This document shows, piece by piece, positions 1 through 64,000 of a DNA stretch of 64,000 nucleotides. The first letter of the stretch is position 1, and each line of letters starts with the position of its first letter. The DNA comes from Sphingopyxis fribergensis. GTDB taxonomy: Bacteria > Pseudomonadota > Alphaproteobacteria > Sphingomonadales > Sphingomonadaceae. The translations under genes and the position numbers were made by a program. Under the pieces are notes generated by a model. The model did not search any database. It was not told the origin of the DNA and worked only from the letters and a program-made list of their open reading frames with translations. The stretch spans positions 1,278,501 to 1,342,500 of the forward strand of contig NZ_CP009122.1 in the NCBI RefSeq assembly GCF_000803645.1, read 5' to 3'.

Positions 1-324
1 GAGGAAAAGCGCCGCGACGAGCGCCTTCTCGGCATTGCGCGGCAGATGGCGGCTGATACCGGCGCCGATACCTTCCTTACGCAGCAGCGCGCGATCATGG
101 CACGCATCGACAGCCGCCCGCGGCTCGGCGAGATAAGGGTGCCGACCTTGCTGATATGGGGCGAGAAGGACGGCATCACCAGCCGCGCGCACCATGACGA
201 GATTTTGGACGCGATTGCGGGGGCGCGGCTTGAAGTGATTCCCGGCGCCGGGCATCTGCCGACGGTTGAGGCGCCGGAATTGGTCTTGGCGCTGCTGACC
301 GAGTTTATCGACGAATTAGGTTAG
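1..324 (+). CDS. Alpha/beta hydrolase, C-terminal part (5' end outside window)
   Basis: The reading frame is open from base 1, so the gene begins before the window and only about 107 C-terminal codons are visible. They show the end of an alpha/beta-hydrolase fold: a strand with the segment VPTLLIWGEKDGI, where the acidic triad residue sits in GEKD, and later the histidine loop GAGHLPTVEAPE. The nucleophile elbow lies upstream and cannot be seen, so the substrate is unknown. The last nine bases overlap the end of the convergent MetE-like gene. Given the neighbouring CoA ligase and degradative genes, a role in ester, lactone or ring-cleavage product hydrolysis is plausible but inferred. Confidence 0.85.
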   Translation, partial: EEKRRDERLLGIARQMAADTGADTFLTQQRAIMARIDSRPRLGEIRVPTLLIWGEKDGITSRAHHDEILDAIAGARLEVIPGAGHLPTVEAPELVLALLTEFIDELG

Positions 325-1374
325 CTCCGCCCGCACCAGCGCCGTCCCGTCGACCATGGCCTTCAGCTTCGCCTGCGAATGTTCGCGGCTGTGATATTTC
401 ATCCCGCAATCGGGCGCGATCCACAGCCGCTCGGCGTCGACATAGCGCAGCGCCTCGCGAATGCGCCCAGCGACAACCTCTGGCGTTTCGATCTCGGGGA
501 TCGACAGGTCGAGCACGCCATACATGATCGTCTTGGTCGGCAATTCGGCGAGGATCGCGGGGTCTAGCCCCGGCTGCGCCGCCTCGATCGAGATCACGTC
601 GATCGACGACGCTTCGAGTTCGGCGAGGAAATCATAGGCCTTGGGTTTCGGCCCCGTTGCCCCTGCGCCGTGATGCACCATAGCATAACCGAAACAGATA
701 TGCAGCGCGGTCGTCCCGCCTACCCCGTCGAGCGCGCGGTTTATCGCCTCGATCGCATAGCTGTTCGCCTCTGCCGCGCGTGCCTGCAAATAGGGTTCGT
801 CGAGCTGGACGACGTCGACGCCCGCCGCGAACAGATCCTTCACCTCGGCATTGACCGCATCGGCATAGTCCATCGCGAGCGACCGTGCGTCGGGATAATA
901 GCCATTCTCGGCCTGTTGCGTCATCGTGAACGGGCCGGGCAGGGTGAGCTTCACCGGCTTGGTCGAATGGCGGCGGAGGAAGGCGGCATCCTGCGCCTCG
1001 ATCGGGGCGACGCGGCGGATCGGGCCGGAAACGAGCGGCACCGGATTGGCGTTGCCGGTGCGGTCTATCGCGGTGCCGTGCTTCTCGCGGTCGATTCCGG
1101 ATAGCGCGGTCGCGAGGCGGTTCGAATAGCTTTCCCGGCGCATTTCGCCGTCGCCGACGATGTCGATGCCAAGCTCTTCCTGATCGCGAATCGCCATCAG
1201 CGTCGCCGCTTCCTGTGCGTCGGCGAGCCATGGTTCTGGGATGCGCCACAGCGTTTCGGCGCGGACGCGCGGGGGCAGGCTGGCCTTCAGCCGCTTGCGG
1301 TCGATCAGCCAGTCAGGCTGGGGGTAGCTTCCGACGATGGTTGTCGGCAGGATGGGGTGGTCGAACAAGGCCAT
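316..1374 (-). CDS. MetE-like (cobalamin-independent methionine synthase C-terminal family) protein
   Basis: This 352-residue protein matches the length of the stand-alone C-terminal (catalytic) half of MetE. The usual zinc ligands are visible: H225 and C227 in LHICFGY, E264 in ISIEAA and C323 in APDCGMKYH. The N-terminal GSYPQP loop is also typical. Stand-alone members are common in bacteria and are often not methionine synthases; some act in other methyl transfers or C1 chemistry. It is divergent from the acyl-CoA ligase at 1455 and shares the promoter region holding an operator-like sequence, so it is probably co-regulated with the catabolic island. A demethylation or methyl-transfer role is an inference; true methionine synthesis is the alternative. 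Confidence 0.85.
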   Translation of the reverse strand: MALFDHPILPTTIVGSYPQPDWLIDRKRLKASLPPRVRAETLWRIPEPWLADAQEAATLMAIRDQEELGIDIVGDGEMRRESYSNRLATALSGIDREKHGTAIDRTGNANPVPLVSGPIRRVAPIEAQDAAFLRRHSTKPVKLTLPGPFTMTQQAENGYYPDARSLAMDYADAVNAEVKDLFAAGVDVVQLDEPYLQARAAEANSYAIEAINRALDGVGGTTALHICFGYAMVHHGAGATGPKPKAYDFLAELEASSIDVISIEAAQPGLDPAILAELPTKTIMYGVLDLSIPEIETPEVVAGRIREALRYVDAERLWIAPDCGMKYHSREHSQAKLKAMVDGTALVRAELT

Positions 1375-1406
1375 TCCTCTCGATTTTTGGACTGGTCAAG
1401 CATTTG

Positions 1407-1423
1407 CTTAGTATTCTATCTAA
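1407..1423. promoter_or_regulatory. Putative operator, copy A of island-wide motif
   Basis: The sequence CTTAGTATTCTATCTAA lies in the 80-bp gap between the divergent MetE-like gene and acyl-CoA ligase. It matches 14 of 17 positions of the element at 16773-16789 and shares the CTTAG/CTAAG core with those at 4623, 9079 and 18711. The AT-rich composition stands out from the GC-rich surroundings. The binding protein is unknown. Confidence 0.6.
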
Positions 1424-1454
1424 TTCAAGTCGAAACGACGGTTGGGAGAGCAAA

Positions 1455-3020
1455 ATGATCGATCTGGAGGCCATCCGGACGCTGGCGGATATTCCGGCGG
1501 CGCAGGCGTGCGTGCGGGGGCAGGCGACCGCAGTGAAGTTCGGGGAACGCGAGACGAGCTTTGCCGAGCTCGATGCGCGTTCCAACCGTGTCGCGCATGC
1601 CCTGATCGCCGCGGGGCTCGCGGCTGGCGACCGCGTTTCGGCGCTGACCAAGAACCACGACAGCTGGTATCCGCTTTTCTTCGGCACGGCGCGCGCGCGC
1701 GCCTGTTTCGCGCCCATCAACTGCCGCCTTGCGCCTGCCGAGATCGGCTTCATCCTGGGCGATGCGGGGCCGAAACTGCTGTTCGTCGGCGAGGATTTCT
1801 TCGACTGTGCGCTGGCTGCGGTCGCCGATCTGGCTGTGCCGCCCCGGTTGATCGCACTGTACGGCGCGCATCCCGCGTTCGAACCCTTCGAGACCTGGCT
1901 GGGCGAGGCACCCGACGCTCCGCTCGCCGACCCGCCGCAACTCACCGACGATGTGCTCCAGCTCTACACCAGCGGCACGACCGGCCTGCCGAAGGGCGTC
2001 GTGCTCACCAACGCCAACTACCGCACTTTCCTCGAAGCCGCGACCGAGGTCGACGGCTTTGCCTATGGTGAGGACGAGACGGTGATGATCGTCATGCCCT
2101 TGTTCCACGTCGCGGGCACGAATGTCAGCTTCTCGGGGCTCGCGCAGGGCGGGCGGCTGGTCCTCGTCAAGGATTTCACCGCCGCCGACGCGGTACGCAT
2201 GATGCGCGAGGACAATGTCGCGCACGCCTTCCTTGCGCCCGCGATGATCCAGATGATGCTACTCCAGCCGGCTGCCAATAGTGGCGCATATCCTGCGCTC
2301 AAGTCGATCGCCTACGGGGCTTCGCCGATCGCCGAGGATGTCCTGCGCCGCGCGCGCGCGACCTTCGGCTGCGATTTCGTGCAATTCTACGGCATGACCG
2401 AGTCGGCCGGCGGCGGTTCCTATCTGTCGCCGAACGCGCATGATCTGCCGGGCAAGCTCACCTCGTGCGGCAAGCCCTGGCCCGGCGCCGCGATGGCGAT
2501 CCTCGATGGGGAGGGGGCAGAGCTTGGCGACGGCGAGATCGGCGAAATCGCGATCTCCGGCGGCATCGTGATGAAGGGCTATTGGAACCGCGCCGCAGCG
2601 ACCGAAGAGACGCTTGCGGGCGGCTGGCTCCACACAGGCGATGTCGGTTATCGCGATGTCGACGGCTTCTATTACGTCCACGACCGCATCAAGGACATGA
2701 TCGTGTCGGGCGGCGAGAATGTCTATCCGGCCGAGGTCGAAAGTGCGATCATGGGCTGCCCCGGCGTCGCCGACGTCGCGGTGATCGGGGTTCCGGACGA
2801 CAAATGGGGCGAAAGCGTGAAGGCGCTAATCGTGCCTGCGGCGGGCACCACGCTAGACCCTGACGATATCGTCGCCTGGGCGCGCGAAAGGATCGCAGCA
2901 TACAAGATCCCCAAGAGCGTCGAGTTCATCGATGCGTTGCCGCGCAACCCCTCGGGCAAGGTGCTCCGCCGCGAATTGCGCGCTCCTTATTGGGAAGGCC
3001 GCGTCCGGGCGGTGGGGTAG
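1455..3020 (+). CDS. AMP-binding acyl-CoA ligase (fatty-acid/aryl-acid CoA synthetase family)
   Basis: The 521-residue protein has the full adenylate-forming fold. The phosphate-binding loop YTSGTTGLPKGV is at about residues 171-182, the adenine/substrate motif YGMTE at 312-316, the hinge-region GWLHTGD near 395 and the catalytic lysine in NPSGKVLRR near the C-terminus. The chosen ATG follows the Shine-Dalgarno GGGAGA by six bases; longer in-frame starts would run through the promoter. It should activate a carboxylic acid to its CoA thioester in the cytosol, the entry step for the beta-oxidation-like enzymes encoded downstream. The acid cannot be predicted from sequence; FadD3-like or medium/long-chain ligases are the nearest described types. 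Confidence 0.93.
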   Translation: MIDLEAIRTLADIPAAQACVRGQATAVKFGERETSFAELDARSNRVAHALIAAGLAAGDRVSALTKNHDSWYPLFFGTARARACFAPINCRLAPAEIGFILGDAGPKLLFVGEDFFDCALAAVADLAVPPRLIALYGAHPAFEPFETWLGEAPDAPLADPPQLTDDVLQLYTSGTTGLPKGVVLTNANYRTFLEAATEVDGFAYGEDETVMIVMPLFHVAGTNVSFSGLAQGGRLVLVKDFTAADAVRMMREDNVAHAFLAPAMIQMMLLQPAANSGAYPALKSIAYGASPIAEDVLRRARATFGCDFVQFYGMTESAGGGSYLSPNAHDLPGKLTSCGKPWPGAAMAILDGEGAELGDGEIGEIAISGGIVMKGYWNRAAATEETLAGGWLHTGDVGYRDVDGFYYVHDRIKDMIVSGGENVYPAEVESAIMGCPGVADVAVIGVPDDKWGESVKALIVPAAGTTLDPDDIVAWARERIAAYKIPKSVEFIDALPRNPSGKVLRRELRAPYWEGRVRAVG

Positions 3021-3050
3021 AATGTCGGCTTAGGGTGGGGAGCGGACATA

Positions 3051-3170
3051 GCCCTCTCCCCTTCAGGGGAGAGGGTTGGGAGAGGGGGCGGAAGCAGTTC
3101 AAGCCCCTCTCAACTGCGGCTAGCCGGTAAAAACCGGCAAACCTTCTTATCTCTCCCCTGAAGGGGAGAG
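3051..3170. repeat. Composite palindromic repeat with CTCTCCCCT arms
   Basis: The left end is the hairpin CCCTCTCCCC-TTCA-GGGGAGAGGG (3052-3075) and the right end is CTCTCCCCTGAAGGGGAGAG (3151-3170). A smaller GCCGGT-AAAA-ACCGGC hairpin (3123-3138) lies between. The two ends are near-copies, so the unit resembles a paired REP/BIME-like or miniature mobile element. It carries no coding capacity. Confidence 0.65.
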
Positions 3171-3221
3171 AGCAAATCCTTCAACGGCAACTATCGGTCG
3201 CTAGCCGTCGTTCTATCGATA

Positions 3222-3304
3222 TTCGTCATTCCCGCGAAAGCGGGAACCCAGTGTGGAATCAGCCTAAGCACGCTCTGGGTCCCCGCTTTCGCGGGGATGA
3301 CGAA
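3222..3304. repeat. 83-bp inverted-repeat element (ATTCCCGCGAAAGCGGGA type)
   Basis: The left arm begins TTCGTCATTCCCGCG and contains its own small hairpin around CCCGCGAAAGCGGG. The right arm (about 3275-3304) is its reverse complement with few mismatches, ending GGGGATGACGAA. Repeats with this CGTCAT...ATGACG border are a common intergenic class in alphaproteobacteria. The element sits between convergent genes, the usual location. Confidence 0.75.
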
Positions 3305-3348
3305 GTAAGGGGATCGGCCGCTTCGGGTCGTTTTCGGACATTCGGGCG

Positions 3349-4074
3349 TCAATCGCCCTTCACCGCCGCATGGTTGGCGTCGCCGAACATGTTCGACCAT
3401 TCTTTGTCGTCGAGCATCTGGTGCCGGCCGACATATTTCGCCGGGGGTTTCAGATCCTCGCGCGCCATCGCCCGCGCAACCGCGGGCCGTTCGCTTATGC
3501 GCTCGAACCACGCGCGCATCGCGGGCCATTCGTCGAGGCCCATTCCCATGACGAAGGCCGAGGCGCGGCCGGGCCAGATTGCCATGTCGGCGATACTATA
3601 GTCTTCGCCCGCAACATAAGCGCTCTTCTCCAGCCTGTTTTCTAGCACGGTGAGCAAGCGATTCAATTCCTTGGTGTAGCGCGCGGTCGCATAATCCTGC
3701 CCCGCCGGCGCGTAGCGCAGGAAATGGCTCGCCTGCCCGCCCATCGGGCCCAGTCCGGCGACCTGCCAAGTCAACCACGACAAGGTCGCCGCACGCGCCG
3801 CGCCCGGTGCGGGCAGGAAGCGACCGCTTTTTTCGGCAAGATATTGCAGGATCGCGCCCGATTCAAAAACGGTTATCGGATCGCCGCCACCCGCCGGGTC
3901 TTGATCGACGATCGCGGGCAGCTTGTGGTTCGGATTGACCCGCCCGAACTCAACCGTCAGTTGGTCACCATCGAAGATGTCATAGGGAATGACGCGGTAC
4001 GGCTCGCCGATTTCCTCGAGCATGATCGCGATCTTTTGTCCGTTCGGGGTCGCCGAATAATGAAGGTCGATCAT
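3349..4074 (-). CDS. Glutathione S-transferase, YfcG/YghU-like (GST 1)
   Basis: This 241-residue cytosolic GST has an N-terminal thioredoxin-like domain beginning MIDLHYSATPNGQKI; the TPNG loop is the active-site signature of the YfcG/Ure2p-like (Nu) class, in which Thr and Asn rather than Tyr or Ser contact glutathione. The cis-proline motif KLPAIVD and the ESGAILQYLAE segment complete the glutathione site, and an all-helical C-terminal domain follows. Family members often act as disulfide reductases or reduce peroxides and quinones. It starts one base after the stop of the DUF3237 gene, so both form a minus-strand operon read from the operator at 4623. It resembles the GSTs at 7436 and 14839, so duplication within the island is likely. 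Confidence 0.92.
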   Translation of the reverse strand: MIDLHYSATPNGQKIAIMLEEIGEPYRVIPYDIFDGDQLTVEFGRVNPNHKLPAIVDQDPAGGGDPITVFESGAILQYLAEKSGRFLPAPGAARAATLSWLTWQVAGLGPMGGQASHFLRYAPAGQDYATARYTKELNRLLTVLENRLEKSAYVAGEDYSIADMAIWPGRASAFVMGMGLDEWPAMRAWFERISERPAVARAMAREDLKPPAKYVGRHQMLDDKEWSNMFGDANHAAVKGD

Positions 4075-4075
4075 C

Positions 4076-4582
4076 TCACAGCACCTCGTGGATCACATGG
4101 CGCACCCCGAAATCGGTACGCTCGCCGACGCCGACCGCGAGCACGCCGTTGAGCCAGCCATATTTTGCGCTCGCGGTTTCGAAGACCGGCGCGATTCGCA
4201 AATAATAGCGCGACGGGTCCGCGTCGGGCACAGCGGGGTCGACGAACGTCGCACGCACGTCATCGGGAATGATGTTACGTCCGGTGTAGCTCAGATAGAT
4301 CAGCTCGCCGTCGTCGGTCTGCCATACCGCGCGGGCATCGAAGGTGCCGACCGAAGCGGCATCGCCGAGCCGCCCGGCACGCGACCAATTGCCGCCGCCC
4401 GGCAACACTATACCGTTGATACGAGGTCCGAAAAAGCGGCCGCCGCTGATGTAGCCCAACCGCTGATCACCGAAGGGCGACGCGCCGATGCCGACAATGC
4501 CGCCGCCCACCTCGAACTCGACGGTGCACAGATGGCGTGTCGCCAGCGCGGCGGGCATATCATGCGAATTTTCTTCGTTCAT
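4076..4582 (-). CDS. DUF3237 family protein
   Basis: The 168-residue product matches the size and pattern of DUF3237: a beta-rich barrel-like protein with G-rich turns (IVGIGASPFGDQR, GPRINGIVLPGGGNW) and the late segment YLRIAPVFETASAKYGWLN. No signal peptide is seen. The start is the ATG preceded by the Shine-Dalgarno AGAGG; an upstream start would put extra residues inside the promoter. DUF3237 has no assigned reaction, but genes of this family often occur beside aromatic or xenobiotic degradation genes. It is the first gene of a two-gene operon with GST 1 and is divergent from the TBDT, so a role with the imported substrate is inferred. Confidence 0.82.
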   Translation of the reverse strand: MNEENSHDMPAALATRHLCTVEFEVGGGIVGIGASPFGDQRLGYISGGRFFGPRINGIVLPGGGNWSRAGRLGDAASVGTFDARAVWQTDDGELIYLSYTGRNIIPDDVRATFVDPAVPDADPSRYYLRIAPVFETASAKYGWLNGVLAVGVGERTDFGVRHVIHEVL

Positions 4583-4622
4583 CGTGCGAATCCTCTTCCA
4601 GCCTATGGACAAGCATAAAACC

Positions 4623-4636
4623 ATTAGTATACTAAG
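4623..4636. promoter_or_regulatory. Putative operator, copy B of island-wide motif
   Basis: ATTAGTATACTAAG contains the perfect 12-bp palindrome TTAGTATACTAA and lies between the divergent DUF3237 and TBDT genes. The ATACTAAG half is shared with the reverse complement of copy A. It probably controls both transcription units. Confidence 0.6.
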
Positions 4637-4704
4637 GGTCAATCAGATTGACGGATCGGAAGGCTTTCCGGGACCGCGACAACAAGCTCTATGGGAGGGT
4701 GAAG

Positions 4705-6930
4705 ATGAAGGCGCATAACCAGTTCCTGCTGTCCGGCGTGGCCGCGATCGCAATGCTTGCCAATGCCGCACCGGCGATGGCGCAGGCGGCCTCCGCCGAC
4801 ACGGCGGACATCGACGACAGCAACACCAACGAAATCATCGTCACCGCGCAAAAGCGCGAGCAGAGCCTGCAGGACGTGCCGATTTCGATGGAAGTTGTCA
4901 GCGGCGCCAAGCTCGCCGAATTCAACACCAGCGATATCAAGGCGGTGATGAACTACACGCCGAACGTCTTTGTCCAGTCGACCGCAGGCAACGACGTCAT
5001 CTATATTCGCGGTTTCGGTTCGCCGCCGGCGAACTTCGCTTTCGACCAGTCGGTCTCGCTCTATGTTGACGGCATCTATGCCGGCCGCAACCGGCAGGCG
5101 CAGGCGCCCTTCTTCGATCTCGCGCGCGTCGAAGTGCTGCGCGGCCCGCAAGGCGCCTTGTTCGGCAAAAATACTGCGGCGGGCGCGGTCAGCGTCGTTT
5201 CGGCGGGTCCGACGAAGGATTTCGAAGGCGCGATCACCGGCCTTTATAATTTCGACCATAAGGGCACCGATTTCTCGGGCTATCTGTCGGGGCCGATCAG
5301 CGACACGCTCGGCGCGCGCTTTGCGTACAAGATCGTCAATCAGGATGGCTATATCTACAACCGTGCGACCGATCATGACGATCCCGAAATCAAGTCGCAG
5401 TTGCTGCGCCTGACCGTCAAATGGGAGCCGTCGGACGATTTCGACTATACGGCGAAGGTAGAGTACGGGAACCGCGAAGTGATCGGCGGCATCACCGTGT
5501 CGAGCCCGCTGACCAGCGGACAGGATCCGCAGACGACGCGCTATGTGGAACGCGCGGCGCTCGGCGACGAGGGCAACAAGAACAAGTCGGTGATGATCTC
5601 GGGCGTCGGCAACCTCGCGCTCGGCGATTTCACGCTGACCTCGGTGACCGGCTACAGCTGGTTCAAGTCGAAGATCGTCAACGGGTTCGACCAGACGATC
5701 CCGAACAGCGGCGGCGCCTTTGTTCCGAACTCGGTGTATAACGCCTTCCCCGAACGTTTCGACCAGATTTCCCAGGAAATCCGCATCCTGTCGCCGACGG
5801 GCAAGACCCTCGAATTCATCGCGGGCGCCTATTACGACAAGTCCGACTATACGCTGGAGCAATATCAGGGCTTCAACATCGCAAGCCTGAACTATTTCGG
5901 CCGTATCGACAGCATCTTCCGGCAAAAGGCCGAATCCTGGTCGGTGTTCGGCCAGGCGACCTTCAACATCAGTGATGCGTTCCGCGCGATCGGCAGCCTG
6001 CGTTACAGCCACACAAAGAAGGACGGCGATTTCGCGGCAAGGCTCGTCTATGGCCCCTTCGCGCTGCGTCCGATCTCGAGTGCGACGGGTTCGATCAGCG
6101 AGGGCAATGTCGATCCGTCGGTGACGCTGCAATATGATATCGCGCCGCGGATCATGGTCTATGCGACGTGGGGCCGCGGGTCGAAATCGGGTGGCTTCGT
6201 GTCGAACACGCTTGGCACCGTCGATAGCACCTTCACCTTCGAACCCGAACGTTCGGAGAATTTCGAGGCCGGCATCAAGTCGACATTGTTCGACGGCAAG
6301 GTTGTCGCGAATCTCTCGGCCTATCACACCAAGTTCAAGGATCTGCAGGTCTCGGTCTATCAGCCCGCAACCTCGAGCTATCTGACCGGCAATGCCGCCG
6401 CCGCGACGTCGAAGGGGCTCGAAGGATCGCTCAGCATCTTCCCGATCCCCAATTTCGACATCAGCGCGTCGGCCGCCTATGCCGATATCAAATATGACGA
6501 TTATCCGGGCGCGGCCTGCCTGGCTTCACAGATTGGCTGCACCCCGGCAACGAATAATCTGGCCGGTTATCCCGTCGCTTACTCGTCGAAGTACACCGGC
6601 AGCGTCACTGCACACGCCCGCTTCGACCTGTCGAGCGATCTGAAATTCGACATCACCGGCGTCGCGTCGGCGCGGTCGAAATATTTCAACTCGGACAACC
6701 AGAGCCCGATCTTTGGGGTGCAGAACGGCTATGCAAAGCTCGACCTGCGCGTCCAACTCGCCGATCAGGACGACAGCTGGCACGTCGCGCTTGTCGGCAA
6801 GAATCTGACCAACGAAAAGACGATCGGCAGCGCATTCAACCTGCCGTCGCCGATCACCGCGACGCCGCGCGCGATCCTCTATCTCGAACCCACCCGCAAT
6901 ATTTCGGTCGAGGCCGGGATCAAGTTCTAG
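4705..6930 (+). CDS. TonB-dependent outer-membrane receptor (TBDT 1)
   Basis: The 741-residue precursor opens with a signal peptide (MKAHNQFLLSGVAAIAMLA, cleavage after APAMAQA). A TonB-box region and plug follow (IIVTAQKREQSLQDVPIS), then VEVLRGPQGALFGKNT and a long beta-barrel. The last residue is Phe, as expected for Bam-dependent barrels. The ATG at 4705 is used because GGGAGGGT precedes it and the signal peptide starts there. In sphingomonads such receptors mostly import organic substrates rather than siderophores. It heads an operon with a SnoaL-like protein and a GST, under the operator at 4623, so it most likely brings the island's substrate into the periplasm. Confidence 0.95.
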   Translation: MKAHNQFLLSGVAAIAMLANAAPAMAQAASADTADIDDSNTNEIIVTAQKREQSLQDVPISMEVVSGAKLAEFNTSDIKAVMNYTPNVFVQSTAGNDVIYIRGFGSPPANFAFDQSVSLYVDGIYAGRNRQAQAPFFDLARVEVLRGPQGALFGKNTAAGAVSVVSAGPTKDFEGAITGLYNFDHKGTDFSGYLSGPISDTLGARFAYKIVNQDGYIYNRATDHDDPEIKSQLLRLTVKWEPSDDFDYTAKVEYGNREVIGGITVSSPLTSGQDPQTTRYVERAALGDEGNKNKSVMISGVGNLALGDFTLTSVTGYSWFKSKIVNGFDQTIPNSGGAFVPNSVYNAFPERFDQISQEIRILSPTGKTLEFIAGAYYDKSDYTLEQYQGFNIASLNYFGRIDSIFRQKAESWSVFGQATFNISDAFRAIGSLRYSHTKKDGDFAARLVYGPFALRPISSATGSISEGNVDPSVTLQYDIAPRIMVYATWGRGSKSGGFVSNTLGTVDSTFTFEPERSENFEAGIKSTLFDGKVVANLSAYHTKFKDLQVSVYQPATSSYLTGNAAAATSKGLEGSLSIFPIPNFDISASAAYADIKYDDYPGAACLASQIGCTPATNNLAGYPVAYSSKYTGSVTAHARFDLSSDLKFDITGVASARSKYFNSDNQSPIFGVQNGYAKLDLRVQLADQDDSWHVALVGKNLTNEKTIGSAFNLPSPITATPRAILYLEPTRNISVEAGIKF

Positions 6931-6938
6931 GTTCGAAT

Positions 6939-7439
6939 ATGATGTCCCAGGGATCGGCCGCGATCGACGCTTTCCTCGACAGGGAAGCGGCGGCCGCGGT
7001 CGTGACCTGTTATGCGAGCGCGCTCGATGCGCGCGACTGGAGCGCTTACCGCGCGCTCTTCACCGACGAGATCGCGATCGATTATGGTTCGATCGGTTCG
7101 ATCGTCGCGACGGTACCCGCCGACGAATGGACCAGCCGCTGCAAGGCGCTCGAAGGCTTCGACGCGACCGCGCACCAACTGCATAATATCGTCCCGGCGA
7201 TCGATGGGGACTGCGCGACTGTGACGAGCATCGTCGATGCCGTTCATGTCGTCGGGGTCGAGGACCGCGCTTTGCTCGGCGACCTGATCGGCCGCTATAC
7301 GCACCGGCTGGTGCGGCGGGACGGGTGGAAGATCGCGGGCGTGACGTTGACCGTCGTCGCCTATCCTGCCGGTAAAGAGGCGTTCGACGCCGCTTTCGCC
7401 GCCGCGCGTGCCAATTTTGCCGAGGGAAAAGCCGCATGA
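6939..7439 (+). CDS. SnoaL-like / NTF2-fold protein 1
   Basis: The 166-residue protein has the SnoaL_4/NTF2-like pattern: an N-terminal helix with VVTCYASALDARDWSAYRALFTDE, a central H-x-LHNI strand (TAHQLHNIVPAI) and a C-terminal RRDGWKIAGVTLTV strand. Members are small cone-shaped barrels that act as dehydratases, isomerases or aldolases, and many occur in steroid and aromatic degradation. Catalytic residues cannot be assigned. It lies eight bases after the TBDT and overlaps the next GST by four bases (ATGA), so the three are one operon. An internal Met three bases downstream of the chosen start is an equal candidate. Confidence 0.85.
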   Translation: MMSQGSAAIDAFLDREAAAAVVTCYASALDARDWSAYRALFTDEIAIDYGSIGSIVATVPADEWTSRCKALEGFDATAHQLHNIVPAIDGDCATVTSIVDAVHVVGVEDRALLGDLIGRYTHRLVRRDGWKIAGVTLTVVAYPAGKEAFDAAFAAARANFAEGKAA

Positions 7440-8146
7440 TCGACGTCTATTTCACGCCCACGCCCAACGGCCACAAGGTCTCGATCATGCTCGAAGAGGT
7501 GGGGCTGCCGCACCAGCTTCTCGCGATGAACATGCTCGAGGGCGATCATCTGACGCCCGAATATCGGCGGATCAACCCGAACGGCCGCCTGCCCGCGATC
7601 GTCGATCACGACCCCATCGGCGGCGGGGCGCCGCTGCCGATATTCGAGTCCGGCGCGATCCTGCTCTATCTGGCCGAAAAGAGCGGCCAGCTTCTCCCCG
7701 AAAGCCCGCGGCGGCGCAGTCAGGCGCAGCAATGGCTGATGTGGCAGATGGCGAGTTTCGGTCCGATGCAGGGTCAGGCGCATCACTTCATCCGCTACGC
7801 GCCCGAAGGGCAGACCTATCCGGTGGAGCGTTATCGCAACGAGACGCTGCGGCTGCTCCATGTCTTCAATGGCCGTCTGAATGAGGCCGATTATCTCGCT
7901 GAAGAATATAGCATCGCCGACATCGCTGCCTGGCCATGGACGCGCGCGATCCGGGCGATCGGCCTGACGCTCGACGATTACCCGGCCGTCGCCGATTGGT
8001 TTGCGCGGATCGGCGAACGGCCCGCGGTGATGGCGGGAACCGACGTCAAGAATGCGGCAAACCTGTCGAGTGCGCGCCCAGTGCTGACCGAGGAACAATG
8101 GTCCAATTTGTTTGGCAAGAATATGCTGGACGCGCCGACGCGGTGA
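7436..8146 (+). CDS. Glutathione S-transferase, YfcG/YghU-like (GST 2)
   Basis: The 236-residue protein begins MIDVYFTPTPNGHKVSIMLEE, again with the TPNG active-site loop of the YfcG/Nu class, followed by RLPAIVDHDP and ESGAILLYLAEKSG. The C-terminal domain shares the GPMQGQAHHFIRYAPEG segment with GST 1, showing common descent. Its ATG overlaps the stop of the SnoaL-like gene (ATGA), indicating translational coupling. It is the last gene of the TBDT 1 operon and is followed by a palindromic repeat. A glutathione-dependent reduction, isomerisation or thiol transfer on the imported compound is likely; the substrate is unknown. Confidence 0.92.
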   Translation: MIDVYFTPTPNGHKVSIMLEEVGLPHQLLAMNMLEGDHLTPEYRRINPNGRLPAIVDHDPIGGGAPLPIFESGAILLYLAEKSGQLLPESPRRRSQAQQWLMWQMASFGPMQGQAHHFIRYAPEGQTYPVERYRNETLRLLHVFNGRLNEADYLAEEYSIADIAAWPWTRAIRAIGLTLDDYPAVADWFARIGERPAVMAGTDVKNAANLSSARPVLTEEQWSNLFGKNMLDAPTR

Positions 8147-8153
8147 ACCAACC

Positions 8154-8250
8154 CGTCCTTGCGAGGAGCGGAGCGACGCGGCAATCCCCAGTTCGCGGCC
8201 GTAGGCTAAGCTCGAAGGCTGGAGATTGCTTCACTTCGCTCGCAATGACG
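8154..8250. repeat. Palindromic intergenic repeat (TTGCGAG...CTCGCAATGACG type)
   Basis: The left arm CGTCCTTGCGAGGAGCGG pairs imperfectly with the right arm ending CTTCGCTCGCAATGACG; inner segments GGCAATCCCCAG and CTGGAGATTGC also pair. It fills the gap between the convergent GST 2 and SDR 1 genes. This is a well-known style of short intergenic palindrome in alphaproteobacteria and carries no gene. Confidence 0.7.
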
Positions 8251-8258
8251 ACGGGATG

Positions 8259-9026
8259 TCACACTGTGTTGGCATGGCCCCACTGATATTCGACCTTGCC
8301 CTCAAGCCGCCGCACAGCAACCCAGTCGCCCCCCGCGAGCCTGTCGTCCTCGATGAGCATAGCCACCGCGCCCGCAATATCCTCCGGAATGCACGCCTCG
8401 TTGTTCGCGAGAACGGTCTTCATCCACTCGGATTTGCCGCCCGTACCCGTCGTGTCGAGGATCGGCGTGTCGACCAACCCCGGAAGCATCCCCGCGACGC
8501 GGACATTGCATTCGTCCTTCAATCCGGCGCAGCAGCGCGTGAACATCATCACCGCCGCCTTGGTCGTCGCATACATCGCATCGTAAAACCCGGTGCCGAG
8601 CGCGACGGTCGACACGGTGTTGATGATCACCCCACCACCGCGCTTTTTCATTGCCTGCACCGCGATCTGCGTCGCCGCGACGAGCGAGGTGATGTTGACG
8701 TCGATGATCCAGCGGATGCGCGCGGCATCGACGTCTGGAAATTGCGGCAGGCCCGAAACGACGCCGGCATTATTGTGCAATATGTCGACGTCGCCATGCG
8801 CCTGAAACCAAGCCTCGGTCGCGGGAATGTCCGACAGATCCGGCGTGTGGACGCTCGCCCGTGCGCCCGCAGCCGCTACCAGCCGCGCCGTCTCGGCGAG
8901 CCCCGCTTCGTTGACGTCGACCAGCGCGATCTCGGCTGCGCCGCGGCTCGCCAGCATCACCGCGGTTGCGCGGCCGATGCCGCCCGCCGCGCCCGTCACA
9001 ATGGCGGTTTTGCCGTTGATATCCAT
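8259..9026 (-). CDS. Short-chain dehydrogenase/reductase (SDR 1)
   Basis: The 255-residue protein is a classical SDR. The NAD(P)-binding TGAAGGIG is at residues 11-18, NNAG near 86, a catalytic Ser follows the MKKRGGG loop, and the YATTK (YxxxK) pair lies about 15 residues later. The acidic VDV after strand 2 suggests preference for NAD. The start is the ATG with the GGGAGAG Shine-Dalgarno; longer reading frames extend into the MFS gene's leader and are artefacts. It is divergent from the MFS operon around the operator at 9079. It should oxidise or reduce a hydroxyl/keto group of an island intermediate, for example the beta-oxidation step, but this is inferred. Confidence 0.92.
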   Translation of the reverse strand: MDINGKTAIVTGAAGGIGRATAVMLASRGAAEIALVDVNEAGLAETARLVAAAGARASVHTPDLSDIPATEAWFQAHGDVDILHNNAGVVSGLPQFPDVDAARIRWIIDVNITSLVAATQIAVQAMKKRGGGVIINTVSTVALGTGFYDAMYATTKAAVMMFTRCCAGLKDECNVRVAGMLPGLVDTPILDTTGTGGKSEWMKTVLANNEACIPEDIAGAVAMLIEDDRLAGGDWVAVRRLEGKVEYQWGHANTV

Positions 9027-9066
9027 CTCTTCTCTCCCGTCGATCTTGTCGTTACCGTAAAGCACA

Positions 9067-9095
9067 TTGACAGATAAACTTAAATATCTAAGTAT
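9067..9095 (+). promoter_or_regulatory. Promoter with overlapping operator, copy C
   Basis: A -35-like TTGACA (9067-9072) is followed after 17 bp by AAGTAT (9090-9095). The near-palindrome CTTAAATATCTAAG (9079-9092) with the extended half CTAAGTAT fills the spacer. An operator between -35 and -10 is typical of repressor control. It would serve the MFS operon and possibly the divergent SDR 1. Confidence 0.6.
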
Positions 9096-9134
9096 TTTTC
9101 GCACGAGAAGACTCGCGCATATCCGGGGAGAGTT

Positions 9135-10430
9135 ATGACAGACGCCACCGCCCTCAATGGAGGCGCCGCCGCGTCCGACAGCGGCCTTTCGCTGCGTCGC
9201 AACGCCGCGCTCGTGATGCTGTTCGTGGTCGGCACGATCAACTTCGTCGACCGCCAACTGCTCTCGGTGCTGGTCGAACCGATCCGCGCCGAGATGGATT
9301 TCAGCGACACCCAGTTCGGCCTGCTCACCGGCCTCGCCTTCGCGCTCTTCTATGCCGCGATGGGGGTTCCCGTCGCGATGGTCGCCGACCGTTGGAACCG
9401 CGTCAAGCTGATCGGCATCGCGTGCGTGGTGTGGAGCGGATTCACCGCGGCGTGCGGCTTTGCATCGAATTTCTGGCAGCTTGCGCTGATGCGTTTCGGC
9501 GTCGGTGCAGGGGAGGCTGGCGGCACCGCCCCGTCGTTGTCGGTCATCGCCGATTATTATCCGCCGGCGCAGCGTCCGCTCGCGATCGGCATCTTCACCT
9601 GCAACGGCCCCTTTGGCGTCTTCGTTGGCGCGGCGTTCGGCGCGTGGGCGGCGGCGAACATCGGCTGGCGCAACGCGTTCGTCGTGATCGGCATCGTCGG
9701 CATTTTGGTTGCGCCCCTGCTGATCTGGCTGGTGCGCGAACCCGCGCGCGGGGCGATGGATACGCACAAGCCCGCCGACGAGGCGCTGCCCTTCAGCCAG
9801 AGCCTCGCGATGTTCATCCGCCGTCCGTCACTCCGCATGGTGATGATCGGCAGCGGGCTCGCCGCCTTCGTCAGCTATGGGATGCTCAACTGGATCCCCG
9901 CCTTCCTGATGCGCACGCAGAAGATGCCATTGGAAGCGATGGCGACCTGGTTCGCGCCCGCTGCGGGCATCACATTCGGCATTGGCATTCTCGGCGGCGG
10001 CTGGCTCGTCAGCCACCGCGCCAAGACGTCGGCGCGCGCTTATGGCACGATCCCTGCTCTCGCAACCGCGCTGCTGATCCCGACCTTCATCGCGGCATTG
10101 CTCGTCGACACGTGGCAGCTGTCGCTCGCGCTGATGCTCGTGCCGATGGCGGCTTGCACCGCCTATGTCGCGCCCGCCCTGGCGCTGGTGCAGAACCTCA
10201 CCCCACCGCGCAGCCGCGCGACCGCCGCCGCGGTGCTGATGCTGATGTTCAATATCATCGGCCTCGGCCTTGGCCCATTGTTCGCGGGGATCGTCAGTGA
10301 CGCTCTGAAAGATACGCATGGCGTCGACAGCCTGCGCTGGGCGCTGATGGCGCTGATGCCCTTCGCTGCCGCCGCGGGGATCGCCCAATATGCGATGACG
10401 CGACACCTCGAAAAGGACTTCGCCGAATGA
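9135..10430 (+). CDS. MFS transporter (spinster-like/organic acid transporter)
   Basis: The 431-residue protein has about 12 hydrophobic segments. The first contains NFVDRQLLSVLVEPI, and the motif-A-like loop after helix 2 reads VADRWNRVKLIG, both typical of the Spns/ACS-related MFS group common in sphingomonad degradation clusters. It begins an operon of at least five genes; its TGA overlaps the ATG of SDR 2. It probably moves the substrate or an acidic intermediate across the inner membrane, complementing the outer-membrane receptor at 4705. Import is more likely than efflux from context, but the sequence does not decide this. Confidence 0.92.
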   Translation: MTDATALNGGAAASDSGLSLRRNAALVMLFVVGTINFVDRQLLSVLVEPIRAEMDFSDTQFGLLTGLAFALFYAAMGVPVAMVADRWNRVKLIGIACVVWSGFTAACGFASNFWQLALMRFGVGAGEAGGTAPSLSVIADYYPPAQRPLAIGIFTCNGPFGVFVGAAFGAWAAANIGWRNAFVVIGIVGILVAPLLIWLVREPARGAMDTHKPADEALPFSQSLAMFIRRPSLRMVMIGSGLAAFVSYGMLNWIPAFLMRTQKMPLEAMATWFAPAAGITFGIGILGGGWLVSHRAKTSARAYGTIPALATALLIPTFIAALLVDTWQLSLALMLVPMAACTAYVAPALALVQNLTPPRSRATAAAVLMLMFNIIGLGLGPLFAGIVSDALKDTHGVDSLRWALMALMPFAAAAGIAQYAMTRHLEKDFAE

Positions 10431-11314
10431 CCGACGTCGCAGGCAAAACCGCCTTCATCACCGGCGGCGCGAGCGGGCTCGGGCTCGCAACCGCCAAAGC
10501 GCTCGCCGCGAAGGGGGCATCGGTGATCCTCGCCGATATCGACGCAGTGGGCGCCGAAAATGCAGCGGCGGGGCTGCGAAGCGACGGCGCGAACGCGCTT
10601 GGCCTCCAACTCGACGTGACGAGCGAAGACAGCTGGGCCGACGCGGGCGCCAAGGCGCGCGAATTCGGCCCGGTGCGCATCCTGTTCAGCAACGCGGGCG
10701 TCGGCGGCGGATCGGGGCCGTTCGAGCAATATGACACCGACGTCTGGCGCTGGAACTACGCCGTCAACGCGCATGCGCAACTTTATGCCTGCCGCACCTT
10801 CCTCGGCGACATGAAGGCGAGCGGCGAGCCGAGTCACCTCGTCATCACCTCGTCGATGGTCGCGATCGTGCCGCCGCCGATTTCGGTCGCCTATATCAGC
10901 TCGAAATATGCGACGCTCGGCATTGCGATGGCGCTGCGCAACGAACTGGCCGCAACCTGCGTCGACATATCGGTCCTGATGCCCGGCATGTCGGCGACGC
11001 GGATCGTCGAGACGACGCGCGACCTGCGCCCCGTCGAAAACGAGGTCGGTACGGCGGCGGCGACCAGCCAAGCGATGCAGGGTGTGCTTGCAGGCGGGAT
11101 GGACCCCGCCAAGGTCGGTGCGCATGTCGTCGCCGCGATCGAGGCCGGCGATTACTGGATTTTCACCCACCCTGAATGGAAGGCGATGGCCGAACTGGTG
11201 ACGCAGGATATGCTGTCGTCCTTTGGCCCTTCTGCCGATCCGGATTACCAGGGCGACGATATCGACGGGCTGATCGCCGCCAATGGCGGCCGGATGTTCG
11301 GCGCGAAAAAATAG
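10427..11314 (+). CDS. Short-chain dehydrogenase/reductase (SDR 2)
   Basis: The 295-residue protein is an SDR with TGGASGLG at residues 12-19, an acidic LADID after strand 2, NAG in LFSNAGVGGG, a Ser in ITSSMVA and the catalytic pair in YISSK near residue 160. A long C-terminal extension (HPEWKAMAELVTQDML and beyond) resembles SDRs that act on larger ring or acyl substrates. It overlaps the MFS gene by four bases (ATGA). Likely an NAD-dependent alcohol dehydrogenase of the same pathway as SDR 1. Confidence 0.92.
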   Translation: MTDVAGKTAFITGGASGLGLATAKALAAKGASVILADIDAVGAENAAAGLRSDGANALGLQLDVTSEDSWADAGAKAREFGPVRILFSNAGVGGGSGPFEQYDTDVWRWNYAVNAHAQLYACRTFLGDMKASGEPSHLVITSSMVAIVPPPISVAYISSKYATLGIAMALRNELAATCVDISVLMPGMSATRIVETTRDLRPVENEVGTAAATSQAMQGVLAGGMDPAKVGAHVVAAIEAGDYWIFTHPEWKAMAELVTQDMLSSFGPSADPDYQGDDIDGLIAANGGRMFGAKK

Positions 11315-11323
11315 GAGAGAGAC

Positions 11324-11719
11324 ATGGCTGAGCAGGACGACATCCGCGCAATGGCGCAGCGTTTTTTCGACGCAATCGAGGCGGGCGATATCGAGACGAT
11401 GCAGGGCAGCTTCAACCCCGATGCCGAGATCTGGCACAACACCGACGAGCTGATCGTCACCCCGGCGCAGACCGCGGCGACGCTGACCGGCATGGTCGCG
11501 CGGATCAAGGACCGCGAATATGCCGACCGCCGACTGACCACCTTCCCCGGCGGCTTCGTCCAGCAGCATGTCCTGAAGGGCGTGCGCGTCCATGACGAAG
11601 GCCCGGTCCGTCTGCCCTGCGCGATCATCTGCAAGGTCGCGAACGGCAAGATCACGCGCCTCGACGAATATTTCGACAGCGCGCACGTCGCCGAATTCCG
11701 CAAATTTGCAAACGCCTGA
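11324..11719 (+). CDS. SnoaL-like / NTF2-fold protein 2
   Basis: The 131-residue product has the limonene-epoxide-hydrolase/SnoaL-like layout: IRAMAQRFFDAIEAGDIETMQGSF (first segment), the conserved IWHNTDELIVTPAQ strand and a C-terminal NGKITRLDEYFDSA segment, the usual end of SnoaL polyketide-cyclase-type proteins. It sits nine bases after SDR 2 behind the Shine-Dalgarno GGAGAGA and ten bases before the CMD-like gene. It may be an isomerase, hydratase or epoxide-opening enzyme; Asp and Arg residues of the LEH triad cannot be assigned with confidence. Confidence 0.87.
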   Translation: MAEQDDIRAMAQRFFDAIEAGDIETMQGSFNPDAEIWHNTDELIVTPAQTAATLTGMVARIKDREYADRRLTTFPGGFVQQHVLKGVRVHDEGPVRLPCAIICKVANGKITRLDEYFDSAHVAEFRKFANA

Positions 11720-11729
11720 GGAGCCCATC

Positions 11730-12377
11730 ATGCCCGTCTTGCGCCAGGTTCCCCGCTCGGAAGTCACCGACGAAACCGTCCTCGCCTATTACAACCGCCT
11801 GTTCGGCGACCGTGACCCCGTCGCCGAGCCCGGTACCGCGACCGGCACGCCGGGCGACTGGTGGACGGTGTTCGCACTGTCGCCCGACATCTTCGAACAT
11901 GCAGTCAAGGGTTTCGCCGTATACCGCAACCCGGCGCGCACGATCGACCCGGTGCTGCGCGAGCTTGGCCAGACCCGCGCGGGCTGGGTCAAGGGCAGCC
12001 AATTCGTCTTTTCGCAGCATTGCAAGTCGCTCCGCGGCCTCGGCGTCAGCGAAGAGAAGATCGCCGCCATTGCGCACTGGCAGGTCGCCGACTGCTATGA
12101 CGAGCAGGAACGCACGGTGCTCGCCTATGCCGACTGCCTCGCGCAGGCGGGCGGGCGCGTCCCGCTGGAGGTGTTCGACAAACTCAAGACCTTTTGGAAC
12201 GACGAGCAGATTTTCGAATTCACCTACATCACCTGCCTGTACGATATGCACGCGGTGATCACCCGCGCGCTGCGCATGGAATATGACGCGCGCGAAGACC
12301 CGATCGTCGAGATCGCCGCGCCCGAAGGCTTTAGCGCTGCCGACTTTCTCAGCGCCCCGCGTCCAGCGGGCGGATGA
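11730..12377 (+). CDS. Carboxymuconolactone decarboxylase (CMD/AhpD-fold) family protein
   Basis: The 215-residue protein has the CMD helical pattern around WVKGSQFVFSQHCKSLRGLGVSEEKI and a second helix FEFTYITCLYDMHAV. The AhpD-type CxxC is absent, because only a single Cys is present in QHCKS, so peroxidase activity is unlikely and a CMD-like decarboxylase or binding role is favoured. The ATG at 11730 follows GAGGAG and removes an artefactual extension through the preceding gene. It overlaps the SMP-30 gene by four bases (ATGA). Proximity to a lactonase suggests lactone handling, as in the protocatechuate pathway, but the substrate differs and is unknown. Confidence 0.87.
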   Translation: MPVLRQVPRSEVTDETVLAYYNRLFGDRDPVAEPGTATGTPGDWWTVFALSPDIFEHAVKGFAVYRNPARTIDPVLRELGQTRAGWVKGSQFVFSQHCKSLRGLGVSEEKIAAIAHWQVADCYDEQERTVLAYADCLAQAGGRVPLEVFDKLKTFWNDEQIFEFTYITCLYDMHAVITRALRMEYDAREDPIVEIAAPEGFSAADFLSAPRPAGG

Positions 12378-13288
12378 GCGTTTACGGCGTCCCCGAGGTC
12401 GTCGCGACGGGCCTTCGTTTCCCCGAAGGTCCCGTGCCGATGCCCGACGGGTCGGTACTGCTGGTCGAGATCGCGCGTGGCACGCTGACGCGCGTCGCGC
12501 TCGACGGCAGCCTGTCGGTGGTCGCCGAACTTGGCGGCGGACCAAATGGCCTCGCAATCGACCCCGATGGCGCGGCCTATGTCTGCAACAATGGCGGGTT
12601 CGAGTGGATCGAGGCGGGCAGCTTGCTGTTTCCCGGCCACGCCGCGCATGCCGGGGCGTGCGGGTCGATCCAGCGCGTCGACCTCACTACCGGCGCGGTG
12701 ACGACACTCTACGACAGCTTCGAGGGTGAGCGGCTCAAGGGGCCGAACGACATTGTCTTCGACGCCGCCGGCGGCTTCTGGTTCACCGACCACGGGCAGG
12801 TGCGCGACACCGGCCGCGATCATGGTGCCATCTATTATGCGGCGGCCGACGGATCGAAGATCAGCCGCCAACGCGCCGACATGATGGGGCCGAACGGGAT
12901 CGGCCTGTCGCCCGATGGCGCGACGCTCTATGTCAGCGAGACGATGACGGCGCGCGTCTGGGCGATGGATGTGGTTGCGCCGGGCGAGCTGGCGCCGCCG
13001 CCGCCGTGGGCGCCCGGCCGCTTCGTCGGCACCCCGCCCGCCTTTCGCCTGCTCGACAGCATGGCCATCGAGGAGAGCGGACGCATCTGCGTCGGCACGA
13101 TGGTCGAGGGCGGGATTACGATTTTCGACCCCGATGGCGGCGGTTCGGAGTTCGTGCCACTGCCGGATGTCGGGATCACGAACATCGCCTTCGGCGGCGC
13201 CGATCGGCGCGATGCGTATATCACCGCATCGACCACCGGGACGCTATACCGCGTGCGCTGGCCGCGGCGCGGAACGAAGTCGCATTAA
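12374..13288 (+). CDS. SMP-30/gluconolactonase-like beta-propeller hydrolase
   Basis: The 304-residue protein shows the six-bladed propeller signatures of the SMP-30/gluconolactonase/LRE-like family: LRFPEGPVPMPDGSVLL with the metal-ligand Glu in FPEGP, GGGPNGLAID with the conserved Asn, GPNDIVFDAAGGFWFTD and GPNGIGLSPDG. These provide the usual Ca/Zn-binding Glu, Asn and Asp residues. No signal peptide is present, so it works in the cytosol. Members hydrolyse lactones or related cyclic esters. It ends the MFS-SDR-SnoaL-CMD-SMP30 operon. Confidence 0.9.
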   Translation: MSVYGVPEVVATGLRFPEGPVPMPDGSVLLVEIARGTLTRVALDGSLSVVAELGGGPNGLAIDPDGAAYVCNNGGFEWIEAGSLLFPGHAAHAGACGSIQRVDLTTGAVTTLYDSFEGERLKGPNDIVFDAAGGFWFTDHGQVRDTGRDHGAIYYAAADGSKISRQRADMMGPNGIGLSPDGATLYVSETMTARVWAMDVVAPGELAPPPPWAPGRFVGTPPAFRLLDSMAIEESGRICVGTMVEGGITIFDPDGGGSEFVPLPDVGITNIAFGGADRRDAYITASTTGTLYRVRWPRRGTKSH

Positions 13289-13306
13289 CTGTCAACTTAA
13301 TTGACG

Positions 13307-13327
13307 ATTAGAGCATTTGATGCTAGA
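13307..13327. promoter_or_regulatory. Inverted repeat upstream of GST 3
   Basis: The perfect repeat AGCAT-TTG-ATGCT lies within ATTAGAGCATTTGATGCTAG, 25 bp before the GST 3 start and just after an AT-rich stretch with TTGACG. Its outer TTAGA and CTAG ends echo the island motif, but the spacing differs, so membership is uncertain. Confidence 0.35.
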
Positions 13328-13351
13328 AAAGACTCAAGGAAGAGGATGGGC

Positions 13352-13969
13352 ATGAAATTTTATAACTCCATCGGCCCCAATCCGCGCGTCGTGACGATGT
13401 TCATGGCCGAAAAGGGTATCGAGATCCCCAAGGTCACAATCGACCTGCGCGGCGGCGAGAACCGGCGTGCCCCCTATTGCACCGACGTCAATCCGTCGGG
13501 TCAGACGCCGGCACTCGAACTCGACGATGGCAGTTTCCTTTGTGAGATCACCGCAATCTGCGAATATCTGGAAGAACGCTTCCCCGAACCGCCGCTCATC
13601 GGCACGACCGCCGAAGAACGGGCGAACACGCGCATGTGGACGCGCCGCGTCGACATCAAGATCTGCGAGCCGCTGACCAATGGATTTCGCTATTCCGACG
13701 GCCTGCCTTTGTTCGAGCCGCGGATGCGTTGCCTGCCCGAAGCCGCGGCGGGTCTGAAGGCGGTCGCGCAGGACGGCGTCCGCTGGCTCGACCCGCTGAT
13801 CGCGGACCGCGACTATATCGCCGGCGACACATTGTCGCTCGCCGACCTGCTGCTCTTCGCATTCCTCGATTTCGGCGTGTCGGTCGGTCAACCGATCGAC
13901 CCCGAGAACATCAATGTCGCGCGCTGGTACGAGCGGATGAAAAGTCGCCCCAGCGCCAATGTAAACTGA
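13352..13969 (+). CDS. Glutathione S-transferase (GST 3)
   Basis: The 205-residue protein begins MKFYNSIGPNPRVVTMFMAEK and contains GQTPALELDDG, the cis-Pro and glutathione gamma-Glu-binding strand, then EITAICEYLEERFPEP. Its active-site loop (SIGPNP) differs from the TPNG loop of GSTs 1, 2 and 4, so it is a different subclass and not a recent copy. The ATG at 13352 is chosen over one at 13346 because AGGAAGAGG then has a six-base spacing. It is followed after 18 bases by the VOC gene. The pairing of a GST with a glyoxalase-fold protein suggests a glutathione-dependent isomerisation or cleavage. Confidence 0.9.
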   Translation: MKFYNSIGPNPRVVTMFMAEKGIEIPKVTIDLRGGENRRAPYCTDVNPSGQTPALELDDGSFLCEITAICEYLEERFPEPPLIGTTAEERANTRMWTRRVDIKICEPLTNGFRYSDGLPLFEPRMRCLPEAAAGLKAVAQDGVRWLDPLIADRDYIAGDTLSLADLLLFAFLDFGVSVGQPIDPENINVARWYERMKSRPSANVN

Positions 13970-13987
13970 ACCACAAGGAGATGGATC

Positions 13988-14581
13988 ATGGCTGTAGCGA
14001 ATAGCGAATTCGAATTTTGCGGGGTCAATCACCTCGCGCTCGTGTGCAAGGATATGGCGAAAACGGTCGAATTCTATCGCGACACGCTCGGCATGCCGCT
14101 CACCAAGACGATCGACCTGCCCGGCGGCCGCGGCCAGCATTTCTTCTTCGATATCGGCAATGGCGACAGCCTCGCCTTCTTCTGGTTCCCCGAAGCGCCC
14201 GAAGCGGTTCCCGGCATCTCGGCCCCCGCGGCGCTGCCGACGCAGGGCAGCTTTGTTTCAGCGCACGGGTCGATGAACCATATCGCGATCAACGTTCGCG
14301 CCGACAAGTTCGACGATTATTACCAGCGCCTGGTCGACAAGGGAATCAACGTCAGCAAGGTGCTGAACCACGACGACAGCCCGATGCAGTCTACCGACGA
14401 ACTGCACCCCGGCGTATTTGTGCGCTCAGTCTATTTCTTCGACCCCGACGGCGTCTGCCTCGAATTTGCGGCGTGGACGAAAGAATTCGACGAAAGCGAT
14501 GTGGCGCACGACCCGGTGCAGGCCGACGGCACCAAGCGCGAAGGCCTCATCACCGGCCGGACGCCGGTCCCCGCCGAATAG
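13988..14581 (+). CDS. VOC/glyoxalase-fold protein
   Basis: The 197-residue protein has two beta-alpha-beta-beta-beta units. The first begins VNHLALVCKDMAKTVEFYRDTLGM and the second MNHIAINVRADKFDDYYQRL. Metal ligands of the vicinal-oxygen-chelate fold are visible: His in NHLAL, His in NHIAI and Glu in VCLEFAAW. Activities in this superfamily include glyoxalase, epimerase, ring-cleaving dioxygenase and glutathione transferase; the length is too short for a typical two-domain extradiol dioxygenase. It has a good AAGGAG ribosome site and is followed by an intrinsic terminator. Confidence 0.87.
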   Translation: MAVANSEFEFCGVNHLALVCKDMAKTVEFYRDTLGMPLTKTIDLPGGRGQHFFFDIGNGDSLAFFWFPEAPEAVPGISAPAALPTQGSFVSAHGSMNHIAINVRADKFDDYYQRLVDKGINVSKVLNHDDSPMQSTDELHPGVFVRSVYFFDPDGVCLEFAAWTKEFDESDVAHDPVQADGTKREGLITGRTPVPAE

Positions 14582-14618
14582 GCATTCCCAAGATATTACC
14601 CATTGGGAACTCCTCCTG

Positions 14619-14646
14619 GACCCGGCCTTTGGCCGGGTTCTTTTTT
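14619..14646 (+). terminator. Intrinsic terminator after VOC gene
   Basis: The stem ACCCGGCC-TTT-GGCCGGGT is followed by TTCTTTTTT, a textbook Rho-independent terminator 38 bases beyond the VOC stop codon. It closes the GST 3-VOC transcription unit, and probably everything read rightwards from 9135. Confidence 0.9.
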
Positions 14647-14695
14647 GGCGGAGTTCGAAATGTCCGCTGACGATCAGAAGCGGACCTCTCAATCA

Positions 14696-14770
14696 TCGTC
14701 ACCCCGGACTTGATCCGGGGTCCATGACTTCGGCGCCGCCGTGGATCCCGGATCAAGTCCGGGATGACGA
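14696..14770. repeat. 75-bp inverted-repeat element (CCCGGACTTGATCCGGG type)
   Basis: The left arm TCGTCACCCCGGACTTGATC and the right arm GATCAAGTCCGGGATGACGA are reverse complements with few mismatches. Each arm contains a GGACTTGATCC half palindrome. The TCGTCA...TGACGA border is the same as in the element at 3222, with a different interior. It lies between convergent genes. Confidence 0.75.
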
Positions 14771-14838
14771 AAGAGGGGGAGCGAATGGCAGCTCTCCACC
14801 CCAAAGCCGCCAATCGCTTGCCGGCTTCGGCGACCGTC

Positions 14839-15543
14839 TCAGCGCTTCACATGCTGGCGGTCGCCCCACAGGATCGCGCGATGCTCATCGGTGAAGCCGG
14901 TGAGCCCGCCCTCGATCGTCTCGGCGCGCGCGACGCCGACCTTCATGCCCTCAGCGACAGCGGGGCGTTCGAGCATCGCGGCGCCCCAGCGATCGACATT
15001 CGGGAAACGCCCCGCCTTTTCGATCAGCTGACGGCGCAAATAGGGCAGGGTCGCCATGTCGGCGATACTATAGTCGCCGCCCGCGAGCCATTCGGCCTCG
15101 CCCAAACGCTTGTCGATCACCATCATCAGCCGGTCGACCTCGCGGCTGTAGCGCTCAATGGCGTATTCGTGCCGGTCCTTGGCATAGTGGGTGAAATGCG
15201 CTTCCTGCCCGAACATCGGGCCGACGCCCGACACCTGGAACATCAACCATTGCCAGCAGATCGCGCGCCCTAATGGATCGCTCGGCACGAAGAGCCCGGT
15301 CTTCTCGGCAAGATAGAGCAGGATCGCGCCGGTTTCCCAAAGCACGAACCGCTCCCCGTCCGGCCCTTCATCATCGACGATCACCGGGGTCTTGTTGTTC
15401 GGGTTGAGCGCGAGGAACGCGGGCGTCAGCTGATCGCCCGCGAGGATGTCGATATAGTCGAGCCGCCATTCGAGACCCATTTCGAGCAGCGCAATCGCAA
15501 TCTTGCGCGCGTTGGGGGTGGGGCCGCCATAAAGGGTAATCAT
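14839..15543 (-). CDS. Glutathione S-transferase, YfcG/YghU-like (GST 4)
   Basis: The 234-residue protein begins MITLYGGPTPNARKIAIALLE; the TPN loop again marks the YfcG-like class. KTPVIVDDEG and ETGAILLYLAEKTG complete the glutathione site. The C-terminal segment GVGPMFGQEAHFTHYAKD is homologous to those in GSTs 1 and 2. It lies four bases after the CaiB-type transferase stop and should be read with it. Three related copies in 12 kb imply specialisation of the GSTs to successive or similar steps. Confidence 0.92.
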   Translation of the reverse strand: MITLYGGPTPNARKIAIALLEMGLEWRLDYIDILAGDQLTPAFLALNPNNKTPVIVDDEGPDGERFVLWETGAILLYLAEKTGLFVPSDPLGRAICWQWLMFQVSGVGPMFGQEAHFTHYAKDRHEYAIERYSREVDRLMMVIDKRLGEAEWLAGGDYSIADMATLPYLRRQLIEKAGRFPNVDRWGAAMLERPAVAEGMKVGVARAETIEGGLTGFTDEHRAILWGDRQHVKR

Positions 15544-15547
15544 CGGA

Positions 15548-16711
15548 TCAGGCCTCCCGTCCGAGCCAGCGTTTCAGAACGTCGGCGCTATCCTGCCCGA
15601 CCGACAGCGGGGCAGGGCGGCGCACGCTGCCCGGCGTCGCCGACATTTTCGGGAACACGCCCTGCATTGTGACCTCGCCGAATTCCTCGTCGGCCACGGT
15701 CACCAGCGCGTCGCGCGCGGCGAAATGCGGGTCAGCCAGCATGTCCTCGGCGTCAAAGACGCGGCCCGCGGGGACGCCCGCCTCGACCATCTTCGCTTCG
15801 AGTTCGGCGATCGTCAGCGTCGCCGTCCATTCGCCGATCAGCGCGTCGAGCTCCTCCTGCCGCACCCCGCGCGCGCGGTGCGTGGCATAGCGTTCGTCGC
15901 TCGCGAGTTCGGGTCGCCCCATCGCCGCGGCAAGACGCGCGAAGACGCCATCCTGGTTGGCGCCGATCAGATATTCGCCATCCTTGCACGGATAGACATT
16001 CGACGGCGCAATGCCGGGCAGCGTCGACCCCGTGCGCCGACGCTTCACGCCGCTCGCCGAATAGTCCGATACGGTCGATTCCATCACCTGGAGCACCGCT
16101 TCATAGAGCGCGGAATCGACGATCTGGCCTTCGCCGGTCTTGCTGCGGTGATGGAGGGCGGCGAGCGCGCCCATGCAGCCGTATGTCGCGGCGAGCGTGT
16201 CGCCGATCGACACCCCCATGCGCGCGGGCGGCAGGTCGGGATAGCCGACGATGCCGCGCCAGCCGCCCATCGCCTCGCCGATGCCGCCAAAGCCCGCACG
16301 CGCCGAATAGGGGCCGGTCTGTCCATAACCCGACACGCGCACGACGATCAGCCCGGGGTTTGTCTTGCGCAGTTCGGCCGGATCGAGGTTCCATTTCTCG
16401 AGCGTTCCGGGGCGGAAATTCTCGATCAATATATCGGCCTTGGCGATCAGCTCGCGCGCGAGTTGCTGGCCCTCCGCAGAACGCAAATCGGCTGCGACCG
16501 AATATTTGTTGCGCGCGATCACGCGCCACCAGCTCGGCTTGTCGCCCTGGCCCCAGTTGCGCATTTGATCCCCGGTCACCGGCGGCTCGAGCTTGACGAT
16601 CTCGGCCCCCATGTCGCCGAGGAGCTGGCCGCAAAAGGGGCCCGCGATCAGCTGCCCCATCTCGACGACCCTGATGCCCTCCAGCGCGCCTCCGCTGCCC
16701 GTCTCGCTCAT
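15548..16711 (-). CDS. CaiB/BaiF family III CoA-transferase
   Basis: The 387-residue protein has the family III fold. The N-terminal RVVEMGQLIAGPFCGQLLGDMGAEIVKLE is the standard CoA-binding start and ENFRPG near residue 98 is conserved. D171 in GVSIGDTL aligns with the catalytic aspartate (D169 of formyl-CoA transferase) that carries the acyl-anhydride intermediate. It transfers CoA between an acyl-CoA donor and an acid, or acts as a racemase of the same fold. It heads a minus-strand operon with GST 4 and is divergent from the HMG-CoA-lyase-like gene across the operator at 16773. It would provide an ATP-free activation of a pathway acid. Confidence 0.93.
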   Translation of the reverse strand: MSETGSGGALEGIRVVEMGQLIAGPFCGQLLGDMGAEIVKLEPPVTGDQMRNWGQGDKPSWWRVIARNKYSVAADLRSAEGQQLARELIAKADILIENFRPGTLEKWNLDPAELRKTNPGLIVVRVSGYGQTGPYSARAGFGGIGEAMGGWRGIVGYPDLPPARMGVSIGDTLAATYGCMGALAALHHRSKTGEGQIVDSALYEAVLQVMESTVSDYSASGVKRRRTGSTLPGIAPSNVYPCKDGEYLIGANQDGVFARLAAAMGRPELASDERYATHRARGVRQEELDALIGEWTATLTIAELEAKMVEAGVPAGRVFDAEDMLADPHFAARDALVTVADEEFGEVTMQGVFPKMSATPGSVRRPAPLSVGQDSADVLKRWLGREA

Positions 16712-16772
16712 ATCATTCCTTTCGCGGCCGACTCTGCTAGAGACGGCCTGCCTCGCCCATGGCCTTTGTATA

Positions 16773-16789
16773 CTTAGAATGCTATGTAA
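16773..16789. promoter_or_regulatory. Putative operator, copy D of island-wide motif
   Basis: CTTAGAATGCTATGTAA is preceded by GTATA, giving the extended half-site ATACTTAG, and lies between the divergent CaiB and HMG-CoA-lyase-like genes. It is the closest match to copy A (14 of 17 bases). The surrounding 50 bp is AT-rich, as for a promoter. Confidence 0.65.
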
Positions 16790-16830
16790 TTTTCAACCTG
16801 CTAAATGACTCGCGATAATCGGGACGCAAG

Positions 16831-17733
16831 ATGTTGAAAAATCGGACAGTGGAAATGGTCGAGGTCGGCCCGCGCGATGGTTTGCAGAATGAGACGAGGA
16901 TCGTCTCGACGGCCGACAAACTCGCGCTGATCCATCGCGCGATCGACTTTGGCGTCCGCCGCATCGAGGTGACGAGCTTCGTCAACCCGAAGAAGGTGCC
17001 GCAGCTTGCCGACGCCGAGGATCTTGTCGCGATGCTGCCCGATCGCGGCGATGTGACCTATATCGGCCTTGTCCTAAACCGCCGCGGCGCCGAGCGCGCG
17101 CTCGCCACGGGCCGGATCGACGAACTCGGCGCGGTGTGCGTGACCAGCGACAGCTTCGGCATCCGGAACCAAGGACAAAATTCAGACGAATCGCTCGCCG
17201 CCGCGATGGAGATTGTGGCGCTGGCGAAAGCGGCGGGGCGCGGTGGGCAGATCACCATCGCCACCGCCTTCGGTTGCCCGTTCGAGGGCGAAATCGCGAT
17301 CGATCGTGTCGTCGAGATGGCGAAGCGCGCCGCCGATGCTTCCCCCCGCGAAATCGCGTTGGCCGACACGATCGGCGTCGGCGTGCCCGCACGGGTTTCG
17401 GAGATGGTCGGTCGCGTGCGCGAGGCGGTCGGCGACCTGCCGGTGCGTGTCCATTTCCACAACACACGCGGCACCGGCATCGCCAATGTCTGGGCGGCGG
17501 TGAACGAAGGCGCGGCGACGGTCGATGCGTCGCTCGGCGGGCTCGGCGGTTGCCCGTTTGCGCCCGGCGCAGCGGGTAATGTCGCGACCGAGGACGTGAT
17601 CTATATGCTCGAAAAGAGCGGCGTAGAAACAGGTATCGCGTTGCCGCAGGTCGTCGAGGCGGCGGGATGGCTTGCTGGCGTCATGGGACGTGCCTTGCCA
17701 GCGATGGTCAGCAAAGCGCCGGCCTTCCCCTAA
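16831..17733 (+). CDS. Hydroxymethylglutaryl-CoA lyase-like retro-aldolase
   Basis: The 300-residue TIM-barrel enzyme carries all key HMG-CoA lyase residues: R15-D16 in EVGPRDGLQNE, the metal ligands H208 and H210 in VHFHNTRG, the catalytic C241 in GGLGGCPFAPGAAGN and N250. The Cys-Asn spacing equals that of the human enzyme. It should cleave a 3-hydroxy-3-methylacyl-CoA-type thioester to acetyl-CoA plus a keto acid. Leucine-pathway partners (methylcrotonyl-CoA carboxylase, isovaleryl-CoA dehydrogenase) are not adjacent, so the true substrate may be a longer or cyclic analogue produced by this island. Its end overlaps the convergent DMT gene by four bases. Confidence 0.92.
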   Translation: MLKNRTVEMVEVGPRDGLQNETRIVSTADKLALIHRAIDFGVRRIEVTSFVNPKKVPQLADAEDLVAMLPDRGDVTYIGLVLNRRGAERALATGRIDELGAVCVTSDSFGIRNQGQNSDESLAAAMEIVALAKAAGRGGQITIATAFGCPFEGEIAIDRVVEMAKRAADASPREIALADTIGVGVPARVSEMVGRVREAVGDLPVRVHFHNTRGTGIANVWAAVNEGAATVDASLGGLGGCPFAPGAAGNVATEDVIYMLEKSGVETGIALPQVVEAAGWLAGVMGRALPAMVSKAPAFP

Positions 17734-18641
17734 AAGGTCGCGAGCAGCGCCATCATGACGCCGCCGACGACGAGCAGCAGCCCGACGATCTCGTGCCAGC
17801 GCACCGGCTCGCGCAGATAGAAATGCGCAAAGCCGATCGTGAAGATGACCTCGACCTGCCCGACGATCCGCACAAGCGCGGCAGGCGCGGCCGCAAAGCC
17901 GATATACCAGCACGCCGAACCCAGCGCCGACAGCAGCCCGACCTGACTCGACGTTCGCCATTGCCGGCACACGGCGCGCAGCGTGTCGCGGTCGCGCACG
18001 CTGACCCATGCCAGATGCAGCGCGGTCTGGGTCGCCATCACCACGACGAGCGTGATGAGCGCCGAACCGATGAGGTCGACACCATCCAGTTCGGCGGTCG
18101 CGAGCTTCACCGCGATCGCCGCGAGCGCGAACATCGATCCCGCGCCGAGCCCGCACAGCGCCGCGGGCTGACCGAGCGCGCGCCATATCTCGCGCCATGA
18201 AACCCCGCGTCCGGCAAGCGCGAGCATGAGCACGCCCGCGACCCCCGCGACGATGCCGATCCATGCCAGCAGGGGCAGTCGCTCGCCGAGGAACAGCGCG
18301 GTGACGAGCGCGGCCTGCACCGCTTCGGTCTTTGAAAAGGCGGTGCCGACGACGAACCCGCGATGTCCGAACGCCATGATGAGCAGGATCGTCCCCGCCA
18401 TCTGCGTGATCGCTCCGGCGAACGCGAACGCAGCGAAGCCGGCGCCGAAGACAGGTATCGCCTCGCGCTGGACCGTCAGCCAGATGCCCGCAAAAACGAA
18501 AGCGAAGGGGACGCCGTAAAGATAGCGCACCAGTCCCGCGCCGCTGATGCTCAGCTCGGCGCGGAGGCGCTGTTGCAGCGCGGTTCGCCACGCCTGGAAC
18601 AAGCCGCCCAACAGCGATGCGGGAAGCCAGATCGGGTTCAT
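17730..18641 (-). CDS. EamA/DMT-superfamily transporter
   Basis: The 303-residue integral membrane protein has about ten hydrophobic helices arranged as two EamA repeats; the second half includes GLLSALGSACWYIGFAAAPAALVRIVGQVEVIFT and a C-terminal LREPVRWHEIVGLLLVVGG, the usual DMT end. The start ATG has GGGAAGAAG before it; a longer frame reaches into the promoter. Members export or import metabolites such as amino acids or organic acids. It is divergent from the acyl-CoA dehydrogenase at 18873 with the operator at 18711 between them, suggesting coregulation with the pathway. Confidence 0.9.
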   Translation of the reverse strand: MNPIWLPASLLGGLFQAWRTALQQRLRAELSISGAGLVRYLYGVPFAFVFAGIWLTVQREAIPVFGAGFAAFAFAGAITQMAGTILLIMAFGHRGFVVGTAFSKTEAVQAALVTALFLGERLPLLAWIGIVAGVAGVLMLALAGRGVSWREIWRALGQPAALCGLGAGSMFALAAIAVKLATAELDGVDLIGSALITLVVVMATQTALHLAWVSVRDRDTLRAVCRQWRTSSQVGLLSALGSACWYIGFAAAPAALVRIVGQVEVIFTIGFAHFYLREPVRWHEIVGLLLVVGGVMMALLATF

Positions 18642-18710
18642 CCGCTTCTTCCCTCCCGCATTTTGTTGTCGACTCGCGCCATGCTGTCCATGCCGCCCCA
18701 TGCAATAGTT

Positions 18711-18726
18711 TTATTACTAAGTATAT
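18711..18726. promoter_or_regulatory. Putative operator, copy E of island-wide motif
   Basis: TTATTACTAAGTATAT shares the ten-base CTAAGTATA half (with copy D reversed) and ACTAAG with copy B. It lies in the 231-bp gap between the divergent DMT transporter and acyl-CoA dehydrogenase 1. The other half-site is poorly conserved. Confidence 0.5.
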
Positions 18727-18825
18727 GGGGCCATCGGCGGCCGTCGCCACGCGCGTTTCCGACCTGCCACTCCAATCAGCTAGACCAATTGCCGGGCGCA
18801 TTGCAGGAAAGGCGCCGGAGAGCAA

Positions 18826-18873
18826 ATGACGCACAATTATGCAAATGCACGCCGCGCTCGGCGGGCGATCTGA
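18826..18873 (+). CDS. Possible 15-codon leader ORF before acyl-CoA dehydrogenase 1
   Basis: An ATG preceded by GGAGAG at a good spacing opens a 15-residue frame (MTHNYANARRARRAI). Its TGA stop shares its last base with the ATG of the dehydrogenase (TGATG). The dehydrogenase start itself has no clear Shine-Dalgarno sequence, so translation may depend on this leader through coupling. Equally it may be chance or mark a mis-set start. Confidence 0.3.
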   Translation: MTHNYANARRARRAI

Positions 18874-19895
18874 TGGCCGACCTCGATCTCCCGCTTCGGG
18901 GCGAGCAACGGATGCTGCGCGACAGCGTCCAGCGTTTCCTGGCCGACACGGCCCGGCCCACGTGGTGCGACCTGTCCGAATCGCTCGGTCTTGCCGGCAT
19001 CGCTTTGCCCGAGAATATTGGCGGTTTCGGCGGCGGTGCGATCGATATCGCGCTGGTCATGGGCGAACTCGGGCCTGCGCTGGCCGGTGCCGACTGGCTC
19101 TCGCACGCCGCAGCTACGATGCTGCTTGCACGCGCGGCACCCGCCCATCCCGACCAGCCGGAGCTTGCCGCGGGCCGCAAGCGCATCGCGATCGTCTGTG
19201 CGGCATCGACGGCCGCGATGCCGATCGTCGATGACGGGACAGTTCGTGGCAGTGCGGCGCTCGTCGCCGGCGGCGCCGAGGCCGATCTGTTCCTGCTTGC
19301 CGACCGCGACCTGTTGTTCCTCTTTCCCGCCGACGGCGCAAAGGTCGAACAGCGGCATCGCATCATGCACGACGGCAGCGTCTCGGCCGACCTCGCCTTC
19401 ACGCTCAAGCCCGGCGATGCCGCGCTTCTGGCGAGCGGTGACGACGCGCGCGCGCTGGTCGATTATGCGAACGATCTGATCTTCGCGGGACGCTGTGCCG
19501 AAGCGGTGGGCTTGATGCAGCGCATGATCGTCGACAGCATCGACTATCTCGGTCAGCGTAAGCAGTTCGGCACCGCGATCGGCCGCTTTCAGTCACTCCG
19601 CCACCGCGCCGCCGACATGCAGCTCGCCGCAATGAAGGCGGCCGCGCTGACCGAGGAAGCGATCCTTGCGGTCGATCAGGGACGTGCCGACCGCGCGCAG
19701 GCGGTCAGCGCGGCATGCATCGAGGTTGGCGATGCAGTAAGGATCGTTGGAGAAAGCGCGGTGCAGATCCATGGCGCCATGGGCCTCACCGAGGAACTGA
19801 GCCTTGGTGGTCATTTCAAGCGAGCGCTGGCAATCGCCGCGGCGTTCGGGCCCCGCGCCGATCACCTCGCGCGTTTTTCCAGCACAGCGTCCTAG
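18873..19895 (+). CDS. Acyl-CoA dehydrogenase 1 (FadE-like, short form)
   Basis: The 340-residue protein is shorter than the usual 380 or so. It has the N-terminal helical domain (LRGEQRMLRDSVQRFLADTA, GLAGIALPENIGGFGGG), a shortened and divergent middle domain, and the C-terminal four-helix domain with YLGQRKQFGTAIGRFQSLRHRAADM and HGAMGLTEELSLGGHFKRA. The middle FAD/substrate motifs are weak. This pattern is typical of the non-catalytic or complementary subunit of heteromeric acyl-CoA dehydrogenases, as in steroid side-chain degradation (FadE28/FadE29 type). Its partner is probably dehydrogenase 2, encoded convergently with a four-base overlap. Confidence 0.88.
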   Translation: MADLDLPLRGEQRMLRDSVQRFLADTARPTWCDLSESLGLAGIALPENIGGFGGGAIDIALVMGELGPALAGADWLSHAAATMLLARAAPAHPDQPELAAGRKRIAIVCAASTAAMPIVDDGTVRGSAALVAGGAEADLFLLADRDLLFLFPADGAKVEQRHRIMHDGSVSADLAFTLKPGDAALLASGDDARALVDYANDLIFAGRCAEAVGLMQRMIVDSIDYLGQRKQFGTAIGRFQSLRHRAADMQLAAMKAAALTEEAILAVDQGRADRAQAVSAACIEVGDAVRIVGESAVQIHGAMGLTEELSLGGHFKRALAIAAAFGPRADHLARFSSTAS

Positions 19896-21022
19896 CCGAG
19901 CATCGTCCGCGCGATCAGATCGCGCTGTATCTCGTTCGACCCGGCGTAGATGGTCGCGGCGCGGTCGTTGAGATAACGCGGCACCGCAACCGCGAGGTCG
20001 GCGGGCGTCTGCCCGTCGGTATCGGCCCATGCGGCATAGCCCGCGACTTCGCACGCCAGCGTGTCAATGCGCTGCGCCGCCTCGGTCCCCAGTACCTTCA
20101 GTGCCGATGCATAAAGCGCCGCGCTGCCGCCGACGCCGCGCATCGCCTTGAGTTCGAGCGCCTGCAAGGCCTTTAGCGTCACCGCCTCGCGGTCGAGCTG
20201 CGCGCGCAGCACCGGATTGACATTGTCGTGGGCGCGCAGCCGTTCGAGACGCCCGATCAGCCCCGGCGCATATTTGCCGCCGCGCTCAAAGGTCAGCAGA
20301 TGCTTGGCGACCGACCAGCCCTCATTCTCGCCGCCGAGCCGGTTCGCTTGCGGCACGCGGACATCGTCGAAAAAAACCTGGTTGAACTCATGGTCGCCGG
20401 CGAGCGTGCGGATCGGTTCGATGCTGATTCCCGGCGCCACCATGTCGAGCAAAAGGAAGCTGATCCCCGCCTGCGGTTTGCCCTCGTTCGATGTGCGGAC
20501 GAGCGCGAACATGCGATTCGCGAAATGTGCGTGCGTCGTCCAGATCTTCGAGCCGTTAAGGATATAATCCGCGCCATCCGGGGTCGCGCGCAGCTGGAGC
20601 GCAGCGAGGTCGGACCCCGCGCCGGGCTCCGAAAAACCCTGACACCAATAATCCTCGCCCGACAGGATGCGCGGCAGATAATGCGCGCGTTGTTCGGGGC
20701 TGCCATAATGCATGATTACCGGGGCGACCATCTTTAGCCCCATCGGCGCGAGGTTCGGCGCGCCGGCCCGTGCGCATTCGGCGGCGAAGACATAGCGCTC
20801 GATCTCGCTCCAGCCCGGGCCGCCATATTCGGCCGGCCAATCGGGTGCCGCCCAGCCTTTGGCATGGAGAATGCGTTGCCAAGGCAGCGACACGGCGGGA
20901 TCGACGAAAACGCTCGTCGCGCGCGCTGCCGCACGGCGGATGTCGCCGGGAAGATGCGCCGCGAGAAAGGCGCGAACCTCTTCGCGAAAGGCAGTGAGTG
21001 CAGGGTCGTTCAGCATGTCCAT
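19892..21022 (-). CDS. Acyl-CoA dehydrogenase 2 (FadE-like)
   Basis: The 376-residue protein has the complete acyl-CoA dehydrogenase layout. The FAD/substrate motif WCQGFSEPGAGSDLA is at about 126-140, followed by NGSKIWTTHAHFA, and the C-terminus carries IYAGSNEIQRDLIARTMLG. At the place where MCAD/SCAD enzymes have the catalytic Glu (YEG), this protein has Ala (YAG), a feature of the larger-substrate FadE group whose base is elsewhere or in a partner chain. The ATG at 21022 is preferred to an upstream valine-rich extension. It oxidises an acyl-CoA to the enoyl-CoA using FAD, passing electrons to ETF. Confidence 0.92.
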   Translation of the reverse strand: MDMLNDPALTAFREEVRAFLAAHLPGDIRRAAARATSVFVDPAVSLPWQRILHAKGWAAPDWPAEYGGPGWSEIERYVFAAECARAGAPNLAPMGLKMVAPVIMHYGSPEQRAHYLPRILSGEDYWCQGFSEPGAGSDLAALQLRATPDGADYILNGSKIWTTHAHFANRMFALVRTSNEGKPQAGISFLLLDMVAPGISIEPIRTLAGDHEFNQVFFDDVRVPQANRLGGENEGWSVAKHLLTFERGGKYAPGLIGRLERLRAHDNVNPVLRAQLDREAVTLKALQALELKAMRGVGGSAALYASALKVLGTEAAQRIDTLACEVAGYAAWADTDGQTPADLAVAVPRYLNDRAATIYAGSNEIQRDLIARTMLG

Positions 21023-21071
21023 GCGCCGGATTTGTACGCCGCCACCGGGCGAAACCAAGCTGGCACCTGCA

Positions 21072-21821
21072 TCAGGCAGCGCGCGCGCCGACGAAGCCGA
21101 GCCCCGCGGCGATCTGGATCGACTGCGCGCGGCCCGTCGCGCCGAGCTTCGCCGATGCGTTGCGCAGGTGGAAGCGCACCGTCGACACCGACAGTGACAA
21201 GATGATTCCGATCTCGCCGTCGGTCTTGCCCGCGGCCGCCCAGCGCAGGCATTGCACCTCGCGCCGCGTCAGCGTTTGCGGAACCGTAGCGTTGCGCGGC
21301 CGCCCGCGCGCCTCATTGTGCGTCGCGACAAGTTTGAGCGCGAGGTTGTGCAGGTCGCCGGCATGGTCGTTGAACAAGGCTTCGACCCCGACGGGCTCGC
21401 GCGAGCACCAGAAGACCGCGCCGACCAGCCCGCGCGGCAGATGCACCGGCGCGATGATCGCTTCGCCGAAATTGGACGTGTTCCTCGCCTGCGAACAGTC
21501 CACTTCGTCGAGCAGCCCGGTCGGTCGCCACGTACCGAGATGTCCGTCGCTGTAATAAAAGGGCTCCGCGACAAGCCGCGCTGCGGTGAGAAAGGCGATG
21601 TGCAGCGCCAGCTTGCGATCGCGCCAATAGGCATAATCGGGGTCGATCCAGCGAAAGCTCGTCTCAGCATAAGGGCGGCCTTCGGCGTCGCTCATCGGTT
21701 CGGGGTCGCCAAGATCCGCCTGGGCGGCGACATAGGGGAGGCCGATCGCGTCGCCCGCCGCTTGCACGGCGGCGATCAGCCCCGGCATTTCGGTCCAGCA
21801 TTCGGCCCTCTCGTCGATCAC
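21072..21821 (-). CDS. LuxR-family transcriptional regulator
   Basis: The 249-residue protein has a C-terminal LuxR/GerE helix-turn-helix (LTRREVQCLRWAAAGKTDGE, then VSTVRFHLRNASAKLGATGR) and an N-terminal GAF/autoinducer-binding-like domain of about 170 residues. A GTG start is chosen because GGAGGAA stands seven bases before it; the first internal ATG lies 33 bases later and lacks a good site. No luxI-like synthase is in the window, so it would be a LuxR solo answering an acyl-homoserine lactone or another small molecule. It is divergent from TBDT 2, with a 16-bp perfect inverted repeat between them, so it most likely controls that receptor. Confidence 0.88.
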   Translation of the reverse strand: MIDERAECWTEMPGLIAAVQAAGDAIGLPYVAAQADLGDPEPMSDAEGRPYAETSFRWIDPDYAYWRDRKLALHIAFLTAARLVAEPFYYSDGHLGTWRPTGLLDEVDCSQARNTSNFGEAIIAPVHLPRGLVGAVFWCSREPVGVEALFNDHAGDLHNLALKLVATHNEARGRPRNATVPQTLTRREVQCLRWAAAGKTDGEIGIILSLSVSTVRFHLRNASAKLGATGRAQSIQIAAGLGFVGARAA

Positions 21822-21840
21822 GCTCTGGTTCCTCCGCTCC

Positions 21841-21856
21841 CTGACACAGGTGTCAG
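21841..21856. promoter_or_regulatory. Perfect inverted repeat between luxR-type gene and TBDT 2
   Basis: CTGACAC-AG-GTGTCAG is a perfect 7+2+7 palindrome, 20 bp upstream of the LuxR start and 100 bp upstream of TBDT 2. Its size and symmetry fit a LuxR-type dimer site. It is the only strong palindrome in this gap. Confidence 0.65.
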
Positions 21857-21956
21857 CTTGTCCACCCGGCCGCAATTCTATGTTCTGGCATGGTCCGGCT
21901 TCCCGCGACGCTCGCATAAAGACGAGCCCCGCGGCAAGCCGTTTGAGGGAGGATGG

Positions 21957-24410
21957 ATGATGAAGGCAATGCGTATTTTCCTGGTCGCGGGCTCGGCGAT
22001 GGGCCTCGCACTGGCGGTGCCGGCGTCCGCCGCAGAGGAAGCACCGGCAGATACGGTCGCGGCGGAAGGCGACATCATCGTCACCGCTCAGCGTCGCGCC
22101 GAATCGATGAACGACGTCGGCATGGCGATCCAGGCGGTCGACGACGCAACGCTGGGAAATCTGCGCGTCACGGACATGCGCGACCTGACAACGGTGGCGC
22201 CGAGCTTCACCGTTTCGCAAAGCTATCAGGGCGTACCGACCTATACGCTGCGCGGGATCGGCTTCAACACGATCAACCTCTCCTCGACCTCGACCGTCGG
22301 TACTTATGTCGACGAGGTCGCTTATGCCTATCCCATCATGAACACCGGGCCGGTGATGGACCTCGAACGCGTCGAAGTGCTCAAGGGGCCGCAGGGCACG
22401 CTCTATGGCCGCAACACGACCGCCGGGCTGATCAACTTCATCACCGCCAAGCCGACCGACAGCTTCGAGGGCAGCATCAAGGCCGATCTCGGCAATTACC
22501 AGACGTACAATATCGGCGGCCATCTCTCGGGCCCTCTGGGCGAGGGCATCGCGGCGCGCATCGCCTTCCGCAGCGAGAATAGCGACAAGGGCTGGCAGGT
22601 GAGCAACACGCGCGGCGAACGGCTCGGCGAGGTCGAGAAATATGGCGTGCGCGCGTCGCTCGCGATCGATCCGGCGTCGGGCACGCATTTCGACCTGTCG
22701 GTCACATATTGGCGCAACAAGTCGGACACCGTTGCGGGGCAGGGGATCGGTTTCACCCCCGCAACCGATCTGGCGACGGGCACCAGCAATTCGCGCTTTT
22801 TCAACGCGCCGGGGCTGGGGGCTTATCTCGCCAACAATTTCCCGACCAAGGCGAGCCAGGCCGACTGGGCGCCCGAGGCTGGACGGTCTGCCGATATCGG
22901 GACGGGGCTCGGTCTCGACGGGCCGCTTGCCGAAGACAACCGCTTCTGGGGATTGAAGCTGCGCTGGGATCAGGATCTGGGGGAGACGATGAAGCTCGTT
23001 TCGCTCACCAGCTACAATGACTTCAAGCGCGACGCGCTCTCCGACTGGAGCGGGGCGCCGTTCGAAATCCTCCTCCAGAACACCGTCGGGCGGATCAAGA
23101 GCTTCGCGCAGGAACTGCATGTCGAGGGCGAGGCCGGTTCGGTGAACTGGCTCGTCGGCGCCTATTACGCCAACGATCGCATCATCGACTCCAACCGCAC
23201 TTTGCTTGGTCAGAATGCCAATGTCGGGCTGATCCGGGGCGCGGGGGTGCCGCTGCTCGCGAGCCCGATCTTCAACTCGGGCGGCTACACGCCGCTCGAA
23301 CTCAGCCAAGCGTTCCGCACCTATGAGGATTTCGGCCGCATCCGCACCAAGACCTGGAGCGTCTTCGGCAATGCCGATGCCGAGCTGACCGACCAGCTGA
23401 AGCTGACCGTCGGCGTGCGCTACACCGAGGACGAGCAAGGCTACAATGGCTGTTCGCGCGACTTCAATGGCAATATGCTGCCCAACGTCAATGTCGTGAA
23501 CCGCGCGCTCTACCTGCAAACATACGGCGTGCTCGCGCCGCCGATTTCAGAGGGGCAGTGCAATAGCTTCGATCCCGCAACCGGCACGTTCGGCGAGGTG
23601 CGGTCGGCGCTCAAGGAAGACAATGTCGCGTGGCGCGTCGCGCTCGACTGGTCGCCGAACGACGATACTTTGCTCTATGCGTCGGTCTCGCGCGGTTACA
23701 AGTCCGGGACGACGCCGATCAACGCGGCGAACCTTGCGCGCCAGAATGCGCCGGTGAAGCAGGAGAAGCTGACCGCTTACGAAGTGGGTGTGAAGGCGAC
23801 GCTCGCCGACCGTGCGGTGCAGGCCAATCTGTCGGCCTTTTACTATGATTATCGCGACAAGCAGATCAGCACCTATTTCGCCGACCCGATCTACACCGCG
23901 CTCTCGCGCCTCGATAACGTCCCCGACAGCGAGGCCTATGGCGTCGAGGGCGAGCTGACGATCCGCCCCGCGGCCGGGCTGACGATCGCGGCCAACGCGC
24001 TCTATCTGAAAACGCGGATCAACGACTATAACGGCACCAATGCCGCGGGGCAGCCCGAGAATTTCGACGGTGCCGAGTTCATCTACAGCCCGAAATTCCA
24101 AGGCAGTTTGACGCTCTCCTATGACACACCGGTAACCGAGACCGTCAACCTGACGGGCGCGATCAGCGCGCGTTACCAGAGCAAGTCGAACACGATCTTC
24201 GAGGATCTCGATCTATACAAGGTCGACGCCTATGGCACCGTCAACGCCAGCCTGGGCCTGAAAGACGAGAGCGGCTGGTCGGTGTCGCTGTGGGCGAAGA
24301 ACCTCTTCGACAAATATTATTGGTCGGCGGTCGCGAGCAACGCCAACGTCGTCGTGCGCTTCGCTAACCAGCCGCGAACCTATGGCCTAACGATGGGTTA
24401 TGAATTTTGA
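21957..24410 (+). CDS. TonB-dependent outer-membrane receptor (TBDT 2)
   Basis: The 817-residue precursor starts MMKAMRIFLVAGSAMGLALA, a signal peptide cleaved after VPASAA. The TonB box and plug follow (DIIVTAQRRAESMNDVG, then VEVLKGPQGTLYGRNT) and the C-terminus ends with Phe. GAGGGAGG precedes a tandem ATG pair at 21957 and 21960; either may be used. A longer open frame to the left overlaps the luxR gene and is not real. Directly after the stop lies the ruined MpaB-type oxygenase gene, so receptor and oxygenase may once have formed an operon. The substrate is unknown. Confidence 0.95.
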   Translation: MMKAMRIFLVAGSAMGLALAVPASAAEEAPADTVAAEGDIIVTAQRRAESMNDVGMAIQAVDDATLGNLRVTDMRDLTTVAPSFTVSQSYQGVPTYTLRGIGFNTINLSSTSTVGTYVDEVAYAYPIMNTGPVMDLERVEVLKGPQGTLYGRNTTAGLINFITAKPTDSFEGSIKADLGNYQTYNIGGHLSGPLGEGIAARIAFRSENSDKGWQVSNTRGERLGEVEKYGVRASLAIDPASGTHFDLSVTYWRNKSDTVAGQGIGFTPATDLATGTSNSRFFNAPGLGAYLANNFPTKASQADWAPEAGRSADIGTGLGLDGPLAEDNRFWGLKLRWDQDLGETMKLVSLTSYNDFKRDALSDWSGAPFEILLQNTVGRIKSFAQELHVEGEAGSVNWLVGAYYANDRIIDSNRTLLGQNANVGLIRGAGVPLLASPIFNSGGYTPLELSQAFRTYEDFGRIRTKTWSVFGNADAELTDQLKLTVGVRYTEDEQGYNGCSRDFNGNMLPNVNVVNRALYLQTYGVLAPPISEGQCNSFDPATGTFGEVRSALKEDNVAWRVALDWSPNDDTLLYASVSRGYKSGTTPINAANLARQNAPVKQEKLTAYEVGVKATLADRAVQANLSAFYYDYRDKQISTYFADPIYTALSRLDNVPDSEAYGVEGELTIRPAAGLTIAANALYLKTRINDYNGTNAAGQPENFDGAEFIYSPKFQGSLTLSYDTPVTETVNLTGAISARYQSKSNTIFEDLDLYKVDAYGTVNASLGLKDESGWSVSLWAKNLFDKYYWSAVASNANVVVRFANQPRTYGLTMGYEF

Positions 24411-24423
24411 GGAGAAAAGCGGC

Positions 24424-24865
24424 GTGGCGCGCTTGCCGATGCAGGATGAAAATCTCGGGACGGCGATCGATTTCGCCGGGCCCATCGGCAAGCCCGCGCT
24501 GCTTGCCCCGACAACGTCCAGTGGCGCCTGTACAAGAACCCGATCGCACTCGGCATCGGGGGCATCGCCGCGGTGCTGCTCGAATTCGCCGAGCCGCGCA
24601 CCGGGTCGGGCGTGTGGGATCATTCGACCTACAAGGCCGATCCGATTGGTGTCGCTGCTGCCCGATCATATCTGCCGCAAGCTCGACCTCGGCCCGCGCT
24701 ATGACCTGACGCGGCTCGATCGCACCGCGCTGCGTATCGCCGGCCGGCTCGCCGATCGCCACATCGATCGCGCGGCGTCGCATTGTCAGGCGAGCGTCCG
24801 GCCTGCCGCATGATTTCCTGTTCAAGTCACCCGCCGAACAGCGGCGGCTTTTTGCGGCCGCTTAG
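24424..24865 (+). pseudogene. MpaB-like/DUF2236 oxygenase remnant
   Basis: Three pieces of an MpaB/DUF2236 protein can be read in different frames. The first begins at a GTG after GGAGAA and runs to PIGKPALLAP. A one-base loss then shifts to DNVQWRLYKNPIALG, followed by IAAVLLEFAEPR and GVWDHSTYKADPI. A large internal gap, about 130 codons from the usual 270-300, is followed by LLPDHICRKLDL and IAGRLADRHIDRA, and another shift gives LPHDFLFKSPAEQRRLF before the stop. Frame changes plus the missing middle, which would hold the haem-ligand region, make the gene non-functional. The family includes rubber oxygenase-related and fungal MpaB proteins. Confidence 0.8.
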
Positions 24866-26559
24866 GAACAGCGGTTCCACCCCGCGCCGCGTACCGCGCG
24901 TCCCGGCGTCGCACCGCTATGCTCGCCATTGCGCAACACGCCGACGCCGTTGACGAACACATCGCGCATGCCGACCGAATATTGGTGCGGCTTTTCGAAA
25001 GTCGAGCGGTCGCCGATCGTTGCCGGGTCGAACACGACGACATCGGCATAATAGCCGGGCTTGAGCGCACCGCGATCCTTGATGCCCAGGTTGGTCGCGG
25101 GCAGGGTGGTGAGCCGGTACACCGCTTGTTCGAGCGAGATCAGCTTCTCGTCGCGGACATAGCGGCCGAGCAGCCGCGAAAAATTGCCATAGGTGCGCGG
25201 ATGCGCCCCCGATTTCAGGAAAACACCCTCGGCCGCCTGCGACGCGGCGTCCGAGCCGAAACTCATCCAGGGCAGCTGGACCTGCTTGCGCACATTATCC
25301 TCGGACATGAGGAAATAGACGGTGCCGACGCGCGAGCCGTCCTCGACGACAAGGTCCATCGCGGTTTCCTCGGGGCTTTTTCCGCGCATCGCCGCAACCT
25401 CGGCGAGCGTCTTGCCGGTCAGCGGTTTCAGCGCGTCATTCTTGAATCCCGACAGGATCATCTTGTCGGCGCCCGCGCCGAAATAAAGATTTTCCCAGTC
25501 GCTGCCCGGCTGTTTCATCTCGGCCGCGACGCGCGCGCGGATCGCGGGGTCCTTCAGCCGCTTGATCCATTCTTCCAGCCCGCCCGCCTGCACCCACGTG
25601 GGCATCGCGGCGTCGAGCCCGGTCGCGCCCGCAGTATAGGTGTACATGTCGGTCGTGATCTTCAGCCCCTCGGCGCGCGCGTCCTCGATCTTCTTCACGA
25701 TCGTGTCGAGCTTGCTCCAGTTGCTCCGCCCTGCCATTTTCAGGTGATAGATTTCGGCCGGCGCCCCTGAGCGGCGCGAAATGTCGATCAACTCGTCGAC
25801 GGCTTCCTCAATCCGGTCGCCTTCGGAGCGCATATGGCTGATATACATGCCGCCACATTTCGCCGCCTCGCTGGTCAGCGCGACCAGCTCATCGGTCTCG
25901 GCGTAGGAGCCGGGGGCATAGATGATCGAGCTGCCGACTCCCATCGCGCCATCGTTCATCGCCTGTTTCACCAGCGCCCGCATGCGCGTCAGCTGCTCGG
26001 GCGTCGGATCGACATCGCCTTCGCCGAGTTCATGGACCCGCACCGTCGCGGCACCGACGAAACTCGCGATATTGGTCGATACCCCGCGCTTTTCCAGCCA
26101 GCCGAAATAATCGCCGAGCGTCGTCCATTCGATCGGATATTTGATGTCGCCCTGCCGTTCGGTCTCGAGGGCCTTCATCGTGGCGTTCATCGGCCCCATC
26201 GACCAGCCTTCGCCCATCACCTCCAGCGTGACGCCCTGGCGGATATCGCTTTGGCTCTTCGGATCGACGATCAGCGACTCGGTCGCCCAGCTTAGCATGT
26301 TTATGAAGCCCGGCGCGACCGCCATGCCCTTGGCCGCGACCTCGGTCTTTGCGGTGCCGTCGACCTTGCCCACTGCGACGATGCGGTCATCCTTGATCGC
26401 GACATCGCCGACGACCGGCGCCTTTCCCGATCCGTCATAGATCGTCCCGCCGCGAATGATCAGGTCATAGGCGGGCGCCTGCGCGGCCGCTGATGCGGAC
26501 AAGAGCATCGAACTGCACAGCAGCACGCAGAAGGGTATGAAGCGCCGTTGCGATGCCAT
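24862..26559 (-). CDS. Exported N-acyl-D-amino-acid deacylase family protein
   Basis: The 565-residue protein has a signal peptide (through LLSASAAAQA) and the amidohydrolase fold of D-aminoacylases: YDLIIRGGTIYDGSG, then H242 in ISHMRSEGD, H272-K274 in IYHLKMAG and D437 in FGSDAAS. The normal metal-binding HxH after PGFID is replaced by APGFINMLSW (82-91), and the bridging Cys by Glu in GEGWSMGP (116-123). It therefore belongs to a variant with at most a single-metal site. The ATG at 26559 follows TTGGAG. It is the second gene behind the XRE-cupin regulator. It probably removes acyl groups from D-amino acids or cleaves related D-peptides in the periplasm, though the altered site leaves this open. 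Confidence 0.88.
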   Translation of the reverse strand: MASQRRFIPFCVLLCSSMLLSASAAAQAPAYDLIIRGGTIYDGSGKAPVVGDVAIKDDRIVAVGKVDGTAKTEVAAKGMAVAPGFINMLSWATESLIVDPKSQSDIRQGVTLEVMGEGWSMGPMNATMKALETERQGDIKYPIEWTTLGDYFGWLEKRGVSTNIASFVGAATVRVHELGEGDVDPTPEQLTRMRALVKQAMNDGAMGVGSSIIYAPGSYAETDELVALTSEAAKCGGMYISHMRSEGDRIEEAVDELIDISRRSGAPAEIYHLKMAGRSNWSKLDTIVKKIEDARAEGLKITTDMYTYTAGATGLDAAMPTWVQAGGLEEWIKRLKDPAIRARVAAEMKQPGSDWENLYFGAGADKMILSGFKNDALKPLTGKTLAEVAAMRGKSPEETAMDLVVEDGSRVGTVYFLMSEDNVRKQVQLPWMSFGSDAASQAAEGVFLKSGAHPRTYGNFSRLLGRYVRDEKLISLEQAVYRLTTLPATNLGIKDRGALKPGYYADVVVFDPATIGDRSTFEKPHQYSVGMRDVFVNGVGVLRNGEHSGATPGRAVRGAGWNRCS

Positions 26560-26580
26560 TTGTTTCTCCAAAGTTGGGGT

Positions 26581-27204
26581 TTAGCCGTGCAAGCTCATCA
26601 AACTGTCCATCAGCCCGTCGTCGGCGCTCGAACAGACGCCGAGCACCAGCGCCTCCTCATATCCCTCGGCGACGACATAGGCGTGGCCCATCGACGAATC
26701 GAGATAGATGCCTTGACCGGTCTTGAGCGCGACAGGATCGTAGAATTCGGTGTGAATCTCGACTTCGCCTTCGAGGACAAAGATGAATTCCTCGCCCTGA
26801 TGCCGGACCAGATCGCCAAACTCGCGCGCGCTATGCGCGCGAATTCGCGTGATGATCGGGATCATCCGCTTTTGCCGGAGGTCCGTGCAGAGATAGTGAT
26901 AATCATAATTGTCGGTGGTGACGCGTACCGCCTGGTCGATCGTGCCGATGCTGCGGCGGCCGGTCACGCGCGGGGTCGCGCCCTCGTCATCTTCGGCGAA
27001 CAGGTCCGACATGCGGATGCTCAATCGCTGGCTGAGCTGCTGGAGCTTGTCATAGCTCAGCGTCAGCCGGTCATGCTCGACCTTCGACAGCGTCGACACC
27101 GGGATACCCGATTTCGCGCTCATTTCCTTGAGCGTCCAGCCGTTTCGCGAGCGAATGCTCTTCATAACCGTGCCGAGTGTCGGCGGCGTAGAATGATCCG
27201 CCAT
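26581..27204 (-). CDS. XRE-cupin transcriptional regulator
   Basis: The 207-residue protein joins an N-terminal XRE helix-turn-helix (about residues 10-70; WTLKEMSAKSGIPVSTLSKVE) to a C-terminal cupin_2 domain (about 100-195; GEEFIFVLEGEVEIHTEF and GQGIYLDSSMGHAYVV). Regulators of this build often repress amino-acid, polyamine or peptide catabolic genes and sense the substrate in the cupin. The ATG at 27204 is preferred; one at 27216 is possible. It is read with the deacylase gene 21 bp downstream and is divergent from the beta-lactamase-fold gene. A CCAATCAGGA element sits in its promoter and a near-copy precedes TBDT 3, its likely targets. Confidence 0.9.
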   Translation of the reverse strand: MADHSTPPTLGTVMKSIRSRNGWTLKEMSAKSGIPVSTLSKVEHDRLTLSYDKLQQLSQRLSIRMSDLFAEDDEGATPRVTGRRSIGTIDQAVRVTTDNYDYHYLCTDLRQKRMIPIITRIRAHSAREFGDLVRHQGEEFIFVLEGEVEIHTEFYDPVALKTGQGIYLDSSMGHAYVVAEGYEEALVLGVCSSADDGLMDSLMSLHG

Positions 27205-27223
27205 CAGTTTTTCCATTCCATAT

Positions 27224-27280
27224 TTGACAATTTTCCAATCAGGATCATTATGTCCCTATCGGGCCAACAGATGTTGGTCC
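27224..27280 (+). promoter_or_regulatory. Promoter/operator region of the beta-lactamase-fold gene 1
   Basis: TTGACA (27224-27229), five bases, then CCAATCAGGATCAT and a possible -10 CATTAT form a promoter-like unit. The same TTGACA-N5-CCAATYAGGA layout occurs at 30352. A second imperfect palindrome, CCAACA-GA-TGTTGG within GGGCCAACAGATGTTGGTCC, follows at about 27261-27280. This region is divergent to the XRE-cupin gene, so autoregulation is likely. Confidence 0.55.
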
Positions 27281-27346
27281 CTTGGTAAGGGGTCGCGCGG
27301 CTTGCTGCAAGGTGTGACAGGCTGCGATAAGGAAAAGGGGAAAGCG

Positions 27347-29326
27347 ATGCGTTTCATCCGCAAGGCGATGATCGGGCTGGCGGCGTTTGCCGCGCTGCCA
27401 CTGGCGGCGCAGGGGCCAGTGCCGGCGCCGACGGTAAAGAAAGCCGAAGCGGCTGCCGTGCCGGTGGCAAAATCCGCTGCGGCGGCGGTCGCGCTCGACG
27501 CGAAGGATCTCGAAGCCTGGCTTGACGGTTATCTGCCCTATGCGCTCGAACGCGCGCGCATTCCGGGTGCCGTGGTCGTCGTCGTTCGCGGCAATCAGGT
27601 CGTTCTGGAAAAGGGCTATGGCTTCTCCGACGTGGCCAAGCGCGCGCCGGTGCTGCCCGAGACCACGCTTTTTCGGCCGGGATCGGTGTCGAAGCTGTTC
27701 ACCTGGACCGCGGTGATGCAGCAGGTCGAGGCGGGCAAGATCGACCTCGACAAGGACGTGAACACCTATCTCGATTTCAAAATTCCGCCCTATCAGGGCA
27801 AGCCGATCACGATGCGCAACATCATGACGCACACCGCGGGCTTCCAGGAATCGGTGCGCTATCTGATCAGCAGCGATCCCAAGGCGGTGATGACGCTGAA
27901 AAAGCAAATGCCGCTCGCGCTGCCCGACCGCGTTTTCGCGCCGGGCACGACGCCGGCCTATTCGAACTACGCGACCGCGCTCGCCGGCTATATTGTCGAG
28001 CGCGTCAGCGGCGAGCCGTTCGACGACTATATCGAAAATCACATCTTCAAGCCGCTGAACATGACGCATTCATCGTTCCGCCAGCCGCTTCCCGCGGGTC
28101 TCGCGCCGTATATGTCAAAGGGCTATCCCGACATCACGCAAAAGGCGAAGCCGTTCGAGCTGGTCATTCCAGCCCCGGCAGGCAGCCTGTCGGCGAGCGG
28201 CGCCGATATGGGCAAGTTCATGATTGCGCACCTGAATGACGGCGCGGGCCTCTTGAAGCCTGAGACCACCAAGCAGATGCACGACTTCAAGGCGCCCGGC
28301 GTCGGCCCGCTCAACAGCATGGCGCTCGGTTTCTACGAACAATGGGTCAACGGTCACCGCGCGATCGCGCATGGCGGCGACACCGTCTGGTTCCACTCCT
28401 ATCTTTGGCTGTTCCCCGATGCCGACATCGGCGTCTACATCTCGATGAACAGCGCCGGGACACAGGGCGATGCGGGCGCGATCCGCAGCGCATTGTTCCA
28501 CAAATTCGCCGACCGCTATCTGCCCGGCACGGAAAAGCCCGGACAGGTCGATGCGAAGACCGCCGCCCAGCATGCGCAAATGATGGTCGGAAACTACATC
28601 AGCAGCCGCGGGTCGTTCACCAATTTCATGAGCCTGTTCGGCCTGCTCGGGCAGACGACGATCTCGCTGACCGAGGATGGCAAGATCACGCTGCCCGGGC
28701 TTGACGGCCTTGGGGCCGGCGCGCGCGACTGGGTCGAGGTCGAGCCCTTCGTGTGGCGCGACACCGGCACCAACGAGCGCGTCGCCGCCGAGGTCAAGGA
28801 CGGTCGCGTCGTGCGCTGGAGCGTCGATGGCGGTTCGCCCTTCATGGTGTTCGAACCGGCGCCGTTCGCGGTGAATGCCGCGTGGCTCAACCCGGCGCTG
28901 ATCTTCGCCTTTGGCATCATCCTGCTCGCGGCGCTGGCCTGGCCGGTGCGTGCGCTGGTGCGTCGCAGCTTCAAGGCCGATTTCGCGCTCGAGGGTAAGG
29001 CGCGCCGCGCCTATCGCCTGTCGCGTGTCTTCGCGTGGCTCGCGATTGGCGCGCTCGCCGGTTGGTTCGGGCTGATCGCAGCCTTCTCGGCCGACATCGG
29101 CGCGATCGGCGGCCCGCTCGACTGGTTGATCCACCTGCTGCGCATCGCGACGCCGCTTGCCGCCTTCGGCCTGCTCATCACCGCGGGCTGGCATTTGTGG
29201 CTCAGCATCAAGGACAAGCGCCGGTGGACGATGAAGCTCGGCGCCGTGCTGCTGATCCTCGCGGCTCTGGTGCTGGTCTGGGTCACGCTGGTCTTCCATC
29301 TCTATGGCTTCGGGATGGTCTATTGA
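27347..29326 (+). CDS. Serine beta-lactamase-fold hydrolase with C-terminal membrane domain
   Basis: The 659-residue precursor has a signal peptide (MRFIRKAMIGLAAFAALPLA) and a class C beta-lactamase/DD-peptidase-like domain with S113-x-x-K116 (GSVSKLF), Y205-x-N207 (YSNY) and HGG near 342. After a beta-rich linker, four hydrophobic helices (about 515-655) anchor it in the inner membrane with the catalytic domain in the periplasm. This architecture fits D-stereospecific esterases, amidases and peptidases rather than resistance enzymes. The ATG follows AAGGGG, six bases upstream. Its stop overlaps the dgcA-type gene by one base, and the context suggests hydrolysis of D-amino-acid peptides or muropeptides. 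Confidence 0.9.
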   Translation: MRFIRKAMIGLAAFAALPLAAQGPVPAPTVKKAEAAAVPVAKSAAAAVALDAKDLEAWLDGYLPYALERARIPGAVVVVVRGNQVVLEKGYGFSDVAKRAPVLPETTLFRPGSVSKLFTWTAVMQQVEAGKIDLDKDVNTYLDFKIPPYQGKPITMRNIMTHTAGFQESVRYLISSDPKAVMTLKKQMPLALPDRVFAPGTTPAYSNYATALAGYIVERVSGEPFDDYIENHIFKPLNMTHSSFRQPLPAGLAPYMSKGYPDITQKAKPFELVIPAPAGSLSASGADMGKFMIAHLNDGAGLLKPETTKQMHDFKAPGVGPLNSMALGFYEQWVNGHRAIAHGGDTVWFHSYLWLFPDADIGVYISMNSAGTQGDAGAIRSALFHKFADRYLPGTEKPGQVDAKTAAQHAQMMVGNYISSRGSFTNFMSLFGLLGQTTISLTEDGKITLPGLDGLGAGARDWVEVEPFVWRDTGTNERVAAEVKDGRVVRWSVDGGSPFMVFEPAPFAVNAAWLNPALIFAFGIILLAALAWPVRALVRRSFKADFALEGKARRAYRLSRVFAWLAIGALAGWFGLIAAFSADIGAIGGPLDWLIHLLRIATPLAAFGLLITAGWHLWLSIKDKRRWTMKLGAVLLILAALVLVWVTLVFHLYGFGMVY

Positions 29327-30333
29327 TGGCGACGCAGAGCATGCGGGAATTGACGCTCGACCTTCGGGTCGAGCGTTTTCCTTATCATCAGCCTTTCCGC
29401 ATTTCGGGCCATGTCTTCACCGAGACCGCGCTGCTCGTCGCCGAACTTTCGGACGGCACGCATGTCGGGCGCGGCGAGGGCGCCGGGGTCTATTATCTTG
29501 GCGACGACATCGACCATATGCTGGCCGAGGCGACGCGCGTGCGCGGCGCGATCGAAGACGGCGCGACGCGCGCGGATCTGCAAGAACTTCTTCCTCCCGG
29601 CGGCGCGCGCAACGCGCTGGACTGCGCCTTCTGGGATCTGGAGGCGAAGCAGACGGGGCTTCCCGTGTGGGAACTCGTGGGATTGAAGCCGCCCAAGGCG
29701 CTGCGCTCGACGCTGACGCTGGGTGCCGACCGCGCGGAGACGATGGCGAAAGCCGCACTGGCGATCGATCCCGAAGCACCGATCAAGGTCAAGCTGACGG
29801 GCGACCTTAGGGACGACATTGCACGTGTCGTCGCAATCCGCACCGCGCGTCCGCACGCGTGGATCGGCGTCGACGCCAACCAGGGCTATGACGTCGCGAC
29901 GCTTGCCGAGCTGTTGCCCGTGCTGGTGTCGAGCCGCGTCGCGCAACTGGAACAGCCGCTGAAGCGCGGGCGCGAGGCCGATCTTGACGGGTTGAAACGG
30001 CCCTTGCCGTTCGTCGCCGACGAAAGCGCGCTGTCGCTCGCCGACACGGCCTCGCTCGTCGGCCGGTTCGACGTCGTGAACATCAAGCTGGATAAATGCG
30101 GCGGGCTGACCGAGGGACTGGCGATCGCGCGGCAGGCGAAGAAGCTCGGTCTCGACGTCATGGTCGGAAACATGATGGGGACCAGCCTGTCGATGGCGCC
30201 GTCGTTCATCGTCGGGCAGCTGTGCGACATCGTCGACCTCGACGGGCCGACATTTCTCGCGCGCGATCGCGATCCGGGCGTCAGCTATCGCGATGGCATG
30301 ATCCATTGTCCGGCGGAAATTTGGGGCAATTGA
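29326..30333 (+). CDS. dgcA: N-acetyl-D-glutamate racemase DgcA / dipeptide epimerase-type enolase-superfamily enzyme
   Basis: The 335-residue protein is an enolase-superfamily member of the Ala-Glu epimerase branch: the two-lysine K154-x-K156 (IKVKL) on strand 2, metal ligands D183 (VDANQG), E209 (LEQPL) and D232 (ADESA), and K254 in NIKLDKCGG on the opposite face. This two-base arrangement fits 1,1-proton transfer. Two roles are known for such proteins: L-Ala-D/L-Glu epimerase in murein recycling, and DgcA, which epimerises N-acetyl-D-Glu formed by DgcN. A dgcN-type gene in the same locus favours DgcA. It overlaps the upstream hydrolase stop (TGATG). Confidence 0.85.
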   Translation: MATQSMRELTLDLRVERFPYHQPFRISGHVFTETALLVAELSDGTHVGRGEGAGVYYLGDDIDHMLAEATRVRGAIEDGATRADLQELLPPGGARNALDCAFWDLEAKQTGLPVWELVGLKPPKALRSTLTLGADRAETMAKAALAIDPEAPIKVKLTGDLRDDIARVVAIRTARPHAWIGVDANQGYDVATLAELLPVLVSSRVAQLEQPLKRGREADLDGLKRPLPFVADESALSLADTASLVGRFDVVNIKLDKCGGLTEGLAIARQAKKLGLDVMVGNMMGTSLSMAPSFIVGQLCDIVDLDGPTFLARDRDPGVSYRDGMIHCPAEIWGN

Positions 30334-30336
30334 CTA

Positions 30337-30376
30337 ATTGTCCCAATTGGGTTGACATTTCTCCAATTAGGACAAT
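30337..30376. promoter_or_regulatory. Large inverted-repeat operator in TBDT 3 promoter
   Basis: ATTGTCCCAATTGG (30337-30350) and CCAATTAGGACAAT (30363-30376) are reverse complements at 13 of 14 bases, separated by 12 bp. The TTGACA at 30352-30357 lies in the gap and the right arm fills the spacer of that promoter. The right arm is 11/14 identical to 27235-27248 beside the XRE-cupin gene, its probable binding protein. Confidence 0.65.
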
Positions 30377-30538
30377 AGTCGCAAAAGTGAAATCTTCTGG
30401 GTGGGGATCAAATGATCGGTGAGCGCGGTTTGGCGCCCACCGTTCGGCGCTTCTGGGGCAACGAGTCGCCTGGAATATTATAACGATAACATAATGATAA
30501 CTTATGGGGCCGCAGTGCGGCCAAACTCTGGGGACGAG

Positions 30539-32728
30539 ATGATGAAACAGGGACTCTTTATCGCAGCAAGCATGGCCGCAGTCGCCGCCGCGATGCCGGC
30601 ACAGGCGCAAGAAGCCGCCGCCGTCGAAGCATCGGGCGAAATCGTCGTGACCGCGCAGAAGCGCGTCCAGAATGTGCAGGACGTGCCAATCTCGATCGCG
30701 GTCGTCAGCGGCGAAGTCCTGCAGGAGCAGGGCTCGGCCTCGCTCGTCGACTACGCGGGCTATGTGCCCGGCATGAACGTCAGCAACAGCGGCACGCCGG
30801 GTCAGACGACGATTACCCTGCGCGGCGTCGCACCGCTCAATGCCAGCCAGACCGTCGGCATCTATCTCGACGACGCGCCGGTCGGATCGAGCGCGATCTA
30901 CAACCGCGCGGGGGCGTTCACGATCGACCTCATGCCATATGACCTCGAACGGATCGAGGTGCTCAAGGGCCCGCAAGGCACGCTCTATGGCGCAAGCTCG
31001 ATCGGCGGGCTCGTCAAATATGTGACCGTCCAGCCGGACACGACGCAGTTCAAGGTCCGCGCCGGGGTCGAGGGTTTCGCGATCAAGGGCAGCGACGGGC
31101 TCGGCTGGGGCGCGCAGGCGATGGTCAATGTGCCGATCATTCAGGACAAGCTTGCGGTCAGCGGCAGCTTCGCGTGGCGCAGCACCCCGGGCTGGGTCGA
31201 CAGCGTCAACAATGCCGCGCTCAAGGACCAGAACGACTATGAACAGCGCGGCGGCCGCGCGGCCCTGCTGTGGACGCCGACGCCCGAATTCAACGTCAAG
31301 CTGGTCGGCATCTGGCAGTCGCTCGACTCCGAAGGCAATGGTCTCTACGCCGCCGACCTGACCGGCACGCGCCTCGGCGACGGGCGGTCGTACAATAATT
31401 ACGTCCCCGAATCCTATGACATCGATCTCGATTATTATTCGGCGACGATCGACTATGATTTCGGCGCCGCGACGCTGACTTCGGCAACGACGTACAGCAA
31501 GACTCAGAGCAGGCAACTGCAGGATGCGAGCTATGCCTTCGGTGTCCTCTTCCCCTTGCTCACCGGCGACACGGTTCCTGCGGGGATTACGCCCTTCTCG
31601 CTCGATCTCGGGCTCAAGAAATGGACGCAGGAAGTCCGGCTCGCTTCGCCAAGTGGCGATCGCTTCGAATGGCTGATCGGCGGCTTCTTCACCGACGAGA
31701 CCACCAGCAACGCGCAGCTCGTCCGGTCGTATGACATGGCGGGCAATATCATCCCCGCACTCGATCCGCTCGCGATCGTCGGCCTGCCCGCGACCTACAA
31801 GGAGTATGCGGTCTTCGGTAACGCCACCTTCAAGCTCAGCGAGCAGTTCGAAATCACCGGCGGCCTCCGCTGGGCGCGCAACAAGCAGACCTTCCGCCAG
31901 ATCAGTTCGGGCGCGATCGTGCCGCAGGCCGACGATCCGGGCAAATCGGCCGAAAGCGTCTTCACTTACTCGATCAGTCCGCAATTCCACATCAATGAGG
32001 ACGCGATGCTCTATGCGCGTCTTGCCACCGGCTACCGTCCGGGCGGCCCGAACGTCATCGTGCCCAATGTGCCACCGACGGTCGATGCCGACCGGATGAA
32101 AAACTATGAAATCGGGCTGAAGGCCGACTTCGTCGATCGCCTCGTTTCGGTCGATGTCGCGATCTTCATGATGGACTGGACCGATATTCAGGTCGTGCGC
32201 TCCTTCGGCGGCGTGTCGGGCGGGGCGAACGGCGGCAAGGCGCGAAGCAAGGGCATCGAGGGCAGTTTCGCGCTGCGTCCGGCACCTGGTCTGACCCTTA
32301 GCGCGACGGGCAGCTACACCGACGCCTCTCTGTCCGAAGATGTGCCCGACATCAGCGGCGTCGACGGCGATCGTCTGCCGGCCGTGCCGAAATTCAGTGG
32401 CGCGTTGCGCGCCGATTATGAATTCGAACTCGGCGGCGGCGACAAAGGCAGCTTCGGTGTGGGCATCCGCCACGCGAGCAGCCGCCTGTCGCTGGTCGAA
32501 AGCGATCCGCTCGTCGCGCGCGCCAAACCCTATACGTCGGTCGATCTCAATGCGTCGGTGACTTTGGGCGATCACTGGACAGCGCGCGCTTATGCCCGCA
32601 ATCTGTTCGACAATAAGGGGGAGATGGCGCGGACGACGATGGCTGACGGTCTCAACCAGCCGAGCTTCCTCGCGATTTCGCCGCTGCAGCCGCGGACGAT
32701 CGGCGTCGCGCTCGACATGGCTTTTTGA
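30539..32728 (+). CDS. TonB-dependent outer-membrane receptor (TBDT 3)
   Basis: The 729-residue precursor has a signal peptide (MMKQGLFIAASMAAVAAAMP, cleavage after AQAQ), a TonB box/plug (EIVVTAQKRVQNVQDVPISI; IEVLKGPQGTLYG) and a barrel ending in Phe. Two ATG codons in tandem (30539, 30542) follow GGGGACG. It stands between dgcA and dgcN with its own promoter and operator, and the next four genes follow with short gaps or overlaps. The likely cargo is a D-amino-acid-containing peptide or muropeptide, inferred only from the operon. Confidence 0.95.
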   Translation: MMKQGLFIAASMAAVAAAMPAQAQEAAAVEASGEIVVTAQKRVQNVQDVPISIAVVSGEVLQEQGSASLVDYAGYVPGMNVSNSGTPGQTTITLRGVAPLNASQTVGIYLDDAPVGSSAIYNRAGAFTIDLMPYDLERIEVLKGPQGTLYGASSIGGLVKYVTVQPDTTQFKVRAGVEGFAIKGSDGLGWGAQAMVNVPIIQDKLAVSGSFAWRSTPGWVDSVNNAALKDQNDYEQRGGRAALLWTPTPEFNVKLVGIWQSLDSEGNGLYAADLTGTRLGDGRSYNNYVPESYDIDLDYYSATIDYDFGAATLTSATTYSKTQSRQLQDASYAFGVLFPLLTGDTVPAGITPFSLDLGLKKWTQEVRLASPSGDRFEWLIGGFFTDETTSNAQLVRSYDMAGNIIPALDPLAIVGLPATYKEYAVFGNATFKLSEQFEITGGLRWARNKQTFRQISSGAIVPQADDPGKSAESVFTYSISPQFHINEDAMLYARLATGYRPGGPNVIVPNVPPTVDADRMKNYEIGLKADFVDRLVSVDVAIFMMDWTDIQVVRSFGGVSGGANGGKARSKGIEGSFALRPAPGLTLSATGSYTDASLSEDVPDISGVDGDRLPAVPKFSGALRADYEFELGGGDKGSFGVGIRHASSRLSLVESDPLVARAKPYTSVDLNASVTLGDHWTARAYARNLFDNKGEMARTTMADGLNQPSFLAISPLQPRTIGVALDMAF

Positions 32729-32748
32729 GCGGATTGGAGTTGGACCAG

Positions 32749-33789
32749 ATGAACGCGCCCGTCGGCAGGCTGGAGGACAGCCTGACCCTGCCGCAGCCCT
32801 ATTTGCTGTTCCTCGGCGACACGACCAACGCGGCCTATGCCAAGACCGCCTTTGGTCTCGCCGACTGGGCAGGGGACCGCTGCACGGGTGAATGGGCGAT
32901 CGACGGTTGCACCGTTTCGACCGGACTGCCGCGCCTGTCGCCCGCCGACGCGCGGGCGGCGGGGGCACGGTCGCTGGTGATCGGCGTCGCCAATCAGGGC
33001 GGGGTCATCGGCGCGGCGTGGGTCGCGGTGCTCGTCGAGGCGATGGAGGCGGGGCTCGACATCGTCAGCGGGCTCCACACCAAGCTTACGAGCGTAGCCG
33101 CGCTCGTCGAGGCGGCGCGGCGGACAGGGCAGCGGCTGATCGACATCCGCACCCCGCCGCCGTCGATCGCGGTGGGCACCGGGCGCAAACGGACGGGCAA
33201 GCGCCTGCTGACCGTCGGTACCGACTGTGCGCTCGGCAAGAAATACACCGCGCTCGCGTTGCATCGGGCCTTTGTGGGGCGCGGCCTCGACGCCGATTTC
33301 CGGGCGACGGGTCAGACGGGCATCATGATTGCGGGCGGCGGCATGCCGATGGACGCGGTCGTATCGGATTTCGAGGCCGGGGCCGCCGAAATGCTCAGCC
33401 CCGACGCGCCCACCGGTCACTGGGATGTGATCGAGGGACAGGGGTCGATCTTCAACCCCGCCTATGCCCCGGTGTCGCTCGGCCTGCTCCACGGCAGCCA
33501 GCCCGACGTGTTCGTCGTCTGTCACGACCCGACGCGCAGCGTGGTCCTCGGCATGGAAAGCTTTGCCTTGCCCTCGGTCGAGGAGGTGATCGACATGACG
33601 ATCCGCCTCGGCAGCCGCACCAATCCCGCGATCCGCTGTGGCGGCATCAGCTTCAACACGTCGAGCTATGACGCCGACGCGGCCGAGGCGGTGATGGCGG
33701 CCGAACGTGAACGCCTCGGGCTTCCCGTCGCCGATCCGATTCGTGGCGGCGCGGCGTTCGATGCACTTGTGGAAAGCATTCTCGCGTGA
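32749..33789 (+). CDS. dgcN: DUF1611 N-acetyltransferase DgcN
   Basis: The 346-residue protein is a DUF1611 family member. A P-loop GTDCALGKK lies at about 157-165 in the C-terminal domain, followed by GQTGIMIAGGGMPMDAVVSDF and HWDVIEGQGSI, both characteristic of the family. DgcN-type proteins N-acetylate D-glutamate as the first step of a D-Glu degradation route that continues with DgcA. The ATG follows TTGGAG by nine bases; a TTG overlapping the TBDT stop is less likely. Its TGA overlaps the GTG of the next gene (GTGA). The assignment rests on family and on dgcA nearby; other DUF1611 proteins of unknown role exist. Confidence 0.85.
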   Translation: MNAPVGRLEDSLTLPQPYLLFLGDTTNAAYAKTAFGLADWAGDRCTGEWAIDGCTVSTGLPRLSPADARAAGARSLVIGVANQGGVIGAAWVAVLVEAMEAGLDIVSGLHTKLTSVAALVEAARRTGQRLIDIRTPPPSIAVGTGRKRTGKRLLTVGTDCALGKKYTALALHRAFVGRGLDADFRATGQTGIMIAGGGMPMDAVVSDFEAGAAEMLSPDAPTGHWDVIEGQGSIFNPAYAPVSLGLLHGSQPDVFVVCHDPTRSVVLGMESFALPSVEEVIDMTIRLGSRTNPAIRCGGISFNTSSYDADAAEAVMAAERERLGLPVADPIRGGAAFDALVESILA

Positions 33790-34925
33790 GTGTGGGCGAG
33801 ACGGGCAGCGGGTCGAGCTGGTTCCAGCGCTACCTGCTGCCCGGTTTTGCGCTGAAAGCCGTCATCATCGGCGGCGGCTATGCAACAGGGCGCGAACTTG
33901 CTGAATATTTCGTGCCTTCGGGGCCGTGGGGCGGGCTGTCCGCGATGCTGCTCGCAACGCTGATCTGGAGCGGGGTGGCTGCGCTGACCTTTGCGCTCGC
34001 GCTCAAGATGGGCGCCTATGACTATCGCAGCTTTTTTCAACGCCTGCTCGGTCCGGCGTGGGTGGCTTTCGAAATCGCCTATCTGATTTTCGTGGTGCTG
34101 ATCCTGGCGGTATTCGGTGCGGCAGCGGGCGCAATCGGCGCCGCGACCTTCGGCTGGCCCGAACTCGCCGGATCGGTCCTGCTGGCCGTCAGCATCGTAG
34201 CCTTCACCGCATTCGGGACCGAAATCGTCGAGAAGCTGTTCAAATATGCGACGATGCTGATCTATTCGGTCTATGCGCTTTTCCTGATTTTCGCGCTGAC
34301 CAGCTTCGGCGATCTGATCGTTCAAGGCTTTGCCAGCGCGCCCCGGCCTTCGGGCAACTGGGTCGCCGGCGGGCTGACCTATGCCAGCTATAACATCGTC
34401 GGCGCGGTGATCATCCTGCCGGTGTTGCGGCATCTTACCAGCCAGCGCGATGCCGTCATTGCCGGCCTGATTGCCGGGCCGCTCACGATGCTGCCGGCGA
34501 TCCTCTTCTTCGTATCGATGATGGCCTTTTACCCATCGATCGGTGCCGAGACCTTGCCCTCCGACTTCCTTCTGCGTCAGATGGCGGTGCCGGGATTTCA
34601 TGTGCTGTTTCAGCTGATGATCTTTGCCGCGCTGCTCGAAAGCGGCGTCGGTGCCATCCACGCGATCAACGAAAGGATCTCGGGAGTCGTCGAAGCGCGC
34701 GGTCGTCCCCCGATTGGCACTGCGGTGCGGGCGGGAATCGGAAGCGTCATACTGGTCGGTTGCATGTTCGTTGCGGCGCGTATCGGCCTCGTCGACCTGA
34801 TCGCCAGCGGATACCGCTTCCTCGCCTGGCTATTCCTCGCCGTATTCGTCTTGCCGCTCATCACCATCGGGACCTGGCGCCTGCTGCGTCCGTCCACTGC
34901 TCCCCATATGGAGGCTTTGCCATGA
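33786..34925 (+). CDS. YkvI-like membrane transporter
   Basis: The 379-residue integral membrane protein has about ten hydrophobic helices. The first, with LKAVIIGGGYATGRELAEYF, resembles the unwound GG-rich helix 1 of LeuT-fold/APC carriers and the YkvI family. It is translated from a GTG overlapping the dgcN stop and overlaps the next gene by four bases (ATGA). The family has no proven substrate; the position between dgcN and exported hydrolases suggests uptake of an amino acid or dipeptide across the inner membrane. Confidence 0.85.
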   Translation: MSVGETGSGSSWFQRYLLPGFALKAVIIGGGYATGRELAEYFVPSGPWGGLSAMLLATLIWSGVAALTFALALKMGAYDYRSFFQRLLGPAWVAFEIAYLIFVVLILAVFGAAAGAIGAATFGWPELAGSVLLAVSIVAFTAFGTEIVEKLFKYATMLIYSVYALFLIFALTSFGDLIVQGFASAPRPSGNWVAGGLTYASYNIVGAVIILPVLRHLTSQRDAVIAGLIAGPLTMLPAILFFVSMMAFYPSIGAETLPSDFLLRQMAVPGFHVLFQLMIFAALLESGVGAIHAINERISGVVEARGRPPIGTAVRAGIGSVILVGCMFVAARIGLVDLIASGYRFLAWLFLAVFVLPLITIGTWRLLRPSTAPHMEALP

Positions 34926-36493
34926 AACGCCTGCTTGCCTTGTCGCTTATGCTTTCGGTCGCCGTGCCCGCATGGGCCGAACCGCCCGCCGACATCGCCG
35001 AAAGCGTCGAGGCGCTGCGCCAGAAAGTCGGCGCGGCGGGCGTGTCGATCGCGATCGTCGAGGACGGCAAGACGACGCTGTCGCGCGGCTGGGGCGTGCG
35101 CAAGATCGGCGAACGCGCGCCCGTCGACGAACAGACGATTTTCCAGACCGGCTCGACGGGCAAGGCGATGACCGCCGCGGCGCTCGCGATCCTCGTCGAC
35201 GAGGGCAAGATTGCGTGGGACGATCCGGTCATCAAATATATGCCCTGGTTCCGCATGTATGATGCATGGGTGACGCGCGAAATCACGATCCGCGACCTGC
35301 TCGTCCACCGCAGCGGGCTCGGGCTGGGGCAGGGCGACCTGATGTTCGTGCCGCGCACGCACCTGACGCGCAAGCAGACCGCCGAACGCGTCGCCTTCCT
35401 GAAACCCAAGACGAGTTTTCGTTCGGCCTATGCCTATGACAATATTCTCTATGCCGTTGCGGGACAGCTGATCGAGGAAGTCACGGGGCAGACGTGGGAA
35501 GACTTCATCCGCGCGCGCGTCCTGCGCGCTGGGGGCATGAAGAATGCGACGAGCGACAGCGAGGACCGCTTCCGCATTCCGAACCGGTCGTGGCCGCACG
35601 CGCGTCTTTCGGGCGCGCTGCGTGGCCTCGGCCCGCAGGCGGCGCTCGACGAACGCGACGAACTCGGCCGCAATGGCGCCCCCGCCGGCGGGCTCGCGCT
35701 CAGCGCCGACGACATGGCGGCGTGGCTCAAGATCCAGCTCGCGCACGGCGCGCTGCCGAATGGCAAACGCCTGTTCAGCGAAAAACAGGCGGAGGAGATG
35801 TGGAAGCCCGTCACCCCGATGCCGATCTCGCCGCTCCCCGACCAGCTCAAGCCCGCACAGCCGACGCAGCAGGCCTATGCGCTCGGATGGAATGTGCAGG
35901 ACTATCGCGGCCACCGCATCATCCAGCATGGTGGCGGCGTCTTCGGCTCGATCACGCGCGTCGTGATGATCCCCGACAAAAATGTCGGCTTCGCGATCAT
36001 GATGAACAGCGAGGACAGCGGCATGCTGCTCGGCCTCACCTATGATCTGCTCGACCATTATCTCGATCAGCCGGACTATGGCTGGACCCAGAAATGGGAG
36101 GATTGGTATCAGTCGCGGCTCGCGGGCGGAGTCGAATATCTGAAACAGGCAAAGGCGTCGCCGGCGAAGAGCGGTCCCTCGCTCGATCTGGCGCGCTATG
36201 CGGGCCGCTACCGCGATCCCTGGTATGGCGATATCGTGATCGGGCAGGCAGCGACCGGCCTGACGATCGATTTCACCTCGACGCCGCGGATGGCGGGGCG
36301 GCTCAAACATTGGCAGTATGACAGCTTCGTCACCGATTTCGACGATCCGGCGATCGAGCCCGCCTATGTCACCTTCGCGCTCGACGCCGAGGGCAAGATC
36401 ACCGGCGTAACGATGAAGGCGGTGAGCAAGATTGCCGATTTCAGCTGGGATTATCACGATCTCGACCTGAAGCCCGTGGGGGACAAGAAGTGA
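34922..36493 (+). CDS. Exported serine beta-lactamase-fold hydrolase 2
   Basis: The 523-residue precursor has a signal peptide (MKRLLALSLMLSVAVPAWA) and a serine beta-lactamase/DD-peptidase domain with S78-x-x-K81 (GSTGKAM), Y172-x-N174 (YDN) and HGG in IIQHGGGVFG. A C-terminal beta-barrel-like region of about 120 residues (LDLARYAGRYRDPWYGD) matches the DUF3471-type domain fused to many D-aminopeptidase-like proteins. It lacks the membrane helices of the enzyme at 27347. Overlaps with both neighbours (ATGA, GTGA) place it in the dgcN operon. It likely cleaves N-terminal D-residues or esters in the periplasm. Confidence 0.9.
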   Translation: MKRLLALSLMLSVAVPAWAEPPADIAESVEALRQKVGAAGVSIAIVEDGKTTLSRGWGVRKIGERAPVDEQTIFQTGSTGKAMTAAALAILVDEGKIAWDDPVIKYMPWFRMYDAWVTREITIRDLLVHRSGLGLGQGDLMFVPRTHLTRKQTAERVAFLKPKTSFRSAYAYDNILYAVAGQLIEEVTGQTWEDFIRARVLRAGGMKNATSDSEDRFRIPNRSWPHARLSGALRGLGPQAALDERDELGRNGAPAGGLALSADDMAAWLKIQLAHGALPNGKRLFSEKQAEEMWKPVTPMPISPLPDQLKPAQPTQQAYALGWNVQDYRGHRIIQHGGGVFGSITRVVMIPDKNVGFAIMMNSEDSGMLLGLTYDLLDHYLDQPDYGWTQKWEDWYQSRLAGGVEYLKQAKASPAKSGPSLDLARYAGRYRDPWYGDIVIGQAATGLTIDFTSTPRMAGRLKHWQYDSFVTDFDDPAIEPAYVTFALDAEGKITGVTMKAVSKIADFSWDYHDLDLKPVGDKK

Positions 36494-37671
36494 AGCGTCT
36501 CGCTATCCTGCTGACCGCAACCGCGCTCACGGCCTGTTCGCCGGGCGGCGACAAGCCGAAGACGGCACCCGAAGCGCCGCTGCACAGCCGGATGCTCGTA
36601 CTCGACACGCACCTCGACACGCCGCTCCATTTCGAACGCGCGGGCTGGAGCTTCGCCGATCGCCACGCGCTCGCCGACGACATGGCACAGCTCGATATTC
36701 CGCGGATGAAGGACGGCAACCTCGATGGCGGCTTCTTTGCCATCTATACCGATCAGGGGCCCCTGACCGCCAAGGGCTATGCCGATGCGCTCGCCTTTGC
36801 GCGCAAACGGTCGGACCTGATCGACAAGACCATCGCGGCGAATTCGGGCACGATCGCGCCCGCGCTGACCGCGGCGGACGCGGTGCGGCTCAACAAGGAA
36901 GGCAAGCTCATTGCCTTCAAGTCGATGGAGAACAGCTATCCGCTCGGCGAAGACCTGTCGTTGCTCAAGGAGTTTTACGACAAGGGCCTCCGCCTCGCCG
37001 GGCCGGTGCATTCGAAGGACAATCAATTCGCCGACAGCGCGACGGGAGAGCGGCGCTGGAAGGGACTGAGCCCGCTCGGCAAGCAATGGGTGGCCGAGAT
37101 GAACCGCCTTGGCATCGTCATTGACGCGAGCCATTCGTCCGATGCGGCGTTCGACCAGATTCTCGCGCTGTCGAAATATCCGATCCTTCTTTCGCATTCC
37201 AGCCTGCGCTCGGCCTATAACCACCCGCGCAATCTCGACGAGGGACGGCTGAGGGCGCTTGCGGCAAAGGGCGGCGCGATGTGCATCTCGACGATCTTCA
37301 TGTCGGAAATGAACATGTCGCCCGCGCGGGCCGAGCTGTTCGGCAAATATGAGCGCATCGGCCAGATCGCGCCTGCTGAGCAGGCCGACCTGAACCGCCA
37401 GTGGCGCGAGCTCGACAAGACCGAGAAACTATGGGCCGCCGATTTCGAAGGCTATATGAAGATGGTGCTGCGCGCGATCGAGGTCGGCGGCGTCGACCAT
37501 ATCTGCTTCGGCGCGGACTGGGACGGTGGCGGCGGCCTTCCGGGCTTTGAGGATATTTCGGCGCTGCCCAAAGTCACCGAGCGGCTGAAGGCTGCGGGCT
37601 ATTCGGACGCCGATATCGAAAAGATGTGGAGCGGCAATATCCTGCGCGTGCTCGCCGCACAGAGGAAATAG
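36490..37671 (+). CDS. Lipoprotein membrane dipeptidase (peptidase M19 family)
   Basis: The 393-residue protein starts from a GTG that overlaps the upstream stop. LTAC at residues 13-16 is a lipobox, so it is anchored as a lipoprotein. The mature part is a renal-dipeptidase TIM barrel: H41-x-D43 (DTHLDTP) binds the first zinc, a Glu in KSMENSY bridges, and later His residues occur in DASHSS and LSHSS, with FGADWDGGGG near the end. M19 enzymes cleave dipeptides and are notable for accepting a D-residue at the C-terminal side. This fits release of D-amino acids such as D-Glu for the DgcN/DgcA enzymes. It is the last gene of the operon. Confidence 0.93.
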   Translation: MKRLAILLTATALTACSPGGDKPKTAPEAPLHSRMLVLDTHLDTPLHFERAGWSFADRHALADDMAQLDIPRMKDGNLDGGFFAIYTDQGPLTAKGYADALAFARKRSDLIDKTIAANSGTIAPALTAADAVRLNKEGKLIAFKSMENSYPLGEDLSLLKEFYDKGLRLAGPVHSKDNQFADSATGERRWKGLSPLGKQWVAEMNRLGIVIDASHSSDAAFDQILALSKYPILLSHSSLRSAYNHPRNLDEGRLRALAAKGGAMCISTIFMSEMNMSPARAELFGKYERIGQIAPAEQADLNRQWRELDKTEKLWAADFEGYMKMVLRAIEVGGVDHICFGADWDGGGGLPGFEDISALPKVTERLKAAGYSDADIEKMWSGNILRVLAAQRK

Positions 37672-37673
37672 CC

Positions 37674-39011
37674 TCAGTTCCGGAAGCTCTTGGGGTCGAT
37701 CCCAAGCTTCTGCATCTTGTCGTACAGCGTCTTTCGGGGAAGCCGCAGCCGCGCCATCGTCTCGGCGATATTGCCGCGCGTCTGCGCCATCGTGTCGTGG
37801 ATGATCGTCGCCTCGAACCGCCGCACGCGTTCGGCGAGCGGCGCGTCGGTGGGCATCGCCGACAGGCCGGGGTCTGAAGGCAGGTCGAGCACGACGCTAT
37901 AGGCGAAATTCTTGAGCTCGCGGACATTGCCCGGCCAGTCATGCTCGACAAGGTGGCGGCGCACGCCGTCGTCGATCTGGAATTGCGCCATCCCCATCTT
38001 CGCTGCCGCCTCGTCGAGAAAGAAGGCGAAGGTTTGCGGGATGTCCGAGCGGCGTTCCCGCAAGGGCGGAATACGCAGCTTCACGACATGCAGCCGATAA
38101 TAAAGGTCCTCGCGAAAATCGCCGCCGCGCACCGCGTCCATCAGGTCGGTCTTCGTCGCGGCGACAACGCGCAGGTCGACGGGCTCGGGGGCGGCCGCGC
38201 CGATTGGCTGCACCTCGCGCTCCTCGATCACGCGCAGCAATTTCGCCTGCACCGACGGGTGCATCGTGTCGATCTCGTCGAGGAACAATGTGCTGCGATG
38301 CGCGCTACGGATGCGCCCCGCCTGGCCGAGCTTGCCGCTGCTCCGGTCGATCAGGTCGCTGCCGAACAGTTCGGCCTCCGCCAATTCCTGCGGTAGCGCG
38401 GCGCAGTTGACCGCGACGAGCGACCCCGCGCTCCGCCGGCTCTGGCGGTGGAGCATATGCGCGACCAGTTCCTTGCCCGTCCCCGTCTCGCCCTCGATCA
38501 GCACGTCGATGTCGGCCTGCGCGAGCTGCGCGATCGTCTCGCGCAGCCGGACCATCGCCGGGCTTTCGCCGATCAGCGGGCTGTCGATCGCCGCCGCCGC
38601 CGCGGTCAGCCGCCGGTTGTCGAGCACCAGCGCGCGATGCGCGAGCGCGCGGCGTGCGATCCCGACGAGATGGTCGGCGGCGAAGGGTTTGGCGAGAAAG
38701 TCGAACGCGCCGTCGTGGAGCGCGCGCACGGCCATCGCGACATCGGCGTGGCCGGTGATCAGGATGACGGGGATATCGGGATCGATCGCGTGGATCGCGG
38801 CGCGCAGTTCGAGCCCGTCCATCCCCGGCATGCGGATATCGGTGACGACGACCCCGGTGAAGCCCGCATCGATTCGTGGCAAGACGCTCTGCGCGTCGGG
38901 AAAGGCCGCGACCGCCAGCCCGGCAAGATCGAGCGTCTGGACATTCGCCTCGCGAAGCGCCGCATCGTCGTCGACGAAGAGAATCGTCTGCTTGTCGGTG
39001 AAGAAGCTCAT
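37674..39011 (-). CDS. DctD-type response regulator lacking GAFTGA
   Basis: The 445-residue protein has a receiver domain (D14-D16, phospho-acceptor D58, K108), an AAA+ domain with Walker A GETGTGKE (174-181) and Walker B LFLDEI (242-247), and a Fis-type helix-turn-helix at the end (NIAETMARLRLPRKTLYDKM). The sigma54-contact GAFTGA loop, expected after ELFG (214-217), is missing; the segment reads SDLIDRSSGKLGQ. It overlaps the sensor kinase by four bases. It should regulate the divergent DctA transporter, but probably not through RNA polymerase-sigma54. Confidence 0.92.
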   Translation of the reverse strand: MSFFTDKQTILFVDDDAALREANVQTLDLAGLAVAAFPDAQSVLPRIDAGFTGVVVTDIRMPGMDGLELRAAIHAIDPDIPVILITGHADVAMAVRALHDGAFDFLAKPFAADHLVGIARRALAHRALVLDNRRLTAAAAAIDSPLIGESPAMVRLRETIAQLAQADIDVLIEGETGTGKELVAHMLHRQSRRSAGSLVAVNCAALPQELAEAELFGSDLIDRSSGKLGQAGRIRSAHRSTLFLDEIDTMHPSVQAKLLRVIEEREVQPIGAAAPEPVDLRVVAATKTDLMDAVRGGDFREDLYYRLHVVKLRIPPLRERRSDIPQTFAFFLDEAAAKMGMAQFQIDDGVRRHLVEHDWPGNVRELKNFAYSVVLDLPSDPGLSAMPTDAPLAERVRRFEATIIHDTMAQTRGNIAETMARLRLPRKTLYDKMQKLGIDPKSFRN

Positions 39012-40804
39012 GCCAGCCTCAACGTCAGGCGGAAGCCCGCGCCGCCGAACGGGGAGGGGATCAGCGTCAGCGCGCCGCCGAATTCGGCCATGATATCGCT
39101 CGCGATCGCCAGTCCAAGCCCGAGCCCGTCGGGCCGCCCCGTGACGAAGGGGGTGAAGAGCTGCGGCAACAGTGTGGCCGGAACGCCGGGGCCGTTATCG
39201 CAGACGTCGATATGGACCGGGTCGCTGCCGTGCGCGTGGAGCGCAATGCGGGGCTCTTTTTCTCCGTGCACCGCATCGGCGGCATTTTGCAGCAGATTGA
39301 CGAGCACCTGTTCGAGCCGGACGCGGTCGGCGTGTACCGATGTCGCGGGATTTTCGATGTCGACGTCGAGCGTGATTCCTTGCGCGCGCAGCCGGTCGCC
39401 GATCAGGAGCAGCGTCCCGTCGACCGCCGATTGCACTGCGACGGGGCCAAGCGGCGTGGGCTTGCGGCGCGCAAAATTGCGCAGCTCATTGGTGATCGCG
39501 CCGACGCGTGCGGTCAGCGCGACGATCGTATCCAGATTGCCGCGCGCCTTGTCGGGCTCTGCGCGCTCGAGATAGCGCAGGCTGTTTTCGGCAAAGGTCC
39601 GGATCGCGGCGATCGGCTGATTGATTTCGTGCGCGACGCCCGCGGTGATCTGACCGATCGACCCGAGCCGGCTCGCCTGCGCCAGTTCCTCGCGCGCGGC
39701 GCGATAGCGGCGGTCGGTTTCGCGCTGCCGTTCGGACGCCAGCCGCAGTTCGTCGTTCGCCGTGCGCAGGTCGCGCGTGCGTGCGGCGACCTCGCGTTCG
39801 AGTGCATCATGCGCGGCCTGGCGCAGCGTCTGTCGCTCGACGAGGCGGAGCAAGGTGATGATCGCCGCGCCGACAAGGATCAGCAGGACGAGGAAGGCCA
39901 CGCGCGCGGTGGCATTGGCGCTGGCGCGTGCGGGCGCGGCGGGCTGAAGCAGGCGGAGTGTGCCGCCGGGAAAGGAAACGCGCTCGTCGGCCTGGCGATA
40001 CAACTCCGCCCCGACACGAACGCCGCCGTCGACGCGCTCGACCGGCAGCGGATCGAGGCGCGCGTCGCCATAACTTCGCGTCGCGCGAAGCCGCTGCTGC
40101 GTCGCGGCCGAAATCGGGACAAAGGACCGGAAGCGCCAACGCGGCTCGCTGCTCATGACGATGATCCCCGCCGCATCGATGACGAGCGTCGCTGCGGCGG
40201 AATCGGCCCATCGCGCTTCGAGTTTGTCGAATTCGACCTTGAGCACGATCACGCCCAGCTGGCGCCCGCCGACATCGACGCGGCGCGCAAGATAAAGGCC
40301 GGGACGCCCGCTCACGGTGCCCAGTGCGAACAGCTCGGCCTCACCATCGCGCATCGCGCCCTGAAAATAGGGACGAAAACGGTAATTCTCGCCGACAAAA
40401 CTCGTCGGCGCGCGCCAGTTGCTCGCCGCGATCGTCGTGCCGTCGGCGTCGATTACGTAGATCACCGTCGCGTCGGTGCGCGCCGCCAGCTGTTCCAACT
40501 CGCGATCGAGCCGGCGTGAAGCGGCGTCGCTCTTGTCGGCGAGCGCCGCGCGGACGTCGGGAAATTCGGTGAGCACGCGTGGCAGCAGGCGGAATTTCTG
40601 CAGCTCGCTCTCGAGCAGGCTTGCGTGTGCGCGCGCATTCTGCCGCGCCTCGACATCGGCCTGTGCGCCGGCGCGATCCGCTGCCCAATGCGCGAGGCCC
40701 AACGCCGCGACGAGCAGGATTGCCAATCCGATTGCGACCGCGACGAACAGGCGTCGGCGGTTGGTGTGCGGGCCGACCGGGGTCGAATCATTCTTCAACG
40801 GCAT
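39008..40804 (-). CDS. DctB-type sensor histidine kinase
   Basis: The 598-residue membrane kinase has an N-terminal helix ([20 protein letters not shown]), a periplasmic double-PDC/PAS sensor domain of about 260 residues (with [12 protein letters not shown], the ligand-loop type seen in DctB), a second helix ([18 protein letters not shown]), a coiled-coil linker, a HisKA domain with [13 protein letters not shown] and an ATPase domain (N-box [10 protein letters not shown]1 DNGPGVP). The HEINQP H-box is characteristic of the DctB/FixL group. The start at 40804 is the best ATG, though without a clear ribosome site. It should sense external C4-dicarboxylates or acidic amino acids and control DctD. 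Confidence 0.92.
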
Positions 40805-40814
40805 GTGTGGATTA

Positions 40815-40852
40815 TTGCACAAAATTTGCAATACGTATGCGGAATTTTGCAC
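40815..40852. promoter_or_regulatory. Two TTGCACAAA direct repeats (candidate DctD sites)
   Basis: TTGCACAAA occurs at 40815 and 40847, exactly 32 bp apart (three helical turns). The first copy also lies in the inverted repeat ATTGCA-CAAAATT-TGCAAT. They stand just upstream of the dctB start and about 80-115 bp before a promoter-like sequence of dctA, a good position for an upstream activator. Confidence 0.6.
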
Positions 40853-40929
40853 AAATTTACTGCGGCCGCCTTCTCTTTCCATGTATTATATCAATAATAA
40901 CAACATCAAGAGATCATATTGCGCGTCAT

Positions 40930-40959
40930 TTGACGGCGATTCCATCGCACCCCTATTTT
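40930..40959 (+). promoter_or_regulatory. Sigma70-like promoter of dctA
   Basis: TTGACG (40930-40935), an 18-bp spacer and TATTTT (40954-40959) form a plausible housekeeping promoter 63 bp before the transporter start. No TGGCAC-N5-TTGC sigma54 element is seen in the 218-bp gap. Confidence 0.5.
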
Positions 40960-41022
40960 CAGACATCGGCCGGGAAACACCCCGGTCCGCGTCGAGCCGG
41001 ACGCAGATATGGGGAGAGGCTG

Positions 41023-42369
41023 GTGGCAGCCACGATCGACATGAATGCGGTGCACACGCCGGCAAAGCCCGGACCGTGGTGGTCGCATCTCTATGTGCAG
41101 GTGCTCGCGGCGATCGCCGGCGGCGTGCTGCTCGGCCATTTCTGGCCCGGAATTGGCGTCCAGCTTCAGCCGCTCGGCAAGGGCTTCATCGACCTCGTCA
41201 AGATGATCATCGCGCCGGTGATCTTCCTCACCGTTTCGACCGGCATCGCATCGGTCGGCAGCGGCAAGACGCTCGGGCGCCTGACGGCCAAGACCTTCGC
41301 CTATTTCCTCTTCTTCTCGACGCTCGCGCTGATCATCGGGCTGATCGTCGCCAATGTGGTGCAGCCGGGCGCGGGGATGAATATCGACCCGAGCACGCTG
41401 GACCCGAACGCCGTCGCCAAGATCGCCGAATATGACGCGAAGGCGCACGACACCTCGCTCGTCGGCTTCCTGCTCGCGATCATTCCCACGACCTTCGTCT
41501 CGGCGCTGACCTCGGGCTCGATCCTGCAGGCGCTGTTCGCGGCGATCCTGTTCGGCATCGCGCTTTCGCACACGGGCGCGGCGGGTGCACAGGTGCTCGG
41601 CATGCTCGAAAAGCTTTCGAGCGTCTTCTTCTATCTCGTCGGCATGCTGATGCGCTTCGCCCCGATCGGCGCGTTCGGCGCGATGGCCTTCACCATCGGC
41701 GAATATGGCGTCGAATCGCTCGTCAATCTCGGCGCGCTGATCGCGACCTTCTATCTGACCTCGATCCTGTTCGTGGTCGTCATCCTTGGCGGGATGGCGC
41801 GGCTCTGCGGCTTTTCGATCTTCCGCCTGATCGCTTATCTCAAGGCCGAGCTGCTGCTCGTGCTTGGCACCTCGTCGTCCGAGGCGGCGCTGCCGAGCCT
41901 GATGGAAAAGCTCGAGAAAGCGGGCTGCGCAAAATCCGTCGTCGGTATGGTCGTGCCGACGGGATACAGCTTCAATCTCGACGGCACCAATATCTATATG
42001 ACGCTCGCGGCGCTGTTCGTCGCACAGGCGACAGGTATCGACCTCAGCCTCGGCGACCAGGTCACGCTGTTGCTCGTCGCGATGGTCAGCTCGAAGGGCG
42101 CGGCGGGAGTCACCGGCGCCGGCTTCATCACGCTCGCCGCGACGCTGACGGCGGTCCCGACCGTGCCCGTCGCGGGGCTCGCGCTGATCCTCGGCATCGA
42201 CCGCTTCATGAGCGAATGCCGCGCGCTCACCAACTTCATCGGTAACGCGCTCGCCGCGATCGTCGTCGCGATGTGGGAAAATGCGCTCGACCGCGATGCG
42301 CTGAACCGCGCGCTCCGCGGCGAGCCTGCACCGCTCGCCGCGGCACCCGTGGAGACTGACAGCGATTGA
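41023..42369 (+). CDS. dctA: C4-dicarboxylate/proton symporter DctA
   Basis: The 448-residue protein is a DAACS-family carrier. Hairpin and core motifs are conserved: [20 protein letters not shown], the serine-rich [20 protein letters not shown] and the substrate/ion site [20 protein letters not shown]. These match DctA better than GltP. It imports succinate, fumarate, malate and often aspartate or glutamate-like dicarboxylates with protons. A GTG at 41023, five bases after GGAGAG, gives a normal N-terminus; the ATG at 41041 is an alternative. It is divergent from dctB/dctD. Placement beside the D-Glu locus suggests a supply of dicarboxylates or exchange with glutamate metabolism. Confidence 0.93.
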
Positions 42370-42417
42370 CGCCGGCCGGGCGCCGAAATTCAAACAATAA
42401 AATTGGGGAGAGTGACA

Positions 42418-45400
42418 ATGAAACGCAGTTTTGGAACAATGCTTCTGGCGAGCACGGCGATCTGCCTTCTCGCGGGCGCACCCGCGCAGGCTCAGACGGC
42501 AACCGCCGATCCGGCCGCCGATGCCGCCACCGATGAGCCGCAGTCCGACGGCGCCCCCGCCGACGAAATCGTCGTCGTCGGCACGCGCATCGAGGGCGCG
42601 CGCGTAACCGAGGCGCTGCCCGTGGTCGTCGTCAATCAGGACAGGCTCGACGCGATCGGCGCGGTCAGCGGCGACGAACTGATCCGCAACATCCCGCAAA
42701 TGGGCGACGTCAGCTTCAACCCCGGCAACAATGCACAGACCAGCAACGCCGCGCGCGGCGACGTCGGTTCGGTGAATTTGCGCTCATTGGGCGTCGGAAA
42801 CACGCTGGTGCTGCTGAACGGCCGCCGCATCGTCACGCATCCGGCCAGCCAGGGCCTGTCGGACACTGGCACCGTTCCTGTGCTCAGCTATAATTCGAAC
42901 GCGATCCCGACAACGGGGCTGCAGCGGCTCGAAGTGCTGCTCGACGGCGCCGCCGCGCTCTATGGCTCGGACGCCGTCGCGGGCGTCGTCAATACGGTGC
43001 TCAAGGACAATTACGACGGCCTGCGCATGCAGGCGCAATATGGCGGCGCTGAAGGTACGCACCTGCGCGAATTCCAGGGCAATATCCTTGCGGGCAAGAG
43101 CTTCGACCGCGGCAATATCACCGCCTCGTTCGAGTATACCGACCGCTCGGCGCTGCGCGCAGAGGATCAGGACTTCACCGCGTCGGCGAACCTGCGCCCG
43201 CTGTTCGCCGACTATCCCGACTTCGCTGGCTCGTTGACCCCTGACGGCCGCGCGACGCGCGGCGCATGGCCGGCGCTGCAGGTGCCCGTCACCGGCGGCC
43301 GGCCGCGCCGCGGGACGACGAACCTGACGACCGCCGCCGGTTCATTCACCGTTCGCCCGACACGCCTCGGGGGATGTACGCAGGCGCTGACCGCCGACCT
43401 CTGCCTGGTCAACACCGCGCTTGCGACGAACAACGCGTTTCGCGACCTGCGTTACGATACCGCGGTCGGAACCACGGTGATGCCGAGCGTCAAACGCTAC
43501 AACGCCTTCGTGAACGGCCATTTTGATGTGACCGACGATCTGACCCTGTTCGGCGAGTTCGGCTATTACCGCTCGAATACGACGCGCATCCAGCCGCCGG
43601 TGATCAACCTCAACCAGATATGGATTCCGGCCAGCAACTATTACAACCCCTTCGGTGCGACGACGATCAACGGCCAGCCGAACCCCAATCGCATCCCGGG
43701 CCTAACCAATGTGCCGATCGCCGGCCTGCCGGTCCTGCTCACCACCTATCGTTTCGTCGATACCGGGCCGCAGGCGGTGAAAGTCTCGGGCGAGCAACTC
43801 CGCGGCCTGATCGGCGTGCGCGGCGAGGTCGCGGGTTTCAAATGGGACAGCGCCTTCGTCTATTCCGAAGCCTCTGCGGTCGACAGCAGCCTTGCGGTGC
43901 GCAGCTCGGCGCTCCAGCAGAGCCTCGGCCTATCGACACCCGACGCCTATAACCCGTTTAATGGCGGCTGCGTCGACAGCCTTAGCTCGGGCGATTGCAC
44001 CCCCAGTTCGCAGGCGGCGCTCGACGCAATCACCTTCCAGCTTCGGCGCCGGTCGAAGACGACGCTGACGATGGGCGACTTCCGCGCCTCGCGCTCGGAC
44101 CTGTTCGCGCTGCCCGGCGGCGATGTCGGCGTGGCCTTCGGCCTGGAAGTGCGGCGCGAGACCCAGCGAGACGATCGCGATTCCGCCGTCGATGGATCGA
44201 GCCCTTTCATCGATGCGGTCAGCGGCGCCGTGACGATCAGCGATGCCGCGGCGGTCAGCGACAACCCCGACACCTATGGTAAGCGCACGGTCGCCGCCGG
44301 CTATGCCGAGCTTGCCGTCCCGCTGGTTTCGGAAGAGATGAACATCCCGCTGGTCCGGCGCTTCGACGTGCAGCTTGCCGGTCGTTTTGAACATTATAGC
44401 GATTTCGGCAGCGTTGCCCGGCCGAAGATTGCGGCGGCATGGGACATCGTCGATGGCTTCCGCCTGCGTGGTTCCTTCTCGCAGGGGTTCCGCGCCCCGA
44501 ACCTCGAACAGGTCAATGCGGTCGAATATGCGCGTCTCGCGACCAGCCAGGACTTCCTGCGCTGCGAGGTGGATCTGCGCGCCGGCCGGATCGCCAATTT
44601 TACCGAATGCGGCAACAATGTCGGCTATTCGCGCCGCGTCTCGGGCAATCCCGATCTGAAGCCCGAAAAGAGCACCAACTATAATCTTGGCATGGTGTTC
44701 GAACCGACCTTCATACCGTCCGATCTCGGCCGCATGACCTTCACCGTCGATTATTGGTCGATCAAGCAAAAGGGTATCGTCGGCATCCTCGGTAACGATA
44801 CGGCGGTGGCGCTCGACTATCTGCTCCGCCTGCAAGGGTCGTCGAACCCCAATGTCATCCGCAGCGCGCCCGATGCCGACGATGTCGCCGAGTTCGCAGG
44901 CACCGGTATCGCGCCGGTGGGCGCGATCACGACGGTGCGCGACCAGTTCATCAACCTGCAGCCGCAGACCGTCCGCGGCCTCGATTTCGCCTTCTACTGG
45001 CAATCGCCAAAGACCGATGTCGGCAAGTTCGATTTCTCGGTCAATGCGACGCGGCTGCTCAAATTCTCGCGCTCGCCGGGCGACGCCGTCGACCAGCTTG
45101 TCGCGGCCCGCGCCGCCGGCAATATCAACGCCGCGACGCCGCTGCCCGAGACCCAGAATCTGATCGAAGCCAACGGCCGGCCGAAATGGCGCGGCACAGC
45201 GTCGCTGACCTGGTCGCTCGGTCAGTTCCAGATCGGGACTTTCGCGCGCTACACGGGCGCGGTCGATGAAACCGGGTTCGTCGACGCCGACGGCAACCCG
45301 TGGCGCGTCAAGTCGCAGCTGACGGGCAACCTCTATGCACAGGTGCGGATCAGGGACGCCGGCGGTCTCGGCGGCGACATGCGCTGGCGCGTCGGGGTGC

Positions 45401-45507
45401 GCAACATCACCAACGAAAAGCCGCCGCTTTCGTCCGAGGGCTATCTGGGGTCGCTTTACAGCCCCTATGGCCGCTATTGGTACAGCTCGGTCACCACGGA
45501 GTTCTGA
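42418..45507 (+). CDS. Large TonB-dependent outer-membrane receptor (TBDT 4)
   Basis: The 1029-residue precursor has a signal peptide (MKRSFGTMLLASTAICLLAG, cleavage after APAQA), a spacer rich in Ala/Asp, the TonB box EIVVVGTRI, and a plug with LNGRRIVTHP and LDGAAALYGSDAVAGVVN. This large plug/barrel type is abundant in sphingomonads and xanthomonads and often imports peptides or glycans. GGGGAGAG precedes the ATG. It follows dctA by 48 bp and is followed by the SGNH hydrolase with only one base between, so receptor and hydrolase are a pair. Confidence 0.95.
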   Translation: MKRSFGTMLLASTAICLLAGAPAQAQTATADPAADAATDEPQSDGAPADEIVVVGTRIEGARVTEALPVVVVNQDRLDAIGAVSGDELIRNIPQMGDVSFNPGNNAQTSNAARGDVGSVNLRSLGVGNTLVLLNGRRIVTHPASQGLSDTGTVPVLSYNSNAIPTTGLQRLEVLLDGAAALYGSDAVAGVVNTVLKDNYDGLRMQAQYGGAEGTHLREFQGNILAGKSFDRGNITASFEYTDRSALRAEDQDFTASANLRPLFADYPDFAGSLTPDGRATRGAWPALQVPVTGGRPRRGTTNLTTAAGSFTVRPTRLGGCTQALTADLCLVNTALATNNAFRDLRYDTAVGTTVMPSVKRYNAFVNGHFDVTDDLTLFGEFGYYRSNTTRIQPPVINLNQIWIPASNYYNPFGATTINGQPNPNRIPGLTNVPIAGLPVLLTTYRFVDTGPQAVKVSGEQLRGLIGVRGEVAGFKWDSAFVYSEASAVDSSLAVRSSALQQSLGLSTPDAYNPFNGGCVDSLSSGDCTPSSQAALDAITFQLRRRSKTTLTMGDFRASRSDLFALPGGDVGVAFGLEVRRETQRDDRDSAVDGSSPFIDAVSGAVTISDAAAVSDNPDTYGKRTVAAGYAELAVPLVSEEMNIPLVRRFDVQLAGRFEHYSDFGSVARPKIAAAWDIVDGFRLRGSFSQGFRAPNLEQVNAVEYARLATSQDFLRCEVDLRAGRIANFTECGNNVGYSRRVSGNPDLKPEKSTNYNLGMVFEPTFIPSDLGRMTFTVDYWSIKQKGIVGILGNDTAVALDYLLRLQGSSNPNVIRSAPDADDVAEFAGTGIAPVGAITTVRDQFINLQPQTVRGLDFAFYWQSPKTDVGKFDFSVNATRLLKFSRSPGDAVDQLVAARAAGNINAATPLPETQNLIEANGRPKWRGTASLTWSLGQFQIGTFARYTGAVDETGFVDADGNPWRVKSQLTGNLYAQVRIRDAGGLGGDMRWRVGVRNITNEKPPLSSEGYLGSLYSPYGRYWYSSVTTEF

Positions 45508-45508
45508 T

Positions 45509-46435
45509 ATGAAATATGGGCACGGCATCTGGTTCCTGATCGGCGCTGCCGCGCTCGCCGTCGCGCCGGCGGCATCGGCAAAGGAGAGCGCGCCCGCGCC
45601 AACCGCCGCCGGCGCGACATCTGCTCCGACGAAGGCAGCACCGAAGACGATCCTGTTCATCGGCAACAGCTTCACGCAGGGCGCCCATTCGGCGGCGCGC
45701 AACTGGCGCGCGGGGACGGTCACCGACCTCAACAACGCCGGCTATGGCGGCGTGCCCGCGCTGTTCAAGCTCTTCGCCGAGCAGGCGGGGCTCGACTATC
45801 GGGTCAGCCTTGAGACGCAGGGCGGCAAGTCGCTGGGATTCCATTATGACGAGCGGCGCCAGCTTTTCGACAAGGCGTGGGACATCGTCGTGCTGCAGGA
45901 ATTCAGCACGCTCGACCGCGCAAAGCCCGGCGATCCGTCGGACTATATGCGAAACGTCGGACGGCTGGCATCGCTGTTCAAGGCGCGCAATCCTGCGGTC
46001 GACATCCGGCTCGCGGCGACCTGGAGCCGCGCCGACCAGATCTACAAATCCGGCGGGCATTGGTACCGAAAGCCGGTGACGGCGATGGCCGATGACCTCC
46101 GCGCCGCGGCCGATCGCGCACGATCCTCCACCCCGTCCGTGGCGGGTATCGTGCCGGTCGGCCAGGCCTGGAACCGCGCGATGACGACAGGCGTCGCCGA
46201 CCCCAATCCCTATGACGGCATCGCCTATGGCCAGCTCGATCTGTGGGCGTATGACCATTATCACGCTAGCGTCGCGGGTTATTATCTCTCGGCGCTTGTC
46301 ACCTTCGGCGCGATCACCGGGGTCGACCCGACGACGCTCGGCGCAAAGGAGAAGGGCGCCGACGAACTGGGCCTCTCGGACGCACAGGCGGCGGCGCTGC
46401 AAGGCGTTGCGCGTGATACGCTCGCGAACGGATAG
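45509..46435 (+). CDS. Exported SGNH-fold hydrolase (DUF4886-like)
   Basis: The 308-residue precursor has a signal peptide ending APAASA and an Ala/Pro-rich linker. Block I of the SGNH fold is present as LFIGNSFTQG (nucleophile Ser in GNSF), and the Asp/His of block V appear near the end in YDHYHASVAGYY. The overall pattern is nearest DUF4886 rather than classical GDSL lipases. It likely removes acyl groups or hydrolyses an ester on the ligand taken up by TBDT 4. The start follows the receptor stop directly (TGATATG), with the ribosome site inside the receptor's last codons. Confidence 0.85.
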   Translation: MKYGHGIWFLIGAAALAVAPAASAKESAPAPTAAGATSAPTKAAPKTILFIGNSFTQGAHSAARNWRAGTVTDLNNAGYGGVPALFKLFAEQAGLDYRVSLETQGGKSLGFHYDERRQLFDKAWDIVVLQEFSTLDRAKPGDPSDYMRNVGRLASLFKARNPAVDIRLAATWSRADQIYKSGGHWYRKPVTAMADDLRAAADRARSSTPSVAGIVPVGQAWNRAMTTGVADPNPYDGIAYGQLDLWAYDHYHASVAGYYLSALVTFGAITGVDPTTLGAKEKGADELGLSDAQAAALQGVARDTLANG

Positions 46436-46832
46436 TCAGCCTTCGGGAGAAAAAAGGGAGCCGGACAGGTAGGATGCTCGCCTGCCAATTCGTTGGCCGC
46501 AGGGAGAAAACGGAAAAATCCCTGCGTTCATCATCCCTGTCGCGTCCGATTAACACGGCTCCACAAGCGTATTCGGCGTCACGCTATGACAGTCGAGGCG
46601 GACCGCGCGGGGTTGGGGGAGGTACATGATCCGTCTCGGTGGGGTGATTAAAGCAAGCCGATCTGTCGCCGATAAGGTCCGAGATCTGACCGCCTGATTG
46701 TACCAACGGCAACAAAAAGACTGGATGGTACAGTGGCTTTCTCACCTCTCAGGTCTGCAGCCCGTTCGGCCACCCGGCTATTCCCGATGCAACGGACGCA
46801 ACCCGCGTCGTCGCAGGGAAAGGGCAAATGCC
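46436..46832. other. Non-coding interval before the detoxification operon
   Basis: No credible gene is seen in these 397 bp. The interval is less GC-rich around 46670-46740 and includes an inverted pair of GGTACA-type half-sites (46698-46733), listed separately. A GGGAAAGGG ribosome site for the next gene closes it. Confidence 0.6.
46698..46733. promoter_or_regulatory. Inverted GGTACA half-sites (candidate MocR operator)
   Basis: TTGTACCA (46698-46705) and TGGTACAG (46726-46733) face each other, with about 27 bp between centres. The ten-base TGATTGTACC of the left half recurs exactly at 52175-52184. GGTAC-type half-sites also flank the MocR gene at 54329 and 54485. PLP-dependent MocR regulators often bind paired half-sites of this spacing. 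Confidence 0.5.
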
Positions 46833-47591
46833 ATGAAGGTCGTCGTGATCGGAGGAACCGGGCTTATCGGTTCAAAAGTCGTCAGCAAACTGAACGCTCT
46901 GGGGCATCAGGCGGTCGCCGCCGCGCCGAACACCGGCGTCAACACGCTGACCGGCGAAGGACTTGCCAAGGCATTGGGCGGCGCGGAGGTCGTCGTCGAC
47001 CTCGCTAATTCGCCGACCTTCGACGAAGCCGCGATCACCTTCTTCAAGACCGCGGGCGAGAATGTGGCCAAAGCCGAAAAGGCCGCGGGCGTCGGGCACC
47101 ATGTCGCGCTGTCGGTCGTCGGCACCGAAAAAATGGGCGTCAGCCCCTATTTCTTGGCGAAGCAGGCGCAGGAAGAGCTGATCCGGGGCAGCGGGATTCC
47201 CTTTACGATCGTCCACGCGACCCAGTTCATGGAATTCCTGCGCGGCATCGGCCAGTCGGCGGTGGTCGGCGACGAAATCCACCTGTCGCACGCCTATATC
47301 CAGCCGATGGCGGCCGAGGATGTCGCCGACGCGGTAACCTCGGTAGCGCTCGCTGAGCCCGCCAACAAAATCGTCGAGATCGGCGGGCCCGAGAAATTCC
47401 ACCTCGACGAAATCATCGGCAAGGTGCTTGCGTTCGACGGTGACACGCGCCCGGTCGTGACCGACCCCGAGGCGCGTTATTTCGGACTGCGGCTCGACGA
47501 TGACTCGCTGATCCCCAGCCCAGGCGCCAAGCTCGGCTCGACGCGCTTCGACTGGTGGCTGGAAAATGTCCCGCCGCCGTCGAAGAAATAA
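46833..47591 (+). CDS. NmrA-like NAD(P)-binding protein 1
   Basis: The 252-residue atypical SDR begins MKVVVIGGTGLIGSKVV, a GxxGxxG dinucleotide site at residues 7-13. It lacks the classical YxxxK pair but has FLAKQAQEELIRGSGIPFTIVHATQF, as in NmrA/YtfG-type quinone- or redox-sensing proteins. It is a paralogue of the protein at 50620. The ATG is preceded by GGGAAAGGG. It is the first gene of the group under the GGTACA sites. Likely an NAD(P)H-dependent oxidoreductase or redox sensor. Confidence 0.88.
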   Translation: MKVVVIGGTGLIGSKVVSKLNALGHQAVAAAPNTGVNTLTGEGLAKALGGAEVVVDLANSPTFDEAAITFFKTAGENVAKAEKAAGVGHHVALSVVGTEKMGVSPYFLAKQAQEELIRGSGIPFTIVHATQFMEFLRGIGQSAVVGDEIHLSHAYIQPMAAEDVADAVTSVALAEPANKIVEIGGPEKFHLDEIIGKVLAFDGDTRPVVTDPEARYFGLRLDDDSLIPSPGAKLGSTRFDWWLENVPPPSKK

Positions 47592-47619
47592 TCATCTGCG
47601 ATCCAAGGGGAAGATCACC

Positions 47620-48045
47620 ATGCTCAAGTCTATTTGTATCTGGACGGCCGTCATCCTCGGCATCGGCGCTGAGGCGAACGGGCTTTTCATGCTCTGGTCG
47701 CCCGGCGACTGGTACCTCGCGGTCCCCGGCGTTACGACCACCGGCCCGTTCAACCAGCACTTCATCCGCGACATCGGGCTAATCTTCCTCTTTGTGGGCA
47801 CCTCGCTCCTCGTTGGCGCCTTTCGTCCGCAATATCGCGTGCTGCTCTGGACAACAGCGACACTCTGGCTCTGGGGCCATGCCTTCTTCCACTTCTGGGA
47901 AGTCGCTGTGGGTATCTGCGGCCCCGATGCTCTCGCGCGCGATTTCCCGGCGGTCACCTTGCCCGCAATCCTCACGGCATTGTTGAGCTGCTGGGCGATC
48001 GCCGACGCGCGCCGGGAACGGACCCGCGCCGCTTCCACCCTGTAA
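47620..48045 (+). CDS. Small four-helix membrane protein, function unknown
   Basis: The 141-residue protein has four hydrophobic stretches (ICIWTAVILGIGAEANGLFM, DIGLIFLFVGTSLLVGAF, VLLWTTATLWLWGHAFFHF, TLPAILTALLSCWAIADA). The HAFFHFWE segment in helix 3 is reminiscent of small membrane proteins encoded with oxidoreductases and could bind haem or metal. It lies 28 bp after NmrA-like protein 1 with AAGGGG before the ATG. I do not recognise a named family with confidence. Confidence 0.8.
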   Translation: MLKSICIWTAVILGIGAEANGLFMLWSPGDWYLAVPGVTTTGPFNQHFIRDIGLIFLFVGTSLLVGAFRPQYRVLLWTTATLWLWGHAFFHFWEVAVGICGPDALARDFPAVTLPAILTALLSCWAIADARRERTRAASTL

Positions 48046-48074
48046 ATCCTCTCAAGCAATTCAGGAGAATGACA

Positions 48075-48533
48075 ATGACCCCCCGTATGAATATCTTTCA
48101 GGCCGCTCCCGATACGATGAAGGCGATGCTCGCCGTCGAAGCCACGTTCGAAAATTCGGGCATCGAGCACAGCCTGCTCGAACTGGTGAAGCTGCGCGCG
48201 TCGCAGATAAACGGCTGCGCCTTCTGCATCCACATGCACGTCACCGACGCGGTGAAGCATGGCGAAACCCACATGCGCATCCACCTGCTCGATGCGTGGC
48301 GCGAATCGCCGCTCTTTTCGGACCGCGAGCGCGCGGCGCTGAACTGGACCGAATCGCTGACCGGCATTGCCGAAACGGGCGCTCCCGACGCGGATTATGA
48401 GCTGCTGAAGGCGCATTTCGACGACAAGCAGATCGGCTATCTGACCGCCGCGGTTGCCGCGATCAATTTCTGGAACACCGTCCAGATCAGCCTTCGCGCG
48501 GTCCATCCGGTCGAAAAACCGGCCGCCGCCTGA
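48075..48533 (+). CDS. AhpD-like/carboxymuconolactone decarboxylase family protein
   Basis: The 152-residue helical protein carries the AhpD core: C48-x-x-C51 with H55 (GCAFCIHMH), preceded by the LVKLRASQIN helix. Such proteins are alkylhydroperoxidase-like and reduce peroxides through the CxxC pair. The ATG at 48075 is favoured over 48069 because CAGGAGA then has a normal spacing. It follows the membrane protein by 29 bp. Together with the GST and OsmC-fusion it supports a peroxide or electrophile defence role for the operon. Confidence 0.92.
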   Translation: MTPRMNIFQAAPDTMKAMLAVEATFENSGIEHSLLELVKLRASQINGCAFCIHMHVTDAVKHGETHMRIHLLDAWRESPLFSDRERAALNWTESLTGIAETGAPDADYELLKAHFDDKQIGYLTAAVAAINFWNTVQISLRAVHPVEKPAAA

Positions 48534-48543
48534 GAGCCCCCGA

Positions 48544-48618
48544 GGCACTGGACCCGCTGACCCTGCCGTCCAGTGCCGACCCGGCCGCTGGGGCACCGCA
48601 CTCCGGTGTCCCAGCGGC
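48544..48618 (+). other. Tandem strong hairpins between ahpD-like and GST genes
   Basis: GGCACTGGAC pairs with GTCCAGTGCC (48544-48577, 14-base loop). Directly after it GCCGCTGGGGCACCG pairs with CGGTGTCCCAGCGGC (48584-48618, five-base loop) with one G-T pair. No T-run follows, and the GST ribosome site begins 10 bases later. It may be an mRNA-processing or stabilising element or a Rho-dependent pause. Confidence 0.7.
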
Positions 48619-48638
48619 TCCCCGTCAGGAGATGATCG

Positions 48639-49223
48639 ATGAAACTCTATTATTGCCCATGGGCCTGCAGCCTGGCCGCCCATATCGTGCTGCACGAAGC
48701 CGGCGTGCCCTTCGAGAATGAGAACGTCGACATCTGGACAAAGATCACCGCAAGCGGTGCCGATTTCAACAAAGTCACACCCAAGGGTTATGTCCCCGCG
48801 CTCCAGCTCGACAATCGCGAAATCGTCACCGAGAACATCGCCGTTCTCGACTATCTGGCCGGCGTCTATCCGCAATTCGGACTCGAAGGCCCGCTCGGCC
48901 GCACCCGGCTCGTCGAAGCACTCGCCTATATCTCGACCGAGATTCACAAAAGCTATAAGCCCTATTGGCACAACGGCACCGACGAGCAGAAGGCCGTCGC
49001 CAGCGCCTATATCACCGCGCGGATGCGCCTTCTCGGCGATACGGTCAAAGGCGATTATCTGTTCGGCGACCAGCCGACCGTCGCCGATTTCTACCTGTTC
49101 GTGAACACGCGCTGGGCCGAACGCTTTGGCATCGATATCCCGCCCGCGATCGCTGCGATCCACCAGCGGCTGAACGCGCGTCCTGCGGTGCAGGCGACGC
49201 TCAAGGCCGAGGGGCTCGCTTAA
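48639..49223 (+). CDS. Beta-class-like glutathione S-transferase (GST 5)
   Basis: The 194-residue protein begins MKLYYCPWACSLAAHIVLHE, the beta-class pattern with a Cys near residue 10 that can form a mixed disulfide with glutathione. GYVPALQLDN and ENIAVLDYLAG supply the glutathione site, and DQPTVADFYLFV is the conserved C-terminal N-capping box. It differs from the YfcG-like copies of the first island. It follows the hairpin pair and a CAGGAGA ribosome site. Detoxification of electrophiles or peroxides is likely. Confidence 0.92.
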   Translation: MKLYYCPWACSLAAHIVLHEAGVPFENENVDIWTKITASGADFNKVTPKGYVPALQLDNREIVTENIAVLDYLAGVYPQFGLEGPLGRTRLVEALAYISTEIHKSYKPYWHNGTDEQKAVASAYITARMRLLGDTVKGDYLFGDQPTVADFYLFVNTRWAERFGIDIPPAIAAIHQRLNARPAVQATLKAEGLA

Positions 49224-49305
49224 CTGCGGGCACCTTGGCGGCTCCCCATCCGCGCGCTTTCTGTTATGCGTCGGTTGGTCAGCCGCTGCGATACCGGAGA
49301 AGATC

Positions 49306-50529
49306 ATGCCGACGCGCCCCTTCGACTTTCACAACGCCGACGGTGATCGCCTTTCGGGTCGCCTCGAACTGCCGGTCGGTTCGACCAAAGCGTGGGCGCT
49401 GTTTGCGCATTGCTTCACCTGCGGGAAGGACAATAAGGCTGCGGTGCGGATATCGCGCCGTCTCGCCGGTGCCGGCATCGGTGTCCTGCGCTTCGACTTC
49501 ACCGGGCTGGGCGCCAGTGAAGGCGAATTCGGCGCGGCGGGTTTCAGTCATAATGTGAAGGATCTGATCGACGCTGCCGGCGCGATGGATGCCGCCGGGA
49601 TGCCGCCGATGCTGTTGGTCGGGCATAGCCTGGGCGGCGCGGCGGTCATTGCGGCAACGGGATCGCTGCCTGGCATCCACGCGGTCGCGACGATCGCGGC
49701 GCCATTCGACGTCGAGCATGCTCTCCAGCAGTTCGACCCCGAAGGGTTGGAGACGATCGAGCGCGAAGGAAGCGGCGTCGTCGCGATCGGTAGCCGCCCC
49801 TTCACCGTCCGCCGGGAGTTCGTCGCCAGCCTGCGCGAACAGGATCAGGGCGCGCGCCTCGCAAAGCTGAAGCGGCCGCTTCTACTCCTCCACTCGCCGA
49901 TCGACCAGATCGTCGGGATCGAGAATGTCACCAGCATGTACCTCGCGGCCAAACACCCCAAGAGCTTCGTGTCACTCGACGGCGCCGACCATCTGTTGAC
50001 CGACGCGCGCGACGCGGATTTCGCCGCCGACATGATTTCGGCCTGGGCCGGCCGCTATCTGCCCGCGACGCCGCCGACCGCGGCCAGCCAGTTCGACGCC
50101 GAGGCCGAGGAAACGGGGCTCGGCAAATTCCAGCTCGCGATGCGCGCGGGCAAGGCGGCTTTCATCGCCGACGAGCCCGAAAGCGTCGGCGGGCTCGGGT
50201 CGGGGCCGACGCCGTTCAACCTTCTCTCATCCGCGCTCGCCGCCTGCACGACGATGACCTTGCGCCTTTACGCCGACCGCAAGGGCTGGCCCGTCGACCG
50301 GATCCGCACCGGCGTCACGCATCGCAAGGAAAAGGGCGCCGAAAAGCCTGATATCTTCACCCGCCGCGTCGAGATCGAAGGCGCGCTCGACGATGCGCAG
50401 CACGCCGAGTTGATCAGTATCGCCGATCGCTGCCCGGTGCATCGCACGCTCGAGACGGGATCGCGCTTCGAGGCGGCCGAGGCGGGGTGGGAAGAACCCT
50501 TCGCGCCGGGGAACAATACGCCCGCTTAG
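49306..50529 (+). CDS. Bifunctional alpha/beta hydrolase-OsmC fusion protein
   Basis: The 407-residue protein joins an N-terminal alpha/beta hydrolase (about 1-255; S108 in GHSLGG, Asp in HSPIDQIVG, His in GADHLL) to a C-terminal OsmC/Ohr domain (about 265-400) with the paired redox cysteines in ALAACTTMTLRLYA and DRCPVHRTL. The fusion is a known family of peroxide-defence proteins; the OsmC part reduces organic hydroperoxides through the Cys pair and the hydrolase part may release them from esters. GGAGA precedes the ATG. It follows GST 5 by 82 bp. Confidence 0.93.
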   Translation: MPTRPFDFHNADGDRLSGRLELPVGSTKAWALFAHCFTCGKDNKAAVRISRRLAGAGIGVLRFDFTGLGASEGEFGAAGFSHNVKDLIDAAGAMDAAGMPPMLLVGHSLGGAAVIAATGSLPGIHAVATIAAPFDVEHALQQFDPEGLETIEREGSGVVAIGSRPFTVRREFVASLREQDQGARLAKLKRPLLLLHSPIDQIVGIENVTSMYLAAKHPKSFVSLDGADHLLTDARDADFAADMISAWAGRYLPATPPTAASQFDAEAEETGLGKFQLAMRAGKAAFIADEPESVGGLGSGPTPFNLLSSALAACTTMTLRLYADRKGWPVDRIRTGVTHRKEKGAEKPDIFTRRVEIEGALDDAQHAELISIADRCPVHRTLETGSRFEAAEAGWEEPFAPGNNTPA

Positions 50530-50582
50530 TGCAGGGCGATTGTCGCCTCTCGGTTCTGCTATGACCACTCCCGCCGGGTTAC

Positions 50583-50598
50583 ATTGCTGTAAAGCAAT
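50583..50598. promoter_or_regulatory. Short inverted repeat before NmrA-like gene 2
   Basis: ATTGCT-GTAA-AGCAAT is a perfect 6+4+6 repeat 22 bp before the start codon. It could be an operator or a weak mRNA hairpin near the ribosome site. Confidence 0.35.
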
Positions 50599-50619
50599 CG
50601 CATCGCGGAGTGAAACGTC

Positions 50620-51372
50620 ATGAAAATCACCATCATCGGAGGAACTGGCATGATCGGCCGCCGGCTCGCCGCGCGGCTGCGCGACGAGGGGCATGATGTC
50701 GTCGCGGCGGCCCGATCGACCGGGGTCAACACGATCAGCGGCGAGGGGCTGGCTGAGGCGATCGAAGGCGCCGACGTCGTCGTCGATGCGTCGAATTCTG
50801 GCTATGGCGATGCCGCCGACATGCGGCGCTTCTTCGCGGCGTCGAGCGACAATATATTGGCGGCCGCTCGCGCGGCTTCGATCGGACATTTTATCGCCCT
50901 GTCAGCGGTCGGTGCCGAAACGCTGAAAGGCGGTTATTTCCAGGCGAAGCGCGGTCAGGAAGAGCGGATATTGGGCGCCGGCGTCCCCTTTACAATCGTG
51001 CGGTCGACGCCCTTTTTCGAATTCGTCTACAAGATTGTCGACGCGGGCGGCGAGGGCGACCGGATGCGGCTCGCCCCTGTGACGATGCAACCCATCGCTG
51101 CCGACGATGTCGTCGCAGCGCTGGCGAGCGTGGTTACGGAAGCGCCGGCGAATGACATTGTCGAGATCGCCGGACCCGATACTTTCGGCCTTGCTGATCT
51201 TGCGGTCGAAATCCTGACCGCGAACGAGGATCCGCGCTGGATTTCGGTGGACCCCGATGCACATTATTTCGGTGCGCAATTCGATGGCGAGCCGCTCACC
51301 TGCGACAGTCGTCCGGGCATCGCGCGGCAGCGGTTCGATGACTGGCTGCGCGAATGGATCGCCTTCGCTTGA
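50620..51372 (+). CDS. NmrA-like NAD(P)-binding protein 2
   Basis: The 250-residue protein begins MKITIIGGTGMIGRRLAARL with a GxxGxxG site, then STGVNTISGEGLAEAIEGAD, clearly paralogous to 46833 (which has NTGVNTLTGEGLAKALGGAE). The middle contains KGGYFQAKRGQEERILGAGVPFTIVRSTPFFEF. It likely acts as an NAD(P)H oxidoreductase or redox sensor. The start follows GCGGAG. It has a short palindrome in its leader and is convergent with the DUF1810 gene. Confidence 0.88.
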   Translation: MKITIIGGTGMIGRRLAARLRDEGHDVVAAARSTGVNTISGEGLAEAIEGADVVVDASNSGYGDAADMRRFFAASSDNILAAARAASIGHFIALSAVGAETLKGGYFQAKRGQEERILGAGVPFTIVRSTPFFEFVYKIVDAGGEGDRMRLAPVTMQPIAADDVVAALASVVTEAPANDIVEIAGPDTFGLADLAVEILTANEDPRWISVDPDAHYFGAQFDGEPLTCDSRPGIARQRFDDWLREWIAFA

Positions 51373-51375
51373 GGG

Positions 51376-51798
51376 TCAGGCGTCGCGGTTGATGCGGACG
51401 ATCGTGTCTTCGTCGACCATATTGTCGAACCAGGTGATGAGCACCGAACGCAACAGCACTTCGTTCGACGCTTCGGCGAACAAGGTGAGCGAGGCGTGGA
51501 GCTTCGCGGCATCGACCTCGCCGAACACTGCCCGCGCGCTCGTCTGCACGAGGCGAAAGAGCGTCTCGACGGACTCACGATAGCGGCCTCCGAGCGGCGC
51601 GAAATCCAGATAGGCGCGCGCCTCGTCGAGCGAGGACAGCGCATAGAAACTCTCGTCGCCGCCTTCGTCGCCCAGCCGCGGGAAGATGAAATCCATATAG
51701 GGCGTGCACATCGCACCGCGGCGCAGGATGTCGATCGCATCGTCATAGGCTTCGGCCTGCGCGGTTACGAAGCGTTCAAGATCATATTCGTCGGTCAT
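51376..51798 (-). CDS. DUF1810 family protein
   Basis: The 140-residue protein begins EYDLERFVTAQAEAYDDAIDILRRGAM, the standard DUF1810 opening, followed by CTPYMDFIFPRLGDEG and the SLDEARAYLDFAPLGGRYRE helix. It differs from typical members, which read HWMWFIFPQ, at the residues thought to form the central cleft. The family is related to ADP-ribose-associated folds but has no settled function. It is separated from the acetyltransferase gene by 12 bp and probably co-transcribed. Confidence 0.78.
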   Translation of the reverse strand: MTDEYDLERFVTAQAEAYDDAIDILRRGAMCTPYMDFIFPRLGDEGGDESFYALSSLDEARAYLDFAPLGGRYRESVETLFRLVQTSARAVFGEVDAAKLHASLTLFAEASNEVLLRSVLITWFDNMVDEDTIVRINRDA

Positions 51799-51810
51799 GG
51801 CGGGCCTCGA

Positions 51811-52095
51811 TCAACCGGCGACGACGTCGGCGAATTCGGGATGGCGACCAAAGAAATTGACCATGAACTGGCAGCGCAGGATCGCCTTGCGGCCGGTCTG
51901 CCGCATCAGTTGGAACGCGCCCTCGGCGAGCTGCGACGCGATACCCATGCCCCAGAATTCGGACGGGACTTCGGTGTGGATCAGCACCAGTCGGCCTTCC
52001 TCGTCGACGCGGTAAAAGGCGGCAGCGGTCGAACCGTCGGGCAGATCGAGTTCGAAACAGCGCTTTTCGACATTGTCGATGACTTCGGCGTCCAT
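51811..52095 (-). CDS. Small GNAT-like N-acetyltransferase (YjdJ type)
   Basis: The 94-residue protein is the short GNAT variant. The HTEVPSEFWGMGIASQLAEGAF segment is the acetyl-CoA pyrophosphate-binding motif A (Q/RxxGxG/A form), preceded by a strand with GRLVLIHTEV and followed by the short RCQFMVNFFGRHPEF end. The target is unknown; homologues acetylate small amines or protein residues. GGGAA precedes the ATG. It lies in the same orientation as the azoreductase, 94 bp downstream of it. Confidence 0.82.
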   Translation of the reverse strand: MDAEVIDNVEKRCFELDLPDGSTAAAFYRVDEEGRLVLIHTEVPSEFWGMGIASQLAEGAFQLMRQTGRKAILRCQFMVNFFGRHPEFADVVAG

Positions 52096-52174
52096 GGCGG
52101 TTCCCTTTCGCGTGGAATGACCGGGACAGCCTACGCGCGCCGCGGCGCGGCAACAGGCCCAAGGGCTGCGTATA

Positions 52175-52184
52175 TGATTGTACC
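52175..52184. promoter_or_regulatory. TGATTGTACC element
   Basis: An exact ten-base copy of the left half-site at 46696-46705 lies in the gap between the azoreductase stop and the acetyltransferase start. No clear mirrored partner is seen nearby, so regulation of the acetyltransferase gene by the same factor is tentative. Confidence 0.35.
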
Positions 52185-52189
52185 GATCT

Positions 52190-52852
52190 TTACCCGGCTT
52201 TCGACAGCGCCGGTTGCTGCTCGATATCGCCCCATGTCTCGGCGAGTGCAGCCAGATCCTCTTTCGCACGCCGCACCGCGGCCGCCCGCTCGACCTCATT
52301 GGCGAACTGCATCGGCTGGGCGTCGACGAAAATGGGGGCCGCGACGCCGATGAAGCCGAAGGCTGCGCGCAGCGCCGGGGTGAGCGCGTCCATCGCAGCA
52401 AAGGGCGAGCCGGGGCGCAGGTCGACGCCGCGCGTCGTCAGGAACAGGACCTTTTTGCCGCCGAGCGTGCCGACGAACCGGCCATCATCGGTCGCGATAT
52501 AGGTGAGGCCGCTGCGGACGATCGTGTCGACGAACGTCTTGAACGCGGCGGGCATCGTCCAATTGTGCATCGGCATCGCAAGGAGCAAGGCGTCGGCGGC
52601 GAGCAGGCGCGCGCACAGCGCGTCGGACACAGCCAACGCCTCGCGCATTTCGGCGGTGCGCTGATCGGCGGGCGTGTAGGTCGCGCTTGCGAACAGCCCG
52701 GTGATCGGGGGCAGGATCTCCTGCGCCAGATCGAGATAGTCGACCGACAAGGCAGGAAGCCCTGCGCGAAGTTGGTCGACGAAAAAGCGCGACAGCGCGC
52801 GCGAGCCCGAGTTCGCGCTTTTGGGGCTCGCGTCGACATGCAGCAGTTTCAT
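52190..52852 (-). CDS. azoR: FMN-dependent NADH-azoreductase
   Basis: The 220-residue flavodoxin-like protein begins MKLLHVDASPKSANSGSRAL, the FMN-phosphate loop of the AzoR family. It continues with the conserved MPMHNWTMPAAFKTFVDTI flavin-binding segment and a TTRGVD loop beside the isoalloxazine. AzoR enzymes reduce azo bonds and quinones with two electrons from NAD(P)H. The internal ATG at 52852 with GGGAGACGAG is preferred over a longer arginine-rich start. It follows the MocR gene by 13 bp and probably shares its transcript; quinone detoxification fits the neighbourhood. Confidence 0.92.
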   Translation of the reverse strand: MKLLHVDASPKSANSGSRALSRFFVDQLRAGLPALSVDYLDLAQEILPPITGLFASATYTPADQRTAEMREALAVSDALCARLLAADALLLAMPMHNWTMPAAFKTFVDTIVRSGLTYIATDDGRFVGTLGGKKVLFLTTRGVDLRPGSPFAAMDALTPALRAAFGFIGVAAPIFVDAQPMQFANEVERAAAVRRAKEDLAALAETWGDIEQQPALSKAG

Positions 52853-52865
52853 CTCGTCTCCCCCG

Positions 52866-54317
52866 TCACGCCGCCTGCGCCGCAACCGGCACCGCTGCGC
52901 CCTCGTCGATCAGCGTCGCGAGCGTGTCGCACGCCTTGTCGAGTGTCTGCGCGCGCAGGTTGGTGACGCAAAGCACCAGTCCCGGCTGCGCCTCGGCCGG
53001 ATTGGCGTACCAGACCGACAGCGGGCAGGGCGCGATACCATATTCGGGTGCGCGTTTTGCCAGTGCGACATCGTCATAGCCGCGCGGCAGATGCACGACG
53101 AGGGAAAGGCCCGCAAAGGCGTCGACGACGATGCCCGGATCGAGCCGCGCATGCAGCGCGTCGCGTCGTTCGCGATACAGACCCTTCATATGGCGCAGAT
53201 GACGCAGGAAGTGCCCATCGGCGAGGAAGTCGGTGAGCGCGAGCTGGGTCGTTACATTGGGTGCGGGGTTGAGGTAGCCCGCGACCTCGCCGAACCGCGC
53301 GGCGAGCGCGAGCGGCGCGACGACGAAGCCGAGCCCCAGCGAGGGGCTGATCGTCTTGCCAAAGGTGCCGATATGGATCACGCGGCCCGCCGGATCGGAG
53401 GCAGCCATCGCCGGCGCGGCGCGGCCGCCAAGCTGGAGTTCGCTCAGATAATCATCCTCGATGATCCACGCGTCTTCGCGCTCCGCCCAGGCGAGCAGCG
53501 CGGCGCGGCGTTCGGACGACAGCGTGACGCCGGTCGGCGCTTGCTGGCCCGGCGTGACGATCGCCAGTGCGGCATCGGGCGCGGCGCGCACCCCCATATC
53601 GACGCGCAGGCCCTTGGCATCGACGGGGATCGGGATGGGCTTCAGTCCGGCGATTTTCAGCCCCATGCGGGCGACGGGATAGCATGGGTCCTCGACCCAG
53701 GCCGTGCGCCCTTGCACGCCGAGCGCCATCAGGGCCAGGCAGAGCCCGTTCTTGTAACCCGAGGTCAGGATGATCTGGTCAGGGTGGCAGCAGATGCCGC
53801 GCGTGATCGCGAGCTGCGCCGCGATCTGCGCGCGCAGTTCGGGTTCGCCGCGCGGATCGGGCGGCCCGACCGGCGCCATGGCATTGGCGCGGACCGCGCG
53901 GGTACGCAGGCGTGCCCATAATTTCGCCGGGAATGCATCCTGCGCCGGCACGCCCATCTGGAATGGCAGTGGGCGAAGCGAAAAGCCGCGTTCGAGGCCC
54001 TGCAACGGCCGCGGAATGTCGATCTGTTTCGCCTCGACCGGCTTGGGCGCGGCTCTTTCGGCGACGCGCGTGCCCGCAGCGCCCGCCGAAAAGACGAGCA
54101 ACTCGTCGGCCAGCGCTTCATAGGCGGCTTTCACCGTTCCGCGCGCAACGCCGAGCTGCGACGCCATATCGAGCCACGAAGGCAGCCGTGTCCCGGGCCG
54201 AAGCCGCCCTTCGATGATCGCTGCGCGCAATGTCGCGGTAATCTGAGCGGTAATCGGTGTCGTGTGCGAGCGGTCGATCTGGAAAGGGACCAGCCCCGGG
54301 GGCCATGGTGCAGTCAT
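52866..54317 (-). CDS. MocR-type (GntR-PLP aminotransferase fusion) regulator
   Basis: The 483-residue protein has an N-terminal winged-helix GntR domain (about 15-85; LRAAIIEGRLRPGTRLPSWLDMASQLGVARGTVKAAYEAL) joined to a fold-type I aminotransferase-like domain. The PLP lysine lies in IGTFGKTISPSLGLGF, and IIEDDYLSEL supplies the Asp that contacts the pyridine nitrogen. MocR proteins use PLP or its adducts as signals. GGTAC half-sites upstream (54329, 54485) and before 46833 mark possible binding sites. The azoreductase follows directly. Confidence 0.93.
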   Translation of the reverse strand: MTAPWPPGLVPFQIDRSHTTPITAQITATLRAAIIEGRLRPGTRLPSWLDMASQLGVARGTVKAAYEALADELLVFSAGAAGTRVAERAAPKPVEAKQIDIPRPLQGLERGFSLRPLPFQMGVPAQDAFPAKLWARLRTRAVRANAMAPVGPPDPRGEPELRAQIAAQLAITRGICCHPDQIILTSGYKNGLCLALMALGVQGRTAWVEDPCYPVARMGLKIAGLKPIPIPVDAKGLRVDMGVRAAPDAALAIVTPGQQAPTGVTLSSERRAALLAWAEREDAWIIEDDYLSELQLGGRAAPAMAASDPAGRVIHIGTFGKTISPSLGLGFVVAPLALAARFGEVAGYLNPAPNVTTQLALTDFLADGHFLRHLRHMKGLYRERRDALHARLDPGIVVDAFAGLSLVVHLPRGYDDVALAKRAPEYGIAPCPLSVWYANPAEAQPGLVLCVTNLRAQTLDKACDTLATLIDEGAAVPVAAQAA

Positions 54318-54590
54318 CTCGTCACCTCATGGTACTGTTAAAACTCTTACGATGGACCAGAGGCTATGCCCCCCACGCCGGGTCTGTCGAGACGGGGGCG
54401 ACCTATGCGAAGGTTCAGGCTGGTCTGCCTCGCCGGGTAGGTTGGGCGAAATTTTCCTAGCATTTCGGCGGGTAGGCGATCGATTTGGTACAGGCACCTT
54501 TTCAGTTCTCGCGCCTGCCCCCGACCGCATGACGGCCTATCCTGCTCCTTTGTCCTGCCGCTGCGGGACCGCGTCAGGAGGGTATTGAAA
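54318..54590. promoter_or_regulatory. Divergent promoter region with GGTAC half-sites
   Basis: ATGGTACTG (54329-54337) lies close to the MocR start, and TTGGTACAG (54485-54493) lies in the leader of the ferritin-like fusion gene. A less GC-rich stretch (GGTACTGTTAAAACTCTTAC) may hold the MocR promoter. Both sites have the orientation of the right half-site at 46726. AGGAGGGT at 54577 serves the gene at 54591. Confidence 0.45.
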
Positions 54591-56537
54591 ATGGGTGGCA
54601 AAACCGCCGTAAGCCGCGAGAAAATCCTGCACGCGCTGTATGAAGCCGCGGAACTCGAACAAAATCTGATGTGCACCTATCTCTACGCTGCCTTCAGTCT
54701 GAGGGATGGCGAGGGCGAGGGGCTTTCGGCGTCGGAGGCCGAAGCTGTCGCACACTGGCGCAGCGCGATCCTCGACGTCGCGATCGACGAGATGAGCCAC
54801 CTTGTCGCGGTGTGGAACATTACGTCGGCGCTCGGCGCCGCCCCGCGCTTTGGCCGCGCCAACTTCCCGCTCGACCCCGGCTATCTGCCGGCGGGCATCA
54901 CAGTGAAGCTCGCGCCGTTCGGCGAAGCGGTGATCCAGCATTTCGTCTTTCTCGAACGCCCCGAAACCTCGGACGAACCCGATGGCGAGGGTTTCGCTAT
55001 CGCCAATCCGTCGAGCCGTACGCCGGTTGCGCCGCGGCTGACCCCCGCCGCCTATGATTATGCGACCATCGGCGCCTTCTACCAGACGATTGAGGCCGAT
55101 CTACGCGCGCTCGTCGAAGCGATCGGCGAAGAGGCGGTTTTCTGCGGCGACCCCGCGCTGCAGCTTTCGCAGGCAGAAGTGACGCTGGCCGGCGCGCGGC
55201 CGGTTACGAACCTCGAAAGCGCGCTCGCCGCGCTGTGTGAAATCGTCGTCGAGGGGGAAGGTGCCCCGTCGCACAACGACAATTCGCATTTCCAGCGCTT
55301 CGTGGGCGTGCGGACCGAAATGCGCGAGTTTGCCGCGGCGAACCCGGCCTTTGCCCCCGCGCATCCGGCCGCGGTCAACCCGGTGCTGCGCAAGCCGCCG
55401 CGGCCCGAAGGGCGCGTCTGGCTCGAGGATGCCGACGCGGTTGCGACCGTCGACCTCGCGAACGCGATCTACGCGCTCGCGCTGCGCTTGCTCGCGGGCG
55501 GTTATGCGATACCCCGCCCGAACCCCGACAAGGCGCTTTATATAGGCTCGGCCATCGGGTTGATGCACGCGCTGACCGCGGTGGCCGAGCGCGCGGCGCG
55601 CCTTCCCGCCGGGCCGTCGAACCCGGGATGCAACGCCGGCATATCCTTCACTGCGCTGCGCGAGGCGGCGTCGCTGCCGGCGGGCGCGAGCGCCCGGCAT
55701 GTCTATCTGGAACGCATGGAGGAACTCCGCGCGGTCGCCGAAGCGATGGACCCGGCCGATCCCCGCTGCGCCCGCGCGGCGCGCATCTTGCAGAAGCAGG
55801 CCGCGAGGCTGCGCGATGCACCTATCGGCGAGATGAGTGCCGCATTCGCTGCCGACAAAGCGCCGCCGCTCCCGGCACCCGCTGCCCCGCCCACAACGCT
55901 GGTCGAGGGGATCGACCGCGCCGAGGGCAAGGACATCGCGGTGATGTTCGACGGCAAACGCTGCATCCACGCGCGCTTCTGTGTGACGCAGGACCCAGCA
56001 ACCTTCCTTGCCAATGTCGATGGTCCGTGGATCATCCCTGACGCGACCGAGATCGAATATCTTTGCGGCACCATCCGCCAATGCCCGTCGGGCGCGCTGA
56101 CCTATGAACGTCGCGACGGCCACGCTGAACCGGTGCCCCCGGTCAATCTCATCACGCTGCGCGAAAACGGCCCCTATGCGGTGCGCGCCGATCTCGCGCT
56201 CGACGGCGAGAAAGCCGGCTTTCGCGCGACGCTCTGCCGCTGCGGTGCGTCGAAGAACAAGCCCTTCTGCGACAAGTCGCACAAATATATCGGCTTTGAG
56301 ACGACGGGAGAGCCGGAGAGCCGGAAGAGGCCGCCGCTCGCGGTGCGCGACGGTCTGCTCGCCATTGAACCCGAACTCGACGGACCGCTGCAGGTGCGCG
56401 GCAATCTCGAAATCCTCAGCGGAACGGGCCGCACCGTCGCCACCGTCGAAACCGCGCGCTTGTGCCGCTGCGGCGCGTCGAAAACCAAACCCTTTTGCGA
56501 TGAGAGCCACCGCAAGATCGGTTTTCGTAGCGCATGA
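54591..56537 (+). CDS. Ferritin-like / 4Fe-4S / double CDGSH multidomain protein
   Basis: The 648-residue protein has three parts. Residues 1-240 form a ferritin-like domain of the VioB/iminophenyl-pyruvate-synthase-associated type (LYEAAELEQNLMCTYLYAAF and IDEMSHLVAVWNI give the Glu and ExxH metal ligands). Around 440-515 is a divergent Fe-S domain with CIHARFC and CGTIRQCPSGAL. The C-terminal 120 residues hold two CDGSH (mitoNEET-like) motifs, CRCGASKNKPFCDKSH and CRCGASKTKPFCDESH, each able to bind a 2Fe-2S cluster. No signal peptide or membrane segment is seen. An iron/redox-sensing or oxidative role is likely; the reaction is unknown. Confidence 0.88.
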   Translation: MGGKTAVSREKILHALYEAAELEQNLMCTYLYAAFSLRDGEGEGLSASEAEAVAHWRSAILDVAIDEMSHLVAVWNITSALGAAPRFGRANFPLDPGYLPAGITVKLAPFGEAVIQHFVFLERPETSDEPDGEGFAIANPSSRTPVAPRLTPAAYDYATIGAFYQTIEADLRALVEAIGEEAVFCGDPALQLSQAEVTLAGARPVTNLESALAALCEIVVEGEGAPSHNDNSHFQRFVGVRTEMREFAAANPAFAPAHPAAVNPVLRKPPRPEGRVWLEDADAVATVDLANAIYALALRLLAGGYAIPRPNPDKALYIGSAIGLMHALTAVAERAARLPAGPSNPGCNAGISFTALREAASLPAGASARHVYLERMEELRAVAEAMDPADPRCARAARILQKQAARLRDAPIGEMSAAFAADKAPPLPAPAAPPTTLVEGIDRAEGKDIAVMFDGKRCIHARFCVTQDPATFLANVDGPWIIPDATEIEYLCGTIRQCPSGALTYERRDGHAEPVPPVNLITLRENGPYAVRADLALDGEKAGFRATLCRCGASKNKPFCDKSHKYIGFETTGEPESRKRPPLAVRDGLLAIEPELDGPLQVRGNLEILSGTGRTVATVETARLCRCGASKTKPFCDESHRKIGFRSA

Positions 56538-56542
56538 CCGGC

Positions 56543-56971
56543 TCAGCGCTTCACGATATGCGCAGCCAGCGTTTGGGCGACAAAGTCGGTGAAGAGGCGA
56601 ATGTGGAGCGGCGGAAACCGTCCGAACGCGTGTAGCGGCTGTGCGGGGGCGAGCGCCGGTGGATGATCGCGCATCACCTCGATCAGGGGGCCCGTGAAGA
56701 ATGGCGGGATGCTGATGCACAGCAGGCCGCTTGCGCGCCCGACATCTTCGAGCGCCTCATCGGCGTCGTCGAGCGCGCGGAGCAAGTGCGCGCCGCGCTC
56801 ACAATAGGCGGTGCCGTCGACGGTCAGCGACAGCGACCGCGTCGAGCTGTCGAACAGCATGGCGATCGCGCGACCGCCATCCTCTGCTGCGGGATGAATC
56901 TCGATTATCCCGCTGCGATGTACGAACTGCGGATGCGCAAGCAGGCCGATGGGAGGCAGGTCGCCGGCCAA
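56543..56971 (-). pseudogene. LysR-family regulator remnant
   Basis: The open frame of 142 codons contains pieces of a LysR protein: SSTRSLSLTVDGTAYCERG, which normally follows the DNA-binding helix-turn-helix, an ASGLLCISIPPFF segment where the effector domain starts, and the usual C-terminal end PLHAFGRFPPLHIRLFTDFVAQTL. The helix-turn-helix is missing and about 130 residues of the effector domain between HPPAL and APAQP are deleted. The first 40 codons are unrelated to LysR. It cannot be a working regulator. A deletion in the adjacent FixJ-type gene suggests general decay here. Confidence 0.7.
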
Positions 56972-57108
56972 ACAGTCACGCCGCGGCCTGGCAGGATCGA
57001 CGGTAGTGGTCTTTCCGACCCGCCTGGTGACATCGCGGGCTGGCTCGGTTTACAGGATGTACGCCCGGTTCCAACCATTGCGACGCCGCCGCTTACCGGG
57101 GAGGGGTA

Positions 57109-57479
57109 ATGACCACGACCGCCGATTATGAACCGCCGCTTGTCCTGATCGTCGATGACGACAAGGAGGTTCGCACGGCGATTGGCGAACTGATGCTGTC
57201 GGTGGGGATCGCGGCGAGTTGCTATGGCTCCACGCACGAACTGCTTGAATCGCCGTTGATCGAGCGGGCGGGCTGTCTCGTCCTCGAAGTGCGAATGCCG
57301 GGATCGAGCGGTCTCGACCTTCAGCATCATCTGACAAAGGCGGGAATCACGAAACCGAGATCATAGTAAAGCTGCACCGCAGCAATGTGATGAAGAAGAT
57401 GCAGGCGGCGACGGTCGGCGAATTGATCCGCGCCTGGGAAAAATTGCCCGCCCAATTGCGCGGAACCGACCGAGCCTAG
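57109..57479 (+). pseudogene. FixJ-type response regulator with internal deletion
   Basis: The first frame (57109-57366) gives an 85-residue receiver start: LVLIVDDDKEVRTAIGELML and EVRMPGSSGLDLQHHL, then AGITKP and a premature stop. In another frame, from about 57350, follows EIIVKLHRSNVMKKMQAATV and GELIRAWEKLP to the stop at 57479, the end of a LuxR/FixJ helix-turn-helix. The second half of the receiver and most of the DNA-binding domain (about 100 codons) are missing. The receiver also has Glu for the phospho-acceptor Asp (LEVRMPG). It would be non-functional. Confidence 0.78.
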
Positions 57480-57491
57480 CCTTTGGTATGG

Positions 57492-57517
57492 TTACAAAGC
57501 TTTACAAGTTGCGCAAC
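57492..57517. promoter_or_regulatory. Repeat-rich leader of the two-component genes
   Basis: TTACAA occurs twice, ten bases apart (57492 and 57502), followed by the perfect palindrome GTTGCGCAAC (57508-57517). The elements lie about 50-70 bp before the receiver gene and could be its control sites. Confidence 0.35.
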
Positions 57518-57564
57518 TATAGCGTTGTTGGCCGCTTTGGTCGTGAGAAAAAGGGCCAAATCGC

Positions 57565-57960
57565 TTGCCCAGGACGCTTCTTGTTGCAGTTGTGGACGAT
57601 GATGAAGCCATACGTGAGGCATTGTGCGATCTGATGATGGTCACGGGACTTGGCTGCAGCACCTTCGATAGCGCCCCGGCGTTCCTGAATGACCCCGGGC
57701 CGAATGATTTCGATTGCCTGATTACCGACGTGCGAATGCCCGGGATGAGCGGGATCGACCTGCTCGAACGGATGCGGACGGGGGGATCGGATATGCCCGT
57801 CATCATGCTGACCTCGGTTCTCGATTCCAATACCCGCGCCAGAGCCCTCGAGCTTGGTGCGCAAGCCTGGCTGACCAAGCCGGTCGCCGACGATGCCCTT
57901 CTCGATCAGCTGAAAACGGCGATCGGAGCCGAGGACTGGCCCGACGAGCCGGGACGGTGA
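57565..57960 (+). CDS. Single-domain response regulator (FixJ-type receiver)
   Basis: The 131-residue protein is one receiver domain: acidic pair in VAVVDDDEAIRE, phospho-acceptor Asp in CLITDVRMPGMSG, Thr in MLTSV and Lys in WLTKPVAD. No output domain follows. There is no ATG before the VDDD strand, so TTG at 57565, nine bases after AAGGG, is taken as start. Its stop overlaps the kinase start (GTGA), so receiver and kinase are coupled. It may act by protein contact or as a phosphate sink, while the neighbouring FixJ-type gene that could have been the output partner is broken. Confidence 0.88.
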   Translation: MPRTLLVAVVDDDEAIREALCDLMMVTGLGCSTFDSAPAFLNDPGPNDFDCLITDVRMPGMSGIDLLERMRTGGSDMPVIMLTSVLDSNTRARALELGAQAWLTKPVADDALLDQLKTAIGAEDWPDEPGR

Positions 57961-60035
57961 CGCCGGAACGGTCCGACCAGCCGGCTTCGCCGGGTCCGAA
58001 GGACGCGGTCCACGTCGTACCCCGCATGCCCGAGCCGGATATTGCGGAATTTGCGTCCGAAAGCGTGATTATATTCGATACCGAAGGTGCGGTCCATTAC
58101 TGGAATCCCGCGTCGGAAGCGCTGTATGGCTGGCCCGCGCTGACCATGATCGGTCGCGGCATCGGCCATTTGTCGACGCGTAGCGAAAACGAACGCGAGC
58201 ATTGGCGCATGCTGCTTCAGGAGGGGACATGGCAAGGCGTGGTCAGTCGGCGCACGCCGTCGGGCATCCATATCGCGGTGGATATCCGCCAATATGTTCG
58301 CTTCGCGCAGGACGGGACGCCGCGCGACGTCATCGAATATGGCCGCCAGTCGCTCAGCGACGGCGCCGTACCCGGCGCAGACTGGCATATTCCCGACCGT
58401 CTGATGGCCGCCAGCTGGGAAATCGACGTCTCGGCTTCCGACGCACTCATCGCCACGATCGCCCGGTTGCGCGATGAGGCCGCCGCCGAGGCGCAACTGA
58501 ACGCTCGCTATAAGGATCTGGTGAAGGCGGCACGCATCGTCAACGTCAACGAACGGACGATGCGCCTGGTTGGCGGCAACCGCGGACGCGATCTGATGAT
58601 CGGTCAACCGGTCTCCGGTTTCTGGCCGCTAGAAAGCCGGGCGACGCTGGGTGAACTGATTGTCGATGCGATGACGGGCAAAACCGAGGATGCGACTTAT
58701 CGGCGGCAAATGCCGTCGGACGGCATCCTGCGCGATCCGCTGGTGACGGTGTGGCGGGCCGAAACGCACGGCCGGATCTATGCTGCGGTTAACGGAACGG
58801 TCGATGACGACCGCTCCTATGTGTATCTGCGTGCCAGCGAGGCGCGATATCGCAAGCTCGTCCACCATATGCCGATCGCTCTGTGGCAGGTGGATGCCAG
58901 CCATATGGGGCGCATCTACAACGATATCCGCGCGTCGGGCGTCACCGATTTCGGCGCGTATCTCGACGAGCATCCCGACCTTGTCGAACTTGCCGCGACG
59001 ACGGTGCAGATTACCGACGTCAATCGTGCCGCAGTGCAATTGCTCGGCGGCGCCAGCGCGCTCGATCTGATGCGGCCTGTCGGATATCTGTTTACGGTCA
59101 ATCGCCGCTCGCTCCACAACGTCATGATCGGTCGTTTCAACGGTCAGGCAAACTATGAAGAGATCACCAAGGTCGAAACCTTGGATGGCCGTGTGCTCGA
59201 CGTCCGAATGTCAGTGACCTACCCCAAGGTGCTCGCCGAACTCGATGTCACGATCTTCAGTTTCGAGGATGTGACTGAGAGAATGAGCATGGAGGCCGAG
59301 ATTCGACAGCTCCAGGCCGATTTCACCCATGCCGCGCGCATATCGACGCTGGGCGAACTCACCACCTCGATCGCGCATGAGATCAACCAGCCGCTCGCCG
59401 CGATCGTGACCAATGCCGAAACGAGCCTGCGCTGGCTGTCGCGCGACGATCCCAATGTCGAAAAGGTCAAGGCGCTGACTGCGCGCATCGCGGCAAGCGG
59501 GCGGCGCGCCAGCGACATCGTCCAGCATATCCGCGGCATGGCGTCCAAGCGTCAACCCGAACGCGTCGCGACCGACCTTAACGAAATCGTCCAGGAATCG
59601 CTGATCTTCATACGCCACGAGATCGAATCGCAGTCGATCGGCATCCGCACCAACCTCGCGCGCGGCCTTCCCAGCACGATGGCCGACCGCATCCAGTTGC
59701 AGCAAGTGGTCGTGAACCTGCTCATCAACAGTGTTCAGGCGGTCGAGGCGCACAGCGCGGGGAAACGCGAGATCTGCATCGACACGCACCGGACGGAAAA
59801 CGGCGCGCTCGCCTTCACTCTTCGCGACACCGGGCCGGGGATTCCGCCGGACGATATCGACCGTATTTTCGAAGGCTTTTTCACGACGAAGGAGGCCGGC
59901 ATGGGGATCGGTCTCGCGATCTGTCAGTCGATCATCGCCGAGCATGGCGGATCGATCTCCGCATCGAACCATCCCGGCGGCGGCGCACAATTCCGGTTCG
60001 TCATACCTGTCGAAGCCCCTGACGGATCGGCCTAG
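57957..60035 (+). CDS. PAS-domain sensor histidine kinase
   Basis: The 692-residue soluble kinase starts from a GTG overlapping the receiver stop. An N-terminal PAS domain (about 25-150; ESVIIFDTEGAVHYWNPASEALYGW) is followed by a second PAS-like region (about 170-300) and a third (about 305-440; YRKLVHHMPIALWQVDASHM). Then come a HisKA domain with SIAHEINQPLAAI and an ATPase domain with LLINSVQAVEAH, DTGPGIP and GMGIGLAICQSI. No membrane helix is present, so it senses a cytosolic signal such as redox state or a small ligand. The H-box is of the FixL/DctB type. Confidence 0.92.
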   Translation: MTPERSDQPASPGPKDAVHVVPRMPEPDIAEFASESVIIFDTEGAVHYWNPASEALYGWPALTMIGRGIGHLSTRSENEREHWRMLLQEGTWQGVVSRRTPSGIHIAVDIRQYVRFAQDGTPRDVIEYGRQSLSDGAVPGADWHIPDRLMAASWEIDVSASDALIATIARLRDEAAAEAQLNARYKDLVKAARIVNVNERTMRLVGGNRGRDLMIGQPVSGFWPLESRATLGELIVDAMTGKTEDATYRRQMPSDGILRDPLVTVWRAETHGRIYAAVNGTVDDDRSYVYLRASEARYRKLVHHMPIALWQVDASHMGRIYNDIRASGVTDFGAYLDEHPDLVELAATTVQITDVNRAAVQLLGGASALDLMRPVGYLFTVNRRSLHNVMIGRFNGQANYEEITKVETLDGRVLDVRMSVTYPKVLAELDVTIFSFEDVTERMSMEAEIRQLQADFTHAARISTLGELTTSIAHEINQPLAAIVTNAETSLRWLSRDDPNVEKVKALTARIAASGRRASDIVQHIRGMASKRQPERVATDLNEIVQESLIFIRHEIESQSIGIRTNLARGLPSTMADRIQLQQVVVNLLINSVQAVEAHSAGKREICIDTHRTENGALAFTLRDTGPGIPPDDIDRIFEGFFTTKEAGMGIGLAICQSIIAEHGGSISASNHPGGGAQFRFVIPVEAPDGSA

Positions 60036-60115
60036 GGACCTCATACTTTCATCTGATAGGCGCCGCTCCAACGCCCGTGCATGGCTGATCCTGCCAACTG
60101 CAAAAGGATGATCAT

Positions 60116-60898
60116 ATGTATCGCTCCATTCGTTCGGCGGCGCTCGCCGCACTCCTCTTCTCGGGCACCGTCACCGCACATGCCGAGGACGACACCGCCA
60201 AGCCGACCGTCGTTCTCGTCCACGGCGCCTTCGCCGATTCCTCGGGCTGGAACGACGTGATCGCCCGCCTCGAAAAGGACGGCTATCCGGTGATCGCGGC
60301 GGCCAACCCGCTGCGCAGCGTTGCGGGCGACGCCGAAAGCGTCGCGTCGGTCGTCCGCTCGATTTCGGGCCGCGTCGTCCTCGTCGGCCACAGCTATGGC
60401 GGCGTGGTCATCACCGAAGCGGCAAAGGGCAACGCCAATGTGAAGGCGCTCGTCTATGTCGCCGCTTTCCTGCCGGACACGGGGGAATCGGCGCTCGCGC
60501 TGTCGGCGAAATTCCCGGGCAGCACGCTCGGCGACGCGCTCGCGCCGGTCGGCCTGCCGGGCGGCGGGACGGATCTCTATATACAGCCCGCCAAATTCCA
60601 CGCGCAGTTCGCCGCCGATGTGCCCGCGGCAAAATCGACGCTGATGGCCGCGACGCAGCGCCCCGTAACGCAGGGCGCGCTGACCGATGCGTCGCAGGCC
60701 GCAACGTGGAAGAGCCTGCCGAGCTACGTCATCTATGGCGCCGAGGATCGCAATATCCCCGCCGCAACGATGAAGTTCATGGCCGACCGCGCGCACGCCC
60801 GCAAAACCGTTGCGGTCGCGCACGGCTCGCACGCGCTGATGGTCTCGCATCCGGTCGAGGTCGCCGAACTGATCGAGAGTGCCGCTTCGGACCGCTAG
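60116..60898 (+). CDS. Exported alpha/beta hydrolase
   Basis: The 260-residue precursor has a signal peptide (MYRSIRSAALAALLFSGTVT, cleavage near AHA). The mature enzyme shows VVLVHGAFADSSGW with the oxyanion-hole HG, the nucleophile in LVGHSYGGVV, an Asp in IYGAEDRNIP and the His in HGSHALMVSHP. It is of the short RutD/EstC-like type without a large lid. It is probably a periplasmic esterase of unknown substrate. It lies 80 bp after the kinase gene and is followed by a strong hairpin. Confidence 0.9.
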   Translation: MYRSIRSAALAALLFSGTVTAHAEDDTAKPTVVLVHGAFADSSGWNDVIARLEKDGYPVIAAANPLRSVAGDAESVASVVRSISGRVVLVGHSYGGVVITEAAKGNANVKALVYVAAFLPDTGESALALSAKFPGSTLGDALAPVGLPGGGTDLYIQPAKFHAQFAADVPAAKSTLMAATQRPVTQGALTDASQAATWKSLPSYVIYGAEDRNIPAATMKFMADRAHARKTVAVAHGSHALMVSHPVEVAELIESAASDR

Positions 60899-60934
60899 GG
60901 CGGAACGAACCGCCGCGCCGCGCGTCGATAACCA

Positions 60935-60961
60935 GCCGCCCATCGTCCGACGATGGGCGGC
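60935..60961 (+). other. Perfect 12-bp hairpin after the hydrolase gene
   Basis: GCCGCCCATCGT-CCG-ACGATGGGCGGC is a perfect stem with a three-base loop, 37 bases after the hydrolase stop and 16 before the next start. There is no T-run, so it is either an inefficient terminator or an mRNA element; its 3' arm contains an ATG in frame with the next gene. Confidence 0.7.
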
Positions 60962-60976
60962 CGATCGGAGAACCGC

Positions 60977-61492
60977 ATGCAGGCGCTTGAAGGACTCGAA
61001 CCCCGGCCATCGCGTCAGCGCCTCTGGGACCGGCACGCCAGCCCGATCTCGATCCTCCTTCTCGGCGGACTATTGCTCGCGGCCGGCCTTGGTCTGACCG
61101 GCGGACAGCCGAGCCCGCCAATTATGGCGGATTTCGGCGACGCCCGCCTTGTCATGAAAACCCCGACGACGATCCGAAACGGCGAGTTTTTCGAAACCGA
61201 CCTGACCCTGACCGCAGAGGCGCCGATGGCGGACGCGGTGATTGCGATAACCCCCGCGCTCTGGCAAGACATGACCGTCAACACGATGATCCCCGCACCG
61301 GCCGAGGAGAATTTCTCGGACGGGCTGTTCCACTTTTCCTACGGCCCGCTCGCCGCCGGCGAGAGCCTCCGCGTCAAGATCGACGGCCAGATCAACCCGC
61401 CGCTGTTCGCGGGCACCAAGGGTGAAATCGCGATCTTCGACGGCAGCCGGCGCATCGGCGCGATGCCGCTTCGGATCAAGGTGCTCCCCTGA
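60977..61492 (+). CDS. Single-pass membrane protein with extracytoplasmic beta domain, function unknown
   Basis: The 171-residue protein has a short N-terminal cytosolic segment, one helix (ISILLLGGLLLAAGLGLTGG) and a periplasmic beta-sandwich-like domain (MKTPTTIRNGEFFETDLTLT and later FHFSYGPLAAGESLRVKIDG), typical of small proteins paired with DUF421 proteins. CGGAG precedes the ATG at 60977; an earlier ATG inside the hairpin is less likely. Its stop overlaps the start of the DUF421 gene by one base (TGATG), so the two probably work together in the membrane. Confidence 0.83.
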   Translation: MQALEGLEPRPSRQRLWDRHASPISILLLGGLLLAAGLGLTGGQPSPPIMADFGDARLVMKTPTTIRNGEFFETDLTLTAEAPMADAVIAITPALWQDMTVNTMIPAPAEENFSDGLFHFSYGPLAAGESLRVKIDGQINPPLFAGTKGEIAIFDGSRRIGAMPLRIKVLP

Positions 61493-61974
61493 TGGATATC
61501 GTCCTCCGCGCCACGGTGATGTTCTTCATCCTGTTCCTGCTGATCCGGCTGCTCGGCAAGCGCGAACTCGGCCAGATGACGCCGTTCGAATTCGTCGTGC
61601 TCGTCGTGCTCGGCGACCTGATCCAGCAGGGCGTGACCCACAACGACTTCAGCCTGACCGGCGCGACGCTCGCGATCTGCACCTTCGCCTTCTGGGCACT
61701 GGTGCTCAGCTGGACCGCCTATCTGTATCCGCGCGCCAAGGATTTGCTCGAAGGCACCCCGCGCGTGATCGTACGCGACGGCGAAATCGTGACCGAAAAT
61801 CTGCGCCGCGACCGGCTGACGCGCGACGAGATTCTCTCCGAAATGCGCCTCGCCGGGATCGGCCGAATGTCCGAAGTCGCTTGGGCGATCCTCGAGCCGC
61901 AGGGCAAGATGAGCTTCATCAAGAAGGACGATCAAGCCTCGCCGCAGCAGGACCAGGACGGTCCCGCCGGCTAA
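61492..61974 (+). CDS. DUF421/YetF-like membrane protein
   Basis: The 160-residue protein has three N-terminal hydrophobic segments and the DUF421 hallmark FLLIRLLGKRELGQMTPFEFVVLVVLGDL, then a soluble domain with GTPRVIVRDGEIVTENLRRDRLTRDEI. YetF-type proteins are membrane proteins of unknown function, in some bacteria linked to envelope or spore properties. It is coupled to the preceding gene and overlaps the convergent patatin gene by four bases. Confidence 0.9.
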   Translation: MDIVLRATVMFFILFLLIRLLGKRELGQMTPFEFVVLVVLGDLIQQGVTHNDFSLTGATLAICTFAFWALVLSWTAYLYPRAKDLLEGTPRVIVRDGEIVTENLRRDRLTRDEILSEMRLAGIGRMSEVAWAILEPQGKMSFIKKDDQASPQQDQDGPAG

Positions 61975-63899
61975 TAGATCGGCGTGATCTGCATCTGCGG
62001 AAGCGGCCGCGGCGTTCCGTCGCTGAGGTCAGGGCCGAGGTCGGCCCATTCCTCGCCGCGCGACACCAGATCGGCGTATAGTTTCTGCGACGTGCTTTGG
62101 GCTTCGGCCGACCGGAACTTGTACGAAACCGGGGGAGGTGTTCCCTTGCGAACCGTCGCAAAGGCGGCCTCATAGGCGGGGATCGGCGGCACGACCTTCG
62201 CACTCGCCGCGATCCGGACCGTATAGCGCTGCAGCCCGGAAGCGACGTTCCGCCATCGTACCCAAAAATGATTGTCGAAGGAAAATTGGTACACGCGCTC
62301 GCCGGCGATCGTGCCCTTCAGTGAGATATTGTCCAATATCTCCTGCGACATATCGAGGTTCATCCCGCCCTCCACCTTGTCGAGCGCGACATGGACGATC
62401 CGGTCGCGTTGGCCGGGCGCGCGCGACTGCAACAGGTCGCGCCAATTCTGCATCGTGCTGATGATGCCGAACACGAAGCCCGAAACCTCGGCCAGCGCGA
62501 GCGGCCGGGCGATCGAGCGATAGCTGCGTTGCCAGCCGCGATTATTGTGCAGCGGAAGCCACACCGATTCTTCGGCCTTGTCGCGCGCGTTCGGCGGCTC
62601 GGGGTTTTGGGTCGGCGGACCGTCATCGCTTTGTGGATAGACAAGATTGATCGCAAAGGTCGGCCAGCGCGGCAGCGGCGCATCGAACAGGTGGAGCGGA
62701 AAATTGCTCGAAACGCCGCCGTCGGAAAACCAGCAGATGCGGAAACCTTCGATCGGCGAGAGAGGCGCTTCGCCGCCCGTCGCGAGGCTGTCGGTGCTCT
62801 GGCTCAGCGTGACCTCCTTGGCCTCTTCACCAGCATCGAGCGCCTCGCCCTCGGTCTCGCTGCGGTGCGTTCGCCGCCCGACGGGCTCATGCAGCGGCAC
62901 CGCGCTGATCAGCAGCGGGAAACTCAGGCTCATCCGCATCGCCACCAGCACTGGCATCCGGCCCTTGCTGGGCAGGCGGTAGTAATCCTTGTCCCCGACA
63001 CGGTCGGGCGCTCCCGCCATCGCGACCATCGCATCGACGACCGATTCAGGAAACAGCAGGTCGAATTCCTCGCGCAGGAACCAGAAGGAGGCGTCGGTGA
63101 GGGGCAGCGTCCGCGGCTCGTGATGCGACACGCCCGTCGTAATCATCTGGAGCGAAATCGCGGTTTCGGTGTCCGGTTCGCCCGGGTAGTGCGGCGCGGC
63201 CCACAAATCGTCGAACAGCAGCGGCTCCGACTGCGCTTTGCCCGACAGCGATTGCAGCACGTCGTGCAGCCATTCGGTCAGTGCCGGCTGCGCCGCATCC
63301 TTGCGCGCGCTCAGCCCCGAACAAAGCCCGAGCAGATTGCGCCGCGTGACGCGCGCAACGCGCAGCACAGCGGCAATCGCGGCGCCGAGATAGGCGCAGA
63401 TCGCCGATGGTAATAACGCAGCGCCCGCTCCAGACGGCCCCGCGAGCCAGTAACCGATTGCCAGAAAGAGGCCGAGCAGCAGCAGCGCCTCGAGCGGCGC
63501 GATCGCTATCACCGCCACCGCGGCGACCAAGGCTTTGCGCAGCGCGCTCGCATTCCCGGCGAGCGTGACGATCAATCGATAGGCATTGCGTCCGCCGCGC
63601 GCGGGCTGGAAAAGCCCAAAGATAAAGCCCCGCGACGACAATTGCGCCGCGACACGTTCGAGCCCCGCAAAGCCCAGCGACGGGGGGCAGGGGGCGGCCG
63701 ATCCCGATACGACATGCTTGCGGTCGCCCAGAGCCGCCGCCGCGGTCGCCGCCGCGGCAATTGCGCCCGCCGAGGTTCCGCCGATATTCTTGAAGCGAAA
63801 GTCGCGCGCGAGCGCCAGGACGGCGTTGGGATAAACGATGCCGCTCGTGATGCCGCCCTTCATGACCAGGTCGCAATAGCGGGTTGCTGCTTGGCTCAT
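61971..63899 (-). CDS. Patatin-like phospholipase with inserted membrane segments
   Basis: The 642-residue protein has the patatin catalytic dyad: S43 in GGTSAGA (GxSxG), with the oxyanion loop KGGITSGIVYP just before it, and the Asp in CWFSDGGVSSNFP (DGG). Between them lie two or three hydrophobic helices (about 120-185; VAVIAIAPLEALLLLGLFLAIGY and a following pair), which are not part of the usual patatin fold and imply membrane association. The C-terminal 200 residues are an unassigned extension. It should hydrolyse acyl esters of phospholipids or related lipids at the inner membrane. Confidence 0.88.
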   Translation of the reverse strand: MSQAATRYCDLVMKGGITSGIVYPNAVLALARDFRFKNIGGTSAGAIAAAATAAAALGDRKHVVSGSAAPCPPSLGFAGLERVAAQLSSRGFIFGLFQPARGGRNAYRLIVTLAGNASALRKALVAAVAVIAIAPLEALLLLGLFLAIGYWLAGPSGAGAALLPSAICAYLGAAIAAVLRVARVTRRNLLGLCSGLSARKDAAQPALTEWLHDVLQSLSGKAQSEPLLFDDLWAAPHYPGEPDTETAISLQMITTGVSHHEPRTLPLTDASFWFLREEFDLLFPESVVDAMVAMAGAPDRVGDKDYYRLPSKGRMPVLVAMRMSLSFPLLISAVPLHEPVGRRTHRSETEGEALDAGEEAKEVTLSQSTDSLATGGEAPLSPIEGFRICWFSDGGVSSNFPLHLFDAPLPRWPTFAINLVYPQSDDGPPTQNPEPPNARDKAEESVWLPLHNNRGWQRSYRSIARPLALAEVSGFVFGIISTMQNWRDLLQSRAPGQRDRIVHVALDKVEGGMNLDMSQEILDNISLKGTIAGERVYQFSFDNHFWVRWRNVASGLQRYTVRIAASAKVVPPIPAYEAAFATVRKGTPPPVSYKFRSAEAQSTSQKLYADLVSRGEEWADLGPDLSDGTPRPLPQMQITPIY

Positions 63900-64000
63900 C
63901 TCGTCGCTCTCCGGGTGCGCGGGCTTTCGGTTCGCATCCTATCCCGGCACGCCGGTCAAGTCGCTGCTCTTCTTGAAGAAGTGCGCCGATCCGGGGCACC
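63900..64000. other. Window end, no feature seen
   Basis: These 101 bases upstream of the patatin gene hold its ribosome site (GGAGAG before the ATG) and presumably its promoter, but no recognisable element. A partial gene entering from the right cannot be excluded. Confidence 0.4.

Follow-up and report, generated by a model that had tools for sequence, protein, structure and literature searches.

The five AT-rich elements in the window, that is, in the whole 64-kb stretch of DNA analysed, are probably operators of one homodimeric MarR-family protein, MarR1, which would repress a catabolic and uptake regulon at nine promoter regions and be released by a compound of the pathway. Because one MarR-type protein probably docks at the palindrome common to the elements, the genes are probably switched on together by a food molecule.

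All five elements were present and share the palindrome TTAG-NATN-CTAA within AT-rich flanks, each being a variant of it. The sequence-only reading had described them as related elements, each in a divergent gap, and we confirmed this from the letters, the positions and our own gene models, together with the identity of 14 of 17 bases between 1407-1423 and 16773-16789, the perfect palindrome within 4623-4636 and, by a window search, the octamer CTAAGTAT common to three copies. The sites were scored with a weight matrix whose training sites, chosen by core consensus, came exclusively from other genomes and from around a different gene. Putative operator B (TTAGTATTCTAT; 12-bp core at 1408-1419, plus strand; matrix score 29.7) lies between the minus-strand gene of a MetE-like protein (PF01717; 316-1374) and an acyl-CoA ligase gene (AMP-binding; 1455-3020, plus). 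Putative operator C (TTAGTATACTAA; 4624-4635, no strand assigned; 15.7) separates a DUF3237 gene (4076-4582, minus; start set at 4582, longer starts possible) from a TonB-dependent receptor gene (4705-6930, plus), with a YfcG-like GST gene on the minus strand at 3349-4074 and SnoaL-like (6939-7439) and GST (7436-8146) genes after the receptor on the same, plus strand (6939-8146). Putative operator D (TTAAATATCTAA; 9080-9091, plus; 18.4) occupies the gap between an SDR dehydrogenase gene (8259-9026, minus) and an MFS permease gene (9135-10430, plus); the SDR, SnoaL-like, AhpD/CMD-like, SMP-30-like, GST and glyoxalase-like genes that follow (10427-14581, plus) would form one operon with the MFS gene. 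Putative operator E (TTAGAATGCTAT; 16774-16785, plus; 29.0) lies between a minus-strand pair (14839-16711) encoding a GST (14839-15543) and a family III CoA-transferase (15548-16711), and an HMGL-like lyase gene (16831-17733, plus). Putative operator F (TTTTATTACTAA; 18709-18720, plus; 16.0) is placed between an EamA permease gene (17730-18641, minus; start 18641 or 18701) and an acyl-CoA dehydrogenase-like gene (18873-19895, plus). One half is imperfect in the operators at 9080 and 18709, and the same imperfection is kept in relatives.

The MarR1 gene was found outside the window, 7.6 kb to the left of its first base (L002:9893-10399, equal to G000:C1:1270393-1270899). The sequence-only reading had proposed a single regulator for all the sites, encoded elsewhere, with no MarR gene in the island; one operator family, one trans-acting regulator and a regulon are supported, but the location is not, as the island extends about 10.4 kb leftward beyond the window and MarR1 lies in the part that the window cuts off. 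MarR1 carries a MarR winged-helix domain (PF01047, 56.2 bits against a cut-off of 24.6), and its AlphaFold model, a monomer (pLDDT 88.2), matched MarR proteins in Foldseek, including DNA-bound OhrR and SlyA. Overall, the matrix gave nine putative operators, five in the window and four left of it beside MarR1, the latter in the regions of a LeuC-like gene, of a LeuD-like gene and MarR1, of an FMN reductase gene, and of a second MarR gene (MarR2) and an acyl-CoA ligase operon. MarR-family regulators bind operator DNA as homodimers, and their operators are palindromic and often adjoin the regulator's own gene; such a palindromic operator stands by MarR1, whose gene has a perfect operator on either flank (L002 9718-9729 and 10434-10445). 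We infer that MarR1 binds and represses at these sites and regulates its own gene, and likewise infer its effector and the substrate of the pathway.

The element at 9079 had been placed between a TTGACA and its -10, as for a repressor, and the placement held. The hexamer at 9067-9072 belongs to a promoter-like TTGACA-N17-AAGTAT of the MFS gene (9067-9095, plus strand; a consensus match without random control), and operator D covers the spacer and extends over the weak -10 (AAGTAT, 9090). Operator C overlaps promoter-like hexamers of the form TGGACA-N16-TATACT, and in the same scan, run without random control, the best promoter-like hexamers lie at least partly under the operators at C, D, S3 and S4, clearly so for C and D, as would suit a repressor at most sites. 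At E and F the best plus strand match of this uncontrolled scan is not clearly under the operator, that of E beginning 5 bp past it, and activation is known for some MarR proteins, as PMC4737184 reports and as is also the case for SlyA. MarR1 might accordingly bind yet activate, or act both ways, at least at these two sites, an alternative that the overlaps at C, D, S3 and S4 make unlikely.

Repression by MarR1 is the reading that we favour. In the comparison with relatives, both the conservation of the operators and their link to MarR1 were observed. The elements are kept across the genus and travel with their genes through rearrangements: an operator B site scoring at least 12 occurs at 30 of 32 ligase starts, an operator C site at all 38 DUF3237 starts and an operator D site at 37 of 40 MFS starts, while 25 of 30 EamA-centred loci have the operator E site and 28 of 30 have a site upstream of EamA (operator F), counts that are not independent because the relatives are close kin. 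No site of at least 13 was found at four loci (L034, L051, L053, L054; MarR1 identity 70-88%). Genomes of the genus with MarR1 (62 of 80) had a mean of 9.98 motif matches and those without it (18 of 80) a mean of 0.44, compared to 3.3 and 2.9, respectively, for a reversed-pattern control; three MarR1-bearing genomes had only 1-3 matches. Sites were kept with their genes even where MarR1 lies 0.2-1.8 Mb distant along the contig (G301, G307). That motif number tracks MarR1 speaks against the alternative in which the operators are bound by MarR2 (L002:11038-11496) or by a regulator encoded elsewhere and MarR1 is a mere neighbour. MarR2 does lie in the same island, with operator S4 in its divergent gap, and the genome holds 31 PF12802 matches; its recognition helix differs, however, and among the 27 of 63 loci listed it was not detected in L047, L049 and L056-L059, where operators remain beside MarR1. 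On this absence MarR2 was set aside, and we regard a regulator other than MarR1 as very unlikely.

As computed, the elements form one operator family confined to this island. The top five matrix scores in the window are exactly these elements (29.7 to 15.7; next 4.4), and this out-of-sample matrix gave five matches of at least 12, whereas 200 dinucleotide shuffles averaged 0.06; any match of at least 15 appeared in 4 of the 200. When single gaps were shuffled, the observed score was reached in 0, 4, 1, 0 and 1 of 2000 shuffles for the five gaps. The octamer with one mismatch allowed was not significant in the window (6 found, mean 5.4 expected, 6 reached in 43 of 100 shuffles), and therefore nothing is made to rest on its count. 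A random genome-wide frequency of the motif, named beforehand as one outcome that would refute the proposed regulon, did not occur in the genome counts. The frame TTAG-N4-CTAA (TTAGNNNNCTAA) has 5 places genome-wide, 4 of them inside the island, and CTAAGTAT has 7 places in the 5.2-Mb genome: three in the window, one ten kb left of it and three distant (2306270, 2313058, 3024342), which were rejected with matrix scores below 5. Among ten near-matches picked from 60 genome matches (L143-L152), only C2:138885 scores at least 10 (11.1); it lies in a divergent gap adjoining a phage-integrase gene and is treated as doubtful. Of 298 genomes of the family, 3 contain the strict 14-bp form CTTAGNATNCTAAG: the genome analysed here, G046 and G203. 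Chance likeness among AT-rich promoter regions, a reading consistent with the loose octamer count, is refuted by the out-of-sample matrix, the shuffles, the genome counts and the conservation, and is vanishingly improbable.

Three known MarR systems were compared with MarR1. SlyA of enterobacteria has a proposed consensus, TTAGCAAGCTAA, with the same TTAG-N4-CTAA frame as the MarR1 operators (PMC5797941), and the structures closest in fold to the MarR1 model include DNA-bound SlyA (3q5f); in contrast, MarR1 reaches 44.7 bits where the SlyA family model requires 120 (NF002926), its targets form a catabolic island and its operators have NATN at the centre. A repressor of p-hydroxycinnamate catabolism, CouR of Rhodococcus jostii, resembles the proposed MarR1 repression in that one MarR protein serves several promoters of one catabolic regulon, with operators in divergent gaps and over promoter boxes (PMC4737184), the latter clear here for C and D and unclear for E and F. 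The sharing of one operator by several promoters is found here too (nine operators, kept in relatives), whereas the CouR box, cATTGA-TCAATg with a 5-bp spacer, differs from TTAG-NATN-CTAA (PMC4737184). Saro_0803 of Novosphingobium aromaticivorans (nov1) is likewise a sphingomonad MarR protein with an AT-rich repeat near the -10 box and small-molecule release (PMC10046596), as is proposed for MarR1, but its repeat GCAATA...TATTGC is unlike the MarR1 palindrome and MarR1 scores 41.2 bits against its family cut-off of 200 (NF053777). In the accessible portions of the literature on Sphingopyxis and sphingomonad MarR regulons and operators, of RegPrecise Sphingomonadales and of searches with the operator sequence, no description of the regulon was found, nor were papers on DUF3237 in Sphingopyxis, the enzyme set or hydroxycinnamoyl-CoA MarR proteins.

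Mechanistically, each TTAG half of TTAG-NATN-CTAA would receive one recognition helix of a MarR1 dimer, which, once bound, would hinder RNA polymerase at the nine promoter regions (four left, five in the window). The dimer would come off in response to a compound of the pathway, which may be a CoA thioester formed by one of two ligases, and its release would activate uptake across the outer membrane, transport across the inner membrane and catabolism jointly; it is the two ligase genes under operators that hint at an effector of acyl-CoA type. More speculatively, MarR1 might mark an undescribed Sphingopyxis/Phenylobacterium catabolic pathway of enolase and isopropylmalate isomerase paralogues, an APH-type kinase, a 2-hydroxyacid dehydrogenase, the MetE-like protein, GSTs and the CoA-transferase/lyase pair, and sense one of its CoA thioesters, with conserved promoter-specific operator variants (imperfect at MFS and EamA, strong at MarR1 and the ligases) ordering release of transport before catabolism, a proposal that we hold tentatively and consider rather doubtful. 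PDB relatives of two YfcG-like GSTs point to no substrate, nor do those of the MetE-like protein, which are methionine synthases, or the one weak match of the kinase.

The analysis attaches a probable regulator, its operator and a list of genes to a pathway that most of the searched genomes of the genus carry. A clean operator with its regulator offers a direct handle on the substrate, which a screen for MarR1 ligands or with an operator reporter could name, and where the island is broken up the operators reveal which scattered genes belong together.

The five related elements that the sequence-only reading had placed in divergent gaps are all present, one in each of five gaps, and their common form is the palindrome TTAG-NATN-CTAA with A/T on either side. 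The predicted operator cores lie at 1408-1419 (B, TTAGTATTCTAT, ahead of an acyl-CoA ligase gene), 4624-4635 (C, TTAGTATACTAA, between DUF3237 and TonB-dependent receptor genes), 9080-9091 (D, TTAAATATCTAA, at an MFS permease gene), 16774-16785 (E, TTAGAATGCTAT, at a CoA-transferase III gene) and 18709-18720 (F, TTTTATTACTAA, at an EamA permease gene). The motif is not randomly distributed over the genome (5.2 Mb, two contigs; the window spans C1:1278501-1342500): TTAGNNNNCTAA was found at five places, four of them within 15 kb (1268109, 1270218, 1270934 and 1283124), and its reversed-pattern control gave 30 matches per strand. TTAGTATNCTAA with at most one mismatch was found at seven places, five inside the island, and CTAAGTAT occurred seven times. 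A near-perfect candidate operator was also seen on the 0.2-Mb contig (C2:138885; L144:3001-3012), in a divergent gap adjoining a phage-integrase gene.

Two 18-kb stretches of the left flank were examined, and one of them (L002) adds four predicted operators (S1-S4) to the five originally proposed. S1 (core L002:7609-7620) precedes LeuC-like and then LeuD-like genes (L002:7709-9636), S2 (L002:9718-9729) lies between the LeuD-like gene and MarR1 (L002:9893-10399, TTG start inferred), a MarR-family gene, and S3 (L002:10434-10445) precedes an FMN-reductase gene. S4 (L002:11602-11613), a predicted operator of the MarR1 type, occupies the divergent gap between a second MarR gene, MarR2 (L002:11038-11496, other strand), and an acyl-CoA ligase gene, which is followed on one strand towards the window by hydrolase-like, APH-kinase, enolase (L002:15411-16709) and 2-hydroxyacid-dehydrogenase genes. 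The regulator, which the sequence-only reading had placed outside the island, is most likely MarR1, which sits between S2 and S3 inside it. Higher-scoring enolase (675 vs 460 bits) and LeuC (761 vs 685 bits) genes elsewhere in the genome mark the island copies as paralogues, and the catabolic regulon includes paralogues of enolase and isopropylmalate isomerase (LeuC/LeuD).

A symmetrised 20-bp matrix was trained on 104 sites (66 distinct) from the 38 of 63 MarR1 loci with visible sites near MarR1. At each of three places around the gene the site closest to TTAGNATNCTAA was taken, a single mismatch being tolerated, and sites of this genome were excluded. Its five top scores in the window were the same five elements (29.7 for B, 29.0 for E, 18.4 for D, 16.0 for F and 15.7 for C), followed by a sixth of 4.4; left of the window it gave 34.3 (S2), 32.1 (S3), 30.5 (S4) and 20.3 (S1). 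Shuffled windows (n = 200) held on average 0.06 matches of at least 12, and four held one of at least 15. When single gaps were shuffled 2000 times each, the real score was reached 0 (B), 4 (C), 1 (D), 0 (E) and 1 (F) times. Forty MFS-centred stretches (712,762 bases) contained 115 matches of at least 12; shuffling every stretch once left no such match. The matrix found no operator in the neighbouring cluster at 24862-37671 (amidohydrolase, cupin-HTH regulator, beta-lactamase-family hydrolases, MR_MLE enzyme, DUF1611 and M19 dipeptidase), which looks like one for dipeptide or peptidoglycan-fragment use.

The proposal of one operator family under one regulator is supported, and motif counts track MarR1 across the genus. 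MarR1 was present (E <= 1e-40) in 62 of 80 genomes, in one of which (G356) it is broken by a stop codon. Matches to TTAGNATNCTA, counted on both strands so that palindromes count twice, averaged 9.98 with MarR1 vs 0.44 without (maximum 2), and the reversed control gave 3.3 and 2.9; the lowest counts with MarR1 were 1 (G345), 2 (G299) and 3 (G298). Among the loci listed (27 out of 63), L047, L049 and L056-L059 gave no detectable MarR2 gene but still carry predicted operators. L056-L059 (three Phenylobacterium, one Alphaproteobacteria; 57-60% MarR1 identity) have a site starting 115-137 bp ahead of the MarR1 match. Counting against the link to MarR1, L034, L051, L053 and L054 (70-88% identity) have no site of at least 13, nor do L060-L063 (36-49%). 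The recognition helix is almost constant in site-bearing relatives and likewise in L051, L053 and L054, and therefore does not account for their missing sites. MarR1 matched PF01047 at 56.2 bits and fell under the cut-off of every NCBIfam family (SlyA, 44.7 of 120 bits; Saro_0803, 41.2 of 200); its best-matching named contigs (94-98% identity) are nearly all labelled Sphingopyxis. Its AlphaFold monomer model (pLDDT 88.2, pTM 0.72, 19 rows) resembled MarR proteins among the fold matches listed, with DNA-bound OhrR (1z9c) and SlyA (3q5f) within the first eight. A second MarR1 paralogue (52-55% identity) was seen in seven genus genomes, including G304 (C25:252000) and G309 (C1:771168), where a motif match lies about 5 kb away; it is perhaps a sister system sharing the same operator.

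Sites were retained at the same genes in relatives, in counts that rest on close relatives rather than independent cases. The MFS gene behind D was found in 59 of 80 genus genomes (E <= 1e-100), and the MFS-centred stretches carried a site at the start of DUF3237 (38/38), MFS (37/40), ligase (30/32) and CoA-transferase (4/4) genes, leaving only two unassigned matches, both in L129 and adjoining MarR1 of that genome. In this genome the ligase gene is found to the left of C; 32 of the 40 stretches have it on the right of the MFS start, at a distance of 4.6-7.8 kb. C is kept in ten stretches where the adjoining receptor is only 27-32% identical. Among 30 EamA-centred loci (own included), a site lies upstream of EamA in 28 (none in L172 and L180), with an imperfect half as in this genome in 25; L179, L181 and L182 have a near-perfect palindrome, facing LeuC in two of them, and E is found in 25. 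S1 precedes LeuC in 22 of the 31 loci that were long enough to show it. Around MarR1, B was found in 31 of 36 loci, and S2 (37/38), S3 (37/38) and S4 (34/37) at the places used for training. MarR1 and the MFS gene are far apart in G301 (C1:724645 and C1:2489022) and G307 (2770297 and 2976352), with motif sites at both places, as for a regulator that would act in trans. They are also separated in G122 (722276 and 1786318); in its stretch L112, the CoA-transferase and DUF3237 genes keep their sites and the MFS gene lacks one. Of 298 family genomes, only seven of them from this genus, 3 contained the strict 14-bp palindrome.

In a promoter scan run without a random control, C overlaps a promoter-like TGGACA-N16-TATACT of the receptor gene and D a TTGACA-N17-AAGTAT of the MFS gene; for E the best plus-strand match starts 5 bp beyond the operator, and for F only weak plus-strand matches were found. 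The TTGACA and D block is almost invariant (30 of the first 32 aligned rows, excluding L109, L129 and duplicates; absent from L112 and L125). The best reading is that a MarR1 dimer would cover the promoters at most sites, E and F set apart. Immediately before the MFS TTGACA lies a conserved block (9040-9066, ACCGTAAAGCACA) that the operator does not explain, possibly the site of another factor.

In the accessible parts of the sources, the proposed SlyA consensus has the same frame as the MarR1-linked palindrome (PMC5797941), the MarR entry is HmgS, for tyrosine degradation in other orders (PMC5343134), and Saro_0803, the nearest sphingomonad case found, has a different repeat (PMC10046596). 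CouR, in the portion of PMC4737184 available, follows the regulatory logic proposed for MarR1 and is released by p-coumaroyl-CoA; as two ligase genes lie under predicted operators, a CoA thioester is a plausible effector of MarR1, by analogy. No account of this proposed regulon was found in the mainly open-access literature searched.
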